DNA of 53,658 nucleotides from Candidatus Woesearchaeota archaeon (GTDB taxonomy: Archaea > Nanobdellota > Nanobdellia > SCGC-AAA011-G17 > JACPNG01): contig JAGVYI010000008.1 in NCBI GenBank assembly GCA_018303365.1, positions 1 through 53,658 on the forward strand, read 5' to 3'. This document shows, piece after piece, positions 1 through 53,658 of this stretch. A model generated the notes under the pieces. It did not search any database. It was not told the DNA's origin and saw only the letters and a list, made by a program, of their open reading frames with translations. The position numbers and the translations under genes were made by a program. Positions within the stretch are counted from its first letter, which is position 1, and every line of letters begins with the position of its first letter.

Positions 1-1122
1 ATTGTAAACTCACCTCCAAACACAGTCAACCTGAACAGGCCATCGAATGTAACAAACTTCACCTCTGTTCCCCAGTTCAACTGGTCTAATTCAACAGACA
101 ATGACACAGATGTTATCACCTACTTGTTCGAAGTCTCACCAGATGTAGGCTTTACAAGCTTCACCTACACAAACTACACAATTGCGGAAAAAGCAAATAC
201 AACAGCAGAACTTAATGCAAACATACCAACAGAAGGAACATATTACTGGCACGTTATTGCAACAGATACACTGCTGAATGCAACTGCATCAGCTGCGTGG
301 AGGTTCACCTATGACAAAACACCGCCGAATATTACATTCCTCAACATCACAAACACAACCAGTGAGAGCATAATAAATGCAACAATCCCTGCAACAACAG
401 GAGAAAACCTTACTATCCGTGTGAATGCAACAGACCTTTACACCCAGACATCAGCAGTCTGGGTTGTGATATGGTCAGGAGTTCATGATATAAGCAGCAG
501 GCTCTTTGAAGGCTTCCTGAATCTGCTAAATGGAATCTACAGCCTGACAATCCAGACAAACATAACCTATCCCTTCGGGCTTGTAAACTACACAGTCTAT
601 GCAAATGACACATTAAACCAGACATCAACCTTCACTGGCAACTTCACGCTCCTTGCAAACACAACACTGTTTGCAAACACAACAGACAGCATAGTGGAAT
701 ACTCAAATAGCACAGCAATCTTCGCCCTCTACAACCTCTCAAACGGAACAATAGTCTCGGGTGCGGTCTGCAATGCAACCTTTGATGGTGGAGTAAGCGG
801 CATGCCGTACAATGCAAGCCTTGCAAGGTACGAGAATCTCACATTCAACACCTCTTCTCACAGCCTTGGAACGCATGGAATAAATGTGCTTTGTAGCACG
901 CAGTATCATGTGTCAAGAAACGACACCACCGTTTTGACTGTGCAGGATACAATCACGCCGAAACTCAACCTGACAACGCTCAACGCATCATGGTTCAAGG
1001 TGAGTACAGTCAACCTCAACTACACTGTCTTTGACATGCACTCCATCCAGAACTGCACTGTCTACTTCAACGGTGCAGTAAACCAGACAAATACAACAGT
1101 GACAAACAGCACACTTCAGTAA
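1..1122 (+). CDS. Ig-repeat surface protein, N-terminal fragment (5' truncated, ends at frameshift)
   Basis: The frame is open from base 1, so the gene begins upstream of the window. The product is a chain of roughly 90-100-residue Ig/cadherin-like beta repeats, each with hallmarks such as YDKTPPNITF and YxVYANDT, and is very rich in Asn-X-Ser/Thr sequons (NTT, NAT, NLT, NVT). This suggests a heavily N-glycosylated cell-surface or S-layer-like protein. The frame stops at 1120-1122 (TAA) inside a repeat. Frame 2 then continues the same repeat architecture from 1121 to 4231, so this and the next entry are almost certainly one gene broken by a one-base shift. It could be a real pseudogene, an assembly error in repetitive DNA or, less likely, programmed frameshifting. 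Function as a surface adhesin or envelope protein is inferred from architecture. Confidence 0.75.
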   Translation: MVNSPPNTVNLNRPSNVTNFTSVPQFNWSNSTDNDTDVITYLFEVSPDVGFTSFTYTNYTIAEKANTTAELNANIPTEGTYYWHVIATDTLLNATASAAWRFTYDKTPPNITFLNITNTTSESIINATIPATTGENLTIRVNATDLYTQTSAVWVVIWSGVHDISSRLFEGFLNLLNGIYSLTIQTNITYPFGLVNYTVYANDTLNQTSTFTGNFTLLANTTLFANTTDSIVEYSNSTAIFALYNLSNGTIVSGAVCNATFDGGVSGMPYNASLARYENLTFNTSSHSLGTHGINVLCSTQYHVSRNDTTVLTVQDTITPKLNLTTLNASWFKVSTVNLNYTVFDMHSIQNCTVYFNGAVNQTNTTVTNSTLQ

Positions 1123-4100
1123 TAATCGGAATGTATCATCCTCAAGGTTTTTCAGCGTTGATACAGTCCTGCCATCAATAGTCCTTGACAACCCTCCAAA
1201 CGGCTCGTCCTTTAACAACAACGCAAGCGTTGCAGGAGGCTATGACTTTATCAACCTTACAGTAACAGATACCAACTTAGGCACTGTGTTTTGGAGCAAC
1301 AACAGCGGAACTACTAATAACTCAAACTTTGTAATATCAAACGACATCAATGCAACAGCCTTTGGCGAGGGCCAGCTGAATCTGGCAGTCTACGCAAACG
1401 ACTCTGCAGAAAATCTAAAGACAATACTGTTCACCCTCACAGTGGACAAATCAGCTCCGATATTTACATGGAACACCCCCGGAGCAAATGAGGTTGTCCA
1501 TGCGGTGCAGAGGGTGAATCTGACTGTCACAGATGCCATAGGAACTATAGACGCAGTCCTTATCAGCTTCAACGGCTCAGGCCAGAACTTCACAATGAAC
1601 CAGGCTGGAAATGACTTCTGGTATGACTGGAACACCTCAGCATTAGGAACAGATGGCATCCATACGCTTCTGGTCATAGGAAATGACACAGCAGGAAACA
1701 CGCAGGAAGTCCAGAGAAATGCAGATGTGGACAACACCGCTCCTACTTTAGTCTTAAACAGCCCTGAAAATAGCATTGCAACAAATAACAAAAACATAGC
1801 CTTCACCTTCACGCCAAACGATGTCCACAATCTGGTGAACTGCAGCCTCTTTATTGACGGCTCACTGAATGTGACAAACAGCACAGTAATAACAAAGGGA
1901 GCAATGCAGTGTGTTGATGAGGAAGGAAACACAAACCTGACAGCAAATAGGACAATAACAATAGATACTATATTGCCAAACATTGAATATGAAGCAGGAA
2001 CATATGTAAATAGCAGGTACGTGAACAACGCAACCTTTGCCATTAACGTAACTGTAAGCGACACAACCCTTGTCAATTACACCTTCACAGTTGACAACAC
2101 AACAGCAAGGTTCAACCAGAGTATAAATAGCTCAAACACATGGTTCTACTATTTTAGTGTGGCTGATGACACGTACACATACAATGTAAGCGCAACAGAC
2201 AGGGCTGGAAACAAAAACAGCACGCAGACAAGAAACCTGACAATTGACACAATCATGCCGCTCATATCGTATGTTGCCCCAACGCCAGGAGAAGCAGTGA
2301 ACACAACAGGAGCGGCATTTGTAGTAAATGTCTCGGTTACAGAAGCAAATGAGGCTAACATCACCTTCCTTCTGGTAAATAGCACAAAGGAGGTAAACAG
2401 GACAACATCAACAAGCCTGCTGCGGCTTCTAAACTACACAAATCTAACAGATGAAACATACAGGTATAATGTGACCGTAACAGATAGGGCAGGAAACCAG
2501 AATATAACAACCCTGAGAAGCTTTATTGTAGACACAATCATACCGCTCATAAGCTTCGGAGTAAAGACAGAAAACAACAGCACAGCCTTTGACCGGGACT
2601 GGGTGTTTGTAAATGTTACAATCACAGAAGCAAATGAAGCAAATGTAACCTTTGTGCTGCTCAACAGAACAACAACCGTAAATGCAACAACCCTTGAACC
2701 AAGCTCAAGAATATTAAATTTCACAACCCTAACGAAAAACGTAGAATACATATACAACATAACAGTCGAGGACTACGCAGGAAACAAGAACAGTACGGGA
2801 ATAAGGGCAATATTCCTGGATAACCAGACTCCCGCAGTCACAATAATTGGACCCATAGAGGGCAGCGGAAACACAGATGCCAATACCCCATTTGTATTTA
2901 ATATAAGCGACCTAACTGCAGTAAACTGCTCGCTTTACTTAGATGGCATTATCAATAGAACCCATGGAATGAACAAATCCGCAGAAGAGAGCATCAACAC
3001 AACAAACCTGGCACTTGGCTCACACAGCTACTTTGTAAGCTGCACAGACCAGGTAAACCTGCAGACAAATTCAACCACAATTAGTTTCACAGGACTGGGA
3101 ATATCGAACTTTTCCGGAAAAACAACAAACCTCAGAGGGGTAAATGTAAGCAACTTGAGTAGTCTTGTGCTTGAAATACCAAGCAAGGGAAGAATTAATT
3201 TCACACAAACCCTCAACCTGACAGCTGGCTACGACATAGATAGGTTTGTTAGAATTAGTGACAATCTTGTAGAAGTAGATTCAGAAAATATAAGCATATT
3301 GAACATAAGTTCAACAGTCACTCTGCTAAACCTGTCCTTCACAGATCCAAGGATACTCAGAAACGGGCAGGTATGCAGCACAGGTATCTGTGGAATATTA
3401 AGCTACGAGCAGGTAGGAGGAAAAGCTGTGTTCAATGTTACCTCCTTCACAAATTATAGTCTTGAAGAAAGACCAACAACAACACAGACCTCAGGAAGCA
3501 GCTCAAGTAGCGGTGGCGGAGGAGGTGGCGGAGGAGGTGGCGGTGGCAAAACGCAGACAGTCGCCCTTGACCTCATCCAGCCAAGCCAGGTAGCCCTCTT
3601 TAACAATGAAAGCATTATTGTTCCCATGATTTTGCAGAACAAAGGAGATGTGGCGCTTCAAAACGTGGAGTTGAAAGCCGAAACAACAGTAGAAGGGATG
3701 GAGATAGAGTTCACAAAGAGTATCTTCCCCTTCATTGCTGTAGGAGCGCAAGAAGTAACAGAAGTAATTATCAAAGCGGCAGAAAGAGCAAGCCTTGGAA
3801 GTTATGAAATTACAGTAACAGCGGTAGCAACGCAGCCGGCATACCAAGACCAGGTTAAGTTCTTTGCAAATCTGATAGAATTCGGGCTTGGAGAAAGAAA
3901 GAAATATGAAGAAGTAGAGATAGCAGCAAATAAACTATTCAAAGGCAACCCAGAGTGTTTAGAACTCCAGGAACTATTAAATCAGGCGCAAAAGGCAGCA
4001 GAAAGAAAAGAGTACGAGAAAGCTGAGAGTCTTGCAAGAGCAGCTATAGAAAGCTGCAATAAACTCCTTGGAAGGGAAGGCCCGATAGAAGAAACCATAA

Positions 4101-4231
4101 AGCCTAAGATACCTATAGAGACGATAATCATTGCAGGAGAAATATTTGGCGGACTAGTCTTTTTCAGTATGCTGTATAGATACTATAAGAAAAGAAAGGA
4201 AAATAAAAAAGGAAGAAAAAAGAGAAGATGA
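1121..4231 (+). CDS. Ig-repeat surface protein, C-terminal part with Gly linker and membrane anchor
   Basis: This continues the preceding gene in frame +2. The frame is open from 1103, but the first in-frame start codon is GTG 1286, which lies inside a repeat and is unlikely to be a true start. The order is several more Ig-like repeats (VDTILPNI-, VDTIIPLI-type boundaries), a Ser-rich stretch and 12 consecutive glycines (near 3510-3547), a CARDB/NEW3-like beta domain, a helical Glu/Lys-rich segment with two Cys residues (near 3950-4070), one transmembrane helix and a Lys/Arg-rich cytoplasmic tail ending KKGRKKRR. This is a C-terminally anchored exoprotein with its tail inside the cell. The repeat near 1890-1950 is shorter than its neighbours, as is the repeat at the frameshift. 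The stop overlaps the start of the next gene (ATGA), which indicates translational coupling. Confidence 0.8.
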   Translation, partial: NNRNVSSSRFFSVDTVLPSIVLDNPPNGSSFNNNASVAGGYDFINLTVTDTNLGTVFWSNNSGTTNNSNFVISNDINATAFGEGQLNLAVYANDSAENLKTILFTLTVDKSAPIFTWNTPGANEVVHAVQRVNLTVTDAIGTIDAVLISFNGSGQNFTMNQAGNDFWYDWNTSALGTDGIHTLLVIGNDTAGNTQEVQRNADVDNTAPTLVLNSPENSIATNNKNIAFTFTPNDVHNLVNCSLFIDGSLNVTNSTVITKGAMQCVDEEGNTNLTANRTITIDTILPNIEYEAGTYVNSRYVNNATFAINVTVSDTTLVNYTFTVDNTTARFNQSINSSNTWFYYFSVADDTYTYNVSATDRAGNKNSTQTRNLTIDTIMPLISYVAPTPGEAVNTTGAAFVVNVSVTEANEANITFLLVNSTKEVNRTTSTSLLRLLNYTNLTDETYRYNVTVTDRAGNQNITTLRSFIVDTIIPLISFGVKTENNSTAFDRDWVFVNVTITEANEANVTFVLLNRTTTVNATTLEPSSRILNFTTLTKNVEYIYNITVEDYAGNKNSTGIRAIFLDNQTPAVTIIGPIEGSGNTDANTPFVFNISDLTAVNCSLYLDGIINRTHGMNKSAEESINTTNLALGSHSYFVSCTDQVNLQTNSTTISFTGLGISNFSGKTTNLRGVNVSNLSSLVLEIPSKGRINFTQTLNLTAGYDIDRFVRISDNLVEVDSENISILNISSTVTLLNLSFTDPRILRNGQVCSTGICGILSYEQVGGKAVFNVTSFTNYSLEERPTTTQTSGSSSSSGGGGGGGGGGGGKTQTVALDLIQPSQVALFNNESIIVPMILQNKGDVALQNVELKAETTVEGMEIEFTKSIFPFIAVGAQEVTEVIIKAAERASLGSYEITVTAVATQPAYQDQVKFFANLIEFGLGERKKYEEVEIAANKLFKGNPECLELQELLNQAQKAAERKEYEKAESLARAAIESCNKLLGREGPIEETIKPKIPIETIIIAGEIFGGLVFFSMLYRYYKKRKENKKGRKKRR

Positions 4232-5556
4232 CATATGATATTATCATAGGAAGAAATGAAGCAGACAGAAAACTATTCAAAGAAAAAGGAACAGTCTTTA
4301 TTGGAAAGCAGTATGTAAAGATGGGTCAAACAACTTCCTTGAGCAACAGGGTATACTTGGATGTGGCAAGAACCCATGTCATGATGATCTGCGGAAAAAG
4401 AGGTTCAGGAAAGTCGTATAGCGCGGGAGTAATCGCAGAGGAAATGGCAAAACTGCCTAAAGAGATAAAAGAAAGGATAACTGTACTTTTTTTTGATACA
4501 ATGGGTGTGTTTCTTACAATGAAGTTTCCAAATACAAGGCAGGATAAGCTCCTTTATGAATGGGGACTAAGGCCCGAGGCATTGGAAATAAAAGTCTTCA
4601 CTCCAGAAGGCTTCTTTGATGAATATAAAAGGAAAGGAATACCTGCAGACGAAAGGTTCTCTTTAAAGACAAGCGAACTTGATGCAGGAGACTGGTGTAA
4701 TGTATTTGATGTAAGACTGACTGAACCAGTAGGAACCCTCATAGAGAGGGTTATAGGCGGCCTAAGAAAAGAAAAAGAGGAGTATAGTATTGGGGATATA
4801 AAAGAAAAGATAAGGCAAGACCAGAAAGAAGAACAGAGAATAAAAAATGCAGCAGAAAATAGATTTGTCATTGCAGAAGCTTGGGGTCTTTTCGACGCGA
4901 AAGGAACAACTGTAGAGGAACTTATGCAGCCGGGAAGTGTCAATGTTCTGGACATCAGTGCATACACAAACATTACAGGAAACTGGAGTATAAAGGGGTT
5001 AGTAATAGGGATAATATCGAAAAAATTACTGCAGGAGAGAATTAGGGCAAGAAAAGAAGAAGAAATGGAGGAAATAAGAAAAGAGAAGAGTCACTTTTAC
5101 GAAGAAAAAAAAGAGGAAAAGCCCATGGTCTGGCTCATCCTTGATGAAGCGCACGAGTTTCTTACAAAAGAAGAAAAGACTCCCGCCAGCGACGCACTTG
5201 TTCAGCTGTTGCGGGAAGGAAGACAGCCTGGAATTAGTATGGTTCTTATCACACAGCAGCCTGGGGAAATCCACAAGGATGTGCTGACACAAAGCGACAT
5301 AGTGCTCAGTCACAAACTCACGGCAAAGCAGGATATTGAAGCGCTAAATGGCATGATGCAAAGCTATGTTATAGCTGATCTGCAAGAGCACCTTAACGAC
5401 CTTCCAAAACAGAGAGGAGCGGCAATAATCTTAGATGATAATAGCGAAAGGATTTATCCAGTAGCAATTCGTCCGAAAAGAAGCTGGCATGGAGGCGAAG
5501 CTCCATCTGCGCTTAAGATAAAAAAGGGATTAGAGGCAAGTCTGGGGTTAAAGTAA
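4228..5556 (+). CDS. HerA-like / DUF87 P-loop ATPase
   Basis: This is a 442-residue ATPase of the HerA/FtsK group. Walker A is GKRGSGKS at residues 56-63, and Walker B is WLILDEAHEF near residue 300, followed by an LITQQPGEI sensor-like segment and an Arg-rich HerA-type region (LLREGRQPGIS). A Lys/Glu-rich helical insert precedes Walker B. Family members are hexameric DNA or protein pumps (HerA with NurA in end resection; VirB4/VirD4-like members in secretion). NurA is not adjacent. Instead the start overlaps the stop of a giant surface-protein gene by four bases, so a role in exporting, assembling or responding through that protein is possible. Which of these roles applies cannot be decided from the sequence. 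Confidence 0.8.
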   Translation: MTYDIIIGRNEADRKLFKEKGTVFIGKQYVKMGQTTSLSNRVYLDVARTHVMMICGKRGSGKSYSAGVIAEEMAKLPKEIKERITVLFFDTMGVFLTMKFPNTRQDKLLYEWGLRPEALEIKVFTPEGFFDEYKRKGIPADERFSLKTSELDAGDWCNVFDVRLTEPVGTLIERVIGGLRKEKEEYSIGDIKEKIRQDQKEEQRIKNAAENRFVIAEAWGLFDAKGTTVEELMQPGSVNVLDISAYTNITGNWSIKGLVIGIISKKLLQERIRARKEEEMEEIRKEKSHFYEEKKEEKPMVWLILDEAHEFLTKEEKTPASDALVQLLREGRQPGISMVLITQQPGEIHKDVLTQSDIVLSHKLTAKQDIEALNGMMQSYVIADLQEHLNDLPKQRGAAIILDDNSERIYPVAIRPKRSWHGGEAPSALKIKKGLEASLGLK

Positions 5557-6381
5557 TTTAAAATCAATACAAACCCTCCATCGGCGTGGAGCATACTGTC
5601 CACATAAAACAGTTTGTACAGCCCTGAAATTTTTAATATGGTTTCTTATTTTCTCAAGAGACTGTTGTGGGAACTCATCTTTAGAGGAAAAATCATAAAA
5701 GTGAAAAATGGTCCCTTTGTGAGCATGGCGCAAAGCTGCAGGAAGAAAATCTGCAGCCGAGCGAGGTAGGGGCATCACAATGCGGTCAAAGCCTTCACCA
5801 AGATTAAGCTTCCTAGCATCCTTTTGCAAGATAATATACTTCTCTGAAAAGGCATTCTCTAAATCCTTGCCACCAAGTTTCTTATTGTTAGAAGAGAACC
5901 TCCTGGCAAGAAACTTATTCAGTCTGAAATTCTCCAATTGATATCTGACAGCAACAGGGTTAAGTTCAACAGAAACAACCTTTCCGACATGGGGTTGGTA
6001 GGAAAATATGCTCAAAGGGTAAGGGCCGCAGCCAGAAAATAGAACCAGGACATTTTCATTAGGCTGAACTAGTGATGCAACGCGTTTCCGCTCATGAGAA
6101 AGGCGTGAAGAAAAGTAAACTTTTCCAACATCAAGGCGAAGGTAAACCCCATTTTCCTTGTGCAAGGTCACCTTTGTCCGTCTTCCAGCAAGGTATTTAA
6201 GTTTAGGAGTCCGAAAACGACCGCCATATTCCCCGACTTTGCGCAGCACGGTAGTGACGTTCTTATAAGTAGAAAGGGCTTTCTTGGCAGCCTCTTTTTC
6301 ATGGGAAAGTAAATCATCTGGAAAGTCCTGAAAAATTAAGATTGAACCTACCACATCATAAGATTTTGGAATGCGTATCAT
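5548..6381 (-). CDS. trm5: tRNA (guanine37-N1)-methyltransferase, Trm5 family
   Basis: The product uses S-adenosylmethionine to methylate N1 of G37 next to the tRNA anticodon, preventing +1 frameshifts. Diagnostic segments are EYGGRFRTPKLKYLAG, then DVGKVYFSSRLSHERKR, the SAM-binding loop VLFSGCGPYPLSI, the acidic VVSVELNP strand end and the catalytic-loop region MPLPRSAADFL, all in the order of archaeal Trm5. The length of 277 residues is near the compact end of the family. The usual Asp in the DxFAGVGPF loop is Leu here, a modest deviation. Its start overlaps the stop of fen1 upstream by 4 bp, so the two are co-transcribed. Its 3' end overlaps the convergent HerA-like gene by 9 bp. Confidence 0.88.
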   Translation of the reverse strand: MIRIPKSYDVVGSILIFQDFPDDLLSHEKEAAKKALSTYKNVTTVLRKVGEYGGRFRTPKLKYLAGRRTKVTLHKENGVYLRLDVGKVYFSSRLSHERKRVASLVQPNENVLVLFSGCGPYPLSIFSYQPHVGKVVSVELNPVAVRYQLENFRLNKFLARRFSSNNKKLGGKDLENAFSEKYIILQKDARKLNLGEGFDRIVMPLPRSAADFLPAALRHAHKGTIFHFYDFSSKDEFPQQSLEKIRNHIKNFRAVQTVLCGQYAPRRWRVCIDFKLL

Positions 6382-7391
6382 GGAAACTCGCCTAGAGTGC
6401 GTTGCTTGTGAGAAGATAACGCATTAAGTAAAGAAATGAGTTTGGAAACGCGTTCCTCTGAGAAGTTATGGCGAATAACTAGAATGTCCCATATAAGGTC
6501 TGCATCAGGAAACGACCAAGAAAGGGAGTAATCTTTGAGGATGGGCATGTGTTCAAAAACGTCAAGAACATCTTGCCACGAAAAAGGCGCATTTAAATGA
6601 GAGAAAAGTTCAGAAAGATAGGGATACTGGTGAACAAGTTTAAGAGCCTTTTTTGCACCAATACCGGGAACACCTCCAACATTATAATCAGTTCCAGTAA
6701 GGATAGCAATGCCAAGGAGCTGCTCGCGGGTAAGAGAAAGACTCGAATAAATAGAAGAAAGTTCGAAAAATTCAGGGGAAATGCTGACAAGCGTTCCAGA
6801 AGAAGTACGGCGCCTTGAAGAGACTGTCAGGTTGCGAATCAAGCGAGGGGTCTCATACAAAAAAGCATCGCTGTCTTGTGAAAGAACAGCATAAGCATCA
6901 CCTTTCTTGCAAATGTGAGCTGCCTGAGCTTCAGCTTCTCCAGGACAAGAAATAAAAGGGATGCCAAAAGCGCGTAAGAGTTCTTTGGATTGGGATATGA
7001 CCTCTTCATTCAGGAAAATAACTTGCCTGGAATATTTTGCAACTGCTGCAACATCTCCCTCTTCCTTGGCGGTAGCAAGACGCTCTGCTGCAACCTTTTT
7101 ACGGTGCGCACGATTCTCTTGCTCCTGCTGTTTAAGAATAGGGGGCTTTCCATCAAAACAAAAACAAAGACGGACACCTGCCTCCATCAGCTTGGGAATA
7201 CGTGTAGAAATCCCCATAAGATGAGAAGTAACCCTTCCGCCTTCATCCAAAAGAAGTGTTCCATCAGGCTGGCGAATAGAACTTAGAAACTGGTACAGTA
7301 TTGGAGAAGCATCAACTGCAAGAGTTTTCCCTTTCAAAAATGGAAGAGAGATTTCCTTTCTTGGAAGAATGTCCCAAAGTCTCACGCCCAT
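6378..7391 (-). CDS. fen: Flap endonuclease 1
   Basis: This structure-specific 5' flap nuclease works in Okazaki-fragment maturation and base excision repair. I start at the ATG at 7391 (MGVRLWDIL), because archaeal FEN1 begins MGV/MGA and a TATA-like TTTAAA lies about 26 bp upstream; the longer frame to 7439 adds unrelated residues. Visible motifs are VDASPILYQF (N-terminal metal Asp), CFDGKPP, CPGEAEAQAAH and SQDSDAFLY (metal acids), and the helix-three-turn-helix GTDYNVGGVPGIGAKKALKLV. The C-terminus QRTLGEFP matches a PCNA-interacting QxxLxxF box with the second aromatic missing. It is 337 residues, normal for the family. Confidence 0.95.
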   Translation of the reverse strand: MGVRLWDILPRKEISLPFLKGKTLAVDASPILYQFLSSIRQPDGTLLLDEGGRVTSHLMGISTRIPKLMEAGVRLCFCFDGKPPILKQQEQENRAHRKKVAAERLATAKEEGDVAAVAKYSRQVIFLNEEVISQSKELLRAFGIPFISCPGEAEAQAAHICKKGDAYAVLSQDSDAFLYETPRLIRNLTVSSRRRTSSGTLVSISPEFFELSSIYSSLSLTREQLLGIAILTGTDYNVGGVPGIGAKKALKLVHQYPYLSELFSHLNAPFSWQDVLDVFEHMPILKDYSLSWSFPDADLIWDILVIRHNFSEERVSKLISLLNALSSHKQRTLGEFP

Positions 7392-7412
7392 GAAAGAAAA
7401 TACAGCAAGAAA

Positions 7413-7421
7413 CTTTAAATA
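7413..7421. promoter_or_regulatory. Shared TATA-like box between fen and the RecB-like nuclease gene
   Basis: The self-complementary TTTAAA core (7414-7419) lies midway between two divergent ATGs, about 26 bp from the fen start at 7391 and about 28 bp from the nuclease start at 7445. No other A/T box fits in this 53-bp gap, so both genes probably fire from one TBP site and give leaderless mRNAs. Confidence 0.55.
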
Positions 7422-7444
7422 GTTTACCAAAAAAATCAAAGAAG

Positions 7445-8095
7445 ATGATAAAAGAGGTACACTTGGACCACAAAGGGGGAAACTACCTCTACAGAATACA
7501 TGAGAAAAAAACCAAGACCTTGGTAAATGGTTTTAGTGGACTCACAAAATATCTTGACAAAGTATTCAACGAATGTCCTGATGAGTACTTTAATGATGGA
7601 CCAAGAAGTTCGACATTTAAGTATAAAATACACACCCCGATAAAGGAAGTAGTTGGGCACGAAGTGTGCACCCTTGCAAAAATGGGCTTAGAACATAATA
7701 AAGGGAGGTATAAGCAGAACCACCCCAAGGTGCAGATGTTTATGATCGAATATGATGATAAAACAATAGCAATCGAAGTTCCTTTATGGATACATCAAAA
7801 GGAATTGGAAGAAGATAATCAAAATAAAAAGCCGATCACAGGGCATATAGACTTGCTCAGAATTGAAGATGGGAAAATATGGATATGGGACTATAAGCCG
7901 AATGCACAAAGAGAAAAATTTGCCGCAGCACAGGTATACCTTTATGCAAGAATGCTAAGTGAAAGAACAAAAATACCACTTAAAGAATTCAGGTGCGGAT
8001 ATTTTGACCATTTGTTTGCATATTTGTTTGAGCCAGAAGAAGTTCTTCTACCGAAAGATAGGCAACTTAAAGAATTTCTGTACAAAGATTTATAA
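7445..8095 (+). CDS. PD-(D/E)XK nuclease, RecB/Cas4-like
   Basis: The 216-residue protein has the core of the RecB/Cas4 nuclease group: an upstream His/Glu segment (GHEVCTLAKMGLEHN, about 71-85), GHID at 133-136, the DYK triad end at 149-151 and the RecB-specific QxxxY motif (QVYLY, 163-167). These positions supply the divalent-metal site. No Cys cluster is present, so it is not a Fe-S Cas4, and no cas genes lie nearby. It is probably a DNA-repair nuclease. It is divergent from fen across a 53-bp promoter region and is followed 22 bp later by methionine aminopeptidase on the same strand. Substrate is unknown. Confidence 0.75.
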   Translation: MIKEVHLDHKGGNYLYRIHEKKTKTLVNGFSGLTKYLDKVFNECPDEYFNDGPRSSTFKYKIHTPIKEVVGHEVCTLAKMGLEHNKGRYKQNHPKVQMFMIEYDDKTIAIEVPLWIHQKELEEDNQNKKPITGHIDLLRIEDGKIWIWDYKPNAQREKFAAAQVYLYARMLSERTKIPLKEFRCGYFDHLFAYLFEPEEVLLPKDRQLKEFLYKDL

Positions 8096-8117
8096 AATAA
8101 AAAATAAGATAGGTATA

Positions 8118-8996
8118 ATGGAAGGATTTGGGGAGTGGCTGAAAGCAGGAATGGCCGCGAGTGCAGCACTCTGGTTTGGAGAAAAACTGATAAAGCCAGG
8201 AGTAAAGGTACTGGAAGTAGCAGAAAAAGTAGAGGAAAAAATAAAGGATATGGGTGCAAAGTGTGCATTTCCGGCAAATATTTCAATAAATAGTGTTGCT
8301 GCCCACTATTGTGCAATGCCAAAGGATCCACTTGAATTTAAAGAGGGAGATATCATAAAACTAGACGTGGGGGCACATGTAAATGGGTGTATTGCAGACA
8401 ACGCGACAACAATCTCTCTCACAAAAGACAAAGATTTAGAAAAAGCAGCGCGAAAAGCACTCGACCAAGCGATAAAGGTTATACAGCCAGGTACCCAAGT
8501 AAGGCAAATCGGACAGGTGATAGAAGAAACAATAAAAGGTTGTGGATTCAATCCAATAAGAAACCTTGGAGGACACTCTATAGAAAAATATATTGTCCAT
8601 GCGGGGGTGTTTATACCAAACTATGACAATGGGGATAAAAGAACATTGAGTGAAGGTATGACAATTGCTCTTGAACCGTTCGCAACAACTGGAATGGGGA
8701 TGGTAAAGAATGGAAAGCCATCGGGAATTTACAGGTTAATAAGAAAGAAACCTGTTAGAAATCAAGCAGCAAGAAAAATTTTAGAAACTGTGGAAAAAGA
8801 GTACAAAACACTTCCTTGGGCTAAGCGCTGGATAAGAACCCCTATGGCAGAGTTTGCAATAAGCCTCTTGGAAAAAGAAGAAGCAATAAATCAATATGCT
8901 CAACTAGTTGAACAGACAGGAGGAGTTGTCAGTCAGGCAGAGCATGCAATGATTGTAAAAGATAAACCGTTAATACTTACGAAAAAAGAAGAATAG
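8118..8996 (+). CDS. map: Methionine aminopeptidase, type II
   Basis: The enzyme removes initiator methionine from nascent proteins using two metal ions. Ligands are visible in order: D83 (KLDVGAHVNG), D94 (CIADNA), H152 (LGGHSIEKYIVH), E185 (ALEPFA) and E274 (SQAEHAMIV), with the substrate-binding AAHY at 61-64. The helical insertion after E185 makes it the archaeal/eukaryotic type II form. I start at ATG 8118, which opens MEGFGEW; the longer frame begins inside the preceding gene and carries an unrelated leader. It is 292 residues, normal for the family. It lies 22 bp after the nuclease gene, probably in the same transcript. Confidence 0.95.
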   Translation: MEGFGEWLKAGMAASAALWFGEKLIKPGVKVLEVAEKVEEKIKDMGAKCAFPANISINSVAAHYCAMPKDPLEFKEGDIIKLDVGAHVNGCIADNATTISLTKDKDLEKAARKALDQAIKVIQPGTQVRQIGQVIEETIKGCGFNPIRNLGGHSIEKYIVHAGVFIPNYDNGDKRTLSEGMTIALEPFATTGMGMVKNGKPSGIYRLIRKKPVRNQAARKILETVEKEYKTLPWAKRWIRTPMAEFAISLLEKEEAINQYAQLVEQTGGVVSQAEHAMIVKDKPLILTKKEE

Positions 8997-9019
8997 TAAA
9001 GTTGATAACCAACTATTAA

Positions 9020-9355
9020 TTAAAATAGGATTTTCACTTCAGCGTATTTCCGCCTAATGTAATTCACCAGCCTATCCTTCCTGTTGGCTGGCTCAAATAA
9101 ATAAATTCCAGACATAGGTTTTTTAGTAAGAACAAATTGTCCTTCTGGACCTGATGAAAAATATCTTTGAGAAGCCATCCTTTCTGCTTCACGCATACAC
9201 GATTCAAACATATCCCAGTCATCAACTCCTTGCTCAAGACCGATAACATAAGCCAAGTCAACACCGACCCCCTTAGACCTGGAGTCAAGAGCCATAAGAA
9301 CTCTCGCCTCGGCCATTTCTTCCAATGGTCTCGGACTCCCCCCTATCATTCCCAT
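9020..9355 (-). CDS. Hypothetical small protein
   Basis: I do not recognise this protein. I start at the ATG at 9355 (MGMIGGSPRPLEEMAEARV) because a strong TATA box, read AAATATATAA on the minus strand (9381-9390), sits about 30 bp upstream, fitting a leaderless mRNA; the longer frame would run through that box. The product is 111 residues, mainly alpha-helical with mixed charge (WDMFESCMREAERMASQRYF), ends in a basic stretch (NYIRRKYAEVKILF), and has no signal peptide or membrane helix. It lies downstream of cdc48 on the same strand but has its own promoter. Whether it works with CDC48 is unknown. Confidence 0.6.
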   Translation of the reverse strand: MGMIGGSPRPLEEMAEARVLMALDSRSKGVGVDLAYVIGLEQGVDDWDMFESCMREAERMASQRYFSSGPEGQFVLTKKPMSGIYLFEPANRKDRLVNYIRRKYAEVKILF

Positions 9356-9380
9356 TTTAAAATAGATACACACAACAAGT

Positions 9381-9390
9381 TTATATATTT
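9381..9390 (-). promoter_or_regulatory. TATA box of the gene starting at 9355
   Basis: The box reads AAATATATAA on the minus strand, centred about 30 bp upstream of the ATG at 9355. It decides the start choice for that gene. Confidence 0.5.
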
Positions 9391-9443
9391 TGTCACAAAA
9401 TACAAAAGATAAAAGTTTAAGTAAACCAATCAAAAAAGTTAGC

Positions 9444-11723
9444 CTAACCAAGGTATGTTGGTCTAGACTCTTTTACAAGAGCTGACCTCGCACTGCGAAG
9501 ATACTGTGACTCAATATCTTTATACTGTTGCACAACATCGGGAGTGACTGAAGGACGAACCTTAGAGAGGGCTTCTTCAAAGTATCTACGGGTAACCTCT
9601 TTGGCACCCATATTCTCCCGAAGAGCCAAAAGAGCAGCTTCACGGCAAAGTGCATTGAGGTCCGCACCAACAAACCCCTCTGTAAGAACTGCGAGCTCCT
9701 CAATATCAACGTCTTTTGCAAGTGGCATATCTCTAGTATGGATTTTAAGGGTTTCAAGGCGTGCAGTTTTGTCAGGAGGATGGACCATTAAAATACGGTC
9801 AAAACGGCCTGGACGCAAAAGTGCAGGGTCTAAAATATCTGGTCTGTTAGTTGCAGCAATAACAACAACATCAGTAAGCTCTTCAAGACCATCCATCTCA
9901 GATAGTATAGAATTTACAACACGTTCTGTCACTTTTGAGCCAACATCATAGCCTCTGCGAGGAGCAATTGCATCAACTTCATCAATAAAGATTATTGACG
10001 GAGCAACCTGCCTAGCTTTTTCGAAAACCTTGCGAATACCCTTCTCACTCTCACCGACATATTTATCTAAAAGAGTCGGACCTCTGACTAGGATGAAATT
10101 AGATTCGGACTCTTTGGCAATTGCCTTTGCAAGAAGGGTCTTTCCACATCCAGGAGGACCATAAAGAAGAACCCCTCGTGGAGGACGGATTCCAAGGCGG
10201 CGAAAAGCCTCTGGATGATTAAGAGGCCACTCAACAGACTCTTTAAGCTCTTGTTTAATCCCTGCAAGACCACCAACATCATCCCAGTGAATATTTGGTA
10301 TCTCAACTAAGACCTCACGCATAGCAGAAGGACGAACAGAGCGGAGAGCCTCACGAAAGTGCTGGTCATAAACCCGCAGCTTTTCGATAACTTCCTTTGG
10401 AAGAGGTTCCTTCTCCTGAAGTTTCAAGGAAGGAAGAAGACCTCGAAGAAGGTTCATCGCAGCTTCTTTGCAAAGCGAGGCAAGGTCCGCACCAACAAAC
10501 CCGTGGGTAATTTCAGCGAGTTTGGAAAGTTTCACATCTTTTGCAAGGGGCATATTGCGTGTATGAATCTTGAGTACACCTAACCTGCCAGCACGGTCTG
10601 GAACACCAATTGTAATCTCCCTGTCAAAGCGACCAGGCCTACGAAGAGCAGGGTCAAGAGCATCAGGGCGATTGGTAGCACCAATAACTATAACCTTACC
10701 CCTCCCCTTAAGACCATCCATCATAGTAAGAAGTTGGCTAACAACTCTTCGCTCAACCTCACCATGAACCTCTTCACGTTTTGGTGCAAGAGCATCTATC
10801 TCGTCAATGAAGACGATCGCAGGAGCGTTTTTTTCAGCTTCCTCAAAAAGATCGCGAATGCGTTTCTCACTCTCTCCATAAAATTTATTCATAACCTCAG
10901 GTCCATTAAGGGAAATAAAATAAGCATCAGATTCTGTTGCAACAGCCCGTGCAAGAATGGTTTTTCCCGTTCCAGGAGGACCATGTAAAAGAACTCCCCT
11001 TGGAGGGTCAATGCCAAGCTTGAGAAAAAGCTCGGGATACTTGAGAGGAATTTCAACCATTTCCCTAATTTTGCGGATCTCTTCTTCAAGACCACCAATA
11101 TCCTCATAGGTAACATCCAGAATGCGTTCTTCAGAAACCTCTACAGCTTTTGGACTAACAGAGATTTTCGTGTTTTCTGTAACTATAACTGGAGTCTTGG
11201 GAGAAGTCTCTGCAATTATAAAGCGAAGGCTACTCAGTCCGAAACCACCCATAACCTCTTGCTCAAAGACATCAAAAATATCTTCAAAGGGGCTCCCACT
11301 AAAAGTGCGGCGACGGCGTTTCGCACCACCAAGAACAACAACATCGCCTTTGAGGACCGCTCTTCCAAGAAGACCATGACGGAAAAGGCCAGGATCTGCT
11401 TGGATGGCAACACCCTTTTGAGCTGGAGCAATAGTAACAGAGCTGGCTTCTTTCACCTCAGCCTTGCTAACAAGAACAGCCTCACCAATACCAGTCTTTG
11501 CGTTACGACGCAAAATACCATCCATCCTAATAATAGCTTGACCCACATCACTCGGATAGGCACGATCAACAATGCCTACAGTAGTACGCGAGCCAACAAT
11601 GGAAATAATATCACCAGGGCGAACCCCTATATCTCGCATTGTTTCTGTATCAATCCTGACAATCCCCTTATATGCCTCTTCTTGAAGCGCTTCCATCACC
11701 TTCAGACGAACATCCTTTTTCAT
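9444..11723 (-). CDS. cdc48: CDC48/VCP (p97-like) double AAA+ ATPase
   Basis: This hexameric unfoldase extracts and unfolds proteins and may feed the 20S proteasome. The order is an N-terminal double-psi-barrel/four-stranded barrel domain (1-190), then D1 with Walker A GPPGTGKT at 248-255, Walker B IVFIDEID at 303-310 and arginine-finger segment [19 protein letters not shown]; then D2 with GPPGCGKT at 522-529, [15 protein letters not shown] and a second [19 protein letters not shown]. At 759 residues it is complete. The C-terminus is SRPTYLG. This Tyr-Leu-Gly end recurs in the PAC2 protein at 17209 and, as Tyr-Ile-Gly, in the protein at 33648. A TATA-like TTATATAA lies about 26 bp upstream of the ATG. 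Confidence 0.97.
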
Positions 11724-11744
11724 ATCTACCCCCCCAACTAAAAG

Positions 11745-11754
11745 ATTATATAAA
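11745..11754 (-). promoter_or_regulatory. TATA box of cdc48
   Basis: An A/T core reading TTTATATAAT on the minus strand is centred about 26 bp upstream of the cdc48 ATG at 11723, consistent with a leaderless or near-leaderless mRNA. It lies immediately before the stop of the next minus-strand peptide gene. Confidence 0.5.
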
Positions 11755-11759
11755 CCTGT

Positions 11760-11891
11760 TTATTCTCTGACAAGGATTATCTTGACCCGTTTGTTTGCCC
11801 ACTTCTTTGGCACAGACACCCTTGTAGATGTTGGATAAGAGTGAACAACAGCCTCAATCATCTCCTCAACATCTTCAATGATTATGCGCAT
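11760..11891 (-). CDS. 43-residue DUF2080-like peptide
   Basis: This short gene reads MRIIIEDVEEMIEAVVHSYP and then TSTRVSVPKKWANKRVKIIL, ending VRE. The layout of a charged helix, then S-x-R-V-x-V-P-K-x-W-x-x-K-x-V-K-x-x-L, is that of the archaeal DUF2080 family of small AbrB-like proteins, which are often annotated as transposon-associated. No transposase, inverted repeat or target duplication is visible here, so it is probably a stand-alone DNA-binding or antitoxin-like peptide, or a remnant. TATA-like boxes (ATTTAAGG near 11901; TATATTTAAAG near 11920) lie upstream. It precedes cdc48 on the same strand, with the cdc48 TATA box just after its stop. Confidence 0.65.
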   Translation of the reverse strand: MRIIIEDVEEMIEAVVHSYPTSTRVSVPKKWANKRVKIILVRE

Positions 11892-11958
11892 CTTATACCT
11901 ATTTAAGGTATTAATTCGGTATATTTAAAGCTTTCGAAAGAGTGGAAATCTGGCAAGG

Positions 11959-11966
11959 TTTATATG
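11959..11966 (+). promoter_or_regulatory. TATA box of radB
   Basis: TTTATATG is centred about 26 bp upstream of the radB ATG at 11989, which supports that start and a leaderless transcript. Confidence 0.5.
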
Positions 11967-11988
11967 AAGGAATTGATGATAAAAAGTA

Positions 11989-12615
11989 ATGATCTCTACA
12001 GGGATAGTGGGTTTAGACAAGGTGATTGATGGATACAGAAAAGAAATAACAATGATTTATGGAAAACCTGCAACAGGAAAAACAACTTGTTGCCTTCATG
12101 CAGCAATAGCCGCGGCGAAACAAAAGAGAAAAGTTTTCTATGTTGACACTGAAAAGGGGATGTATCTTGAAAGAGTAAGACAGCTAGATTCAAAGTGGCA
12201 AGAAATATTGGTAAATTTGTTTGTGATACAGCCAAAAAGTTTTGAAGAGCAGCGCATAGCATTGGAAAAAAGTAGAGAATTGGTGGGGGAAGGGGATGTC
12301 TTGATAATCGACACCATTGGTTTTTTTTATAGAAGAGAACTTCAACAAAACCCCCAGAAGGCAAATCAGGAGGTGGATAAACAACTGAGGGTCATAAGTG
12401 GCATTGCAAAGAAAGTGCCAGTGTTGATGACAAACCAAGTATATGAGAAAATGGATGGAACAGTGCAAAATGTTGGAGGGGAGATGTTGAAAAATTGGTC
12501 GAAAACGATTATCGAGTTAAGACAAGAAAGGGGTAGGAAACTTGTAATTGAAAAACCCCAAAAGAAAGAACTGGAATTTGAGATTAAAAAGGAAGGTATT
12601 CTGATTAACGGATAG
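11989..12615 (+). CDS. radB: RadB, RecA-family recombination protein
   Basis: The 208-residue protein is a RecA-core ATPase without the N-terminal HhH domain of RadA. Walker A is GKPATGKT at 25-32, preceded by the ISTGIVGLDKVI opening typical of RadB. Walker B is VLIIDTIGFFYR near 103-114, with an MTNQVYE segment later (L1-like). RadB is a RadA paralogue in archaea that helps homologous recombination and interacts with PolD DP1 and Hjc in some species, which is of interest because PolD and Hef are in this window. The start is supported by the TATA box. The 3' end overlaps the convergent topoisomerase gene by 11 bp. Confidence 0.9.
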   Translation: MISTGIVGLDKVIDGYRKEITMIYGKPATGKTTCCLHAAIAAAKQKRKVFYVDTEKGMYLERVRQLDSKWQEILVNLFVIQPKSFEEQRIALEKSRELVGEGDVLIIDTIGFFYRRELQQNPQKANQEVDKQLRVISGIAKKVPVLMTNQVYEKMDGTVQNVGGEMLKNWSKTIIELRQERGRKLVIEKPQKKELEFEIKKEGILING

Positions 12616-14686
12616 CCGCACGAGCCGCTTGCTGTTCACGCCATCTAACCTTAGAAGGGCAGTCGTGATTCAAACAAAGTGTCCATGGCCTTTTCCCTTT
12701 ACGAATAACCAGAACCTGGGGATAATTGCATTCACTGCAAAGCTGCTCGCTAGTCTTTATAAGACCAACCGAAGGTAAGGAGAAAGTTGTTGTGCAGGAA
12801 GGGTATTGATTACAGGCGACAAAGCGCTTTTGTTTGCCTCTAGTAAACATAATGCGAAGAGCGCCTTCTTTGCAAGAAGGACATTTGCCAACGAGTTGTT
12901 CAAGATCCCTCGTGGTGCGATGAGCCTCAGAAAGGTCATCTCCAATTGCTTTTTCATGGTCTTTAAAATGAGAGAGGGCTTTCAAAAGCACACCTTTAGC
13001 TTCCGTAAGTACCTCCGCTGGCTTCTTGACGCCAAGACGAATATTCTCCATCTCTTCTTCAAAATGTCTTGTAAGAGCCTCATCAAGTATATCAGAGCAG
13101 AAGCGCTTGAGAGTCTCAATGGTTTTAAGACCAAGCTCGGTTACTTCAATAGATTGGTTGCGAAGGTAATTGCGCTGATACAATGAATCAATAATTTGGG
13201 CCCTGGTTGCTTTCGTGCCAAGGTTGCGCTTCTCAAGCTCTTTGATAATAGAAGCAGGGGTATAACGCTTCGGAGGTTGTGTCTCTTTATCAAGTAAGGT
13301 AAGGTCAGATATCTTGAGAATATCTCCCTCCTTAAAAGGGGGAAGCTCTTCCTCCTTAAACAAAGCAAAAGGGCCATAGAAACTATGCCACCCTGACTCG
13401 GTGGTGTGTGTGCCTTTAAGAATAAAAATCTCACCTCCGACATCAAGGTTTGCAGTAACTGTTTCACGCACAGCAAGAGGAGCAAAACTGGCAAGAGTCC
13501 GACGAACAATAAGATCATAAAGCTTTGCTTCCTTAGAAGATAAATTCTTTGGGATTTCTCCTGTAGGATAAATTGCTGGATGGGCAGGATCAGTTTTCTT
13601 ACCATTATTTGGAGATAGAGATAAATAGGAAAGGATTTTTTCGCAAAATGGACGATAGGTTGCTTGGTTGGAAAGAGAAGAAATAATCTCACGGTAACCG
13701 ATAGAAGGGGGGAGTTGGTTTGAGCTGGTGCGAGGATAAGAAATAAGTGCCCCCGTGTAAAGGTTTTGCGCAATAGCAAGAGTATCTTTAGGATTTATCT
13801 TGAGAGTCTTGTAGGCCTCAAGCTGAAGTGCGGTCAAGTCAAAGGGGTGTGGAGGACTTTGAGAGAAAGATTTCTTCTGAAGAGAAGAAACGAAAGCATC
13901 GCAACCCCTTGCATTGCTATATGCTGTATCAGCCAGGGATTTCTTCCAGAATTTATCCTCTTTATGAAGAGCGATGAATTTCTTTCCCCTGAAAAGCCCA
14001 TGAATTTCAATCTGCCAGAAAGGCACCGGAACAAAACTATGGATCTCTCGTTCACGCTCACTCAGAAAAGCTAAAGCCGGACCCTGAACACGACCGGAAG
14101 ACAAAATTTTGAACATTCCACTTGAATGTTTAATAGAAAGGGTGAGTGCCCTAGAAAGGTTGATGCCCCAAAAGTAATCCAGAAAATGCCTTGTCTCCCC
14201 CGCATAGGCCTGCCCCCAGTCAAGATGGGGTGAACGCCCATCATAAGAAGAGAGTATTTCTTGTTTTGTAAGTGTCGAAAACTTCATGCGAGAAGCATCT
14301 TCTTTGTTACATGCATAGCGAACGACGTTAAGGCCAATGACTTCTCCCTCTAAGTCATAGTCACAAGCCACAGTAAAACTATCCGCCTTCTTGGCAAGAT
14401 GCTTTATTGTCTGTAGGTATTTGGTAGTAAAAGAAGAAGAGCGGCCGATACCCCCCACCTCTTTCCAAGAAATGTCAAAAACAGGATAGACCCAGCCGGA
14501 TTTGGTAACTTCTGAAAGGCCATAAAGGTGACCTACAGCACAGGCAACAAGGATATTATCCCCCTTGTGGGTGATTTCATAGTAAGGAACACCCTTATAT
14601 GCCTTCTTGATGGGTTTTGTGTCAGCAAGAGCCTGAGCAATTTTCTCAGAAGCAGAAGGCTTCTCAGCAATAATGAGGTTAAGCAT
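12605..14686 (-). CDS. topA: DNA topoisomerase, type IA
   Basis: This single-strand-passing topoisomerase relaxes negative supercoils or decatenates. It has an N-terminal TOPRIM domain (LIIAEKPSASEKIAQAL at 4-20, with DYDLEGEVIG supplying the metal acids near 110), the central gate with LSSGRVQGPAL, and the catalytic tyrosine in ISYPRTSSNQLP near residue 317. The C-terminus has Zn-finger clusters (CPSC...CNQYPSC, then CSEC...CLNHDC). At 693 residues it is complete. The sequence sits between the Topo I and Topo III forms, and the gene symbol follows usual archaeal usage. A TATA-like TTTATATAA lies about 25 bp upstream. Confidence 0.93.
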   Translation of the reverse strand: MLNLIIAEKPSASEKIAQALADTKPIKKAYKGVPYYEITHKGDNILVACAVGHLYGLSEVTKSGWVYPVFDISWKEVGGIGRSSSFTTKYLQTIKHLAKKADSFTVACDYDLEGEVIGLNVVRYACNKEDASRMKFSTLTKQEILSSYDGRSPHLDWGQAYAGETRHFLDYFWGINLSRALTLSIKHSSGMFKILSSGRVQGPALAFLSEREREIHSFVPVPFWQIEIHGLFRGKKFIALHKEDKFWKKSLADTAYSNARGCDAFVSSLQKKSFSQSPPHPFDLTALQLEAYKTLKINPKDTLAIAQNLYTGALISYPRTSSNQLPPSIGYREIISSLSNQATYRPFCEKILSYLSLSPNNGKKTDPAHPAIYPTGEIPKNLSSKEAKLYDLIVRRTLASFAPLAVRETVTANLDVGGEIFILKGTHTTESGWHSFYGPFALFKEEELPPFKEGDILKISDLTLLDKETQPPKRYTPASIIKELEKRNLGTKATRAQIIDSLYQRNYLRNQSIEVTELGLKTIETLKRFCSDILDEALTRHFEEEMENIRLGVKKPAEVLTEAKGVLLKALSHFKDHEKAIGDDLSEAHRTTRDLEQLVGKCPSCKEGALRIMFTRGKQKRFVACNQYPSCTTTFSLPSVGLIKTSEQLCSECNYPQVLVIRKGKRPWTLCLNHDCPSKVRWREQQAARAAIR

Positions 14687-14730
14687 ATAAGGACAAGGAA
14701 ATAAAGTTATATAAAGATTCCTCAGAAAAT

Positions 14731-15330
14731 CTAGATCTCTATAATCGTTCCAGTACGGCCAACGTCAACAACTTTAGTTGAATCAATTGACTCCTCAAGA
14801 CCCTCACATTCATGAATATGACCACAAAAAAGAATATCTGGCTTAAATAACCTAATTGCATGTCTAAGCCCCTTCCCGCCTGGAAAAGAGAGACGCTCGA
14901 TAAGACTGCCAGCAGGATGAAGGTGCGTTACCATGATCTTTTTAGGCAAGTAAGCAATGCGGGAAAAGGCTCCTTTGAGTAAGTCCAGCATTTCATTATC
15001 AGAAAGGAAAGTATGAGGGCCAATATTAGCTCCGCCGCAACCAAAGATACCAACATCCCCATAACGAACAGAAGAACCATGAATATTCTTCACTTTATAG
15101 ATGTCAGCAAGGGTGTTTATGCCTGCAAGAGTATCATGATTTCCAGGAATTAAGAGAACTTTCTTGTTAAGTAAAATAAAAGGACGCAAAATATTTTTGG
15201 CCTCCTGGTCAAAATGGGTAATGTCCCCGCACAAAATCACAACATCTACATTCTCAAGAGCAGCGCGCTCAGCTAAGCGAGAAGCAAGAATACCACTTCC
15301 ATGAAGGTCACTTGCAGCAAGAATTTTCAT
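14731..15330 (-). CDS. Calcineurin-like metallophosphoesterase
   Basis: The 199-residue phosphoesterase has all the metal motifs in order: ASDLHG (D8, H10), CGDITH, PGNHD, THLHP and CGHIH. The family includes cyclic phosphodiesterases, exonuclease-like SbcD relatives and YfcE-type enzymes; the substrate cannot be read from sequence. A TTTAAA box at 15352-15357 is centred about 25 bp upstream of the ATG, so it is probably transcribed alone. It is flanked by the cis-prenyltransferase gene upstream and topA downstream on the same strand. Confidence 0.85.
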   Translation of the reverse strand: MKILAASDLHGSGILASRLAERAALENVDVVILCGDITHFDQEAKNILRPFILLNKKVLLIPGNHDTLAGINTLADIYKVKNIHGSSVRYGDVGIFGCGGANIGPHTFLSDNEMLDLLKGAFSRIAYLPKKIMVTHLHPAGSLIERLSFPGGKGLRHAIRLFKPDILFCGHIHECEGLEESIDSTKVVDVGRTGTIIEI

Positions 15331-15360
15331 AAAAAAGAAGGTGAAAAGCGGTTTAAAAAC

Positions 15361-16062
15361 TTACCGTCCAAACCGCCGCTTTCGTTGAGAATAAGATTCT
15401 AAGGCCAGTAGAAAATCCTCCTTCTCAAACTCAGGCCACATTTTAGGGCAAAAGTATAGTTCAGCATAAGCCCCTTGCCAAAGTAAAAAACCAGATGTCC
15501 GCTGTTCACCCGAAGTGCGGATAATTAAGTCAGGTTCAGAGGGAAGGTAAGTATTTCGGGTAAAAACATCCTCATTAATCCCTTCAACAGAAAGGGTACC
15601 TGCGCGAACGGACTCAGCAAGTCGCTTAGTAGCATCAATGATCTCAGCACGCCCGCTATAGGCCATTGCAAAGGTGACAAAATAGGTCTTATGGGCAGCT
15701 GTCCTTACCATAAGGTTGTGCATTACCTCTTGTAGTGGTAAAGGGAACAAGGAAAGTCTTCCTATAAATTGAACGCGTATATCTTCTTTTTCAAGTACAG
15801 GATCTTTAAGAAGGCGGGAGAGTTCAGATATGAAAATATCCATTAAACGGTCAAACTCTTCTTTCGACCTAGAGAAATTTTCAAGAGAGAAGGCATAAAA
15901 AGTAACTTCGGGGATGCTGTACTCCCTGCACCAGGAAAGAAGATGTTCAATCTTCTTTGCCCCCCACTCATGACCTTTCCAAGGTTTGAGCATGAGCCGT
16001 CTGGCAAAACGGCGGTTACCGTCAAGAATAACACCAATATGACGAGGAACACGAGATAGCAT
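15361..16062 (-). CDS. uppS: Cis-prenyltransferase (undecaprenyl/polyprenyl diphosphate synthase)
   Basis: The enzyme adds isopentenyl units in cis to make the long polyprenyl carrier lipid that in archaea holds glycans for N-glycosylation. This fits the sequon-rich surface protein at the left edge. I start at ATG 16062 (MLSRVPRHIGVILDGNRRFA), because the family motif HIGxILDGNRRFA with the catalytic Asp lies at residues 8-20; the longer open frame is a run of Phe/Leu-rich codons in the promoter region. Other motifs are KGHEWGAKKI, TFYAFSLENFSR, PDLIIRTSGEQRTSGFLLWQ and AELYFCPKMWPEF. It is 233 residues, normal. Confidence 0.92.
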   Translation of the reverse strand: MLSRVPRHIGVILDGNRRFARRLMLKPWKGHEWGAKKIEHLLSWCREYSIPEVTFYAFSLENFSRSKEEFDRLMDIFISELSRLLKDPVLEKEDIRVQFIGRLSLFPLPLQEVMHNLMVRTAAHKTYFVTFAMAYSGRAEIIDATKRLAESVRAGTLSVEGINEDVFTRNTYLPSEPDLIIRTSGEQRTSGFLLWQGAYAELYFCPKMWPEFEKEDFLLALESYSQRKRRFGR

Positions 16063-16187
16063 AAAAATCACCAAAACAATAACTGAGAGGGTAAAAAACG
16101 CTTTAAAAATATTTTTGTTTGACCTAAAAATGCCGAAATAGAAAAATTTTAAAGTAAGGACTTGAAAATATAAGAAAAAAACCAAAG

Positions 16188-16240
16188 GTTTAAATATAGA
16201 CAATCGAACAAAAAAGCAGAAGAAGTAAAGAGGGGTGATA
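16188..16240 (+). promoter_or_regulatory. TATA box and Shine-Dalgarno-like site of the wHTH gene at 16252
   Basis: The 189-bp divergent gap between uppS and the winged-helix gene holds a TATA-like TTTAAATATAG (near 16190) and a purine stretch containing GGGGTGAT, complementary to the archaeal 16S 3' end, 12 bases before the ATG at 16252. A leadered mRNA is implied, unlike most of its neighbours. Confidence 0.4.
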
Positions 16241-16251
16241 GGGGGAAAGAA

Positions 16252-16524
16252 ATGGTAAAAAAGAAAGACATCTTCGGAGTTTTTTTTAGAACAAAACCTG
16301 CAATGACACTCGTCGCCCTTCGAAAAAGCACAAAAAACCGCTACGGCAGTGTTCTGGCAAAAGAGGTTGACTGCACTTATTCTCATGCAGTGAAAATTCT
16401 ACAGGAAATGGAAAAAGCAAAGCTTGTTGAATTCGAAAAACAAGGCAGAATAAAGGTGATAAGGCTAACAGAAAATGGGAACAAAATAGCAGAGCATGTC
16501 GAAAAGATTAGAAACCTGCTGTAA
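16252..16524 (+). CDS. Winged-helix DNA-binding protein
   Basis: The 90-residue protein is a single winged helix. After a basic start (MVKKKDIFGVFFRTKP) comes a helix-turn-helix (RYGSVLAKEVDCTYSHAVKILQEMEKAKLVEFE) and a beta-wing (KQGRIKVIRLTENGNKIAEHVEKI), as in small archaeal MarR/ArsR-like regulators. No effector domain is present. The target is unknown; the divergent gap to uppS makes self-control or uppS control possible. It is followed 5 bp later by a second small gene, so the two form one operon. Confidence 0.75.
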   Translation: MVKKKDIFGVFFRTKPAMTLVALRKSTKNRYGSVLAKEVDCTYSHAVKILQEMEKAKLVEFEKQGRIKVIRLTENGNKIAEHVEKIRNLL

Positions 16525-16529
16525 GACCA

Positions 16530-16850
16530 ATGGCATTTAGTAAAAGTTTTCCGAAAACAAAAGATAAATATCCGGTTTGGGAAGAAGTTTACCTCTCAAA
16601 AGATGAGGAGATTGAAGAAGAGAAAAGAGCAAGAGGGGAAAATGTAAACTTGATGAAAGACTGCCTTAAAGATGCAAGGCAGGTGCTCAAACAAGAAAAT
16701 ATAAAAGAAGAAGCAAATGTTGTGAGGATGGCTGTGGCTTTTTTTGAAAAGATAGCGTCCCACCAAGTATATTATAAGGAAGCAAAGGCAAAAGAAAAGT
16801 TTGATACTTCAATCAAACAAGATGTCGAGAAAGAGACTCGACAGTCGTAA
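16530..16850 (+). CDS. Conserved DPANN-type hypothetical protein
   Basis: The 106-residue protein is soluble, helical and rich in Lys/Glu, beginning MAFSKSFPKTKDKYPVWEEVYLSKDEE. I have a general memory of similar openings (SKxFP, YPxWEEVYL) among uncharacterised DPANN proteins, but no function is known to me. It follows the winged-helix gene by 5 bp and probably shares its transcript. Its last 38 bp overlap the convergent TOPRIM gene. The helical middle (MKDCLKDARQVLKQENIKEE) could mediate protein-protein contacts. Confidence 0.65.
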   Translation: MAFSKSFPKTKDKYPVWEEVYLSKDEEIEEEKRARGENVNLMKDCLKDARQVLKQENIKEEANVVRMAVAFFEKIASHQVYYKEAKAKEKFDTSIKQDVEKETRQS

Positions 16851-17136
16851 TATTTGTTTCTCTAAAGAAAGCAAAACGAAGTGCAGAGCGAGTCTTAACA
16901 CCCCTTCGTTGCAGGGCATCACGAAGGTAAGAAAACAGCCGCTTGCCTTCTGGGTCAAAGTCTGTAAGGATTATACAAGAACGACCAGAGGACACAATTT
17001 CTTCTACACACCTATAAAGAGGCTTAGATAATATATAGATGTGAGAAGCACCAAATGAAGAAAGAGCTGCTGCATCCTTCTTGCCCTCCACAACAACTAA
17101 ATCTTCAGTTGTCGAGAGGTAATCTAAAACATCCAT
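16813..17136 (-). CDS. Small TOPRIM-domain protein
   Basis: The 107-residue protein is nearly a bare TOPRIM fold: VVVEGKKDAAAL with the catalytic Glu near residue 18, and IILTDFDPEGKRL with the DxD pair. Similar stand-alone archaeal TOPRIM proteins are related to RNase M5 and primase-type nucleases. I start at the ATG at 17136 (MDVLDYLS) because an ATTTATA box on the minus strand lies about 27 bp upstream; the longer frame runs through the promoter of the divergent PAC2 gene. The function is probably RNA or DNA phosphoryl transfer; the substrate is unknown. Confidence 0.78.
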   Translation of the reverse strand: MDVLDYLSTTEDLVVVEGKKDAAALSSFGASHIYILSKPLYRCVEEIVSSGRSCIILTDFDPEGKRLFSYLRDALQRRGVKTRSALRFAFFRETNITTVESLSRHLV

Positions 17137-17179
17137 ATGATAAAAAAACAAACTCAAGAATATAAATGTTGGGAAAAAG

Positions 17180-17187
17180 TATATAAA
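17180..17187 (+). promoter_or_regulatory. TATA box of the PAC2 gene
   Basis: TATATAAA is centred about 26 bp upstream of the ATG at 17209. It selects that ATG over the longer frame starting at 17137 and implies a leaderless mRNA. The divergent TOPRIM gene uses a separate ATTTATA element (17160-17166), so this gap holds two boxes. Confidence 0.55.
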
Positions 17188-17208
17188 CCAAAAGGAAAAA
17201 GGAATAAG

Positions 17209-17910
17209 ATGAAAGTTGAACTGGTTCAAAGACCGAAAAGCCCCACAATTCTTGAAGGGTTTCCAGGGTTTGGATTGGTAGGAACAATTGCAACAGAGTT
17301 TCTTATAAAACACCTTAAGGCAAAACAAATCGGGAAAATAATGAGTAGGCATTTGATGCCGATAGCAGCAATACATGAAGAGAGTGTAGTTGACCCACTG
17401 GGAATATTCTATGACAAAAAATATAATCTTGTAATTCTTCATGCCCTGAGTAGCTTAAAGTCCCTTGAATGGGATATAGCAGAAGCAACGACAAAGTTGT
17501 GTAAGGAATTAAAAGCAAAAGAAATTATAAGTCTTGAAGGAATTAGCAGCCAAACAGGAGAGCTCAAGACATACTACTTCACAAGAGATCCGAAGAGGAA
17601 AAAAAGCTTTGAAAAAATAGGTCTTGAACCGCTAAAAGAAGGGATTGTCATGGGAGTGACAGGTGCCCTATTGCTGAAAAACAAAAACACCTCTTGCATA
17701 TTCGTTGAAAGCAAGGTTGGAATCGCAGATAGCCTAGCTGCAGCAAAGGTTGTAGAGATTCTTGATAAATACCTCAACCTCAAGGTAGACTACCAGCCGT
17801 TAATCAAAGCGGCAGAGAAGTTTGAAAGAGCGCTCAGGCAGACCATGGAAAAAGCAAATGAAATGCAACCCCCACAAGAGAAAATGATTAAGCCAGACTA
17901 TCTTGGCTGA
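17209..17910 (+). CDS. PAC2-family protein (archaeal proteasome-assembly-chaperone homologue)
   Basis: The 233-residue protein opens MKVELVQRPKSPTILEGFPGFGLVGTIA, the hallmark of the PAC2 superfamily (PbaA/PbaB-like, COG2047). Members fold like nucleoside phosphorylases and include chaperones that bind 20S proteasome alpha-subunits. After the globular domain comes a helix (LIKAAEKFERALRQTMEKA) and a flexible tail ending KPDYLG. The final Tyr-Leu-Gly matches the end of CDC48 in this window. The start is set by the TATA box. The PAN ATPase lies about 0.6 kb downstream on the other strand, so the setting is consistent with a proteasome role, which remains an inference. Confidence 0.85.
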   Translation: MKVELVQRPKSPTILEGFPGFGLVGTIATEFLIKHLKAKQIGKIMSRHLMPIAAIHEESVVDPLGIFYDKKYNLVILHALSSLKSLEWDIAEATTKLCKELKAKEIISLEGISSQTGELKTYYFTRDPKRKKSFEKIGLEPLKEGIVMGVTGALLLKNKNTSCIFVESKVGIADSLAAAKVVEILDKYLNLKVDYQPLIKAAEKFERALRQTMEKANEMQPPQEKMIKPDYLG

Positions 17911-17991
17911 GATTATAATCACAACTTCGTAGAAAATCTATTCTATAACTCCATTTGAAATAATAATCTTGTCCAAAAAGGCAAATGCAGG

Positions 17992-18525
17992 TTAGGCATA
18001 AGTTTCAAGAATTCTATGAGTAGGTCCTGAAGGGCGCAAAATACTAGAATAAAGACAGAAAGAAGAGACTTGAAAAGAAGTGGAAGGGGATTCTAGAGAA
18101 GAAAAGGTCTCTGAAAACGTTTTTGGATCTTTTAGTAGACGAACACGGGCTAAGGTGAGGTGTGCAGAAAAAGAAGTAGTTGTAGGGAAAAGATCAAGAA
18201 GAGTTTCATCAATCTGGCGTTGCAGAGAAATTAGCGGCTTCTCAGGAGAAAGACCAACCCACAGTACACGAGGGTAGCGGTTGCCAGGAAAAAGACCTAG
18301 AGACGAAATGCTTAGAGAGAAAGGGATAAAAGAAATTTGGGAAAGTCGCGAAGAAATTATATCCTGCTGAAGAGCGTCAACCTCGCCAAGGAACTTTAAA
18401 GTTAGGTGAAGGTTCTTTTTTGCAACAAGGGATAGCTTAGCTGGAAGAGAACGAAGAGACTTCTGGAAAGAAAAAAGAATATCTCCAACTGTAATGGGAA
18501 GAGGAACCGCAACAAAGAGTCTCAT
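17992..18525 (-). CDS. thpR: RNA 2',3'-cyclic phosphodiesterase (2H family)
   Basis: The 177-residue enzyme is a 2H phosphoesterase (LigT/ThpR) with its two HxT motifs at HLT 40-42 (HLTLKFLGEV) and HLT 123-125 (HLTLARVR). It opens 2',3'-cyclic phosphates on RNA ends and is often linked to tRNA processing. The start [10 protein letters not shown] is typical. It begins four bases inside the upstream pan gene (overlapping stop and start), so pan and thpR form one transcript. Functional coupling to the proteasome is not expected; this is probably genome compaction. Confidence 0.9.
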   Translation of the reverse strand: MRLFVAVPLPITVGDILFSFQKSLRSLPAKLSLVAKKNLHLTLKFLGEVDALQQDIISSRLSQISFIPFSLSISSLGLFPGNRYPRVLWVGLSPEKPLISLQRQIDETLLDLFPTTTSFSAHLTLARVRLLKDPKTFSETFSSLESPSTSFQVSSFCLYSSILRPSGPTHRILETYA

Positions 18526-19649
18526 CCGAACATGGTGAGGTGTTCTGAAGGAGAAATCATACGAAACTTGTTAATGGCGCTGGAAAAGTCATCTTGAGTA
18601 ACAAATGTGCGTCCATCACGAAGAGCAAAATATCCTGCTTCAGTACAAACACCCTTGATCTCTGCACCACAAAATCCCTCTGTACGTGGGACTAGTAAAG
18701 AAATATCAACTCCGCTTAAAGACATTCCTCTAGTGTAAATAGAAAAAATATTTTTACGGCTTAAGGGGTCAGGCAAAGGTACTTCAATAAGCCTATCAAA
18801 ACGACCTGGGCGCAAAAGCGCCTTGTCTATAACCTCAAGCCTATTGGTAGCACCAATAACCTTAACCCCATCTAAAGACTTGAACCCATCCAGCTCAGTA
18901 AGAAGCTGCATAAAGGTTCGTTGCACCTCTCTTTCCCCAGAAGCCCCAACATCAATACGAGTTGAAGCAAGAGCGTCAATCTCATCAATAAAGATAATAG
19001 AAGGAGATTTCTCACGGGCCATGGAGAAAAGGTCCTTGACAAGTTTTGCACCATCGCCGATGAATTTTTGATTTAACTCAGATGCAGTAACTTGGATGAA
19101 AGTAGCATTTGTTGAGTGAGCAACTGCCTTTGCAAGAAGAGTCTTTCCAGTACCCGTAGGACCGTGCAGAAGAATTCCTTTGGGAGGTTCAATACCGATT
19201 TGTGAGAAAAGTTGAGGATTGATAAGGGGGAGTTCAACAACTTCTTGGAGATCACGAATAGGGTCTTTCAATCCCCCGACCTGATCCCAAGATACAGAAG
19301 GTTTCTCTAAAATCACAAAGGACTCAATGTCAAAATGGTTCGTTTGTTCAATCTTATCCACAATTGTAAGTGAATGTTGCTCAACAAGGACAGTGTCGTA
19401 GGGGGAGAGTTGTGGACGGAGACTATCCAGAACCTCGACAAGAAAATAATTCCCATTAGGGAGACGAATAACTGCATGCTTACCAACAAGCTTCCTGACC
19501 TCACAGACAAGAAGAGGTTTCTTCTTAAATTTACCAATCTCGCTCTTAAGGTAAGAAACAGTTGCTTTCAAAACACGGTTTTCTGAATGAGGGTCAAGAC
19601 CAGATGAGAAAAGGTTATAGTCATAATCTGAACTGACGCGGGTCTCCAT
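18522..19649 (-). CDS. pan: Proteasome-activating nucleotidase (PAN)
   Basis: This AAA+ hexamer unfolds substrates into the 20S proteasome. The ATG at 19649 ([10 protein letters not shown]) is preferred over the TTG one codon earlier. The order is a short N-terminal segment with weak coiled-coil ([17 protein letters not shown]), an OB domain ([28 protein letters not shown]), then the AAA+ core with Walker A GPTGTGKT at 163-170 (Thr replaces the common second Pro), Walker B IIFIDEID and [20 protein letters not shown]. The N-terminal coil is shorter than in classical PAN. The C-terminus is TMFG; the usual Hb-Tyr-X docking motif is replaced by Met-Phe-Gly. Length is 375 residues. Confidence 0.92.
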
Positions 19650-19714
19650 CAAGGATCTTCCAAAAACTATTGAAAAGAAAAAGGGATAGTTGTTTATAAA
19701 TTTTTCTCTGTAAA

Positions 19715-20845
19715 CTAACGAGTAACAGAAAGAGAATCAATATGTTCACGAAGCTTACGCATTTTTGGACGTTGAAAATGTTTGCGTGCAGGCTCGAGAA
19801 AGGTAGAAAGGTAATCTGCCAAAGCGGTTTTTAGATCAAGGGGATGAACCTGTTTTCGCTTAAAATCACTTTCAAGTTCAAGAAAGGACTCATAAACAAT
19901 GTCTCCTCCAAATTTATCAGGGCGAGAAACATTGAAAGATGAACGCGCTGAAGTGAAGACGAGGTGTTTAATCCAATCCAGAATCGGATTAAAAGAAACC
20001 ACCCCCTCTGGACAGAAAGCCGCACGAAGCTTACTGTGAATCAAAGAAGGATCATCATGAATGAAAACAGCAGAAGAAGGATTAGATTTACTCATCTTCA
20101 TTTCTGAAAGGGCCTCACTAAGATTGGAGGCAGGAACTGGCCAAGCAGGAGGAGCTTGCAAACCAAGAAGAAGGTGATGGTGCACAGCTAGAGGTTTAGA
20201 AGGGGTCCTCTTGTCAAGAAGGAGTGGCCTGACTTGCATACGCGATGCAACTTCACGAGCGAGGATATGGGCCTTTCGCTGGTCAATGCCAGAATGTGCA
20301 AGGGAAATATCCTGGATAAAAATATCTGCAACTTGCATAGGTGTGTAGAAAAGACTTGCTAAATCTGCAACATCACTTTCTTTGCGACCCATGATCGTAG
20401 TTGAGCGCAGTGCTCGTTTTAAGGTCATGCGACGAGCTATGTCAATAACAGTTTGCCAGTAAAGATCATTATTATGATAAAGATCGTCTGCACGAACGAA
20501 AGAAACACGTTCAGGATCACCTCCACAAAGGGAGACACTGGCTTTAAGACTTTCTGTAAAATACCCTGCAGCACTACGTATGACTGAAAGGTCTCCACTG
20601 AGTTTCCGATTAATCCAAGCATGCCAAGTTGCAAGAAAACAATGACAACGGACTCCTGCTTTTTGAAAGTCGGCAATCTTCAGGCCAGCCATTATTCCAG
20701 ATCCTATGTGAAGTTTTCCAGAGACTTCAAATCCGATATAATGTTTAAGGCGATAGCCTTGTGAAATATAGTTGTGAAGATCTGAGGGAGTAAGTACTTC
20801 CTCTGTGTTCCGTGTAATGTAAGAAATTTTCTTATCGGTATCCAT
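19715..20845 (-). CDS. tyrS: Tyrosyl-tRNA synthetase
   Basis: This class I synthetase charges tRNA-Tyr. The HIGH motif is HIGSG at 46-50, and KMSKS is KMSKSN near residue 250. The specificity segment follows the archaeal/eukaryotic type (DLASLFYTPMQVADIF, QDISLAHSGIDQRKAHILAREVA), where the paired Tyr/Asp region recognises tyrosine. There is no C-terminal S4-like domain, as normal for archaea. At 376 residues it is slightly longer than the minimal archaeal form. Its start shares a central TATA-like box with the divergent gene at 20896. Confidence 0.92.
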   Translation of the reverse strand: MDTDKKISYITRNTEEVLTPSDLHNYISQGYRLKHYIGFEVSGKLHIGSGIMAGLKIADFQKAGVRCHCFLATWHAWINRKLSGDLSVIRSAAGYFTESLKASVSLCGGDPERVSFVRADDLYHNNDLYWQTVIDIARRMTLKRALRSTTIMGRKESDVADLASLFYTPMQVADIFIQDISLAHSGIDQRKAHILAREVASRMQVRPLLLDKRTPSKPLAVHHHLLLGLQAPPAWPVPASNLSEALSEMKMSKSNPSSAVFIHDDPSLIHSKLRAAFCPEGVVSFNPILDWIKHLVFTSARSSFNVSRPDKFGGDIVYESFLELESDFKRKQVHPLDLKTALADYLSTFLEPARKHFQRPKMRKLREHIDSLSVTR

Positions 20846-20866
20846 CTGAGAAAAGAAAGAATAAGG

Positions 20867-20876
20867 AATATAAATG
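20867..20876. promoter_or_regulatory. Shared TATA-like box between tyrS and the OB-fold gene
   Basis: ATATAAAT (20868-20875) is centred about 26 bp from the tyrS ATG at 20845 and about 25 bp from the GTG at 20896. The two divergent genes are only 50 bp apart and no second A/T box fits, so one TBP site probably serves both. Confidence 0.5.
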
Positions 20877-20895
20877 TATCGAAGAAGGGTGTTGT

Positions 20896-21246
20896 GTGCA
20901 GGAAAGGACTATATTAAAGTTGGCGATGGTTGTTGCACTGAGTGGAACACTTCTTCTGTTGTTTATAAACGATAAAATGAGTTTGGATGAGTCAAATATA
21001 GAAGCGATAAAAAGTGTAGAGGAAGAAACAAGTGTGAACTTAAAAGGAAGGGTTGTTAGTATAAAAGAAACACCGGGTCTATATATTTTCAATGTAGAGG
21101 ATGATACGGGTGAAATTAGGGTAGTGGCTTTCAAACAGAATAAAAACGAAGAGCTGCACAGGGGTGATATTATTAACATAGAAGGTAAGGTGAAAAAGTA
21201 TAAAGGAGTAAATGAGATAGAAGCAGAACTAATAGTGCTGTACTAA
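20896..21246 (+). CDS. Membrane-anchored OB-fold protein
   Basis: The 116-residue protein has an N-terminal transmembrane helix (ILKLAMVVALSGTLLLLFI) and then an OB-fold of the nucleic-acid-binding type (NLKGRVVSIKETPGLYIFNVEDDTGEIRVVAF, RGDIINIEGKVKKYKGVNEIEAELI). The helix suggests the OB domain faces outside the membrane, tethered to it. The start is GTG 20896, chosen by its distance to the central TATA-like box. Similar anchored OB proteins occur in archaea without a fixed function. It is followed 1 bp later by the TctA-like permease gene, so the two are co-expressed. Confidence 0.75.
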   Translation: MQERTILKLAMVVALSGTLLLLFINDKMSLDESNIEAIKSVEEETSVNLKGRVVSIKETPGLYIFNVEDDTGEIRVVAFKQNKNEELHRGDIINIEGKVKKYKGVNEIEAELIVLY

Positions 21247-21247
21247 A

Positions 21248-22453
21248 ATGATTCTAAATATATTGATATCTATTTTCGGTGGAGTAATAGCTGGAATGGT
21301 GACAGGCTTCACCCCAGGTATACACATAAACCTTATTGCTGCTACCACCGTAGCGACAGCCCCCACCCTATTGAAGTATACAGACACCCTGAATTTAGTT
21401 ACTTTTATTCTTGCAATGTCAGTAACACACACCTTCTTAGATACAATCCCGGCAACTTTCCTTGGAGTACCGGAAGCAGATACCGCTTTAGCAGTACTAC
21501 CTGCTCACAGAATGGTCCAAGAAGGAAACGGGATTGAAGCTGTACAGCTTACCGTAATAGGAAGCCTAATCGGGTTAATAAGTGCAACTTTACTGCTAAT
21601 TCCAATGGTTTATGCTGTGGAGAAGGGTTACCCTTTTGTCCAGCAGCATATTGGAGCAATACTTATAGGTGCATCAGCAATAGTAATCTACAAAGAGAAA
21701 AGAAAGCGTCTTTGGGCATTGACGATATTTTTTATGGCTGGCGCACTCGGTATGGCGGTAACAACAATGCCTAAACTGACACAACCACTCTTTCCCTTAC
21801 TTTCGGGGCTGTTTGGAGTGAGTAATCTTGTTATAAGTCTTAAAAATAGGACAACCCTCCCGAAACAGAAGAAAGTTAATCTACAAATAAGAAAAAGGGA
21901 AGTAAGTAAAGCAATAACAGGAGGGATGGCTGCAGCAACCTTAAGCGGATTCTTGCCTGGCCTTGGGGCAGCACAGGCTGCGATCATCGCAACAAGCATG
22001 TTCAGGAAAATAACAGAAAAAGGTTATCTTGTTGTAATTGGAGCAATAAACACAATCATAATGGTGATAAGTGTAATCGCCCTGTACACCATTGATAAAG
22101 CAAGGAATGGGAGCATCGTTGCCATAGCAGAACTTCTTGAGATGTTTAATAAAGAATATTTAGTAATGAGTGTGGCCGTAATGCTTATCGCAGGAGGGTT
22201 GGCAACAGTAGTGGCTATTAAATCTGCACCAGTATTTGCGAAACTTATAGAAAAGGTATCATACAAAAAGCTATCTTTAAGTATAATCTTGATTCTGACC
22301 ATCATGACGATGATACTTTCTGGATGGGTCGGATTCGTTGTCCTTGTGACTGCTACAGCCTTAGGAATAATTCCTTCTGTAAGGGGAATAGGAAAAAACC
22401 ATTTGATGGGTTGCCTTTTGATTCCAGTAATTTTTTTCTTCTTACAAGGTTAG
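21248..22453 (+). CDS. TctA/DUF112-family integral membrane permease
   Basis: The 401-residue protein has about ten hydrophobic helices and the signature repeats of the TctA superfamily: GGVIAGMVTGFTPGIHINL near the N-terminus and GGMAAATLSGFLPGLGAAQAA in the second half, each with the Gly-x-x-Pro-Gly turn that lines the substrate path. Bacterial TctA transports tricarboxylates with TctB/TctC. Those partners are absent here, as is usual for archaeal homologues (COG1784), whose substrate is unknown. It lies 1 bp after the OB-fold gene. Its last bases overlap the convergent polC stop by 4 bp. Confidence 0.85.
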   Translation: MILNILISIFGGVIAGMVTGFTPGIHINLIAATTVATAPTLLKYTDTLNLVTFILAMSVTHTFLDTIPATFLGVPEADTALAVLPAHRMVQEGNGIEAVQLTVIGSLIGLISATLLLIPMVYAVEKGYPFVQQHIGAILIGASAIVIYKEKRKRLWALTIFFMAGALGMAVTTMPKLTQPLFPLLSGLFGVSNLVISLKNRTTLPKQKKVNLQIRKREVSKAITGGMAAATLSGFLPGLGAAQAAIIATSMFRKITEKGYLVVIGAINTIIMVISVIALYTIDKARNGSIVAIAELLEMFNKEYLVMSVAVMLIAGGLATVVAIKSAPVFAKLIEKVSYKKLSLSIILILTIMTMILSGWVGFVVLVTATALGIIPSVRGIGKNHLMGCLLIPVIFFFLQG

Positions 22454-25400
22454 GCCCATTTAGAAAGACCCTCTTGACGTTCTGCTTCCTTACCAAAAAC
22501 ACCTTCAATGCGCCGCTGAGTAAGTTCAATTGTTTGCCGAAGATAAGGAGGAAGGGCATATTTTTCTGCAAGCTGCAAACAAGGTTCAAGATATTTTACA
22601 ATGCTGCCTTCAGCGATTGTAAAAAGAAGTTTACCTTTACACTTAAGGCACTTACCAGCAAGGGGAGGTCGACGATATTTTTCGTTACAGGAAACACAGC
22701 GAAATTGCTGTTGAGAGAACTTACGCAAATTACCCTTAATGTCCCTTATAAAATGGCGTTCGATAACAAGACGGGCAACGTCCCATTCATCAACAGCTCG
22801 AAGCCGCTCTGCGAGTCGCATCTGACCCTCAACCTTCCCAGCCATAGTTGGAATCGATTTATAACTGCTGCAGAGAACAGATTCATTTAGATTTGTGACA
22901 TCGTGCGTGAAAAGGGATCCTTCATACTGCTTATAAGTGCCCAGTCTCGAACCATAACGTTCAACAGAAACTTCCCAGGGATTCTTGTAGTCAAGGGCTG
23001 CTTCATAAAGATCCAAAGGATAAGATGAAACAATATCCATATCAAAGACCATATCATCAACCTCAGATGGGATTAGCTGAGATGTAAGAACTAAGGGCGC
23101 ATCCTGGGTAGCACCCCTATGCTGAGGGAGAAAGCTGCGAGAGAAGTTAAGGAAAGCATCAAGGAGCAAAATAACACAGGCCTCATCACCATCTGCATCA
23201 CGTCGCATCATACAATGTAAAAGAGGATGTGCAAAGAACCCTTGAGTATCTGAAAATCCAATAATCCGTGCAACATTCCCTGCAGAAGTATGTGGACTTA
23301 AAGCAACAACAAGATGTCCAACAAGGTCTATAGGTGAAGCAGCATTATAATAAGGGGTGAGTCTATATAGAGAAAATAGGAGGTTGTCAATAAAAAGCGA
23401 GATCCTGTGGAGAACCTTATCAGCACCATCTTCTAGGCTATGTTTTCCTGCAGGGAGGACGACATCTTGTGGCTTAAGCTCAAGAATTTGATCGTCCCTT
23501 TCAAGGGTATTGCCCTGAATGTCCTTATCATAACCAAGCGCGATAAGGCGACCGATACTCGTTCTAATCTCACATGGTTTGAAATGGGTCATCGCCATTT
23601 CAGTCATATCAAAGCGGATAGTCCCGTCTTTATTAACATGGATATTATACCTAGAGCGGAGAAGACCTTTAACAAGATGCTCCGGAATGCTCTTAGCGTT
23701 AGACATACCCCTAACGCCTTTAACGAGATCTCTGTATTCGCGAAGACCAAGAAGGCGCAAGGCTTGACGGTAGTAATGGGCGATAGGGATAGAACGGGTC
23801 TTTGAAGTCTTAGAAAGGGGATGAACACTACACGGGGAATGAAGGTCTAGCTTACATATAGGGCAAAAGTAATGCTGCTCAGTTCGACAGTGACAGGATT
23901 CACAAACAGGATAAATCGTGTCACACTGACAACTAGAGCAAAAGCGAATAGGAAAGTCAGAAATTACCTCTCCAATCTCAAGAGCAGATTGAAAACTTCG
24001 TAGCTTGCCCCCTTCCGAACCAACAGGAAAGAGGACATGGGGGCTGCCAGTAAGTTTACGCATTTTTGCTTTTTCAGGACGACCCATTCGCGCGCCAATA
24101 TAAGTGCCAGACTTGTCGCGAACGATAATTCCTGAGAGGTTGCAAACAATAGAGAGCACATCTTCCCCATTACAGCTGGGTAAAAGGTTGGGTAAATTGA
24201 GACAAAACTGGAATGCTACTGCATCATCCCCTACAACCAGAACTTTATTTTCAATAACCCTGTGAGGAATGCCAAGAAGTTCTAAACTACGTTTAGGGTC
24301 AATGTGAGAAAATTCAGAAGATTGGGGCATAGGAATTGAGACTTCATGTTCTGAAAAAGTTCCGCTACGAAGCCAAGACATAAGTGCTGAAAACATCTCA
24401 AGGGAGAGGTCTTTCCAATGGTAAGTATATCGTGGATGCAAAGGCACACCAAACTCCTTGCTAATGGAAATTGCATCGTGTGCTGAGATGAGGTAAAAAC
24501 GATCAGAGCATAGTTTAGTAACAAGGGGGTGAGAAGCACCGCTTGCGTTTAACTCGAGGACGTACCACTCTTCATTGTAGCCACAAGGAACAAGTTTATG
24601 GACTCTGTTGAAAAAGTCCCCGTAGTTGATAAGTATATCTCCGAGGAAAAGCACTTCTTTTATGTTGGGAAGGGCTGTGCGAGCCTCTGCTGCACTTTGA
24701 AGAAAAGTAACACTGCCATCCCGAAGTTTAACAATTGGACCTTCAATGAAATCGCAGACAGAGACCGCAGTGGACTTCCCTGGCCGTTCTGTACGAAACT
24801 GAGTGCCTACTGCAACAAAATCGTCAAGAACAACCATCGTTGCCGGATGAATCGCATCAGAAGAAAATCCAGAAATACGACACCGTCCATATCTTAAGCG
24901 AAAACCACCTGCCCTAAGGGGGTGTGAAAAAATAGGGCGTCCACCGACAAGGTCCTTGATATAAGTATAGTCTGGTTTTATCTGCCGTGCATCCTCCTGA
25001 CTTGAGCTAGGTTTGACCTTAGATCGAATGTTCTTTTGCAAGCTGATGAAATTTTTGAGAAAGTACCAATCCTCCATTCCGTAGTCTTGATACCATAAAA
25101 AAGACTTACCATAGAACTTTGCAGCCTTTTGAGTAAGGCCCTCCCCTAAGACCAAGCAAGGACCGTTTCTAAGGATATTTGTAGCAATCCTAGAAAGATT
25201 CTTATAATTGCTTACTTCAAAACGCTCAGAAGGGTCTCCATCAATTTGGACTGGAAGGTGTTGCACCATAAAACTAATTTCATCTTCGCTGGGGAGGTAC
25301 TGTAAGTTTGTTATTTTATCATGAAAATCGTAGAGTTCCGTCACCATCCGCTTAATCTCGGTCTCTGTGGGATCATAGGGTTGGTAGCCCATCTTGCGTC

Positions 25401-25920
25401 TGACATAGTCGCAAAGAAAAATAAAAATACAAGTTGCAGTTGTGCCAGCACTGCGAATAGGACCTGAAAAACAAAGGGAAAAATATTCCCCCTCATCAAG
25501 TCGCTTCTTAATCTCAAGGCGGGTAAAACCCTCAAGAGGAGAAGCAACAACCCCATTGGTTATGTAAGCAAGACCAACCCGAAGTCCTACCTCAATGGCC
25601 TCTTGAATACTCGAAAAGGTACAAAAACGCTGTTGGGCAACTTCTAAAGAAACTTCTAAAGCAACGCGCCAGTCTTGGACCCCATATTTACTCTCAAGCT
25701 CACCAATACGCTCAACAGCACCACTCCCTTTTATTTGTGGTGCTACTGCTGAGATAAGTCCAATAACTCTCTCGGCCATATTTTTAGCAAGAGGGATTTC
25801 AACCTCGAAAGAAGGGTCAAACCCTTTCTCCCTAGCACTTTGTGCCAAGGTATAGACTCTGGTTACCTCTTCCTGCAGGGAAGAGAAATATGCTTCCATT
25901 GACGGGCTTATATTATTCAT
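22450..25920 (-). CDS. polC: DNA polymerase II (PolD) large subunit DP2
   Basis: DP2 is the catalytic subunit of the archaea-specific replicative polymerase PolD. I start at ATG 25920 (MNNISPSMEAYFSSLQEEV); a TTG three codons upstream is less likely. Motifs seen are GPIRSAGTTATCIF, KPDYTYIKDLVGGRPIFSHP, the Cys clusters CSSCQCDTIYPVCESC and CPICKLDLHSPC, the catalytic RRDADGDEACVILLLDAFLNFSR near residue 906 (the more common NCDGD is DADGD here) and a terminal Zn finger CVSCNEKY...CLKCKGK. The tail RQEGLSKWA is a weak PCNA-box (QxxLxxW). At 1156 residues it has no intein. Its start overlaps the end of polB, forming a polB-polC unit. Confidence 0.95.
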   Translation of the reverse strand: MNNISPSMEAYFSSLQEEVTRVYTLAQSAREKGFDPSFEVEIPLAKNMAERVIGLISAVAPQIKGSGAVERIGELESKYGVQDWRVALEVSLEVAQQRFCTFSSIQEAIEVGLRVGLAYITNGVVASPLEGFTRLEIKKRLDEGEYFSLCFSGPIRSAGTTATCIFIFLCDYVRRKMGYQPYDPTETEIKRMVTELYDFHDKITNLQYLPSEDEISFMVQHLPVQIDGDPSERFEVSNYKNLSRIATNILRNGPCLVLGEGLTQKAAKFYGKSFLWYQDYGMEDWYFLKNFISLQKNIRSKVKPSSSQEDARQIKPDYTYIKDLVGGRPIFSHPLRAGGFRLRYGRCRISGFSSDAIHPATMVVLDDFVAVGTQFRTERPGKSTAVSVCDFIEGPIVKLRDGSVTFLQSAAEARTALPNIKEVLFLGDILINYGDFFNRVHKLVPCGYNEEWYVLELNASGASHPLVTKLCSDRFYLISAHDAISISKEFGVPLHPRYTYHWKDLSLEMFSALMSWLRSGTFSEHEVSIPMPQSSEFSHIDPKRSLELLGIPHRVIENKVLVVGDDAVAFQFCLNLPNLLPSCNGEDVLSIVCNLSGIIVRDKSGTYIGARMGRPEKAKMRKLTGSPHVLFPVGSEGGKLRSFQSALEIGEVISDFPIRFCSSCQCDTIYPVCESCHCRTEQHYFCPICKLDLHSPCSVHPLSKTSKTRSIPIAHYYRQALRLLGLREYRDLVKGVRGMSNAKSIPEHLVKGLLRSRYNIHVNKDGTIRFDMTEMAMTHFKPCEIRTSIGRLIALGYDKDIQGNTLERDDQILELKPQDVVLPAGKHSLEDGADKVLHRISLFIDNLLFSLYRLTPYYNAASPIDLVGHLVVALSPHTSAGNVARIIGFSDTQGFFAHPLLHCMMRRDADGDEACVILLLDAFLNFSRSFLPQHRGATQDAPLVLTSQLIPSEVDDMVFDMDIVSSYPLDLYEAALDYKNPWEVSVERYGSRLGTYKQYEGSLFTHDVTNLNESVLCSSYKSIPTMAGKVEGQMRLAERLRAVDEWDVARLVIERHFIRDIKGNLRKFSQQQFRCVSCNEKYRRPPLAGKCLKCKGKLLFTIAEGSIVKYLEPCLQLAEKYALPPYLRQTIELTQRRIEGVFGKEAERQEGLSKWA

Positions 25921-27388
25921 AGGAATCAAATCGTAAGACCTTTACCTCCCTTGTCTGAAGATTAAGAACAGGAACTCGAGAAGGGTCGGGGTTATTTCCC
26001 GTTTTTTCCTGAAAATCGGTTTTAGCTTGGAAACATGAGCAGTTGATTGTGATAATATTATTGTAAGTAGAAACATCAGATCGGTGAAGGTCACCACACA
26101 CAAAAACGTCAGGCACCTTCTCAATAACAAGAGGATCTTTCTGTGGGTGTGGAATATACAAGTTAGAGGAATGAGAGGGGGCGAGATGGCGGCGTTGCAA
26201 AAGAAAGCGATGCACAAATCTGGGGTTATCACGAGCTTTGTTCGCTATGAGGCTCTCAACACTGTCAATATAATAGTGGAAACTAGCTCCGTGATACAAC
26301 AAAATATCAAATCCTGGAAAATCTTCTGACGAGTGTATAGTCACAAAGGAAGGGTTAGTGAGCATACGAACATTTGGAAGACCCGCTAAGGCGGCTGCAT
26401 AATTTAAGTCAAGTGTCGGCTGTGGTTCAGAGATACGGATTGCGTCGTGCTGGCCTGGGCAGACGAAGATTATAATATCTTTACGGATATAAGAAAGAAG
26501 CTCAGCGGCCTTTGCATATTGACTGCGTATGTCCTGAATCGCTAGCCTGAGGTCCTGCCCTGGGAAAATACCAACACCATCAATAAGGTCACCAACAATG
26601 AAAAGGTAGCGTACCTTCGAAGCAATAGTCCGCTGCTCTTCTGTGCCTTCACAGCAATTGATCCAATCAATGAAACGGAAGAAATCATCTGAAAGAAAGT
26701 CAACACTCCCTATATGGATATCTGAAATAAAGGCGGCATATGCCTCGTCCGGGGATTTCTTAATCTCTTTGGTGTAAGGGGTGTCTGGGAGAAACAAAGA
26801 ATTAGCGAAAATAATCCTGTCCCCCACTTTCCCTGTAATGCCTATGACTTCATCGTAGACAAGGTCAAGAGCAGAAGAATAAAAATGATTGTTCTTGTGG
26901 ATAAGAACTTTAACTTGACCTGTAGGATCTTCTAGGGTAAGAAGAATGTTTCCGTTCTTGGTTTTCTCTTTATCAAAAACAATCCCAATAATGGAAAGGA
27001 GTTCATCCTTTTGCTTTTGAGAGACCCTACCAATAGAGATTACATTTTGAAATTCTGGACGAAGACGTAGAATTTCTTGAAGCTGCCGATAGCGGGATGT
27101 AAAGTGGGACACAAAGTCAGAAACAGTCTGTTTTCCAGAAGGGAGAATAGGGGAGTTATGAATGGAGAAGGATGTCCTACCTTTTTTAGATAAAGAAGAA
27201 AGTCTAGTATCTGGCTGTGCAGAAGAAGGTAAAGGGATATTGTTAATGACAAAAGGAAAAGGTTTTGAGGAAGAGAAAGAAGAATAAAAAGAGTCCTTGT
27301 CAAGGTCTTGTGGAAGGTTCTCAAAGAATTGTGGACTGACAAGGTGGCCTCGTTTGAGAAAGTAGTGAATAATTTCAGATTCAATCAT
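25913..27388 (-). CDS. polB: DNA polymerase II (PolD) small subunit DP1
   Basis: DP1 is the 3'-5' proofreading exonuclease subunit of PolD. The N-terminal 110 residues are variable and Ser-rich. An OB domain follows (SIIGIVFDKEKTKNGNILLTLEDPTGQVKVLI), then the calcineurin-like phosphodiesterase core with ISDIHIGS near 223, VGDLIDGVGIFPGQD, PGQHDAIRISEPQP, YHGASFHYYID and the His-rich CGDLHRSD. All metal-binding positions look intact, so exonuclease activity is likely. At 491 residues it is short for the family (often 600 or more), the reduction being in the N-terminal half. It overlaps orc1 upstream by 4 bp and polC downstream by 8 bp. Confidence 0.94.
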   Translation of the reverse strand: MIESEIIHYFLKRGHLVSPQFFENLPQDLDKDSFYSSFSSSKPFPFVINNIPLPSSAQPDTRLSSLSKKGRTSFSIHNSPILPSGKQTVSDFVSHFTSRYRQLQEILRLRPEFQNVISIGRVSQKQKDELLSIIGIVFDKEKTKNGNILLTLEDPTGQVKVLIHKNNHFYSSALDLVYDEVIGITGKVGDRIIFANSLFLPDTPYTKEIKKSPDEAYAAFISDIHIGSVDFLSDDFFRFIDWINCCEGTEEQRTIASKVRYLFIVGDLIDGVGIFPGQDLRLAIQDIRSQYAKAAELLSYIRKDIIIFVCPGQHDAIRISEPQPTLDLNYAAALAGLPNVRMLTNPSFVTIHSSEDFPGFDILLYHGASFHYYIDSVESLIANKARDNPRFVHRFLLQRRHLAPSHSSNLYIPHPQKDPLVIEKVPDVFVCGDLHRSDVSTYNNIITINCSCFQAKTDFQEKTGNNPDPSRVPVLNLQTREVKVLRFDSYE

Positions 27389-28596
27389 AAACCAAGACCC
27401 TCCCGCAACATATCATTGATTCTTGGAACAGTTGAGGGAGGGAGAGCAAGACAGATTTCACGCGTTCGCCCATAACGACCTTTGCTTATGATCTTTGCAT
27501 TAATTATCCCAAGCATGTCAAGTTCAGCAATGATATCCGAGACTCTGCGCTGGGTTAAAGGACGAAGTCCAGATTGAAAACAGGCGTTCTTATAAATTTC
27601 GTAAACATCTCCAGTGAAAACAGGTTTGTTTGTATTATGTATACAAACTGTAAAGATAGAGTAAAGTGTGAGTTTAAATTGCTTTGGTTGTGTAGTAACA
27701 ATATCAATGATGCGGTCACGTTCAATTTTCTCTTCGGCAAAGTCAATATGGGTTGTGAGAACTTTGAGTTCATTTTTACGCTCGGCAAGTTCACCAGCAA
27801 CGCGTAAAAGCTCAAGAGCCCGTCGAGCATCGCCATGCTCTCTTGCAGCATAGGCAGCGCATTTCTCAATCACACCTTCACCAAGGACCCCCTCGGGAAA
27901 GGCTATTGAGGAGCGTTGTCGTAAGATACTCTGGAGCTGAATGGCGTTATACGGTGGGAAAACAACCTCCTCTTCACTTAAGCTGCTCTTAACTCTAGGA
28001 TCAAGGTTATCAGTAAAAACAAGATCATTCGAGATACCAATGATAGATATCTCACTATTTTTTAGTTCGGAATGGAGACGAGTAAGGTTATAGAGAATCT
28101 CGTCTCCGGCCTTATCAACAAGTTGGTCAATCTCATCAAGAACGATGATGAGGAGTATCTTCTCTTTATCGAGTGCTTTAATAAAATACTTATAAATTTC
28201 ATCTGTCGGAAGACCCGTCGCCGGAACATCTACCCCAAACTCACGTGTAAGTTGGGCAACCAGACGGTACTCTGTGTCTGCAACCCTTCTCAATTTACAA
28301 TTGAGGTAAAATATTTTAAGTGGAAGACTGCGTTTTTCTGCAAGGGCAAGTATATTTCTTGTAACGTAAGTTATAGTGATACTCTTCCCCGTCCCAGTCT
28401 TACCGTAGATGAATATATTTGACGGTTTCTCAAGACGAAGTGAAGGGGCTAATACGCCAGCAAGAGTCTCGATTTGTTCTTCCCGATGGGGGAGCTCTGT
28501 GGGGGTGTAGTTCCCCTGCAACGCTTTCTTATTAATGAAGAGGGGTTTCTTGAAAATATATTGCTCAAAGAAATCAACAATCCCCCCCTGACCCAT
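27385..28596 (-). CDS. cdc6: Orc1/Cdc6 replication initiator
   Basis: This AAA+ origin-binding protein loads MCM. Walker A is GKTGTGKS near residue 65, Walker B is IIVLDEIDQL near 147-156, sensor 1 GISNDL and arginine region DPRVKSSL follow, then HGDARRALELLRVAGE (sensor 2 helices) and a C-terminal winged helix (PLTQRRVSDIIAELDMLGIINAKIISKGRYGRTREICL) that binds ORB elements. At 403 residues it is complete. It is the first gene of the cdc6-polB-polC run and is preceded by a 495-bp AT-rich gene-free stretch with ORB-like sequences, the classical place for an archaeal origin. Confidence 0.95.
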   Translation of the reverse strand: MGQGGIVDFFEQYIFKKPLFINKKALQGNYTPTELPHREEQIETLAGVLAPSLRLEKPSNIFIYGKTGTGKSITITYVTRNILALAEKRSLPLKIFYLNCKLRRVADTEYRLVAQLTREFGVDVPATGLPTDEIYKYFIKALDKEKILLIIVLDEIDQLVDKAGDEILYNLTRLHSELKNSEISIIGISNDLVFTDNLDPRVKSSLSEEEVVFPPYNAIQLQSILRQRSSIAFPEGVLGEGVIEKCAAYAAREHGDARRALELLRVAGELAERKNELKVLTTHIDFAEEKIERDRIIDIVTTQPKQFKLTLYSIFTVCIHNTNKPVFTGDVYEIYKNACFQSGLRPLTQRRVSDIIAELDMLGIINAKIISKGRYGRTREICLALPPSTVPRINDMLREGLGL

Positions 28597-28650
28597 AAAA
28601 TAAAAATTATTTGAAGGTTTATTTAAAGATTACCCTATTCAAATATCAAG

Positions 28651-28677
28651 ACCCCCACCATTACTTCCATTGGAAAC
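28651..28677 (-). promoter_or_regulatory. ORB-like element 1
   Basis: On the minus strand this reads GTTTCCAATGGAAGT and, after AATGGT, GGGGG. The 11-bp dyad TTCCA-N-TGGAA (28665-28675) and the neighbouring G-run follow the Orc1/Cdc6 origin-recognition-box pattern. On the plus strand the dyad also continues as TGGAAACTAAAG, close to the other half of the published ORB consensus. Confidence 0.6.
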
Positions 28678-28954
28678 TAAAGATACTTAAGGACGGAATT
28701 ACAGAATCATAAAGATTAGGTGACCTATAATAATGGAAATAAAAGATATTATTAAACTATGTGTATAATAAAATATATATATAAAATACACTCATACACT
28801 ATAATAATATTTAAAAAATAAATTTAAATAAACATTAAAGCTGGGTCTTGGATTAGATGAAATACAAATAAATTAAATAAACAGTCACCCCTTTTTAAAG
28901 AATATGTGGGTTGACCGATTCTTTCTATAGCAAACAAGAGCATAATTGAAAAGT

Positions 28955-28982
28955 AGTTCCAAATGAAATGAAGGTGTGGGGG
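28955..28982 (+). promoter_or_regulatory. ORB-like element 2 (inverted relative to element 1)
   Basis: The plus strand reads GTTCCAAATGAAATGAAGG, then TGTGGGGG. By eye it aligns with the reverse complement of element 1 over about 28 bp with roughly three quarters identity and the same G-rich end. The dyad is weaker than in element 1. Confidence 0.45.
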
Positions 28983-29091
28983 TTCTTATTATAAACTAAT
29001 TTTTTTATTTCCAAGGGGTGATTAGGTTGAAATAATATATTATTAATAGATAGTAACAAAATATTTTATAAAAGCACAAAAGATTAAACAT

Positions 29092-29409
29092 ATGAAGGAA
29101 TTTATATTCTATATCGTTATTGGATTTATCCTTACTATGGTTACCATAGAAACGCTTAAACACCATATCTTAAGAAAAGTAATCAGATCCGTTGTTCTTT
29201 TGATAATCATCATCGCAATTTTCATTGGTATGAGTGGGTACTTAATAGAAAGTAAGCTTTTAAAAACGGATAATAAATGGGTAATAAGTGGAGCTGCCAT
29301 TTTCGAAAAGGCAAAGAACCTAAACAAAAAGGATTTCATAGATTTTAACTTACAACCAGAAAAGTTTATAAACAAGTTGGAGGTTGATGTGGCTAATGGT
29401 AGAAGATGA
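29092..29409 (+). CDS. Hypothetical membrane protein
   Basis: The 105-residue protein has two adjacent hydrophobic helices (EFIFYIVIGFILTMVTIETL and SVVLLIIIIAIFIGMSGYLI) joined by a basic loop (KHHILRKVIR), then a soluble Lys-rich tail. I do not recognise it. A TATA-like ATTTTATAAAA lies about 27 bp upstream of the ATG. It is the first rightward gene from the candidate origin and overlaps the following PRC-barrel gene by 14 bp, so the two are translated together. Confidence 0.65.
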   Translation: MKEFIFYIVIGFILTMVTIETLKHHILRKVIRSVVLLIIIIAIFIGMSGYLIESKLLKTDNKWVISGAAIFEKAKNLNKKDFIDFNLQPEKFINKLEVDVANGRR

Positions 29410-29659
29410 TAAGAAGTATTCAAGACAGATAATAGGAAAGACTGTTGTAACAAAGTCAGGAAAGAAATTTGGTGAGGTTGGAAATATAAGTTTTGACGCA
29501 AGGACTGGAGAATTAATACAAATTATTTTAAAGAATCCAACCCCCTTAGCTACCAGCGCGGATCTTGAGAAAGATCAAAAGGGGAGTCTTACAATACCTT
29601 ACTCTGCCGTTATTGCTGCAGGTGATTTTGTTGTGGTTTCTGAAGAAGATATTATATAA
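29396..29659 (+). CDS. PRC-barrel domain protein
   Basis: The 87-residue protein is a single PRC-barrel (IIGKTVVTKSGKKFGEVGNISFDARTGELIQIILKNP, then IPYSAVIAAGDFVVVSEEDI). In archaea, small PRC-barrel proteins such as CdpB link FtsZ, SepF and other division proteins; others act in RNA processing. I choose ATG 29396 (MVEDDKKYSRQ), which matches the usual short lead before the barrel. A second PRC-barrel gene occurs at 43771. A role in cell division is possible but not shown by the context. Confidence 0.8.
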   Translation: MVEDDKKYSRQIIGKTVVTKSGKKFGEVGNISFDARTGELIQIILKNPTPLATSADLEKDQKGSLTIPYSAVIAAGDFVVVSEEDII

Positions 29660-29728
29660 TGGAAGAGATTTCTTATTAAAAATCAACTTTAAAAAGGATT
29701 GACACAATGTTCTAACAAATTTATAAAA

Positions 29729-31582
29729 ATGGTACAAAGAACTGCAAAAAACATAAAGGTCCCAGATAGGGTGGTTGACCAGGTTATAGGGCAGGATGAA
29801 GCCGTAAACCTAGTCAAGAAAGCAGCAAAACAGAGGAGAAATGTTCTTCTTATAGGAGACCCCGGGACTGGAAAGTCAATGATAGGTCAGGCTCTCGCAG
29901 AATTACTTCCCAAAGAAGAACTTACAGACACACTCTCTTTTCCAAACCCATCAGACGAAAATGTGCCTTTAATCAGGACAGTTCCTAAGGGTCAAGGGAA
30001 AGATATAATATCTAAAGCAAGGATGCAAGTACTTTCAACTACACGGAGTCAGAATGTAGTGCTCTTCATTGTGATTTTCGTAATCACTTTGTTCCCTTGG
30101 TGGTTATGGAAGACAGGGAGGATACCAGATGTTGTTTATGCTGCATCGCTCATATCTTCAATGATAGCAACAATAGGGTTTCTTTTTTTCATCAATATAA
30201 GTAAGAGAATGAAAATGTCAGACCATATTAAGATCCCTAAACTCCTTGTTGACAATGCAGACAAGAAAATACCCCCCTTTATTGATGCCACTGGTGCGCA
30301 TGCAGGGGCCTTGCTTGGAGATGTCTTACACGATCCACTGCAGTCAGGGGGGCTGGGTACCCCCTCTTATGAACGCTTAGTAGCAGGGATGATCCATAGA
30401 GCAAATGGAGGTGTGCTCTTTATTGATGAAATAGCCACCCTCTCACCAAGGTCCCAGCAAGAGCTCCTTACAGCGATTCAAGAGAAAAAGTATCCAATAA
30501 CTGGTCAGTCAGAACGTTCATCAGGTGCTCAAACAAGGACTGAACCAGTCCCCTGTGACTTTATTCTTGTAGCGGCAGGCAACATAGATACAGTGAAGAA
30601 CATGCACCCTGCGTTAAGAAGCCGCATAAGGGGGTATGGGTATGAAGTCTACATGAATGAAACAATGGAGGATAATGAAGATAATCGTAAGAAAATTGCA
30701 CAGTTTATTGCACAGGAAGTGGCCAAGGATAAGAAAATACCCCCCTTTAACGACACGGCGGTAAAAGAAATAATAACTGAAGCTAAAAGGCGTGCTGGAA
30801 GTTCAGGCAAGCTAACTCTTCGTCTACGAGAATTAGGTGGGTTAGTGAGGGCGGCAGGAGATTTGGCTTTAGAGCAACAAGAGAAAGAAGTCAAGGAGAT
30901 ATGTGTGGTTCAAGCAAAGAAGTTGGCAAGGACCCTTGAGCAACAGATAGCAGACCGTTACATAGAGAATAAAAAAAAGTATGAAGTAATTGTAACGAAA
31001 GGTCACCGTGTTGGGAGGGTTAATGGTCTTGCTCTAATTGGTTCAGGATCCGCCTTCTCAGGGATAATCCTTCCAATTGAGTCAGAAGTGGCCTTGGGGG
31101 GGAAGAAGACGGAGTTTGTGGCAACAGGAAAGCTAGGAGAGATAGCTAAAGAGGCTGTAAAAAATGTATCAGCAATAATTCTAAAGTCCTTCGGGGAAGA
31201 TATCAAAGAACGCTACGACATTTTTATACAGTTTCTCCAGACTTATGAAGGGGTAGAGGGAGATTCAGCATCAATAGCTGTTGCAACTGCAATTATATCT
31301 GCACTAAAAGGGGTTCCAGTAAGGCAAGACCTTGCCATGACTGGTTCATTGTCCGTAAGAGGTGAAGTTCTCGCGATAGGGGGGGTAACAACAAAAATTG
31401 AAGCCGCTCTTGAAGCAGGTATAGGAGAAGTGATTATTCCAAAAGCAAACCTTCAAGACATTGTCCTGTCAAAAGATAAAGAAGGAAAGATAAAGATAAT
31501 TCCGGTAACCAATATTAAAGAGGTGTTACGCCACGCTCTTATTTGGAAGGGTAGGGAAGGTATATTGAAGAAGTTAATCTGA
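29729..31582 (+). CDS. lonB: LonB, membrane-bound archaeal Lon protease
   Basis: This ATP-dependent membrane protease is anchored by two helices inserted in the AAA+ module. The order is Walker A GDPGTGKS near residue 46, the membrane hairpin ([18 protein letters not shown] and [19 protein letters not shown], about 110-155), Walker [13 protein letters not shown], and the C-terminal Ser-Lys protease domain with EGDSASIA (catalytic Ser near 513) and the catalytic Lys in [14 protein letters not shown]. All catalytic residues are present. I start at ATG 29729 ([19 protein letters not shown]) instead of the TTG at 29699. It overlaps the convergent winged-helix gene by 9 bp. Confidence 0.93.
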
Positions 31583-31834
31583 AACAAGTTTTCCATACTC
31601 CTGGTATGCTGTATCGGTTAACCTCCAACATTTCTTCCTGGAGTTCCTTTTCCCGACATGTCTGACAAGACCCTGACACTCGAGAATAGATAAAAGGCGC
31701 CTCACAAACTCCTTATCCCGTCCAAGTTCAATAGCTATGCTACTTGTGTATAAAGGTTTAAGGCCAGCTTCATAGAGGGTGTAGAGGATGGCTTCCTTTA
31801 CTTTCCTTTCTGTACTTTGAGAGACTCTTGACAT
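31574..31834 (-). CDS. Small winged-helix protein
   Basis: The 86-residue protein is a single winged helix ([50 protein letters not shown], then the wing [19 protein letters not shown]). It resembles small archaeal DNA-binding regulators. It lies 3' to 3' with lonB, overlapping 9 bp, and divergent from argS across 99 bp, so argS control is possible in principle. The target is unknown. Confidence 0.72.
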
Positions 31835-31933
31835 CTAAGACTGAGAAAAGTCCAACTATAAGTGATTTGCGGTTAAGCGCTAATATTCTATCCTCCTAAA
31901 ACCTTAAATATCTTGTACAAGAATTGGAGAGAA

Positions 31934-33610
31934 ATGTTTGAAAAAGATATAACCCGGACCTTAGCAAAAAAGTTAGGTAAGACCTATAAAGAAGTGGAGG
32001 GGTTTTTGGAGCAGCCTCAAGATTCCTCTTTTGGGGATATTTCCTTTCCTTGTTTTGTAGTTGCAAAGGAACAAAAAAGATCTCCTTCAGAGCTTGCAGC
32101 GCAGCTCAAGAAGAGTATTGCGCTTCCAAAAGGAATAGAAAATATAGAATCAAGCGGTCCATATTTGAATTTTTTTATAGATTACTCATCCCTAGCAGAA
32201 ACCATCTTTCAAGAGACAAGAAGAAAAAAGAGTAAGTTCGGACATACGAATAAGGGAAAAGGGGAGGTTGTGGTTATTGAGTTTTCTTCACCAAACATAG
32301 GTAAACCTTTTGGAATCGCTCATTTGCGCTCAACAGTTATAGGTAATAGCCTAAGCAACATTTACGCTTCGCAAGGGTACAAAGTGGAAAGGGTTAACTA
32401 TTTGGGAGATTGGGGTACGCAGTTCGGAAACTTAATGTGCGCGTTTCAAATGTGGGGTGATGAGAAAGAATTAAAGAAGAATTCCATAAGGCACCTTTTG
32501 AGTTTGTATATCAAATTTCATGCTGAAGCAGAAAAAGATGAAGCTTTAAAAAAGAAAGGCAAAGAGTGGTTTGTGAGGTTAGAGGGGGGAGATAAGAAAG
32601 CAAAGGGAATGTGGAAAAAGTTCTGCGGCCTCAACTTAAAAGAATTCAAAAGAATTTATCACCTTCTGAACATAAAAATAGACCACACCATCGGCGAGGC
32701 TTTCTACGAACCAATGCTTAAGAAGACGATCGAATTCTATAGGAACAAAGGATTGTTAAAAGAAAGCGATGGAGCCCTTATCCTTGAGTACCCAGATCTA
32801 CCCCCCGCGATTGTACAAAAAAAGGATGGGACCACAATTTATCTTACAAGAGACCTCGCAGCAGCAAAACACAGAAGGGATATCTTCAAGTTCAAAAAGA
32901 TGCTCTATGTAGCGGACGCAAGGCAAACCCTTCATTTTCAGCAACTTTTCAAGGCCTTGGAAATTGCAGGGTTCAAGTGGGCAAGACAATGTGAGCATGT
33001 CCCTTTTGGGGTCATGAAATTTAAAGGAGAACCCCTAGCGACTAGGAAGGGGTTCATCTTTTTAGAAGATGTTCTTCTAAAAGCCGTAAGCAAAGTAGAA
33101 TCTATCATAGATGAAAAGAACCCCTCTCTAGGCCATAAGGAAGAAGTGGCAAGGCAAGTTGCTTTTGGTGCTGTAATTTACTGGGACTTGAACAGCGACA
33201 GAGTGAGAGATGTTGTTTTTGATTTGGACCAAGTGCTTAACTTTGAAGGGGATACAGCCCCTTATATACAATATACCTCCGCACGTCTCTCAAGTATTCT
33301 CGCAAAGGCAAGCCCTCCCAGGAGAGTAGATTCCTTCCTCCTAAACTCTCAGGAAGAAAAGAAAATTATTGGTTCCTTAGCGAAGTTTGAGAGTGTAATT
33401 TGGGACGCAAAGATGCACAATAAGCCACACCTTCTTACAAACTACCTCTCTGCTCTTGCTCAAGAGTGTAACAATTTTTATAATAAACACCCTGTTCTGG
33501 TAAATGAAAAAGACTTACGGGCAGCAAGACTGCACCTCATCTTTGCAGCAAGGCAGGTATTAATAAATGGGTTGAGTTTACTAGGGATTCACTCCCCATT
33601 TCAGATGTAA
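31934..33610 (+). CDS. argS: Arginyl-tRNA synthetase
   Basis: This class I enzyme charges tRNA-Arg. It has the N-terminal additional domain (MFEKDITRTLAKKLG, DSSFGDISFPCFVVAKEQKRSP), the HIGH-type motif FSSPNIGKPFGIAHLRS near residue 118, VNYLGDWGTQFGNL, the YLTRDLAAAKHR segment, the MKFKGEPLATRKGFIFLEDVL region that replaces KMSKS, and the anticodon-binding helical domain (APYIQYTSARLSSIL). It ends in PFQM. At 558 residues it is full length. ATG 31934 is chosen because a CTTAAATAT box is about 27 bp upstream; the TTG at 31913 would fall on that box. Confidence 0.95.
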   Translation: MFEKDITRTLAKKLGKTYKEVEGFLEQPQDSSFGDISFPCFVVAKEQKRSPSELAAQLKKSIALPKGIENIESSGPYLNFFIDYSSLAETIFQETRRKKSKFGHTNKGKGEVVVIEFSSPNIGKPFGIAHLRSTVIGNSLSNIYASQGYKVERVNYLGDWGTQFGNLMCAFQMWGDEKELKKNSIRHLLSLYIKFHAEAEKDEALKKKGKEWFVRLEGGDKKAKGMWKKFCGLNLKEFKRIYHLLNIKIDHTIGEAFYEPMLKKTIEFYRNKGLLKESDGALILEYPDLPPAIVQKKDGTTIYLTRDLAAAKHRRDIFKFKKMLYVADARQTLHFQQLFKALEIAGFKWARQCEHVPFGVMKFKGEPLATRKGFIFLEDVLLKAVSKVESIIDEKNPSLGHKEEVARQVAFGAVIYWDLNSDRVRDVVFDLDQVLNFEGDTAPYIQYTSARLSSILAKASPPRRVDSFLLNSQEEKKIIGSLAKFESVIWDAKMHNKPHLLTNYLSALAQECNNFYNKHPVLVNEKDLRAARLHLIFAARQVLINGLSLLGIHSPFQM

Positions 33611-33647
33611 TAAAAATCTTTATAAAACGTTAGAAAGAAGGATTATT

Positions 33648-34097
33648 ATGCCCATTGTTGGATTTCAGTTTGATAAGGTTTCAGCAGAAAAGAAATCAAA
33701 AGTAAAATCTAAATTGGAGGTGAAAAATAGTATCAATATTAAAGGCATCGAATTTGAGTCTGTTGCCCTAACAAGAAGTAAAGACTCTTTGCTCCGTTTT
33801 AATTTCTCCTTTCACACTGAGTTTAGTCAAGGTCTTGGGGATGTTGTTTTAGAGGGTCACCTCTTATACTATGATGAAGAGAAAAAACTCAAAGATTTAA
33901 AAAGGTCCTGGGATAATAAGGAGGCAATGGACCCAAAACTAATGGCACGTATCTTAAATCACATCTTAATTCGTTGTAACATAAAGACCCTTGTTCTTTG
34001 TGAAGAAGTTAATCTCCCCCCCCACTTGCAGATACCAACAATCTCTCCAACCAAGCAAAATATTTCTAAAACTGCAGTGCACGACTATATCGGTTAG
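33648..34097 (+). CDS. Conserved hypothetical protein with YIG tail (possible SecB-like fold)
   Basis: The 149-residue protein opens MPIVGFQFDKVSAEKKSKVK and follows a beta-rich pattern with alternating charged strands (RFNFSFHTEF, GDVVLEGHLLYYDEE) and a helical end (MDPKLMARILNHILIRCNIKTLVL). I recall similar uncharacterised proteins in DPANN genomes; a SecB-like fold is my guess. A Pro/Ser/Thr-rich linker leads to a tail HDYIG. The last residues Tyr-Ile-Gly match the Tyr-Leu-Gly ends of CDC48 and the PAC2 protein, suggesting the same docking partner. A CTTTATAAAA box lies about 27 bp upstream. Confidence 0.7.
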   Translation: MPIVGFQFDKVSAEKKSKVKSKLEVKNSINIKGIEFESVALTRSKDSLLRFNFSFHTEFSQGLGDVVLEGHLLYYDEEKKLKDLKRSWDNKEAMDPKLMARILNHILIRCNIKTLVLCEEVNLPPHLQIPTISPTKQNISKTAVHDYIG

Positions 34098-34109
34098 CTT
34101 ATTGTGCGT

Positions 34110-34141
34110 TTATTCAACAATTCTTAAACAGTTATTCAACA
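34110..34141 (+). repeat. Pair of direct repeats upstream of the gene at 34180
   Basis: TTATTCAACA occurs at 34110-34119 and again at 34132-34141, exactly 22 bp (two helical turns) apart, just before the TATA-like TTATTTAATAG near 34151. Such spacing is typical of a protein binding one DNA face. The core ATTCAACA recurs twice inside the gene (34423, 34434). Confidence 0.5.
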
Positions 34142-34179
34142 CTCTAAATCTTATTTAATAGGTATTTTTCAACTACTTG

Positions 34180-34818
34180 ATGCCAGGAGAAAAGGATATC
34201 CTAGAAGAAAACATAAAGAAATCCTTTACAAAGGTAAAAGAAGAGATTTCTGGGCTTAAAGAAGTCCTAAAAGAAGATAGGTTGGTTCTAAACAAATTAA
34301 CCTCCCTTTTTGAAGCTCTAAAAGACGAACTGAGCTCTGTCAAGGCAGAGCTTCGAAAATCCGCTTCAAAGACAGAAGATATAAAAAATAGTTCCACAGG
34401 AAATAAAGGGGTCTATTCATTCATTCAACATTCATTCAACATTCATTCATTAGACAAAACTCTAGAAACAGTACCTTTCATAGAGCGAAATGTCTTTGAA
34501 ATGCTCAAAACTCTATCTAAACAAGAGTTTCTAACCCTCCTAACAATCTATCAACTAGAGGAAGAATCTAGTGGTCCTACCTCTTATTCTCGAATTTCTA
34601 AACAACTAAAGCTCTCTGAAGGCTGTATCCGGACATATGTCAGTTCTTTGTTAAAAAAAGGGGCCCCAATCCTCAAATCTCGCTTTAATAACCGTCAAAA
34701 CTTACTCTCAATTCGACAAGAATTCCGCTCTTTAAACCTCAAAAACAACCTTCTGACCCTATTCTATAGTCTAGACCCCTCTCAAACCACTCTCTTCGAC
34801 CATTACCCCCAAAATTAA
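34180..34818 (+). CDS. Coiled-coil/winged-helix protein, paralogue A
   Basis: The 212-residue protein has an N-terminal coiled coil (ILEENIKKSFTKVKEEISGLK through about residue 65), a Ser/His-rich linker encoded by 11-bp direct repeats, and a C-terminal helix-turn-helix (FIERNVFEMLKTLSKQEFLTLLTIYQL, then SYSRISKQLKLSEGCIRTYVSSLLKKGAPIL). ATG 34180 is preferred to TTG 34177. It resembles the protein at 34962 in order and motifs (SFxxIKxxIS; xxRNxxEMLxxL), so the two are tandem paralogues. It is probably an oligomeric transcription regulator that may bind the repeats around it. I do not recognise the family. Confidence 0.65.
   Translation: MPGEKDILEENIKKSFTKVKEEISGLKEVLKEDRLVLNKLTSLFEALKDELSSVKAELRKSASKTEDIKNSSTGNKGVYSFIQHSFNIHSLDKTLETVPFIERNVFEMLKTLSKQEFLTLLTIYQLEEESSGPTSYSRISKQLKLSEGCIRTYVSSLLKKGAPILKSRFNNRQNLLSIRQEFRSLNLKNNLLTLFYSLDPSQTTLFDHYPQN
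34420..34449 (+). repeat. 11-bp direct repeats within the coding sequence
   Basis: TTCATTCAACA is repeated head-to-tail at 34420-34430 and 34431-34441, followed by a partial copy TTCATTCAT. The 11-bp period is one helical turn and not a multiple of three, so the protein sequence (IHSL, FIQHSFN) does not repeat exactly. DNA-level selection is more likely than protein-level. Confidence 0.5.
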
Positions 34819-34864
34819 TCTTCCCCCTTTTATACCTATAGAAAGAATTCAGAAAACCCTCCTT

Positions 34865-34892
34865 ATTGTTCAGTGAACGTTCACTGAACAAT
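34865..34892. promoter_or_regulatory. Perfect 28-bp palindrome (operator-like)
   Basis: The left arm is ATTGTTCAGTGAAC and the right arm is its exact reverse complement. It can be read as two tandem 11-bp sites GTTCANTGAAC. It lies between the stop of paralogue A and the promoter of paralogue B. With no T-tract it is not a clear terminator; an operator is more likely. Confidence 0.6.
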
Positions 34893-34905
34893 CCAGAGAC
34901 GTCTT

Positions 34906-34915
34906 TGAACGTTCA
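34906..34915. promoter_or_regulatory. Second operator-like half (TGAACGTTCA)
   Basis: A perfect 10-bp palindrome identical to the centre of the 28-bp palindrome upstream. It lies about 20 bp upstream of the TATA-like TTTATTAG (near 34932) that precedes the ATG at 34962, a position suited to a regulator touching TFB/TBP. Confidence 0.5.
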
Positions 34916-34961
34916 CACAACAAAGAAAAAATTTATTAGTAAGGACTAAATTTTAGTTGTC

Positions 34962-35549
34962 ATGTTTGGATTTTTAAAAAGGAAAAGGGAGCAGCCCAAT
35001 CTGAGAGCTATGCACATATCTTTAACAAACTCTTTCAAGAATATAAAAAAAGATATATCCCATCTTCATGCAAAGAAACAAGACCATGAAGGTAGGTTAG
35101 ATCAAATAGAAAGACTGTTACACCATCTCCATGGAAAAATAGAGGTTATACTCTCATACTCTGACTCAGAGAGTCGGTCCTCTACGAGTCCAGAGGTCAT
35201 ATCCCCTAACGAGGCGACCAGCACTTTTGATTTTGGGGCACTTGACTCTTTGACAGTTGTACAGAGGAATATTTTGGAAATGTTAATAAGGCTCATGAAT
35301 GAGAGGGGTTCTAGTTTGGTATCTTTGAAAGACATTTCTGAGGACCTATATCCGAATAAAGACTATAGGGCCATAAGGTCTTTGATGTCAAGCTATTCTG
35401 ATTATCTTGAAGAGCAAGGATTTATAAGGAAAGCAAGAAAAGGAAGGCAAACCTATCTCCTTTTAACAGAAAGGACAAAGAAATCTCTCAAAAAGAGTAA
35501 AGGGAAAACAACGTTAAGTGTTAGAAAGAATGGTGAAAGCTCCAGGTAA
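34962..35549 (+). CDS. Coiled-coil/winged-helix protein, paralogue B
   Basis: The 195-residue protein mirrors its upstream neighbour: an N-terminal coiled coil (LTNSFKNIKKDISHLHAKKQDHEGRLDQIERLLHHLH), a Ser/Thr/Pro linker (SRSSTSPEVISPNEATS) and a C-terminal helix-turn-helix (VQRNILEMLIRLMNERGSSLVSLKDISEDLYPNKDYRAIRSLMSSYSDYLEEQGFI, wing KARKGRQTYLLLTER), ending with a basic tail. Its promoter carries palindromes (34865-34892, 34906-34915), so it is likely to be under tight control, perhaps by itself or its paralogue. Function beyond DNA binding is unknown. Confidence 0.65.
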   Translation: MFGFLKRKREQPNLRAMHISLTNSFKNIKKDISHLHAKKQDHEGRLDQIERLLHHLHGKIEVILSYSDSESRSSTSPEVISPNEATSTFDFGALDSLTVVQRNILEMLIRLMNERGSSLVSLKDISEDLYPNKDYRAIRSLMSSYSDYLEEQGFIRKARKGRQTYLLLTERTKKSLKKSKGKTTLSVRKNGESSR

Positions 35550-35580
35550 ATTTATAAACTGACCAGAAAAATGGGTTGTT

Positions 35581-36315
35581 ATGGATGTTGCTATCCTTTA
35601 TTCAGGTGGAAAAGATTCAACATATGCAATACATGAAGTTCTAAAAAAAGGATGGAATATTAAATACTTAATTTCTATAAAGCCGACCAGGACGGATTGT
35701 TATCTTTTTCATTATGCTACCATTGAGCACACCAAAACGCTTGCAAGAATTCTTGGTTATAAGCATGTCTACGAAACCTGCAATGTTGCAGATCCCAAAA
35801 AAGAGGCAGAGATAGTTAAGAAGATAGTTGAAAAAAGCCCTGTTGATGCAATTGTTTTGGGTGGAACAGGGCTCCAGCAAACTCAGATCAAAAGCATTCA
35901 AGAGGTTCTAAGCCATCTAAAAGTAGGAGCCTTTGCAATGCACGATTCCCTTGATCATGATGGTCTTGTAAGGCAAATGATTGAGGATGGTTATAGGATC
36001 ATTATCACTCAGATTGCAGCAGAAGGTCTGACAGAAGAGTGGTTGGGTAAGGAGATAACCAAAGAGAATGCTGAAAAACTCTTTAACCTCTCAAGAAAGT
36101 ATGGTTTCCATTGTGGTGGTGAAGGGGGTCATTTTGATTCTCTTGTAATAGACGGCCCTATTTTTAAACGAAGCTTAGAGATTTTAAGCGCAGAAAGGAT
36201 TATGGAAAGTGAGTGTGTAGGTCACTTGATTCTTAAAAAAATTAGAGTAAAGACTAAACCGATAGAACATTCTAAAAAAATATATAATTCTCAATGTACC
36301 CTGACTAAGGACTGA
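35581..36315 (+). CDS. dph6: Diphthine-ammonia ligase (Dph6)
   Basis: This ATP-dependent amidase performs the last step of diphthamide synthesis on elongation factor 2. The PP-loop SGGKDS is at residues 8-13. Also typical are the VLGGTGLQQTQIKSIQEVL segment, the MIEDGYRIIITQIAAEGLTEEWLGKEI region and CGGEGGHFDSLVIDGPIF, where the EGG-HF-ss-DGP signature marks the ATP_bind_4 (MJ0570) family. At 244 residues it is slightly longer than the archaeal average, through a C-terminal extension. It is preceded by paralogue B by 31 bp. Other diphthamide genes are not in the window. Confidence 0.9.
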   Translation: MDVAILYSGGKDSTYAIHEVLKKGWNIKYLISIKPTRTDCYLFHYATIEHTKTLARILGYKHVYETCNVADPKKEAEIVKKIVEKSPVDAIVLGGTGLQQTQIKSIQEVLSHLKVGAFAMHDSLDHDGLVRQMIEDGYRIIITQIAAEGLTEEWLGKEITKENAEKLFNLSRKYGFHCGGEGGHFDSLVIDGPIFKRSLEILSAERIMESECVGHLILKKIRVKTKPIEHSKKIYNSQCTLTKD

Positions 36316-36398
36316 ATATGAACACAGATTTTACCTGTTTTCTTGATAAGAATACAAAAGACTTGGTTTTGAACCTATAACTAGGAAAGACGGCATAA

Positions 36399-36414
36399 AG
36401 GACAATCTTGTCCT
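36399..36414 (+). terminator. Short hairpin in the 217-bp gap after dph6
   Basis: AGGACAA and TTGTCCT form a 7-bp stem with a 2-base loop. No T-run follows, so it is only a weak terminator candidate. The rest of 36316-36485 holds a 20-codon open frame and a short in-frame stretch, nothing I can name. Confidence 0.25.
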
Positions 36415-36485
36415 AAGTTACAGAAAGCCACTGACTTAATGATTAAAGACTTTAAGCAAAACCTAAAATCTCTATAACTATCAGA

Positions 36486-36513
36486 AGTTCGTATAATAAG
36501 GATTATACGAAAC
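36486..36513. other. dif: dif-like XerA site
   Basis: The 28 bp divide into an 11-bp arm AGTTCGTATAA, a 6-bp centre TAAGGA and an 11-bp arm TTATACGAAAC. The arms are inverted copies for 9 bp next to the centre (apart from one further base on each side), with the ATAA-N6-TTAT core shared by bacterial and archaeal dif sites. It lies about 0.6 kb upstream of xerA on the same strand. Alternatively it is an operator of the gene at 36533, because it abuts that gene's TATA-like box. Confidence 0.5.
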
Positions 36514-36532
36514 ATTTATCTATAATAGCTCT

Positions 36533-37216
36533 ATGCTGCTTAAAATGGCAAAGAAAGTCGGAAATAAACCCCATGGTAAGAAAAGGGGTTCTAAAAAGTG
36601 TTTTATAGCTATAGACGAGTCCAATCATGGAGGGAACCCTGAGGTCATAGTTGCGGCTCTTACAAATAACCCCGCCTATATACAGCCAAACCTTGTTGCA
36701 GGGGGAACTTTGGATTCTGAAGGTTATTTTTTAATTAGAGGTGGTTTGTCGAAACGCAGGAACAAAAGTAGGAGAACTCCCTCTCCAGAAGGTGTCGAGT
36801 TTGTATATGCAATTTTATCCAAAGAGGTTGTTGCTGCCTACTCTTATGGGGAGGTGAAGTCTTTTTTTGTCAGTCAGTTAGTGCTTACTCTTTTGGAAAG
36901 AAAGGGACTCGGAAAACGTTCAAAAATAGAATTGTATATAGATGGGGTACTTTCAGAGAAGGCCACGCAAACCATTGTAGGAAGTATCCAAGCAAAATAT
37001 CCTCTTTTTGACTCCAGAAGGCTTTACACTTGGCCTAATTTGGACTGTTGTATACCACTCGTAAATGAAGCAGACGCCTATGCTTACAGGATTAAACGAC
37101 CTTACGAAAATCTCAACAGATCAGGAAGGGGTGGTCTTCAGCATCCAAGAAGAGTTAATCAAAAACAGAGGGTTGAAATTGGACTTCCGGAAAGATCTAA
37201 AAAGCCTAGAGACTGA
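36533..37216 (+). CDS. Hypothetical protein, possible RNase H-like fold
   Basis: The 227-residue protein has a basic N-terminus and the segment CFIAIDESNHGGNPEVIVAAL (Asp28-Glu29), later LYIDGVLSEKA and NEADAYAYRI. An acidic residue at the end of three separate beta strands suggests an RNase H-like nuclease arrangement, but I cannot assign a family. Either ATG 36533 or ATG 36545 could be the start; an ATTTATCTATAATAG box lies just upstream. Its last ~14 codons overlap the XerA reading frame (more if XerA starts earlier). It sits between a dif-like site and xerA, so it may belong to the same module. Confidence 0.55.
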   Translation: MLLKMAKKVGNKPHGKKRGSKKCFIAIDESNHGGNPEVIVAALTNNPAYIQPNLVAGGTLDSEGYFLIRGGLSKRRNKSRRTPSPEGVEFVYAILSKEVVAAYSYGEVKSFFVSQLVLTLLERKGLGKRSKIELYIDGVLSEKATQTIVGSIQAKYPLFDSRRLYTWPNLDCCIPLVNEADAYAYRIKRPYENLNRSGRGGLQHPRRVNQKQRVEIGLPERSKKPRD

Positions 37217-38009
37217 GCTTAAACTGCGTGGTTTCTCAAAAGAGACCGTTAAAACCTACCTTTATCACAACGAAGTTTTTCTAAAGTCGGTTAAAAAAAA
37301 GCCGAAAGAAATTAATGAGAAAGACATAAAAGCCTACCTTGTCCACCTCCTAGCAGACAAAAATGCTCATCCGAGGACGATTTCTCTTAAGAAGTCTGCC
37401 TTGAAGTTCTTCTATGATGGACTTCTCAAGAAAAATATTGTTCTCATAAAAACCCCCAAACTGCCTAAGAATGTCCCTGAAACCCTCTCAAAAGATGAAA
37501 TTCGCACACTCATAGGATCTGCCCCATCCACAAAAGCAATGTTAATAATCAAATTTCTCTATGCCACTGGCCTACGTGTTTCAGAATTAACCCACCTAAG
37601 GGTAAAGGACCTCAATCTAAAAGACAAATCTGGTTGGGTACGTCAAGGGAAGGGGGCCAAAGACCGTTTTTTTCCAATTTCAGATTCCATGCTTATATGT
37701 TTTGAGCATTACATAAAAGATATGCCCCAAGGGAATTATCTTTTTTCAGGTAAAAATGGTCCGCTCACCACAAGGGCCGTACAGAAAGTTATCCAAACCA
37801 CGGCAAAAAGAGCAGGAATAACGAAAAAAGTAACACCTCACAAGTTGCGCCACTCCTTTGCAACCCATCTGCTCAATGAAGGCACGGATATCCGGCTCAT
37901 CCAGGAGCTTCTCGGTCACGCGCAACTTTCTACAACCCAAATTTATACTCATGTCTCTAAAGAGCAACTCAGGAAGGTAAAGAACCCTCTAGATATTCTT
38001 GGTATTTAG
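37173..38009 (+). CDS. xerA: Tyrosine recombinase XerA
   Basis: This site-specific recombinase resolves chromosome dimers at dif. The SAM-like core-binding domain (LETELKLRGFSKETVKTYLYHNEVFLKSV) is followed by the catalytic domain with Arg in ATGLRVSELTHL, Lys in QGKGAKDRFFP, HKLRHSF, LGHAQLSTTQIYTH and the nucleophilic Tyr in QIYTHV. All six positions are intact. The frame opens at ATG 37065 but would overlap the previous gene by 152 bp, so I prefer TTG 37173 (or TTG 37179, which has GAGGG upstream). The product is about 278 residues, as in other XerA. It may also serve an integrated element. Confidence 0.85.
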   Translation: MKLDFRKDLKSLETELKLRGFSKETVKTYLYHNEVFLKSVKKKPKEINEKDIKAYLVHLLADKNAHPRTISLKKSALKFFYDGLLKKNIVLIKTPKLPKNVPETLSKDEIRTLIGSAPSTKAMLIIKFLYATGLRVSELTHLRVKDLNLKDKSGWVRQGKGAKDRFFPISDSMLICFEHYIKDMPQGNYLFSGKNGPLTTRAVQKVIQTTAKRAGITKKVTPHKLRHSFATHLLNEGTDIRLIQELLGHAQLSTTQIYTHVSKEQLRKVKNPLDILGI

Positions 38010-38032
38010 TGCCAAAAACTTTTAATAACTGA

Positions 38033-38341
38033 TTAATATTTTCGCTTTGTCCTTACACCTGCAAAGATGTTCGCAAAGACAGTATAGGTTATTTTCAATT
38101 CGCGTTTTCCCTTGCGGGTGAGGTGGTAAATTTTCTTTCTTCCCTTCTGTCGCAAGAGGATTAATTTATTTTCGCGAAGGTACTTTAACACAGGGTAAAT
38201 TGTCCCTGGTGTGAGTTTTCCAGCCTTTTTAGATCCGATGATATGTGCCAGTTCATCACCACAGTAGTTTTGCTTGGTGAGATTATGAAGAATAAGGAAG
38301 CGTAAAAACCCTCTAATCTCCAGATACTTTGGAAGTTTCAC
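38033..38341 (-). CDS. PadR-family transcriptional regulator
   Basis: The 102-residue protein matches the PadR winged helix: GFLRFLILHNLTKQNYCGDELAHII, the family signature LTPGTIYPVLKYLRENKLIL and a wing RQKGRKKIYHLTRKGKREL. No long C-terminal dimerisation helix is present, so it is a short PadR (s1-like). A TTTATATAAA box (38366-38377) lies about 30 bp upstream, and palindromes occur further up (38405-38421, 38431-38449). It is probably a repressor; the ligand is unknown. Confidence 0.82.
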   Translation of the reverse strand: MKLPKYLEIRGFLRFLILHNLTKQNYCGDELAHIIGSKKAGKLTPGTIYPVLKYLRENKLILLRQKGRKKIYHLTRKGKRELKITYTVFANIFAGVRTKRKY

Positions 38342-38404
38342 TTCCTTAGGAGGTTTCTCATTTATATAAATCTATTGGGTGACAGATAGTTGCCTAGCCA
38401 ATAT

Positions 38405-38421
38405 ATTGTTCATACAACAAT
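38405..38421. promoter_or_regulatory. Inverted repeat upstream of padR
   Basis: ATTGTT and AACAAT flank a 5-bp centre. Inverted repeats of this size in front of padR genes are often operator sites; here it lies about 30-50 bp upstream of the TATA box. Confidence 0.35.
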
Positions 38422-38430
38422 TATAAATTC

Positions 38431-38449
38431 TGCTAGAAATCTTCTAGCA
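38431..38449. promoter_or_regulatory. Palindrome TGCTAGAA-N3-TTCTAGCA
   Basis: A perfect 8-bp inverted repeat with a 3-bp centre in the gap between padR and the TM2-like gene, both on the minus strand. It may be an operator or a short hairpin 3' to the TM2-like gene. Confidence 0.35.
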
Positions 38450-38504
38450 ATCTAATAGAAAATAGTATTAGGATGCTATAGGTACCAAAAACTATACCTT
38501 TAGT

Positions 38505-38861
38505 CTACTGGGTTTCTTGGATTTGCTGGATAGATGTTACCAAGGCCCAAATCCATACGCCAAACATCAAAAAGAGCCCAACAACCACAAGTATTAGTGG
38601 AATTCCAACCAAAAACAGGACTAGTTGTAAAATCCCTTTCCTTGTATCGCCACCAACTATCGTTCCAACACCAGGAAGGACTAAAACATTGAGAAGTAGT
38701 CCTGCAATTGCTGCACCTTGACTCCGTTTTTTACTTGAAGAAGGCGTCACGGCAACCCTTGGTGTAGTCCCGACAATTCGTTTCCGCTTTGCAGAAACAG
38801 TTTTTCTAGTCGCTGTTGTTTTCCTTGCTGACCTTTTTTTTGTAATCCTCTTTTTTGCCAT
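38505..38861 (-). CDS. TM2-like membrane protein
   Basis: The 118-residue protein has a very basic first half (MAKKRITKKRSARKTTATRK, followed by KTVSAKRKRI) and two membrane helices (IAGLLLNVLVLPGVGTIVGG and ILVVVGLFLMFGVWIWALVTSIQ) separated by DTRKGILQLVLFLVGIPL. The layout is that of TM2-domain proteins (GxGxxxxG-DxxKG-QL). The basic tail could bind nucleic acid or lipid headgroups. Function is unknown. It shares strand with padR, 164 bp away, which may control it. Confidence 0.65.
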   Translation of the reverse strand: MAKKRITKKRSARKTTATRKTVSAKRKRIVGTTPRVAVTPSSSKKRSQGAAIAGLLLNVLVLPGVGTIVGGDTRKGILQLVLFLVGIPLILVVVGLFLMFGVWIWALVTSIQQIQETQ

Positions 38862-38932
38862 ATCTATGAGGAATAAAATATATTATATAAAACTATCGTA
38901 ATTTTTATATGGGAGTTAAACAATTCACTTAG

Positions 38933-39661
38933 GTGAAAGCGGTCATTTTCCTTTTGTTTTGTGCTGTTGTTCTTTCTTTAACTGCTTGTAGCGCTCCTGT
39001 AACGGGTGATGGGCCTCAAGTCGCGAAGTTCACTATCTTGGAAAACAAAACACTCGATCAAGAGGAAACGGCTGAAGAGCCAAATATTGTTAAAGAAGAG
39101 TCACCAGTACCGCAAAAGGTGGAAGGTGATAGTCAATCAAAAGAAGAATTTAGGCTCAAAGGAGGAGAAGAAATAACCTTCAAAGGGGTAGCTGTGAAGG
39201 TTGGTCAGATAACCCCAGAAGCAAGGTTCCTCGTATCAGTCGATGATGTTACCTATATCATAACAGAAACAAAATATGAAGAACTCATCAAAGGTCTTCT
39301 AGTGATGGTCAAGGATTTCGTTTATAATAAGACTCATCATGAAGAGAGTTTTGTTGTATTAAAGGTAAAGGGGCCCGACCTTGGTCCGGACGATTATATA
39401 TTCCTCGGAGAAGATAGGAAAGTCATAATGGGAGATAATTTTAAGGTAACTACCTTTGAGCCCAAACAGAAGCTTATAGAACTTCTGGTTGCAGACAGTT
39501 TCGTAGTCCGCTTAAAAGACAGTTTCGTAGTCCGCTTAAAAGAAGGAGACTCAAAAATGGTTGGTGTTTATAACCTGACAAACCTAAGAACTTTTCCAAG
39601 AGACAAGCGTTTTGAAAGTTCTGCAATTATCAGGGTGCTCGTACAAAATAATCAACAATAA
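38933..39661 (+). CDS. Predicted lipoprotein
   Basis: The 242-residue protein starts with GTG and has a classic lipoprotein signal (VIFLLFCAVVLSLTAC, lipobox LTAC at about 16-19). A low-complexity Glu/Pro segment follows, then beta-rich domains (EITFKGVAVKVGQI, RFLVSVDDVTYIITETKYEEL). Near residues 188-203 a perfect 24-bp tandem duplication (39494-39541) repeats the octapeptide DSFVVRLK. The protein is probably anchored to the outer membrane face. No enzymatic motif is evident. Confidence 0.7.
   Translation: MKAVIFLLFCAVVLSLTACSAPVTGDGPQVAKFTILENKTLDQEETAEEPNIVKEESPVPQKVEGDSQSKEEFRLKGGEEITFKGVAVKVGQITPEARFLVSVDDVTYIITETKYEELIKGLLVMVKDFVYNKTHHEESFVVLKVKGPDLGPDDYIFLGEDRKVIMGDNFKVTTFEPKQKLIELLVADSFVVRLKDSFVVRLKEGDSKMVGVYNLTNLRTFPRDKRFESSAIIRVLVQNNQQ
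39494..39541 (+). repeat. 24-bp perfect tandem duplication
   Basis: The unit begins GACAGTTTCGTAGTCCGC and ends TTAAAA; the two copies are identical at every base. It adds eight codons in frame. The complete identity suggests a very recent slippage or an assembly artefact. Confidence 0.8.
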
Positions 39662-39695
39662 AACTTATAATCCCCTATTTACTGTGTGGTGTTCT

Positions 39696-39769
39696 GGGCC
39701 CGTAGCTTAGGCTGGAAGAGCACTTGGCTCTTAACCAAGGGGTCGGGGGTTCAAATCCCTCCGGGCTCA
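39696..39769 (+). tRNA. tRNA-Lys (anticodon CUU)
   Basis: The cloverleaf is clear: acceptor GGGCCCG pairs with CGGGCTC (one G-T pair), D arm GCTT...GAGC, anticodon stem CTTGG/CCAAG with loop CTCTTAA giving anticodon CTT (CUU, lysine), variable loop GGGTC, T arm GGGGG-TTCAAAT-CCCTC, discriminator A. No CCA is encoded. It ends 3 bp before the convergent hef stop. A TATA-like CTTATAA is about 30 bp upstream of its start. Confidence 0.92.
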
Positions 39770-39772
39770 TTT

Positions 39773-41974
39773 CTAGGGAGAATAAGATTCTTTAAGAACC
39801 CTGCGAACCTCTAGGGCTTTTTTATCTCCTATCTTCTCAACCTTACAGAGTTCTTCAACAGAAGCGTTCATTATTTTTTCCACACTCCCGAAATGTTGAA
39901 GAAGGTTCTTTGCAAGTTGTGGGCCAATTCCAGGAAGAGCCTGAACAATAAACTCCTGCTGTTCTGGAAGGCTGAGGGGTTTATGGTCCGCACCTACCTT
40001 TGCTTCCTTGTTTCCTTTTTCATGTTCTCTCTTAGCAAGTGCAATAAGAATCCCTGCAGTTTCAAGGTGGTTTTTTGTGTAAAGGATAGGTACTTTGAAG
40101 TCAAGGAGAATGCTTGAAAGTGCTCCTTGCAGTGCATTGGGGTGCACCTTTCTTAGACTATAAATGTCCTCTTCTCCCTGAACAATAAGAAGGGGAACTT
40201 CATAATTGCTTCGCAGAGCTTTTACTTGTTCAAAGAGTCTCCGGTCAATTATTGAAGCAACAAAATCTGGCTTCGTCTTAATTTCCACAGCACAACGCTC
40301 AGAAAGAAGATAATCGCCGACAGAAATCTGCTCAAGACGGACATTGATTCCTTGATCTACAAGGTGTTTGAGAAGCGCTGAGGATTTCTCACGCACATCT
40401 GCAATAAAAGATATATCTTTTCTCTCCACAAAAGAGGATATTGGTTCTTGCCGCTCAAGGGTAATCTTCTTTTTCAGGTCTTTAAGAAGACTGTACATCC
40501 TTTTCTCTTTTCTATGGGCAATCCAATGATGGGCTTCATCACGCGTTCCCTTTGTCATTAGAACAATAACCTTCCCTTCTTGATGGCGTCCGCTTCTTCC
40601 TCTTCGTTGAATAGTGCGAATAGCCGATGCAACTGGCTCGTAAAAGATAACAAGATCAACGCTGGGCATATCAATTCCCTCTTCAGAAACACTTGTCCCA
40701 ACAAGAACGTTATAGTGCCCGTCACGGAAATCTTGGAGGGTTTGAATTTGTTCTTTCTGACTCATTCCTACACCACCTTTCTTAAGCTGTCCAACGAATA
40801 GTTTGCACCTCACCCCTTCAATTTTGTTAAGTTCTCCCACAAGGAAAGCAGCTGAATCCCGAAACTGGTTAAACACAAGTATCCTTTTGGCACCCGACAA
40901 GGTGGCTTCCTTAACAGCTGAGCAGACTTCTTTAACTTTCGGATGCTCTATGCCTTCTTCATGAAGCTTCTGGAGAATTACATAAGAAGATTTAAATGAT
41001 ATATCCCGTACAAGGTTTTGTATCGCCTTGACTTTGCTCTTCCTGCTTTCTTCATAAACCCCCTTGATATAACGAAGTGATGCACCAACCCCTTGGGTCT
41101 CAAGCATTTCAAGGGCATGGTGTGCTTTAAGTGCCTCTGCAGTAAGAGAGATTCCTTGCCAGTATCTCACATCACGCTCACCGCGTGAGAGGTGGCCATG
41201 GATTCTTCCCTGAAGCTCAAGAAGTTGGGTCTTGCTTACCGTATTCTGCAATTTAGCGACAAGCCCCCACTGAGAGAGTTGGGTAAGTTTTGAACGAAAG
41301 CAGGTTTCAAGGTGTTGTTGCGCTTGTTGAAGTTCTTCTGAAAGAGGAATTTGTCTCCAATCTATTTCTAAAGGGTAGTTATAAGGTGCAACATCTGGGT
41401 CATCGGAAGTGCGCACTTCAATTTCTTCAATAAATAGGTTTTTGCAAACATCCTGAATAGAAGATGGGTCAGACCCGGGAGAAGCAGTTATCCCCAGTAT
41501 AAGTGGGTGGTGTGCCTGCTTGCGGTACTGCTTTGCAAGAAAGGTGTATGAATAGTCTTTTACTGCGCGATGACATTCATCAAAAATGAAACAGGAGATT
41601 TGAGAGAGGTCAATTCTTCTGTTGATAATGTCAATTTCAATAGTCTGAGGTGTTCCGATGATAACCCTTGCTTTCTTAAGGAGTTCAACCCGTTTTGAAG
41701 CCCGAATAGCTCCTGTGAAAAGGGCAACCTCCTCTTCGGAAAGGGAGCTGTGTTCCCTAAATGTTTCAACATGCTGCTGGTTTAGGGGTTTCGTTGGACT
41801 AACAAGTATAATTTTAGAATCAGGAAAATTGTTAAGGCGATGAATCCCCAGCATAAGGGCAATCCCGGTTTTACCTAGTCCGGTCGGTAATACGACCAAG
41901 CACGACTTTCTTATGCAACTATCAAGGATTGTTTGCTGGTAGAGTCGGGGTGTAAAATTGCGAAGTTGAATCAT
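39773..41974 (-). CDS. hef: Hef, fused SF2 helicase and XPF-family nuclease
   Basis: Hef processes stalled replication forks and branched DNA. The helicase has Walker A LPTGLGKT (29-36), Walker B-type FDECH and the C-terminal RecA-like segment with TSVSEEGIDMP and QRRGRSGR. The nuclease domain runs from about 525 (ADVREKSSALLKHLVDQGI, VGDYLLSE) with the catalytic motif VEIKTKPDF, where the usual ERK is EIK; then two helix-hairpin-helix units (LPGIGPQLAKNLLQHFG, EKIGDKKALEVRRVL). At 733 residues it has both modules fused. The Arg-to-Ile change may reduce activity. Confidence 0.93.
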   Translation of the reverse strand: MIQLRNFTPRLYQQTILDSCIRKSCLVVLPTGLGKTGIALMLGIHRLNNFPDSKIILVSPTKPLNQQHVETFREHSSLSEEEVALFTGAIRASKRVELLKKARVIIGTPQTIEIDIINRRIDLSQISCFIFDECHRAVKDYSYTFLAKQYRKQAHHPLILGITASPGSDPSSIQDVCKNLFIEEIEVRTSDDPDVAPYNYPLEIDWRQIPLSEELQQAQQHLETCFRSKLTQLSQWGLVAKLQNTVSKTQLLELQGRIHGHLSRGERDVRYWQGISLTAEALKAHHALEMLETQGVGASLRYIKGVYEESRKSKVKAIQNLVRDISFKSSYVILQKLHEEGIEHPKVKEVCSAVKEATLSGAKRILVFNQFRDSAAFLVGELNKIEGVRCKLFVGQLKKGGVGMSQKEQIQTLQDFRDGHYNVLVGTSVSEEGIDMPSVDLVIFYEPVASAIRTIQRRGRSGRHQEGKVIVLMTKGTRDEAHHWIAHRKEKRMYSLLKDLKKKITLERQEPISSFVERKDISFIADVREKSSALLKHLVDQGINVRLEQISVGDYLLSERCAVEIKTKPDFVASIIDRRLFEQVKALRSNYEVPLLIVQGEEDIYSLRKVHPNALQGALSSILLDFKVPILYTKNHLETAGILIALAKREHEKGNKEAKVGADHKPLSLPEQQEFIVQALPGIGPQLAKNLLQHFGSVEKIMNASVEELCKVEKIGDKKALEVRRVLKESYSP

Positions 41975-41995
41975 GAATATGTTGGTTTCACAAAC

Positions 41996-42004
41996 CTTAA
42001 AAAC
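41996..42004. promoter_or_regulatory. Shared TATA-like box between hef and the membrane gene at 42025
   Basis: CTTAAAAAC, centred near 42000, is about 26 bp from the hef ATG at 41974 and 25 bp from the ATG at 42025. This is the third divergent pair in the window with one central A/T box and start codons about 50 bp apart. Confidence 0.45.
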
Positions 42005-42024
42005 GCGATCATTGGCGCAAAGTT

Positions 42025-42291
42025 ATGCTATTGAAACTAATGGGGCTTATGGACCTCCTTTGCGCAATCACCCTCTTTTTCTTACACTTTGGTCTTTTCA
42101 AGGTCTTAGGGTGGGTTTGCTTAGGTTACCTTGTTTTAAAAGCATTGATGTTTATAAACTCTTGGGCGACATTGGTCGATGCTTTAGGGGTAGTTTTTAT
42201 TTTCCTTGCAATTTTTGGAGTCTTTGTAACTCCTACCTGGATTTTTGTGTTTTGGTACTTCCAAAAAGGCTTGTTTAGTATGTTCAGCTGA
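42025..42291 (+). CDS. Small membrane protein, conserved in DPANN
   Basis: The 88-residue protein has four tightly packed hydrophobic segments (LMDLLCAITLFFLHFGLF, VLGWVCLGYLVLKALMFI, LVDALGVVFIFLAIFGVFV, WIFVFWYFQKGLFSMF). Similar small proteins beginning MDLL and ending WxFQKGxFS are, in my memory, widespread and uncharacterised in DPANN genomes. Start ATG 42025 sits 25 bp from the shared box. It overlaps the convergent M50-like gene by 8 bp. Transport or membrane-shaping function is unknown. Confidence 0.65.
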   Translation: MLLKLMGLMDLLCAITLFFLHFGLFKVLGWVCLGYLVLKALMFINSWATLVDALGVVFIFLAIFGVFVTPTWIFVFWYFQKGLFSMFS

Positions 42292-43078
42292 ACCGCCAAT
42301 ACATGCTAAGTGCAACAATAACCACAGAAAAAGAGCCGCTCAAAAGTACACTTGTAATTCCTCCTGCAAAAAAAGACAGTACGAAAAAAACAACAGAAAA
42401 ACTAAACCCAAATATATACAGGAAGTTTGACCCGAAGAATATTTTTGCTCCATCAAGGTCAGAAAATGGAATAAAACTAAAAAGTGCAATTAAAGCATTT
42501 ATCAATATGACTTCGCGAAAAAAAGTTGGTGAAAATGTCTGGAGCACAGCAGCGAAAAAAATATTTGCAAGAGGCCCCCCAAGCGCAATAATGCCTGTTT
42601 CATAACCCCCAATATTCTTGAAACTCCTTCCAACTCGTCGCAGTGGTTCCTCAAAGATTTCAAACCTCTCTACAGAAAGGAAGTATCCCTTTCCAAGTGA
42701 GAGGAGTGTAACAAAGAAACTAAGTAAGAGCCCCAATGGAATGTAAGTAAGGACATAGCCCTTGCCAAAGAAATTGAATCTCATCGGGCACTTTGTCCTT
42801 TTCGCAAACCCATAGCGTTGGATTCCCCATGTTCTATATTCGGTTGTTGCTCCATAACGTTGAGCCATCCACTTATGCCCTATTTGGTGTATGAGAAATG
42901 CAACAAGAACAACAACAAAGGTCTTCAAAAAATTGAGAAGCCAGTGTATGGTTGAGAAGTTGCTTCTTCCATCATCGAAAGCAAACGCAAATGTTACAAT
43001 GAGCACAGAAATAATAAGGAGTTTGAGTTCATGGGTGTTGAAATTTATGGTACTGTTTGAGAAGCCTGATGACACCAT
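42284..43078 (-). CDS. M50-like membrane protein with degenerate HExxH (HQxxH)
   Basis: The 264-residue protein has about six membrane helices and the layout of site-2-type proteases: FLIHQIGHKWMAQRYGA carries the zinc motif with Gln in place of the catalytic Glu, and IPFSDLDGAKIFF provides the Asp ligand region. Two His and the Asp are kept, so metal binding may persist without proteolysis. ATG 43078 is used; an earlier start would increase overlap with traB. It overlaps the traB gene upstream by 50 bp, so the two are probably co-expressed. A regulatory pseudoprotease is possible. Confidence 0.72.
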   Translation of the reverse strand: MVSSGFSNSTINFNTHELKLLIISVLIVTFAFAFDDGRSNFSTIHWLLNFLKTFVVVLVAFLIHQIGHKWMAQRYGATTEYRTWGIQRYGFAKRTKCPMRFNFFGKGYVLTYIPLGLLLSFFVTLLSLGKGYFLSVERFEIFEEPLRRVGRSFKNIGGYETGIIALGGPLANIFFAAVLQTFSPTFFREVILINALIALFSFIPFSDLDGAKIFFGSNFLYIFGFSFSVVFFVLSFFAGGITSVLLSGSFSVVIVALSMYWRFS

Positions 43079-43703
43079 CTTCATGACCTGCGCCGATGAC
43101 GGCAACAACTGTTTGTTCAGATTGAATGAGTTTATATAGGTTTCTTGCAAGTATCCTGTCTCGTTCATCAATAATTACCTTGTATATTGATGGATAATCT
43201 TGCTTTACCTTTTCAATAAGTTCAAGGATTACTTTCTTGCTAGGAACAGATTTGATATCAAAAGGAATCTTCTGGCGCCGGAGTAAACTAGTAAAAATTT
43301 CTTTTATGAAACGAAGGCGTTCTGTCCATGTTAATTGCTTAGAGATTCGCTTCAAGGTGGTTCTAATGTCTCTATCAATCAAGGCAATCTTCGCGTTGAC
43401 CTCTTTTGCACTTCTAACAGCTTGGCGCATCTCATCTCCAGGTCGGACATGAACAATATCCCCCAATTTTCTTTCAACCCACGCACCTATGACTCCCATA
43501 ATATACGCGCGAATACCAATTTTTACAATGTCCTTAAGGTTTAGTGAACGTTTTTTCAAGAAAAGAGAGTGCAATCGAATCAAGTCTAGTTCTATCGCCA
43601 CTACCCCCGGCCTATTCTTTTCAATAACCTCCCGCACTTTTTGGATGCTTTTGGCAGATATGTGGGATGTACCGACAAGGGTCAAGTTCTTAAACCGGTA
43701 CAT
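43029..43703 (-). CDS. TraB-family protein
   Basis: The 224-residue protein matches the TraB/GumN/PrgY group: NLTLVGTSHISAKSI at the start, VVAIELDLIRLHSLF, a central helical part, AKIALIDRDIRTTLKRI and a final VVAVIGAGHEDGV. The two GxxH/GH motifs and conserved Glu suggest a Tiki/EreA-like metal hydrolase fold. The length is short compared with full archaeal TraB proteins, which have C-terminal membrane helices; here the overlapping M50-like gene may supply the membrane partner. Confidence 0.85.
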   Translation of the reverse strand: MYRFKNLTLVGTSHISAKSIQKVREVIEKNRPGVVAIELDLIRLHSLFLKKRSLNLKDIVKIGIRAYIMGVIGAWVERKLGDIVHVRPGDEMRQAVRSAKEVNAKIALIDRDIRTTLKRISKQLTWTERLRFIKEIFTSLLRRQKIPFDIKSVPSKKVILELIEKVKQDYPSIYKVIIDERDRILARNLYKLIQSEQTVVAVIGAGHEDGVIRLLKQYHKFQHP

Positions 43704-43770
43704 AACAGAGAGAAATCTTTATATAGTTTAAAAGAATTGTCGTTACTGAAGCGGAAAACCGGAGGCAAAA

Positions 43771-44043
43771 ATGTTGAGGACAAGAGAAATAACAGGTGTC
43801 TATGATATGAGGGTATATACTGACATGGGGGATTATTTCGGGGATGTGGAAGAGGTTATCCTCACAACAAACAAAATTTTCGGATGGAGAATAAAAGCAA
43901 CAAGGTCATCCTTTCTCACAAAAGTACTTGGAGGAGCAAAAGGAGTTATTGTCCCTCATCAACTAGTCAAGGCAATCGGGGATGTTATGATTATCAATAA
44001 ATCAGCCATCCCTTCTCATGAGGAAAAAGAAGAAAAAGATTGA
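43771..44043 (+). CDS. PRC-barrel domain protein
   Basis: The 90-residue PRC-barrel (MLRTREITGVYDMRVYTDMGDYFGDVEEVILTTNKIFGWRIKA, then KGVIVPHQLVKAIGDVMIINKSAI) has a Glu/Lys tail. A clear Shine-Dalgarno CCGGAGGC lies 5-6 bp before the ATG, and the TATA-like TTTATATAG is about 49 bp upstream, so this mRNA has a leader. It opens the rightward cluster that includes the three paralogous membrane proteins. Small archaeal PRC-barrel proteins can act in cell division; a role with the membrane machinery here is open. Confidence 0.8.
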   Translation: MLRTREITGVYDMRVYTDMGDYFGDVEEVILTTNKIFGWRIKATRSSFLTKVLGGAKGVIVPHQLVKAIGDVMIINKSAIPSHEEKEEKD

Positions 44044-44073
44044 TTGTAATCCTTGTAAGGAAAAAAGAGGCTC

Positions 44074-44604
44074 ATGGCATCACCACTAGAAAATGCAGTC
44101 CAGTTCTTAATTGATTTTGGTTTCTTTGATGTCATTCTGCCTTTTCTGTTGGTCTTTACAATCATCTTTGCGGTCTTGGAAAAGACAAGAATTCTTGGTG
44201 CTGAAGGAGATAAAGAGAAAGCAAAGACAAATATTAATTCATTGGTCGCATTTACAATCGCTTTGTTTGTAGTGGCAACAAAAGAGATTGTTCGTGCAAT
44301 ACAAGTTTCCCTTCCACAGGTTGCACTTATCTTAATAATTCTTATAAGTTTTCTTCTACTCGCAGGATCCTTTATGAAAGATAAGTTTAGTCTAGAAGAG
44401 AGGGGATTTTGGAAACACTTCCTCACCATAACGTCTTTTCTTGCAATAATAACAATATTTTTAAATGCATTCGGTTGGTTAAATCCAGTGCTTGATTACA
44501 TCCGGGACAAGTGGCAGGATACCTTTGTGGTCTCCATAATCTTCCTTGGTGTTGTTATCGGCGCAATTTATTTTGTAATGTCAGGAAAGAAAAAAGAGGA
44601 TTGA
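44074..44604 (+). CDS. Five-helix membrane protein, paralogue 1 of 3
   Basis: The 176-residue protein has an N-terminal amphipathic segment and about five membrane helices. Its signature PFLLVFTIIFAVLEKTRILG (residues ~23-42) is repeated with variation in the next two genes (PFLLIFTLSFAILEKSGLL; FVFTILFAVLEKTKILG), so they arose by tandem duplication. It is separated by 30 bp from the PRC-barrel gene and 6 bp from paralogue 2. The setting near a secretion ATPase and T2SSF platform suggests a membrane part of the pilus-like machine. I recall such triplets in DPANN genomes but know no function. Confidence 0.7.
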   Translation: MASPLENAVQFLIDFGFFDVILPFLLVFTIIFAVLEKTRILGAEGDKEKAKTNINSLVAFTIALFVVATKEIVRAIQVSLPQVALILIILISFLLLAGSFMKDKFSLEERGFWKHFLTITSFLAIITIFLNAFGWLNPVLDYIRDKWQDTFVVSIIFLGVVIGAIYFVMSGKKKED

Positions 44605-44610
44605 TAGTTT

Positions 44611-45162
44611 ATGGCAGACTTAGTCGAGATTTTCAGCTTTCTAGAGGATGTGGGTGCGTATGAAATCGCTCTCCCCTTCTTGCTCATTTTCACCTTGTCC
44701 TTTGCAATCTTGGAAAAGTCAGGTCTACTCTCAGATAAGAATAGGGGTATTAATGTTGTTGTTTCTATTATTCTAGGGTTGCTTTTCGTGAGGAATCAGT
44801 TTCTCGTAGCCCTTATTGGTAGGTTCCTGCCAAACATATCTCTCTTTATGGTTATCATCTTGATGTTTTTGCTTCTTATAGGTCTTTTCGGTGCGAAAAG
44901 TGATTGGGCAGGAAATTCCCTAGGGTTTGCGGCTATCGTTTCAGTGCTGTTCGTTATTTGGGCATTAGCGGAAGACTTCCTAGGAGAGAATGTAATCTCT
45001 ATTCCAAGCTTTCTTAGAAATATTACCCCCCAGACAAAGGCAACTGTTGTTTTCGTAGGTGTGTTCATCCTTATAATCTGGTTGGTCACAAAACAACCCA
45101 AAAATGAAGGACAAAAGAATTTCCTTGAAAAAATCGGTGAGGAGCTAAAAAAGTCAAGTTAG
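44611..45162 (+). CDS. Five-helix membrane protein, paralogue 2 of 3
   Basis: The 183-residue protein follows the same plan: an amphipathic start (MADLVEIFSFLEDVGAYEIAL), the signature PFLLIFTLSFAILEKSGLLSD, then four further helices (INVVVSIILGLLFV, ISLFMVIILMFLLLIGLFG, LGFAAIVSVLFVIWALAEDF, ATVVFVGVFILIIWLV) and a basic/acidic tail. It is 3 bp from paralogue 3. Divergence between the three copies is high outside the signature, so the duplication is old and they probably have distinct places in one complex. Confidence 0.7.
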   Translation: MADLVEIFSFLEDVGAYEIALPFLLIFTLSFAILEKSGLLSDKNRGINVVVSIILGLLFVRNQFLVALIGRFLPNISLFMVIILMFLLLIGLFGAKSDWAGNSLGFAAIVSVLFVIWALAEDFLGENVISIPSFLRNITPQTKATVVFVGVFILIIWLVTKQPKNEGQKNFLEKIGEELKKSS

Positions 45163-45165
45163 AAA

Positions 45166-45705
45166 ATGGCGACCCTTTTTGAAGGAGGTCTAATAGCCTT
45201 CTTGCAGCCTCTTTTCACATTTATCTTTGTTTTTACAATATTGTTTGCTGTTCTGGAGAAGACAAAAATTCTTGGTGGAAATAAAGGCTCGCACTCCCTT
45301 GTCGCTTTGGTCATCGCTATGTTGGTGATGCTAACCCCTGGTGTGGCAGAAGTCTTGAATATTTTTACCCCATGGTTTGTTGTCTTTATAATCTTTCTTA
45401 TATTCTTGGCCCTTATATTTATGGCCGTGGGTGTGAGCGGGGATAAGGTAACCGCTGCCTTTACACAAGATTGGGTAGCCTATCTTATAGGAATCATTGC
45501 AATTTTTGGAATTTTTGGTTTTGCATTCAGCAAGGTATTCGGGCCAGTACTAAGCGGGGCAACTGGTGCCCCAGGAGCAGAAGAAGGGTTTGGGTCAACA
45601 CTTGTAACCATCATTGTAAATCCAAAAGTGCTCGGAGCGCTTTTCATTCTCGTCATGGCGTCTCAGATGGTAAGACTCCTTTCAGGTCAATCAAAGTCCT
45701 CTTGA
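45166..45705 (+). CDS. Five-helix membrane protein, paralogue 3 of 3
   Basis: The 179-residue protein has the helix order of its two upstream neighbours, with FVFTILFAVLEKTKILGGNKG at the signature and a Gly/Ala-rich loop (GPVLSGATGAPGAEEGFGS) before the last helix. Its end overlaps the convergent coiled-coil gene by 15 bp. The three genes form one tight operon that stops where the two minus-strand coiled-coil genes begin. Confidence 0.7.
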   Translation: MATLFEGGLIAFLQPLFTFIFVFTILFAVLEKTKILGGNKGSHSLVALVIAMLVMLTPGVAEVLNIFTPWFVVFIIFLIFLALIFMAVGVSGDKVTAAFTQDWVAYLIGIIAIFGIFGFAFSKVFGPVLSGATGAPGAEEGFGSTLVTIIVNPKVLGALFILVMASQMVRLLSGQSKSS

Positions 45706-46305
45706 GGTGTCCCTGTTCGGACGCCCACGCAGAGAGTTCGTAATTTCAGAAAGTTCTTTAACATTGCTTGTGAGTGGTTGGATGATGTCTTGCAAGACTT
45801 TCTCAAGAGCCTTAATTTCAGAGCCAACATCTTCCATGTTTTTTCCATATTCACGTACGCGCCCAAGGACAGAGGTTTGAAGGTTGTCCACCCTGCTAGA
45901 AATACGAAGGACTTCCTGCTTAATCGCAGCGAGCTCATCATTAACCCTGCTCTTCCACACTTCAATGTCTCCGACACTCTCAAGAAGGTGCTGCCATTTT
46001 TCTTCAATAATGCTCTCAATAAGTTCTTCATTCGTCGCCTGCGTATTTATCATAACAGGTTGCTGCATAGAAAACCCTCCAGATGAGGGTATACTAAATG
46101 ATGAAGGTGCTGCAGAACCGAATTCAGGACTGGATTGGGGTGGAGAAGGGACAGGGATCTCTTCATCCGGGATTTGCTGATCTAACATAGAGGGTTGCAT
46201 CCCTCTTTGGTCGCTATCCCAGCCCTGTGAACCTTGATAGGGGGGTACCTGCATTGCTTCGTTATATTCAGCCTTATCCTGTGTTTTGTTCTTGTTCTCT
46301 ACCAT
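45691..46305 (-). CDS. Coiled-coil protein with disordered N-terminus
   Basis: The 204-residue protein has a Gln/Pro/Ser-rich disordered first half and a C-terminal helical coiled coil (EEKWQHLLESVGDIEVWKSRVNDELAAIKQEVLRISSRVDNLQTSVLGRVREYGKNMEDVGSEIKALEKVL). No membrane helix. A position between membrane triplet and secretion ATPase suggests a cytosolic partner, similar in place though not clearly in sequence to FlaC/D/E of archaella. Its start overlaps the upstream coiled-coil gene by 32 bp. Confidence 0.65.
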   Translation of the reverse strand: MVENKNKTQDKAEYNEAMQVPPYQGSQGWDSDQRGMQPSMLDQQIPDEEIPVPSPPQSSPEFGSAAPSSFSIPSSGGFSMQQPVMINTQATNEELIESIIEEKWQHLLESVGDIEVWKSRVNDELAAIKQEVLRISSRVDNLQTSVLGRVREYGKNMEDVGSEIKALEKVLQDIIQPLTSNVKELSEITNSLRGRPNRDTSRGL

Positions 46306-46663
46306 CGGCCCCCTCTGCTAAAATTCGTTTAACTTCTTCATGTGTAACAAATCTAAGTGGATTCCATAGTTTAATATATTTTTCTAAGATCGTAACATTC
46401 TCCTTCCTGGCAAAGTACTGCATTTCCCCAACAAGGTTTTTGAGAATTTCTTTAACATGCTCCATTTCTTCCTGAAGTTTTTTCATTGATGCTTCGATAT
46501 TTTTTACATCTTCAACAATTAACTTATATTCAGAAATCATATTTTTGTTGATAACAAGGAGTCTCTCTCCGAAAAGGTTGTATTTACCCTCAAGAACGCG
46601 AATACGGGCGTTCAAATCATTAAGAATATAAGAAAGGTCTGCATAATCTTGTTGTTGCGCCAT
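46274..46663 (-). CDS. Coiled-coil protein, conserved DPANN type
   Basis: The 129-residue protein is a long helix pair (YILNDLNARIRVLEGKYNLFGERLLVINKNMISEYKLIVEDVKNIEASMKKLQEEMEHVKEILKNLVGE) with a C-terminal motif ILEKYIKLWNPLRFVTHEEVKRIL. The WNPLxFVTxEEV end is a feature I recall in DPANN homologues and, loosely, in FlaD/E-like proteins. It is divergent from the secretion ATPase gene across 87 bp, with the downstream coiled-coil gene overlapping it. Probably a cytosolic component of the same machine. Confidence 0.68.
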   Translation of the reverse strand: MAQQQDYADLSYILNDLNARIRVLEGKYNLFGERLLVINKNMISEYKLIVEDVKNIEASMKKLQEEMEHVKEILKNLVGEMQYFARKENVTILEKYIKLWNPLRFVTHEEVKRILAEGADGREQEQNTG

Positions 46664-46750
46664 AGGGAATGAAAAACTATTTAATAAAACTTAACTGCAC
46701 AAAACGGGTGTGAACTATTAAACCTTGTGTGAGTTTTTTATAGTGGTAAA

Positions 46751-49021
46751 ATGGCAACGGAAGCCGAATCAAAAAGGGGATATGAAATAATCAAGGAAGG
46801 TGATGAAGAAGTTTTGCGCATCAACGCGCTTAACTGGAACTTTACCCCCTCTCTAGAAGATAGTCCGATCTGTATGGGTCTGACCATAGACTACCTTGTC
46901 GAATCCCCAACTGTATCAAGAATTATTTTCTCGCAACGAAGAAATTACACTTATAGCTATGAGCAGACAAGGCTTCTTCAGGAGATTGCAAACCTCTATA
47001 AGATGTTAAGTAAGCAAAAAAAAGTTATTAGCCTTGCAAGCCTTTCGCTTGACCCTAACTGTGCTTCCCTTGTTCCGCGCTGGACCGCAACATTACAAAG
47101 AATAATTAGTTCCTTGCTTCGAACCGACCCGATAGGAGCTTATGTCGAGTTAAAACGTCAGCTACGTTCAGAAAATATATTTTTAAAAAAATCTCCTTTA
47201 GAACAGGTTGAGTGTTGCCAGTCCTACATCAATCTCTTAAATTATGTTGTAACACTACTTGAACAGACAAGGTTGGTCCAGCAGGTGAAAAGGGAGATTG
47301 CTGGTTATGCGTTAGGGGACAGAACAATATATGCTCAGATATTCAGACCAACAATAACCCCCAACTTTATGTTCACGCGCCTGATGGCAAGCCCCCCTGA
47401 AGATGGAATAATAAGGGAAGCATATGACCTAGGGAGCGCAGAGGTAAACATTTTTGAAACTCCTGATTCAGTAAGGCCACTTTACCATCTTACCCCACCT
47501 GAATTTAAACTTACAGAAGACAAGTATGCCATGCTTGACCTGGCACGCTCAGTTCTTGCAGAGCACAAGCCCCGTGACGAGGAGTTCCTTGAACCAGAAA
47601 GAATGCGTAGCACATTTTTCAATATTGGAAGGGATCTCCTTCAAGAGCTGGCAGAACAACGAAATGTAAATATTGGTTTCCAGGAAGTCAGTGAGATGGC
47701 AGAGATTTTAGTGCGTTATACAATCGGATTTGGACTGATAGAGACCCTTCTTCAAGATGAGCGGGTGCAGGACATTGTTATTAATGGGCCAATAGGGCAG
47801 ACACCAATCTTCATCGTACATCAACAGTTCGATGAATGCGTAACAAACCTTATACCATCAAGAGAAGATGCAGATTCGTGGGCATCAAAGTTCAGGATCC
47901 TTTCAGGCAGGTCCCTTGATGAAGCGAACCCCATCTTAGACACAGAACTTTCTATTCCAGGCGCCCGCGCCAGGGTGGCAATTGTGCAAAGTCCGCTCAA
48001 TCCCCATGGTCTTGGGTACTCATTGCGCCGCCACAGGGATAAACCCTGGACATTAACCCTTTTTGTAGAGAATAGAACAATAAACCCCCTTGCTGCGGGT
48101 CTTCTTAGTTTTCTCATTGACGGAGCAAGAACAATTCTTTTTGCAGGAACTCGCTCTTCTGGAAAAACCTCCCTTCTGGGAGCTACACTTATCGAGATTA
48201 TGAGAAAGTTTAGAATAATTACAATCGAAGATACGTTAGAGCTTCCAACAGAGGCGCTTCGTACTCTTGGCTACAATATTCAGGCGATGAAAGTCCGTTC
48301 AGCATTGACAAAAGGCGGGGCTGAGGTTCCGGCAGATGAGGGTATCCGCGCATCTTTAAGGATGGGAGACAGTTCTCTTATTGTTGGAGAGATCCGCTCT
48401 TCAGAAGCATTTGCACTCTACGAGGCTATGCGCATAGGTGCCCTTGCAAATGTTGTGGCTGGAACTATTCATGGAGATTCTCCTTATGGTGTATTTGATA
48501 GGGTAGTCAACGATCTAAAAGTTCCAAAAACATCCTTCAAGGCAACAGATGTTATTGTGATTTCTAATCCAATAAAAAGCGCTGATGGTCTTCATCGTTG
48601 GCGTCGCGTCCTGCAGATAACGGAAGTGAGGAAACACTGGGAAGAGGACCCTATTGCCGAAAGAGGGTTTGTTGACTTAATGCGTTACAATCCAAAGACA
48701 GACGAACTAGAGCCAACCCCAGAACTCATGAATGGAGATAGCGAGGTTCTTAAAGCCATAGCAGGTAATGTCAAGGAATGGGCGGGAGATTGGGATGCAG
48801 TATGGAATAATATCATGCTTCGAACAAAAATAAAAGAGACAGTTGTCGACTATGCAAGAAAGTACACTCGCTCAGAACTTCTTGAAGCAGATTTCACAAC
48901 AACCATGAACGATGCTTTCCACAAGATCTCTAGTCGGGTAAGGGAAAAGTCAGGGAAATTTGATACTGAAAAAATATTTGAGGAATGGCACACGTGGTTC
49001 AAAGAGAAAGTAAAGAAGTGA
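46751..49021 (+). CDS. Type II/IV secretion system ATPase (GspE/TadA/ArlI family)
   Basis: The 756-residue ATPase powers assembly of pilus-like filaments. The N-terminal ~330 residues are a large family-specific region. The core has VQDIVINGPIGQTPIFIVH, the Walker A GTRSSGKTS near residue 465, the Asp box IITIEDTLELP, Walker B-like SLIVGEIRSSEAFALYEAM and the His box VVAGTIHGDS. A C-terminal extension of about 100 residues follows. The gene is followed by the platform gene 25 bp later. This pairing is the minimal core of archaeal type IV pili, archaella and Tad-like systems. Confidence 0.92.
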   Translation: MATEAESKRGYEIIKEGDEEVLRINALNWNFTPSLEDSPICMGLTIDYLVESPTVSRIIFSQRRNYTYSYEQTRLLQEIANLYKMLSKQKKVISLASLSLDPNCASLVPRWTATLQRIISSLLRTDPIGAYVELKRQLRSENIFLKKSPLEQVECCQSYINLLNYVVTLLEQTRLVQQVKREIAGYALGDRTIYAQIFRPTITPNFMFTRLMASPPEDGIIREAYDLGSAEVNIFETPDSVRPLYHLTPPEFKLTEDKYAMLDLARSVLAEHKPRDEEFLEPERMRSTFFNIGRDLLQELAEQRNVNIGFQEVSEMAEILVRYTIGFGLIETLLQDERVQDIVINGPIGQTPIFIVHQQFDECVTNLIPSREDADSWASKFRILSGRSLDEANPILDTELSIPGARARVAIVQSPLNPHGLGYSLRRHRDKPWTLTLFVENRTINPLAAGLLSFLIDGARTILFAGTRSSGKTSLLGATLIEIMRKFRIITIEDTLELPTEALRTLGYNIQAMKVRSALTKGGAEVPADEGIRASLRMGDSSLIVGEIRSSEAFALYEAMRIGALANVVAGTIHGDSPYGVFDRVVNDLKVPKTSFKATDVIVISNPIKSADGLHRWRRVLQITEVRKHWEEDPIAERGFVDLMRYNPKTDELEPTPELMNGDSEVLKAIAGNVKEWAGDWDAVWNNIMLRTKIKETVVDYARKYTRSELLEADFTTTMNDAFHKISSRVREKSGKFDTEKIFEEWHTWFKEKVKK

Positions 49022-49046
49022 TCTTTGCTGCAAGAAGAGGGTTGTA

Positions 49047-51281
49047 ATGCCGCCAATTCAAAAAGACGAAATCGCCGAGATTCTTAAAAAGTATGAATCA
49101 AGATTAAAGCAGCAGGTTTCTATTGAAGGTGTTGATATTCCCCCTTCAGATACCTTTTCACGTGAGTATGAAATCTTCCGCGAAGAAGCACTAAGCGGCG
49201 CCAACACGTTTTATGAAGATGTATGTCAGAGTGCAGAGAAGATCTTCTCGGTCAGGGGAAAACCAGAAGAAGAAGAAGCGCTTGCAAACTCTATTGAAAT
49301 CTCTCACTTAAACATCACCCCCAGGGGTGCGCAAAGTTTTGGAGTCCTGTTCGCTTTGGTGGTAATACTAGCAGCGATTATTCTTGGAGTCGGTCCTGCG
49401 GTTTTGGCTATCCTCTTTGGAGGGGAAGCAACCGTTAGTGCATTTATAGATGATATTAATTTAGGTATTTCAATCGCCCTTATACTTGCAGGTGCATTGA
49501 TTATAAAACCAGCTGCAAAAATTCCGCATTATATAGCAAATCGCTGGCGCCTCAAAGCATCAAACCAGATGGTACTGTGCATACTATATGTAGTTATGTA
49601 TATGAGGCACACATCTAACCTTGAACATGCAGTTAAATTTGCATCCCAGCATATCGGAGACCCTCTTGCTTTAGACCTTAGAAAAGTTTTCTGGGATGTC
49701 GAAACCTCTAAATTTAGCACAATAAAGGGAAGTCTTGACCATTATCTTGAAAGGTGGTACGAGTCAAATCTAGAATTCATCGAAGCATTCCACCTGATTG
49801 AAGAGAGCCTTTACGCTCCAAGAGAAGAAAAGAGACTGGAGCTTCTTGACAAATCCATTGAAGTTATGTTAAGCGGCTCATATACAAGTATGCTTCACTT
49901 TGCGCAAGACCTTAAAAGCCCGATTACAATCCTTTACACACTCGGTATTATCCTGCCCATACTTGGATTGGTAATCTTTCCACTGATAGCGAGCTTCTTG
50001 CAAGGAGCGGTCAAGTGGTGGCATCTTGCCTTACTTTATAATGTTGGACTTCCACTCTTCGCTTTCCTTTATGGAAGCAGTCTTCTATCAAGAAGACCAA
50101 CAGGCTACGCTTCCTCTGATGTGTTAAAAACTCACAAGAAGTATAGCCAGTATGGAAAGTTAAAGGTGGACATTGGTACAAATTCTCTCTTCATAGACCC
50201 TAAATACCTCGCAGGAGTCATAATTTTCTTTTTCCTTGTCATCGGGTCAATGCCTCTTCTTCTATTCTCACTTGACCCAAGTCTCAACGACATCGCCTTT
50301 GCCAAGGGAACTGTGCTTGAGTTGCGCCTGCTAGACTACAAATGTACCCAGCAAAAGTGCACCGGGCCATTTGGAACGGGAGCCTTGATCCTAAGCCTAT
50401 TTATTCCCCTTGGAGTCGCACTTGGTATGGGCACATATTATCGGATTAAGACAAAAGAACTTCTGAAAATTCAGAAGAAAGCAGATACCCTTGAAAAAGA
50501 GTTTGCAGGAAGTCTTTTCCAGCTTGGAAATAGGATAGGAGAGGGCATGCCTGTTGAACTTGCTGTCGGAAGGGTATCCGAAACCCTTCGTGGAACTCCG
50601 ACAGGGGATTTTTTCCGCTTAACAAGTATCAATATACGAAAGTTGGGGATGAGTCTGAAAGAAGCTATTTTTAACAAAGAAAGGGGGTCTGTTCTTTACT
50701 TTCCGTCAGGTCTGATCGAAAGTACAATGCGTGTGGTTATTGAGTCTGCACAAAAGGGTCCACAGGTTGTATCAAAAGCACTTGTGAGCATCTCAACCTA
50801 TCTTGACAGGATTCAGGCAGTAAACGAGCGCTTGAAAGACCTTCTTAGTGATATCATCTCGTCGATGAAAAGCCAGACAAGCTTTTTAACTCCGATGATT
50901 GCCGGCATTGTTGTTGCAGTCTCTTCAATGGTTGTTACAATTGTCAATAAGTTAGGCGAGCAGTTCAACCAAGCAGGTGTTGAAGGGATTTCGCAGCAGG
51001 AGCTCAGTCAACTTGGAAACATCGTAAAACTTCTTGACATAGCAGATGTGATTCCAAGTTTTCATTTTCAGCTAATCGTTGGCTTGTTTGTTGTAGAGAT
51101 TATAATCGTACTTAGCATTCTAAGCAGTGAGATTGAGTCCGGGGCTGATAAGCTAACAGAGCAAGCAACAATTGCAAAAGGTTTGTTTTTCGGTGCAGCA
51201 CTCTACTTTGCTATCGCCCTTATAGGAATAATTGTATTTAATATCCTTGCAAACGGAATCAATCCCACAGGTCTTGTTTAG
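49047..51281 (+). CDS. Type II secretion F (T2SSF)-like platform protein, duplicated
   Basis: The 744-residue membrane protein has two T2SSF-type halves. An N-terminal cytosolic part is followed by a helix pair (LFALVVILAAIILGVGPAVLAILF; ISIALILAGALII), the first cytosolic helical domain (about 180-300), membrane helices (ILYTLGIILPILGLVIFPLI; LLYNVGLPLFAFLYGSSLL; YLAGVIIFFFLVIGSMPLLLF; LILSLFIPLGVALGMGTYY), the second domain (EFAGSLFQLGNRIGEGMPVELAVGRVSETL) and three terminal helices. It is the inner-membrane platform for the ATPase upstream, equivalent to ArlJ/TadB-C. The fused double form is typical for archaeal pili. Confidence 0.9.
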   Translation: MPPIQKDEIAEILKKYESRLKQQVSIEGVDIPPSDTFSREYEIFREEALSGANTFYEDVCQSAEKIFSVRGKPEEEEALANSIEISHLNITPRGAQSFGVLFALVVILAAIILGVGPAVLAILFGGEATVSAFIDDINLGISIALILAGALIIKPAAKIPHYIANRWRLKASNQMVLCILYVVMYMRHTSNLEHAVKFASQHIGDPLALDLRKVFWDVETSKFSTIKGSLDHYLERWYESNLEFIEAFHLIEESLYAPREEKRLELLDKSIEVMLSGSYTSMLHFAQDLKSPITILYTLGIILPILGLVIFPLIASFLQGAVKWWHLALLYNVGLPLFAFLYGSSLLSRRPTGYASSDVLKTHKKYSQYGKLKVDIGTNSLFIDPKYLAGVIIFFFLVIGSMPLLLFSLDPSLNDIAFAKGTVLELRLLDYKCTQQKCTGPFGTGALILSLFIPLGVALGMGTYYRIKTKELLKIQKKADTLEKEFAGSLFQLGNRIGEGMPVELAVGRVSETLRGTPTGDFFRLTSINIRKLGMSLKEAIFNKERGSVLYFPSGLIESTMRVVIESAQKGPQVVSKALVSISTYLDRIQAVNERLKDLLSDIISSMKSQTSFLTPMIAGIVVAVSSMVVTIVNKLGEQFNQAGVEGISQQELSQLGNIVKLLDIADVIPSFHFQLIVGLFVVEIIIVLSILSSEIESGADKLTEQATIAKGLFFGAALYFAIALIGIIVFNILANGINPTGLV

Positions 51282-51323
51282 AAAAAGAAAAGATTTATTA
51301 GCATGAATATCAGGGAAAAATAA

Positions 51324-51605
51324 ATGACCTTTCATCGTAAAAAAAATCCCAAGAGGAAAAACGATGTCTTTGAAAAAATAGGTGTTGTCTTTACAATCAC
51401 GGCCGGAGCATTTTTGCTTGCCATTCTTACAACAACCCAGATAACTGGTTCAAGTGTTTACCAAGGACCTATAAGTCAGGGAACAAGACTGCTGCAAGCA
51501 GGAATATTCTTTGTTGTCATCCTTGCCTTTGTTTATTACCTCTTTTACAGGATCTTCAACCATTATGAACATCATCACCGCGCGAAAGGTTTATATAAAT
51601 ATTAA
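51324..51605 (+). CDS. Small two-helix membrane protein
   Basis: The 93-residue protein has a basic start (MTFHRKKNPKRKNDVFEKIG) and two membrane helices (VVFTITAGAFLLAILTTTQI and LLQAGIFFVVILAFVYYLFY), then a His-rich, basic tail (HYEHHHRAKGLYKY). The short hydrophilic segment between helices (TGSSVYQGPISQGTR) would face outside. It has no pilin-type signal (no Gly/Ala followed by Glu at the +5 position after cleavage). A TATA-like TTTATTAG lies about 35 bp upstream. It precedes the 51621 gene by 15 bp. Confidence 0.65.
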   Translation: MTFHRKKNPKRKNDVFEKIGVVFTITAGAFLLAILTTTQITGSSVYQGPISQGTRLLQAGIFFVVILAFVYYLFYRIFNHYEHHHRAKGLYKY

Positions 51606-51620
51606 AGAGGAGTGCATCTG

Positions 51621-52343
51621 ATGAAGAGGGGAAAAAAGAGGTCAAAAAGAAATCATCTTATTGCCCTTGTCGGTGCCCTCCTTGTTTTCGCTTTGTATTT
51701 AGTCACTGAAAGTTTCACAGGTCTGCCTATTTTTGAAACAGATCAATTCTCAGGTGGTCTTGGTGGTGGTTTTAGTGGAGGATTCTCTCCCTATGGCTAT
51801 GGGGGTGATTTTGGGTTTCTTAACATTCTTGATTTATACAATCAGTTTCCATCTTGGATTGACTTTGGTTTGTTTCTTGCAATATTTCTTGGTCTTGGTA
51901 TGAGTGTTTTCGGAGAACATTTTGATACTCAAGGGGGAAAAGCAGTCTATACTGGTCTGGCGATTTTCCTTGCATTGGCACTTCTGATTTTTGAACAAAG
52001 GACGGGCATACATTTAATTACCTTCTTTTCAAGCGTCGGTTTTGCAATTATAGTCCTACTTATCTCAGTATTCATTTTTAAGTGGATTCATCAAGCCTCA
52101 GGTAGCTCTATCCTTGGAACTACTGTTGGTTACGTATTCTTCTTCATTTTTGCATCTCCGCTCCTTGGTTGCGGGTCAGGAGCAAGTGGTTTCCAATTTT
52201 CTTCTGCAAGTAGTTTTATTACCTTTGATGCACTATCTTTTATATACAGTTACGTCCCGTTTTTTTGCCCACTTATGTATGCCCTTTTTCTGTTTAGTAT
52301 CTTCGTAGGAGCCTGGGGGGTAGTTAAATTAGCATTCCCATAA
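51621..52343 (+). CDS. Multi-helix membrane protein with Gly-rich loop
   Basis: The 240-residue protein has a basic start and about six membrane helices. A Gly/Phe-rich extracytoplasmic loop (SGGLGGGFSGGFSPYGYGGD) follows helix 1. ATG 51621 is favoured over GTG 51612 because GAGGAGTG lies about 6 bases before it. Later helices are FGLFLAIFLGLGMSVF, GLAIFLALALLIFEQ, VGFAIIVLLISVFIFKW, TTVGYVFFFIFASPLLGCG and PLMYALFLFSIFVGAWGVV. It is part of the 51324-52548 operon, located right after the secretion core, so it may be an accessory subunit. No family recognised. Confidence 0.65.
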   Translation: MKRGKKRSKRNHLIALVGALLVFALYLVTESFTGLPIFETDQFSGGLGGGFSGGFSPYGYGGDFGFLNILDLYNQFPSWIDFGLFLAIFLGLGMSVFGEHFDTQGGKAVYTGLAIFLALALLIFEQRTGIHLITFFSSVGFAIIVLLISVFIFKWIHQASGSSILGTTVGYVFFFIFASPLLGCGSGASGFQFSSASSFITFDALSFIYSYVPFFCPLMYALFLFSIFVGAWGVVKLAFP

Positions 52344-52353
52344 TGGAGGTTAA

Positions 52354-52548
52354 ATGAGAATAATTATTATTGTCTTCGGTCTTCTGACAACCTTTGCAGG
52401 TGTTTGGCCTATTCTGGTAGAGAGAGGGTTTGCTCCGCTGAATCTGCTGTTCATTCCAGCTTCAGGCACATTCTATTATGGAATGGTCACAGCGATAGGG
52501 CTTTTAACTCTGCTTTATGGATTGAAGAAATCTTATCACTACACCTAA
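52354..52548 (+). CDS. Small two-helix membrane protein
   Basis: The 64-residue protein consists of two hydrophobic helices (IIIIVFGLLTTFAGVWPILV and FYYGMVTAIGLLTLLYGL) joined by a short loop (ERGFAPLNLLFIPASGT) with a basic end. A strong Shine-Dalgarno (GGAGGT) lies 4 bp before the ATG and the gene follows the previous one by 10 bp. It ends the rightward cluster. Function unknown. Confidence 0.65.
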   Translation: MRIIIIVFGLLTTFAGVWPILVERGFAPLNLLFIPASGTFYYGMVTAIGLLTLLYGLKKSYHYT

Positions 52549-52560
52549 ATCTTTACCAGG

Positions 52561-53658
52561 CTAGAATTGGTCGGTTCCTATTTTACCCAATTCCGCATCT
52601 AGTTTATCTAGGGGTCTCCTGAACCCCTTTTGTCCCGGAGAAGAAGATTTGAGGAAATAAGTACCTCTTAAAAATAGTTTCCATTGCCCGTCCTTCTGTT
52701 TGATAAATGTGATGGGTCTGATTAACCTTTCTTTGTCATTTTCAAACCCAATCCTGAAGGTAAAAGCAGCTAAATTTTTCCCAACGTAGTCGAAATCCCC
52801 TTCAGGAGTTACATCTTCAAACTCTCGAAGTACATAATCCTTTTCTCTCCAACCAGGATCAAGCCAATCTTCAAGATGATTGTCAAGGTGTGTAGATGGA
52901 AAATACCTCATTAGTCCTTTTCTATCTCCTTCGATAATCGCTTCTCTTGCACCTCTAAAGATCTTATGAAAGTTCTCCCTTGTTCGTGCCAAAGGAATTT
53001 GGGTTTCAATGGCAAGGGCTACCCTATAGTTAGCTCTCTTGAATTTCTCGCCTTCGGTGCTGTTATTAGTTTTGACTCTATCTGTAAATTTCTTATACAA
53101 TGGCTGGTCTTTTAGAGCACCCCCCACAATTGCCTCAAGCCTTTTCCTATCTGTAGCATCAAATATTTTCTTTCCAAAGATAGGGATAACCTCCTCAACA
53201 GGAAGTATTACCCTTAATGGGTCTTTCGCGTTTACAGCCTTTTCATAAAGCTCAAGGCTGGGTTCAGTATATACAGCGACAACTAATCCATCGTGCCTTA
53301 GTCTTTGTGCTTCCTCAAACCCAAAAACACCCTTTTCACTGGCATCCCTGAGTATTTTATTAGCATCAGCAAAGGAGGTATCAACCATGCGATAAGAGTC
53401 ATAAGCAAGATTAATGAGTGCTTTTCTGACATCACCGCTAAATTCTTCAGCAGCACGCTTCATACTTTCTTTGCTAAACTGGTAAATCCCTTGAAAGTTA
53501 ATAGGGGCATCTCCATAAATCCCGAGGCTATAAAGAAGCAGGCGTGCAGGCATGCCTAAAGCAAACTCAACAGTCCCATGGTGTTTCATAGTCAGGGCTT
53601 GGCCTTTGCTCAAAAGTGCAAGAAGGTTGGTAAACTTCTGCCCTCCAAGTTTTCCCTG
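52561..53658 (-). CDS. Hypothetical protein, 5' truncated by the window
   Basis: The frame stays open to the right edge (upstream codons give QGKLGGQKFTNLLAL before the TTG at 53613), so the start lies outside the window. The visible 365 residues are soluble, mixed alpha/beta, without a signal or membrane helix. Segments such as GIYGDAPINFQGIYQFSKES, SFADANKILRDASEKGVFGFEEAQRL and FPSTHLDNHLEDWLDPGW do not call to mind a known family. The C-terminal part (RLIRPITFIKQKDGQWKLFLRGTYFL) resembles an SnoaL/NTF2-like beta strand order, but this is weak. It is convergent with the membrane gene at 52354, 12 bp away. Confidence 0.6.
   Translation of the reverse strand, partial: QGKLGGQKFTNLLALLSKGQALTMKHHGTVEFALGMPARLLLYSLGIYGDAPINFQGIYQFSKESMKRAAEEFSGDVRKALINLAYDSYRMVDTSFADANKILRDASEKGVFGFEEAQRLRHDGLVVAVYTEPSLELYEKAVNAKDPLRVILPVEEVIPIFGKKIFDATDRKRLEAIVGGALKDQPLYKKFTDRVKTNNSTEGEKFKRANYRVALAIETQIPLARTRENFHKIFRGAREAIIEGDRKGLMRYFPSTHLDNHLEDWLDPGWREKDYVLREFEDVTPEGDFDYVGKNLAAFTFRIGFENDKERLIRPITFIKQKDGQWKLFLRGTYFLKSSSPGQKGFRRPLDKLDAELGKIGTDQF

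Follow-up and report, generated by a model that had tools for sequence, protein, structure and literature searches.

A conserved Tyr-hydrophobic-Gly C-terminus on CDC48, PAC2 and a predicted SecB-fold protein of Woesearchaeota, a probable lineage form of 20S proteasome docking tail

The window, that is, the whole stretch of DNA analyzed here (53,658 nucleotides), corresponds to the entire contig C8 of a Woesearchaeal genome of 702 kb, which comprises 22 contigs and is 90.86% complete. It encodes three proteins with a Tyr-hydrophobic-Gly C-terminus together with the proteasome-activating nucleotidase PAN. The corresponding features are:

9444..11723, minus strand: CDC48, a VAT/p97-type double AAA+ ATPase of 759 aa (TIGR01243, 1060.7 bits)
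9447..9455, minus strand: CDC48 C-terminal tripeptide Tyr-Leu-Gly, read from the sequence
17209..17910, plus strand: PAC2-A, a PAC2-family, PbaA-like protein of 233 aa (PF09754, E 3.5e-32; 3wz2, E 6.5e-24)
17899..17907, plus strand: PAC2-A C-terminal tripeptide Tyr-Leu-Gly, read from the sequence
18522..19652, minus strand: PAN (PRK03992, 457.7 bits against a curated cut-off of 500)
18525-18533, minus strand: PAN tail MFG, HbYX-type by its orthologue tails
33648..34097, plus strand: putative SecB-fold protein of 149 aa, a candidate 20S/CDC48-linked holdase (AlphaFold2 and PDB fold matches)
34056..34085, plus strand: its variable, low-confidence linker, residues 137-146 (pLDDT < 50; gapped, unconserved columns)
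34086..34094, plus strand: its C-terminal tripeptide Tyr-Ile-Gly, read from the sequence and kept as Y-[IVT]-G in 25 of 50 distinct orthologues

The TIGR01243 score of CDC48 exceeds the cut-off of 802.65, and the protein has the CDC48/VAT architecture, namely a CDC48 N domain (PF02359) and two AAA stretches. The structure matched by PAC2-A, 3wz2, is P. furiosus PbaA. Inspection of the four C-termini confirms the endings given in the original prediction, i.e., RPTYLG for CDC48, KPDYLG for PAC2-A, HDYIG for the protein at 33648 and LTMFG for PAN. Below, P1 is the last residue and P3 the third from the end, and Y-Phi-G denotes Tyr, a hydrophobic residue and Gly.

When all six frames of the entire genome were scanned for Y-[FLIMV]-G directly before a stop codon, 38 places were returned, and the reversed control pattern returned 44. 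With the reading frame checked at each of the 38 places and an ORF cut-off of at least 80 aa, only five ORFs in the 702-kb genome carry this ending versus ~0.5 expected (Poisson P ~1e-4), where the expectation derives from the composition of the window's proteins (~0.0006 per protein, ~0.5 in 800 proteins). These ORFs are CDC48, PAC2-A, the 33648 protein and two proteins outside the window, PAC2-B and P5, which the earlier count of three proteins had missed. The same procedure was applied to GW2011_AR20 (G041), a complete genome (CP010426.1) of a different family from the window's genome, where six ORFs were recovered: orthologues of exactly these five and one AAA+ ATPase. The additional carriers are:

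G000:C7:9884-10651: PAC2-B, a second PAC2 paralogue with tail NYIG, found with the same PF09754 model
G000:C13:20387-20872 (L192:1888-2373): P5, 161 aa, tail KYIG, encoded immediately 5' of an adenylate kinase-like gene
G041:C1:637396 (L247:3-905): a single-AAA ATPase with tail KLNYLG, in GW2011_AR20

Listed genome-wide, as the original prediction had proposed, these endings prove rare, and the tail is kept among orthologues when C-termini are compared across DPANN relatives. That the endings are alike through composition or a coding artefact is vanishingly improbable and was rejected on the genome-wide ORF-end count and the independent recovery in GW2011_AR20: as a raw 12-base pattern the ending is not more frequent than its reversed control, but it is enriched ~tenfold at real gene ends, both genomes yield the same orthologues, and more than 100 sequences carry the tails. 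The shared ending is real, not chance.

All tails were sampled from DPANN genomes, and because homologous tails share ancestry the counts of conservation are not independent events. Every one of the 69 distinct CDC48 sequences of the class ends in Y-x-G (28 YFG, 21 YMG, 10 YLG, 7 YYG and one each of YVG, YTG and YSG), with Phe or Tyr at P2 in 35/69 and mostly Met or Leu in the remainder. A second DPANN set consists of 48 CDC48 sequences from the genomic neighbourhood of an Aenigmatarchaeota record; here P3 is Tyr in 48/48, P2 is mostly Thr or Val, and P1 is Gly in 40 and sometimes Q, N, S, E, T or R, such that only the P3 Tyr is strict. PAC2-A ends in Y-Phi-G in 27 of 29 intact tails, a count that leaves out a thirtieth sequence, the frame-broken G073 fragment. 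The two exceptions, MYG (G103) and LYG (G112), are canonical HbYX tails at the homologous position, and CDC48 in these two genomes still ends in YFG and YLG. PAC2-B carries Y-Phi-G in 21/21 sequences, and the Aenigmatarchaeal PAC2 tail is YIG. P5, for which Pfam and NCBIfam searches returned no family, has orthologues (~20-37% identical) with tails of mostly YFG, YIG, YHG or TIG. Residues P4-P8, upstream of the tail, vary in every family, as do the linkers. More weight lies on the recurrence of the tail in families that are unrelated, on the variability of the linkers and on the natural swaps.

The original prediction noted that PAN ends in TMFG instead of the usual Hb-Tyr-X motif. This ending stands, but 17/17 PAN orthologues end in [MIV]-[FYV]-G (MFG in most, MYG and IYG in two), and PAN was rejected as a member of the Y-Phi-G code; its tail is of the HbYX type.

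Separate observations concern the AAA+ motors. The first AAA domain of CDC48 is interrupted in frame by an insert that contains intein splicing and LAGLIDADG domains at L156:1778-5506 and L172:6382-10506, and long CDC48 frames also occur in several other genomes. Eight genomes (G029, G036, G041, G050, G053, G063, G066 and G072) contain the 20S and yield PAN-like matches to CDC48 only; there, with no separate PAN-like match seen, CDC48 may serve as the sole or principal motor of the 20S. For GW2011_AR20, where the PAN query matched CDC48 only, the AAA domain of the tailed single-AAA ATPase scores far below the cut-off against the models of PAN and of the anti-phage ATPase IteA, and this AAA+ protein is a possible replacement motor.

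The Y-Phi-G ending can be compared with two described docking codes. Like HbYX, which is found on PAN, Rpt2/3/5, PbaB and archaeal Cdc48/VAT, it is a terminal tripeptide carried by both AAA+ motors and PAC2-type proteins; each tail runs up to the stop codon, with a free carboxylate, known 20S partner families bear it, a flexible linker and a conserved alpha pocket are common to both, and one and the same PAC2-A position holds Y-Phi-G in most genomes and Phi-Y-G in two. In contrast to HbYX, Tyr lies at P3, P2 is Phe, Met, Leu, Ile or Val, and P1 is almost always Gly. The HbYX arrangement of Tyr at P2 with a hydrophobic residue at P3 is absent from the CDC48, PAC2 and 33648 tails listed above and is found only in the MYG and IYG of PAN, the MYG and LYG of PAC2-A in other genomes and the YYG of some CDC48s. 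YFG, YMG, YLG and YIG endings would escape searches restricted to strict HbYX, such as ProEnd (PMC11475706).

The second code is the Y-Phi motif of the human 20S, where Tyr is required at P3 and Phe or Tyr at P2, and where the P3 Tyr bonds alpha-E25 and the carboxylate bonds K66 (PMC8907193). The archaeal tails share with it a Tyr at P3 (all CDC48s of both sets, all PAC2-B tails and 27/29 of PAC2-A), a bulky P2 and a free carboxylate at P1, and the YFG and YYG forms of CDC48 fit it. They differ in that P2 is also aliphatic (Phe or Tyr in only about half of the class CDC48s, Ile in the 33648 family, and Thr in the second DPANN set), in that P1 is Gly versus the Ala or Thr preferred by the human 20S, and in that the tail is not confined to monovalent partners but is borne by hexameric and PAC2-type ones as well. 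A Tyr third from the end, first proposed as a variant docking code, is therefore unusual in an archaeal tail but is not a new principle, since human Y-Phi already has it; the ending belongs to a known code as one of its variants. Its novelty lies in the strict terminal Gly, in the aliphatic P2 and in its use across the lineage.

Two of the families that carry the tail are known to bind the 20S: CDC48 and PAC2 homologues, as well as PAN, are established 20S partners (PMC3605417, PMC4192671), and the C-terminal three residues of PbaB, an archaeal PAC2 homologue, are required for 20S binding and activation (PMC3605417). The two paralogues described here resemble PbaA/PbaB in their PAC2 domain and putative tail-borne docking, and have sequence relatives with structures 3wz2, 3gaa and 3vr0; P. 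furiosus PbaB ends in Gly-Tyr-Leu versus Y-Phi-G on both paralogues. Because the PAC2-A exceptions MYG and LYG sit at the same position, HbYX and Y-Phi-G forms appear to interchange, and such an exchange of the two bulky residues at one homologous position is expected if both forms enter the same pocket. All 26 alpha subunits inspected from these genomes carry the same alpha-pocket residues P17, G19, L21, V24, E25, K66 and G80 (numbered as in A. fulgidus/T. acidophilum). In the archaeal 20S, alpha-V24Y puts a Tyr in the Hb pocket and the gate opens (PMC12352868). The carriage of the tail by known 20S-binding families, the swap to HbYX and the invariant pocket make the 20S alpha-ring the likeliest hub. 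We infer that the Y-Phi-G tail is a lineage form of the C-terminal 20S-docking motif (probability about 0.8), with the 20S probably serving as the hub of the CDC48 and PAC2 tails. The earlier proposal of a shared tail for one hub, possibly the 20S ring, is supported to this extent: the tail is under selection, and the 20S is its most economical hub.

It is quite unlikely that the tails bind another hub, e.g., an adaptor that recognizes CDC48 C-termini in the way that PUB/PUL domains read the tail of p97, and that PAC2 and the SecB-like protein would use too. There is precedent in the eukaryotic Cdc48 cofactors Ufd2 and Ufd3, which bind its unstructured C-terminal tail (PMC4192671), and PAN, the dedicated 20S motor, ends differently. 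PAC2 homologues, however, are known to bind the 20S through this very tail, the MYG/LYG swaps of PAC2-A and the MYG/IYG of PAN follow the code already known for the 20S, conservation of the alpha pocket is complete, and no candidate adaptor was seen.

Two further features of the proteasome genes were observed. Beside the conserved pocket, alpha position 33 is Gln in 26/26 Woesearchaeal subunits versus Arg in A. fulgidus, and alpha Gln33 could tune tail preference. Extra weak-scoring proteasome-fold (PF00227) frames lie beside normal alpha/beta genes in G034:C21, G017:C3, G079:C24, G091:C64 and G095:C150.

The 33648 protein belongs to a family present in 118/145 relatives. The relatives of this protein in named genomes are almost all from Woesearchaeota or Nanoarchaeota, with one Aenigmatarchaeota record, which places the window in that group of DPANN archaea. 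Pfam and NCBIfam searches returned no family for it, and its profile found no match among PDB sequences; hence, a fold search was performed. AlphaFold2 on 36 sequences predicts a beta-beta-beta-beta-alpha-alpha fold (pLDDT 86.3, pTM 0.76) and a disordered linker that leads into the tail, and the 14 best Foldseek matches in the PDB are all SecB or SecB-like Rv1957 with a probability of 0.99-1.00, albeit with modest E values (1.6e-3 to 1.2e-2) and TM scores (0.38-0.52). Four strands followed by two helices, as predicted here, are also the arrangement of E. coli SecB, Rv1957 and archaeal Mj0357. In contrast to SecB, the family has no Pfam SecB match (0/36 members up to E = 1) and carries a proteasome-type tail or neighbours CDC48. 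We therefore assign the protein, by its modelled fold, as a putative SecB-fold protein and not as a proven SecB. Archaea are without SecA (PMC4361572).

Half of the family carries the tail, with 25/50 distinct members ending in Y-[IVT]-G (23 YIG, 1 YVG, 1 YTG) behind linkers that differ in length and sequence. Tail-less members end soon after the fold or in unrelated residues, often Lys-rich, and since they make up half of the family, the tail is not essential to the protein. In other Woesearchaeota, the family gene immediately precedes CDC48, with both on one strand and a gap of 36-185 bp, in 11/35 named loci, and 10 of these 11 CDC48-adjacent genes lack the tail (Fisher P 0.004, uncorrected for shared ancestry). 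In tailed lineages, the gene is usually found near LonB and arginyl-tRNA synthetase, as in the window. Gene order and tail together support a link of the protein to CDC48.

The neighbourhood that recurs around the tailed family comprises, in the window, a PRC-barrel protein, the LonB protease and arginyl-tRNA synthetase (29384-33610). On its other side, the 33648 gene adjoins one or two coiled-coil proteins with an apparent helix-turn-helix end (34177-35549), and coiled-coil neighbours of the family amount to 35 ORFs in 18/35 loci.

Export or antitoxin folding is the general task of SecB proteins, and together with the tail-less half of the family this leaves room for a general SecB-like holdase or export chaperone whose tail is a non-functional dock, alike by chance or descent. 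We consider this unlikely, as YIG, with single YVG and YTG variants, is found behind linkers of differing length and sequence, the protein belongs to a set of just five or six with this ending in a genome, and the family gene directly precedes CDC48 in nearly a third of the loci. The 33648 protein is instead best read as a SecB-like holdase that would deliver clients to the CDC48/20S machinery, and is probably a 20S/CDC48 partner. The initial suggestion of a candidate proteasome partner needs one adjustment, in that only half of the family has the tail. As a functional analogy, bacterial Bpa/PafE (GQYL tail, PMC6017811) is likewise a non-ATPase partner with a C-terminal Tyr dock, although its fold is unrelated to that of the 33648 protein and its Tyr is penultimate.

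In the mechanism that we propose, Y-Phi-G tails would act as interchangeable plugs for the pockets between 20S alpha subunits. The terminal carboxylate offered to alpha-Lys66 would be that of Gly, P2 would hold the hydrophobic residue, and the P3 Tyr would fill the Hb pocket near alpha-Glu25. CDC48, as the motor, would feed unfolded substrate, and the two PAC2 proteins would assemble or activate the 20S, each docking by Y-Phi-G as their relatives do by HbYX. The SecB-fold protein, probably an oligomeric holdase, may hold unfolded clients on the same dock and present them at the alpha-ring, either directly or with CDC48. The tail-less SecB-fold protein, often encoded directly upstream of CDC48, could act via CDC48, which is always tailed.

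We know of no SecB-type chaperone that works with proteasomes, and the literature searched contained no reports on Woesearchaeal proteasome tails. Whether DPANN archaea possess an undescribed chaperone-proteasome branch, in which a SecB-fold holdase docks the 20S by Tyr-Ile-Gly, or acts beside CDC48, and P5 uses the same dock, is in our judgement evenly balanced. The findings provide a signature that can be searched for, P3 Tyr with Gly at the end, to detect proteasome partners across a large branch of uncultured archaea, and two new candidates for such partners, the SecB-fold 33648 protein and P5. They also offer natural cases, from within one lineage of archaea, of a P3-Tyr preference that had until now been described for the human 20S, with natural tail variants that make the role of each tail position testable.

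Follow-up and report, generated by a model that had tools for sequence, protein, structure and literature searches.

The window analyzed here is a 53,658-nucleotide stretch of contig JAGVYI010000008.1 from a Candidatus Woesearchaeota archaeon, and the system of interest within it consists of seven genes. Three tandem plus-strand genes encode paralogous membrane proteins with five transmembrane (TM) helices, T1 (44074–44604), T2 (44611–45162, starting 6 bp past T1) and T3 (45166–45705). These are followed on the minus strand by the genes for two cytoplasmic coiled-coil proteins, CC2 (45691–46305) and CC1 (46274–46663), which overlap by 32 bp, and then, again on the plus strand, by those for a 756 aa secretion/pilus ATPase (46751–49021), which CC1 abuts, and a 744 aa membrane platform protein with two T2SSF domains (49047–51281). 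All genes named in a first-pass annotation of the sequence are indeed open frames in their assigned places. A survey of neighborhoods across loci showed that only these seven genes recur widely, the other identified neighbors being mostly housekeeping or lineage-specific. The platform is present in 79 of 90 loci, CC1 in 72 (alignment A2) and CC2 in 65 (alignment A3); the two opposite-strand coiled-coil proteins noted initially are real, conserved genes.

Two sets of flanking genes were excluded from this core. A PRC-barrel protein (43771–44043, plus strand; Pfam PRC, 8e-06) is encoded 30 bp upstream of T1 and is likely co-transcribed with it. About 18 loci, most of them from a single order, have such a gene ahead of T1, and we regard it as an order-level accessory. 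At the other end, three further membrane proteins had been counted as parts of the machine. Their genes are open frames (51324–51605, 51612–52343 and 52354–52548), but homologues occur in 0, 2 and 1 of the loci of 60 relatives, respectively, and we rejected them as parts because they are not conserved.

The order of the seven core genes, with CC2 and CC1 inverted between the T triplet and the ATPase-platform pair, recurs in Nanobdellota, Aenigmatarchaeota and Nanohaloarchaeota, and among the archaea sampled the gene set is confined to DPANN ‘cluster 2’. Within the phylum of the window, the T genes adjoin the ATPase gene in 46 of 60 loci; in the remaining 14 genomes, they reside elsewhere, with the tandem arrangement retained where it could be mapped. 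The single-contig genome G099, for instance, has T-T-T in addition to CC2-CC1-ATPase-platform. The 16S sequence of the window's genome shares 82% identity with its match from one archaeon and ~79–80% with those of Woesearchaeota and Pacearchaeota, so that our own placement stops at Nanobdellota. The association of the triplet with the motor had been proposed from position alone, on the understanding that it would fall if the triplet were found mostly away from the ATPase-platform pair. This is not the case: the conserved order, shared by two further phyla, indicates that the triplet goes with this pair and is a membrane part absent from standard pilus models.

The paralogy of T1, T2 and T3 is clear, in that each, used as a seed, gathers the same 140 proteins from 47 loci. 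The signature initially read as FxFTxxFAxLEK takes the form PFLLVFTIxFAxLxKTKxxG across 131 sequences. Phylogenetic analysis recovered a monophyletic T1 line (43/43 members, then 57/60 in a later tree), a T2 line (41/41, then 55/60) and a T3 line (44/44, then 59/60). Judged by these trees, the three proteins represent distinct lines of orthologues throughout Nanobdellota; the tree did not resolve T1–T3 orthology between phyla. Matches to the T profile were detected in 269 of 279 genomes of Nanobdellota, 194 of which carry exactly three copies, in 57 of 57 genomes of Aenigmatarchaeota and in 33 of 34 of Nanohaloarchaeota, the named genomes of the other phyla having been reached via a 16S pattern. 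Micrarchaeota yielded only marginal matches (2 of 78 genomes).

AlphaFold2 models of T1 (pLDDT 90.8) and T3 (pLDDT 86.6) contain the predicted five membrane helices, in the same order in both proteins. Loops following the positive-inside rule, together with Sec-type signal peptides that precede TM1 in the Aenigmatarchaeal and Nanohaloarchaeal members, support a topology with the N-terminus outside and the C-terminus inside. Conservation peaks at the cytoplasmic end of TM1 and in the basic loop that follows it, and in some Nanohaloarchaeal members the C-terminus is extended by a fused helical tail resembling a coiled coil. No T relatives were found in Pfam, NCBIfam, PDB or viral structures; the members share no Pfam or NCBIfam family apart from generic membrane matches, and a Foldseek search returned no match at E<0.9. 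Homology to the platform was rejected (hhalign probability 0.4%), as was a VirB2/TrbC-like identity (Mbov_0395 family), with just 3 of 131 members matching.

The assignment of the ATPase to the GspE/TadA/ArlI type was borne out by a Pfam T2SSE match (6e-14) and by intact nucleotide-binding motifs, namely, the Walker A motif GTRSSGKTS and a VGEIR box. The protein carries an N-terminal extension of about 295 aa. Its nearest named models are TadA/CpaF and FlaI, in each case with scores under the respective cut-offs, and CpaF is a close relative of solved structure, after GspE of A. fulgidus. Some ATPase match is found in 146 of the 147 genomes of the phylum, nearly always with 45–66% identity over ~750 aa, that is, the protein is full length in almost every genome. 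All cluster 2 ATPases fall into one clade (UFBoot 86), which is sister to the ATPases of Micrarchaeota (UFBoot 100), and both are nested with those of Methanosarcina, Haloferax and Thermoplasmata (UFBoot 97). The platform protein of the window itself has no Pfam match. The double-T2SSF reading nevertheless stands because its orthologues match T2SSF in the N-terminal half (positions 177–304 in L240, 188–319 in L278) and in the C-terminal half (434–564 in L246, 409–502 in L090). An ATPase with intact motifs and a T2SSF platform are features by which the type IV filament superfamily is recognized.

CC1 has a conserved C-terminus, LEKYxxLWxPxxFVTxxEV, and where the cluster is split, CC1 stays with the ATPase and CC2 often with the T genes. 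With regard to a possible ArlC identity of CC1, the FlaC_arch model matches 6 of 57 CC1 proteins (best E 0.002), which could reflect a generic coiled coil, and the alignment of CC1 with CC2 (hhalign, 78%) covers the coiled coil only and is hence uninformative on homology.

A distinct question is whether the machine has pilins. No class III signal is present in the products of the window's locus, as originally observed, and 42 of 63 loci, that of the window among them, lack a recognizable prepilin within reach on the downstream side of the platform. However, the view of the machine as one without pilins does not extend to its relatives, where a run of class III prepilin genes sits 3' of the platform gene: at least three prepilin-like genes follow the platform in 11 loci, and at least one in 21 (Nanobdellota and Aenigmatarchaeota). 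Such genes account for 55 of 235 co-directional genes downstream of the platform, whereas the 390 genes on the other side include none (p=5e-26). Thus, class III prepilins linked to the motor, another feature by which type IV filament systems are recognized, occur in relatives, outside the window. At least 14 genomes encode a six-Cys pilin family (alignment A6) at a distance of ~4–12 kb from the ATPase gene. In G082 and G098, the pilin array is some 140 kb away from that gene. Prepilin peptidase is found in 38 of 40 relatives, including the genome of the window (G000:C7:957-1283, E 1.5e-9). The latter genome also has a canonical pilus locus; its only match to the six-Cys family is weak (E 5.7e-4).

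ATPases of this family are hexameric. Taken together, the observations are best explained by a type IV filament system that belongs to DPANN ‘cluster 2’ and includes a new subcomplex of three T and two CC proteins, and we consider it probable that the seven genes encode the motor and membrane base of such a system, with the T proteins as a scaffold and the CC proteins as linkers. Under this model, a hexameric ATPase would act beneath the double-T2SSF platform to build filaments, the subunits being class III prepilins matured by a prepilin peptidase whose gene lies outside the locus; the prepilin array, which directly follows the platform gene in many relatives, would have been relocated in the family of the window. 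T1, T2 and T3 would form a hetero-oligomeric membrane scaffold beside the platform, and CC2 and CC1, likely docking at the cytoplasmic end of TM1 and the basic loop of the T proteins, would tie this scaffold to the ATPase. A bolder version, in which T1–T3 with CC1 and CC2 represent an unrecognized class of filament base with a new fold, ancestral to the three phyla, and the machine builds a structure for gripping and bridging to the host, is put forward only tentatively.

Other arrangements of the same parts can be envisaged. The ATPase and platform might power export without a filament, or membrane bridging, via a pore formed by T1–T3, as the absence of prepilins from the window and many Woesearchaeota-type loci would allow and as three paralogous multi-TM proteins, reminiscent of export-gate logic, might suggest. 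However, the comparison with FliPQR gave only Foldseek E values of 4.9–8.2, that is, no match, and we dropped a pilin-less machine as the main reading because relatives carry prepilin arrays right after the platform; we regard it as unlikely. Slightly less probable still is that T1–T3 and CC2 form a separate envelope or cell-division complex that merely neighbors pilus genes. The 14 loci with remote T genes fit this proposal, as do the PRC-barrel gene, largely limited to one order, and the ability of CC2 to travel with T alone, and an independent function of T and CC2 is therefore possible. Against it, the juxtaposition of T and ATPase is conserved in three phyla, CC2 sits beside the ATPase in loci where T is remote (G097, G077, G042, G099 and G126), and, among 147 genomes, T is absent from 3 of the 6 that have no ATPase but from just 1 of the 141 that do (Fisher p 1.5e-4), although loss of contigs could explain the latter pattern. 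It is very improbable that T1–T3 are ion-conducting, stator-like units coupling membrane potential to the machine: the profile weakly matches that of NuoJ (E 1e-4), a subunit of complex I that also has five TM helices, but NuoJ is absent from the Foldseek matches, so that a NuoJ identity was rejected, and the conserved charges are found where helices end and within the cytoplasmic loop rather than in mid-membrane.

The probable filament motor with its T scaffold has partial counterparts among known systems. Two loci have been described in Nanohaloarchaeota, Woesearchaeota, Pacearchaeota, Nanoarchaeota, Aenigmarchaeota and Undinarchaeota (Hamm et al. 2024, PMC11291902), of which ‘Locus 2’ likewise combines a CpaF-like ATPase, a TadC-like platform and coiled-coil proteins in a pilin-free locus. 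Going by gene content and phyla as described there, rather than by the NAR1_03220 and NAR1_01690 sequences, the ATPase, platform and coiled-coil genes of our system probably represent the same locus. The main text of that work does not contain the T triplet, its fixed order, the downstream prepilin arrays or the relation to subclade 4F, and the triplet and linked pilins appear to be undescribed so far. Judging from the grouping of its relatives rather than from reference 4F sequences, the ATPase, which has an N-terminal extension and groups with Methanosarcina and Haloferax ATPases, may belong to the archaeal type IV pilus subclade 4F described by Makarova et al. (2016, PMC4858521); the window system differs in having T1–T3, CC1 and CC2, and our analysis identified candidate cognate prepilins. 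The Tad/CpaF pilus also has paired T2SSF domains, and CpaF is a close solved relative of the ATPase, but here the two domains reside in one polypeptide, the T and CC proteins are new, and no Tad parts besides ATPase and platform were identified. The archaellum (ArlIJ/ArlCDE) shares the ATPase and platform superfamily and has short coiled-coil cytoplasmic partners; however, the ATPase scores far under the curated FlaI cut-off (126 vs 550 bits) and is not classed as an archaellum ATPase, and neither ArlH nor archaellin was seen in the window's locus.

Cluster 2 DPANN include many obligate ectosymbionts whose attachment-structure proteins are unknown, as are the component proteins of the attachment organelle of Nanobdella aerobiophila/YN1 (PMC11104419, PMC11420986), likewise a structure of Nanobdellota, to which a phylum-wide pilus-type motor is a plausible contributor. 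The linked prepilins speak to the missing pilins of the nanoarchaeal subclade 4F ATPases, for which cognate pilins have not been identified (PMC4858521), and the T triplet adds a family without a characterized relative. The motor and the triplet are present in nearly all genomes of three phyla of tiny, mostly host-dependent archaea; given such near-universal retention, often in small, reduced genomes, the machine is likely central to the life of these organisms and would be a testable candidate for their contact with hosts. The triplet and the linked prepilins supply named genes to tag, localize and image in cultivated DPANN-host pairs.

The ATPase of the locus (756 aa; 46751-49021, plus strand) was matched in 146 of 147 sampled Nanobdellota genomes, nearly always at full length and with ~45-66% identity. 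Of the matched loci, 60 were fetched for gene-order comparison, and in 46 of them the ATPase is flanked by genes of the T family, the five-helix membrane proteins represented in the window by the tandem paralogues T1, T2 and T3 (44074-45705, plus strand); usually there are exactly three. The typical order in these loci is three T genes, the genes for the coiled-coil proteins CC2 and CC1 on the opposite strand, and then the ATPase and platform genes in the T direction. In the other 14 genomes, T genes are present elsewhere, in tandem wherever mapped. The identical seven-gene order is found in Aenigmatarchaeota and, with three to six T genes, in Nanohaloarchaeota, so that gene order ties the triplet to the ATPase/platform pair, a link that the first-pass annotation had proposed by position. 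Across a wider set of 90 loci, the ATPase recurred in 90, the platform in 79, CC1 in 72, T in 70 (199 genes) and CC2 in 65, and every further family in at most 20; the rarer identified neighbors, besides M50, PRC and TraB proteins, are mostly housekeeping, for example, tRNA synthetase, UvrB, translin and GatE. One nanohaloarchaeal locus (L278, G150:C80) has a single ATPase gene between two platform genes, the first of them inverted.

Within the window, which lies on contig C8 of a 702 kb genome in 22 contigs, each gene named in that annotation corresponds to an open frame with the coordinates given there. On the plus strand, the PRC-barrel, T1, T2 and T3 genes are separated by successive gaps of 30, 6 and 3 bp; on the minus strand, CC2 (45691-46305) and CC1 (46274-46663) overlap by 32 bp; the ATPase gene diverges from these across 87 bp and is followed after 25 bp by that for the platform (744 aa; 49047-51281, plus strand). 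The ATPase contains a T2SSE domain (Pfam). The window's platform protein itself has no Pfam match; its orthologues contain T2SSF in both the N- and C-terminal halves, and the call of a double T2SSF protein is therefore correct. Upstream of T1 (42284-44043), as in the majority of loci from its taxonomic order, are genes for an M50-type protease, a TraB/PrgY protein and the PRC-barrel protein.

The paralogy of T1-T3 is genuine, given that iterative searches from each seed converged on the same 140 proteins in 47 loci. The T profile matches 269 of 279 phylum genomes, and a manual count over these 269 gave three copies in 194, four in 34, five in 8, two in 29 and one in 4. When named genomes of many archaeal phyla were sampled through a 16S pattern, every sampled member of the Woesearchaeota carried T, as did the genomes of Pacearchaeota, Parvarchaeota, Nanohalarchaeota and Aenigmatarchaeota; those of Micrarchaeota, Euryarchaeota, TACK and Asgard gave no convincing match. 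Larger samples yielded 57/57 Aenigmatarchaeota, 33/34 Nanohaloarchaeota and only 2/78 Micrarchaeota, each marginal at ~1e-4; the profile is thus not matching just any membrane protein. T1, T2 and T3 form separate lines in the protein tree (43/43, 41/41 and 44/44), as in a second tree (57, 55 and 59 of 60), and the triplication is therefore older than the radiation of the sampled Nanobdellota. The window's own genome also carries a solitary, T2-like fourth paralogue (L302, G000:C4:10697-11197), and similar solitary copies occur in G097, G072/G155, G124/G153 and G154.

Confident AF2 models of T1 (pLDDT 90.8) and T3 (86.6) each show five membrane helices. Foldseek searches of the PDB and a viral structure library found nothing, and Pfam and NCBIfam gave no family consistent among T members. 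Basic residues lie in loops 1 and 3 and at the C-terminus, and a number of T proteins from Aenigmatarchaeota and Nanohaloarchaeota start with a Sec-type signal peptide; these sequence features point to an N-out, C-in topology, so that the signature PFLLxFTxxFAxLxKTKxxG and the following K..N loop would end in the cytoplasm, the compartment of CC1, CC2 and the ATPase. Some nanohaloarchaeal T proteins have a fused helical, coiled-coil-like C-terminal tail. A second nanohaloarchaeal T subfamily (L321, L323, L329, L332) comprises proteins of 246-306 aa with such tails, some of which also have signal peptides; their genes lie close to the main locus or stand alone. One T protein of the aenigmatarchaeal genome G206 (L308:9803-10756) combines a Sec-type signal peptide with a Peptidase_S74 domain fused at its C-terminus (PF13884, 8e-17), an endosialidase-chaperone domain best known in phage tail spikes.

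Linkage extends beyond adjacency. CC1 keeps abutting the ATPase gene where T and ATPase are apart, and in such split clusters CC2 lies beside T in some genomes (G072, G115, G090, G145, G094, G142) and beside the ATPase in others (G097, G077, G042, G099, G126), which makes it a partner common to both halves. T is absent in 3 of 6 genomes without the ATPase versus 1 of 141 with it (147 genomes; Fisher p 1.5e-4), a co-absence for part of which one lost contig could account. The CC2 consensus has an N-terminal helical motif, GxxNxQIIxxLQxxGYxxxQIxDA, that appears to be absent from the CC2 of the window. In ten genomes (G048, G059, G076, G084, G122, G143, G013, G095, G024, G011), an in-frame insertion, probably an intein, interrupts the ATPase gene near residue 497, giving open frames mostly of 1263-1423 aa (1966 in G011); such an insertion also occurs in the micrarchaeal genome G149.

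The annotation had also described a machine with no visible pilin. No window product has a class III signal, in agreement with that description; as a property of the system, however, it most likely does not hold, since in relatives a co-directional array of prepilin-like genes follows the platform gene. Under one fixed rule applied throughout 63 loci, class III-like N-termini were found in 55 of 235 downstream co-directional genes versus 0 of 390 on the opposite side (p 5e-26), with at least one such gene downstream in 21 loci and at least three in 11. One member family of the arrays is marked by KKGQxLSxNTIIxAI and by six conserved cysteines. Among 261 genomes, 248 gave some match to it; many of the matches span the N-terminal pilin helix only and may represent other pilins. 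Matches lie ~4-12 kb from the ATPase in G074, G145, G133, G044, G057, G093, G021, G031, G141, G017, G107, G116, G114, G109 and others. In the window's own family, this pilin family is relocated, to ~140 kb from the ATPase in G082 and G098; in the window's genome (91% complete), its best match reaches only E 5.7e-4. Given the arrays in relatives and this relocation, the pilin-less window most likely reflects local rearrangement. The window's genome also encodes a prepilin peptidase and, besides the window locus, a canonical ATPase/TadC locus whose products include pilin-like proteins, for example, KRGISPLIATVLILGFTVALGVLI. In this second pilus locus (L279, G000:C13:24000-43900), several of the pilin-like proteins are of class III, and large secreted proteins are encoded as well.

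In the ATPase tree, all cluster-2 DPANN ATPases form one clade (UFBoot 86) with Micrarchaeota as sister (UFBoot 100), within a larger clade (UFBoot 97) that adds ATPases of Methanosarcina, Haloferax, Haladaptatus, Methanomassiliicoccus and Thermoplasmata. The second, canonical ATPases that these genomes also encode group separately. This placement fits Makarova subclade 4F, which is reported to have an extra N-terminal domain and to occur in nanoarchaea without identifiable cognate pilins (PMC4858521). For cluster 2 DPANN, Hamm et al. 2024 (PMC11291902) report a pair of conserved loci that resemble pilus loci, of which Locus 2 (ATPase, TadC, coiled-coil proteins, no pilin) matches the window locus by described content; no mention of the T triplet was found in their main text.

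Beyond the linkage of the genes, the paralogy of T1-T3 and the fold class and topology of the T proteins, all established here, we infer filament assembly, physical contacts and a scaffold role: in the most likely mechanism, the ATPase and platform would assemble filaments out of the linked prepilins, T1-T3 would form a fixed membrane scaffold, and CC2 and CC1 would join it to the ATPase. One step further, the lifestyle of these archaea and the Nanobdella/YN1 attachment organelle, of unknown protein composition (PMC11104419, PMC11420986), suggest that the machine might take part in host contact. The system is real and strongly conserved, a type IV filament machine variant with an uncharacterized membrane subcomplex; its core locus was already known in part, and the T triplet and the linked prepilins appear to be new.
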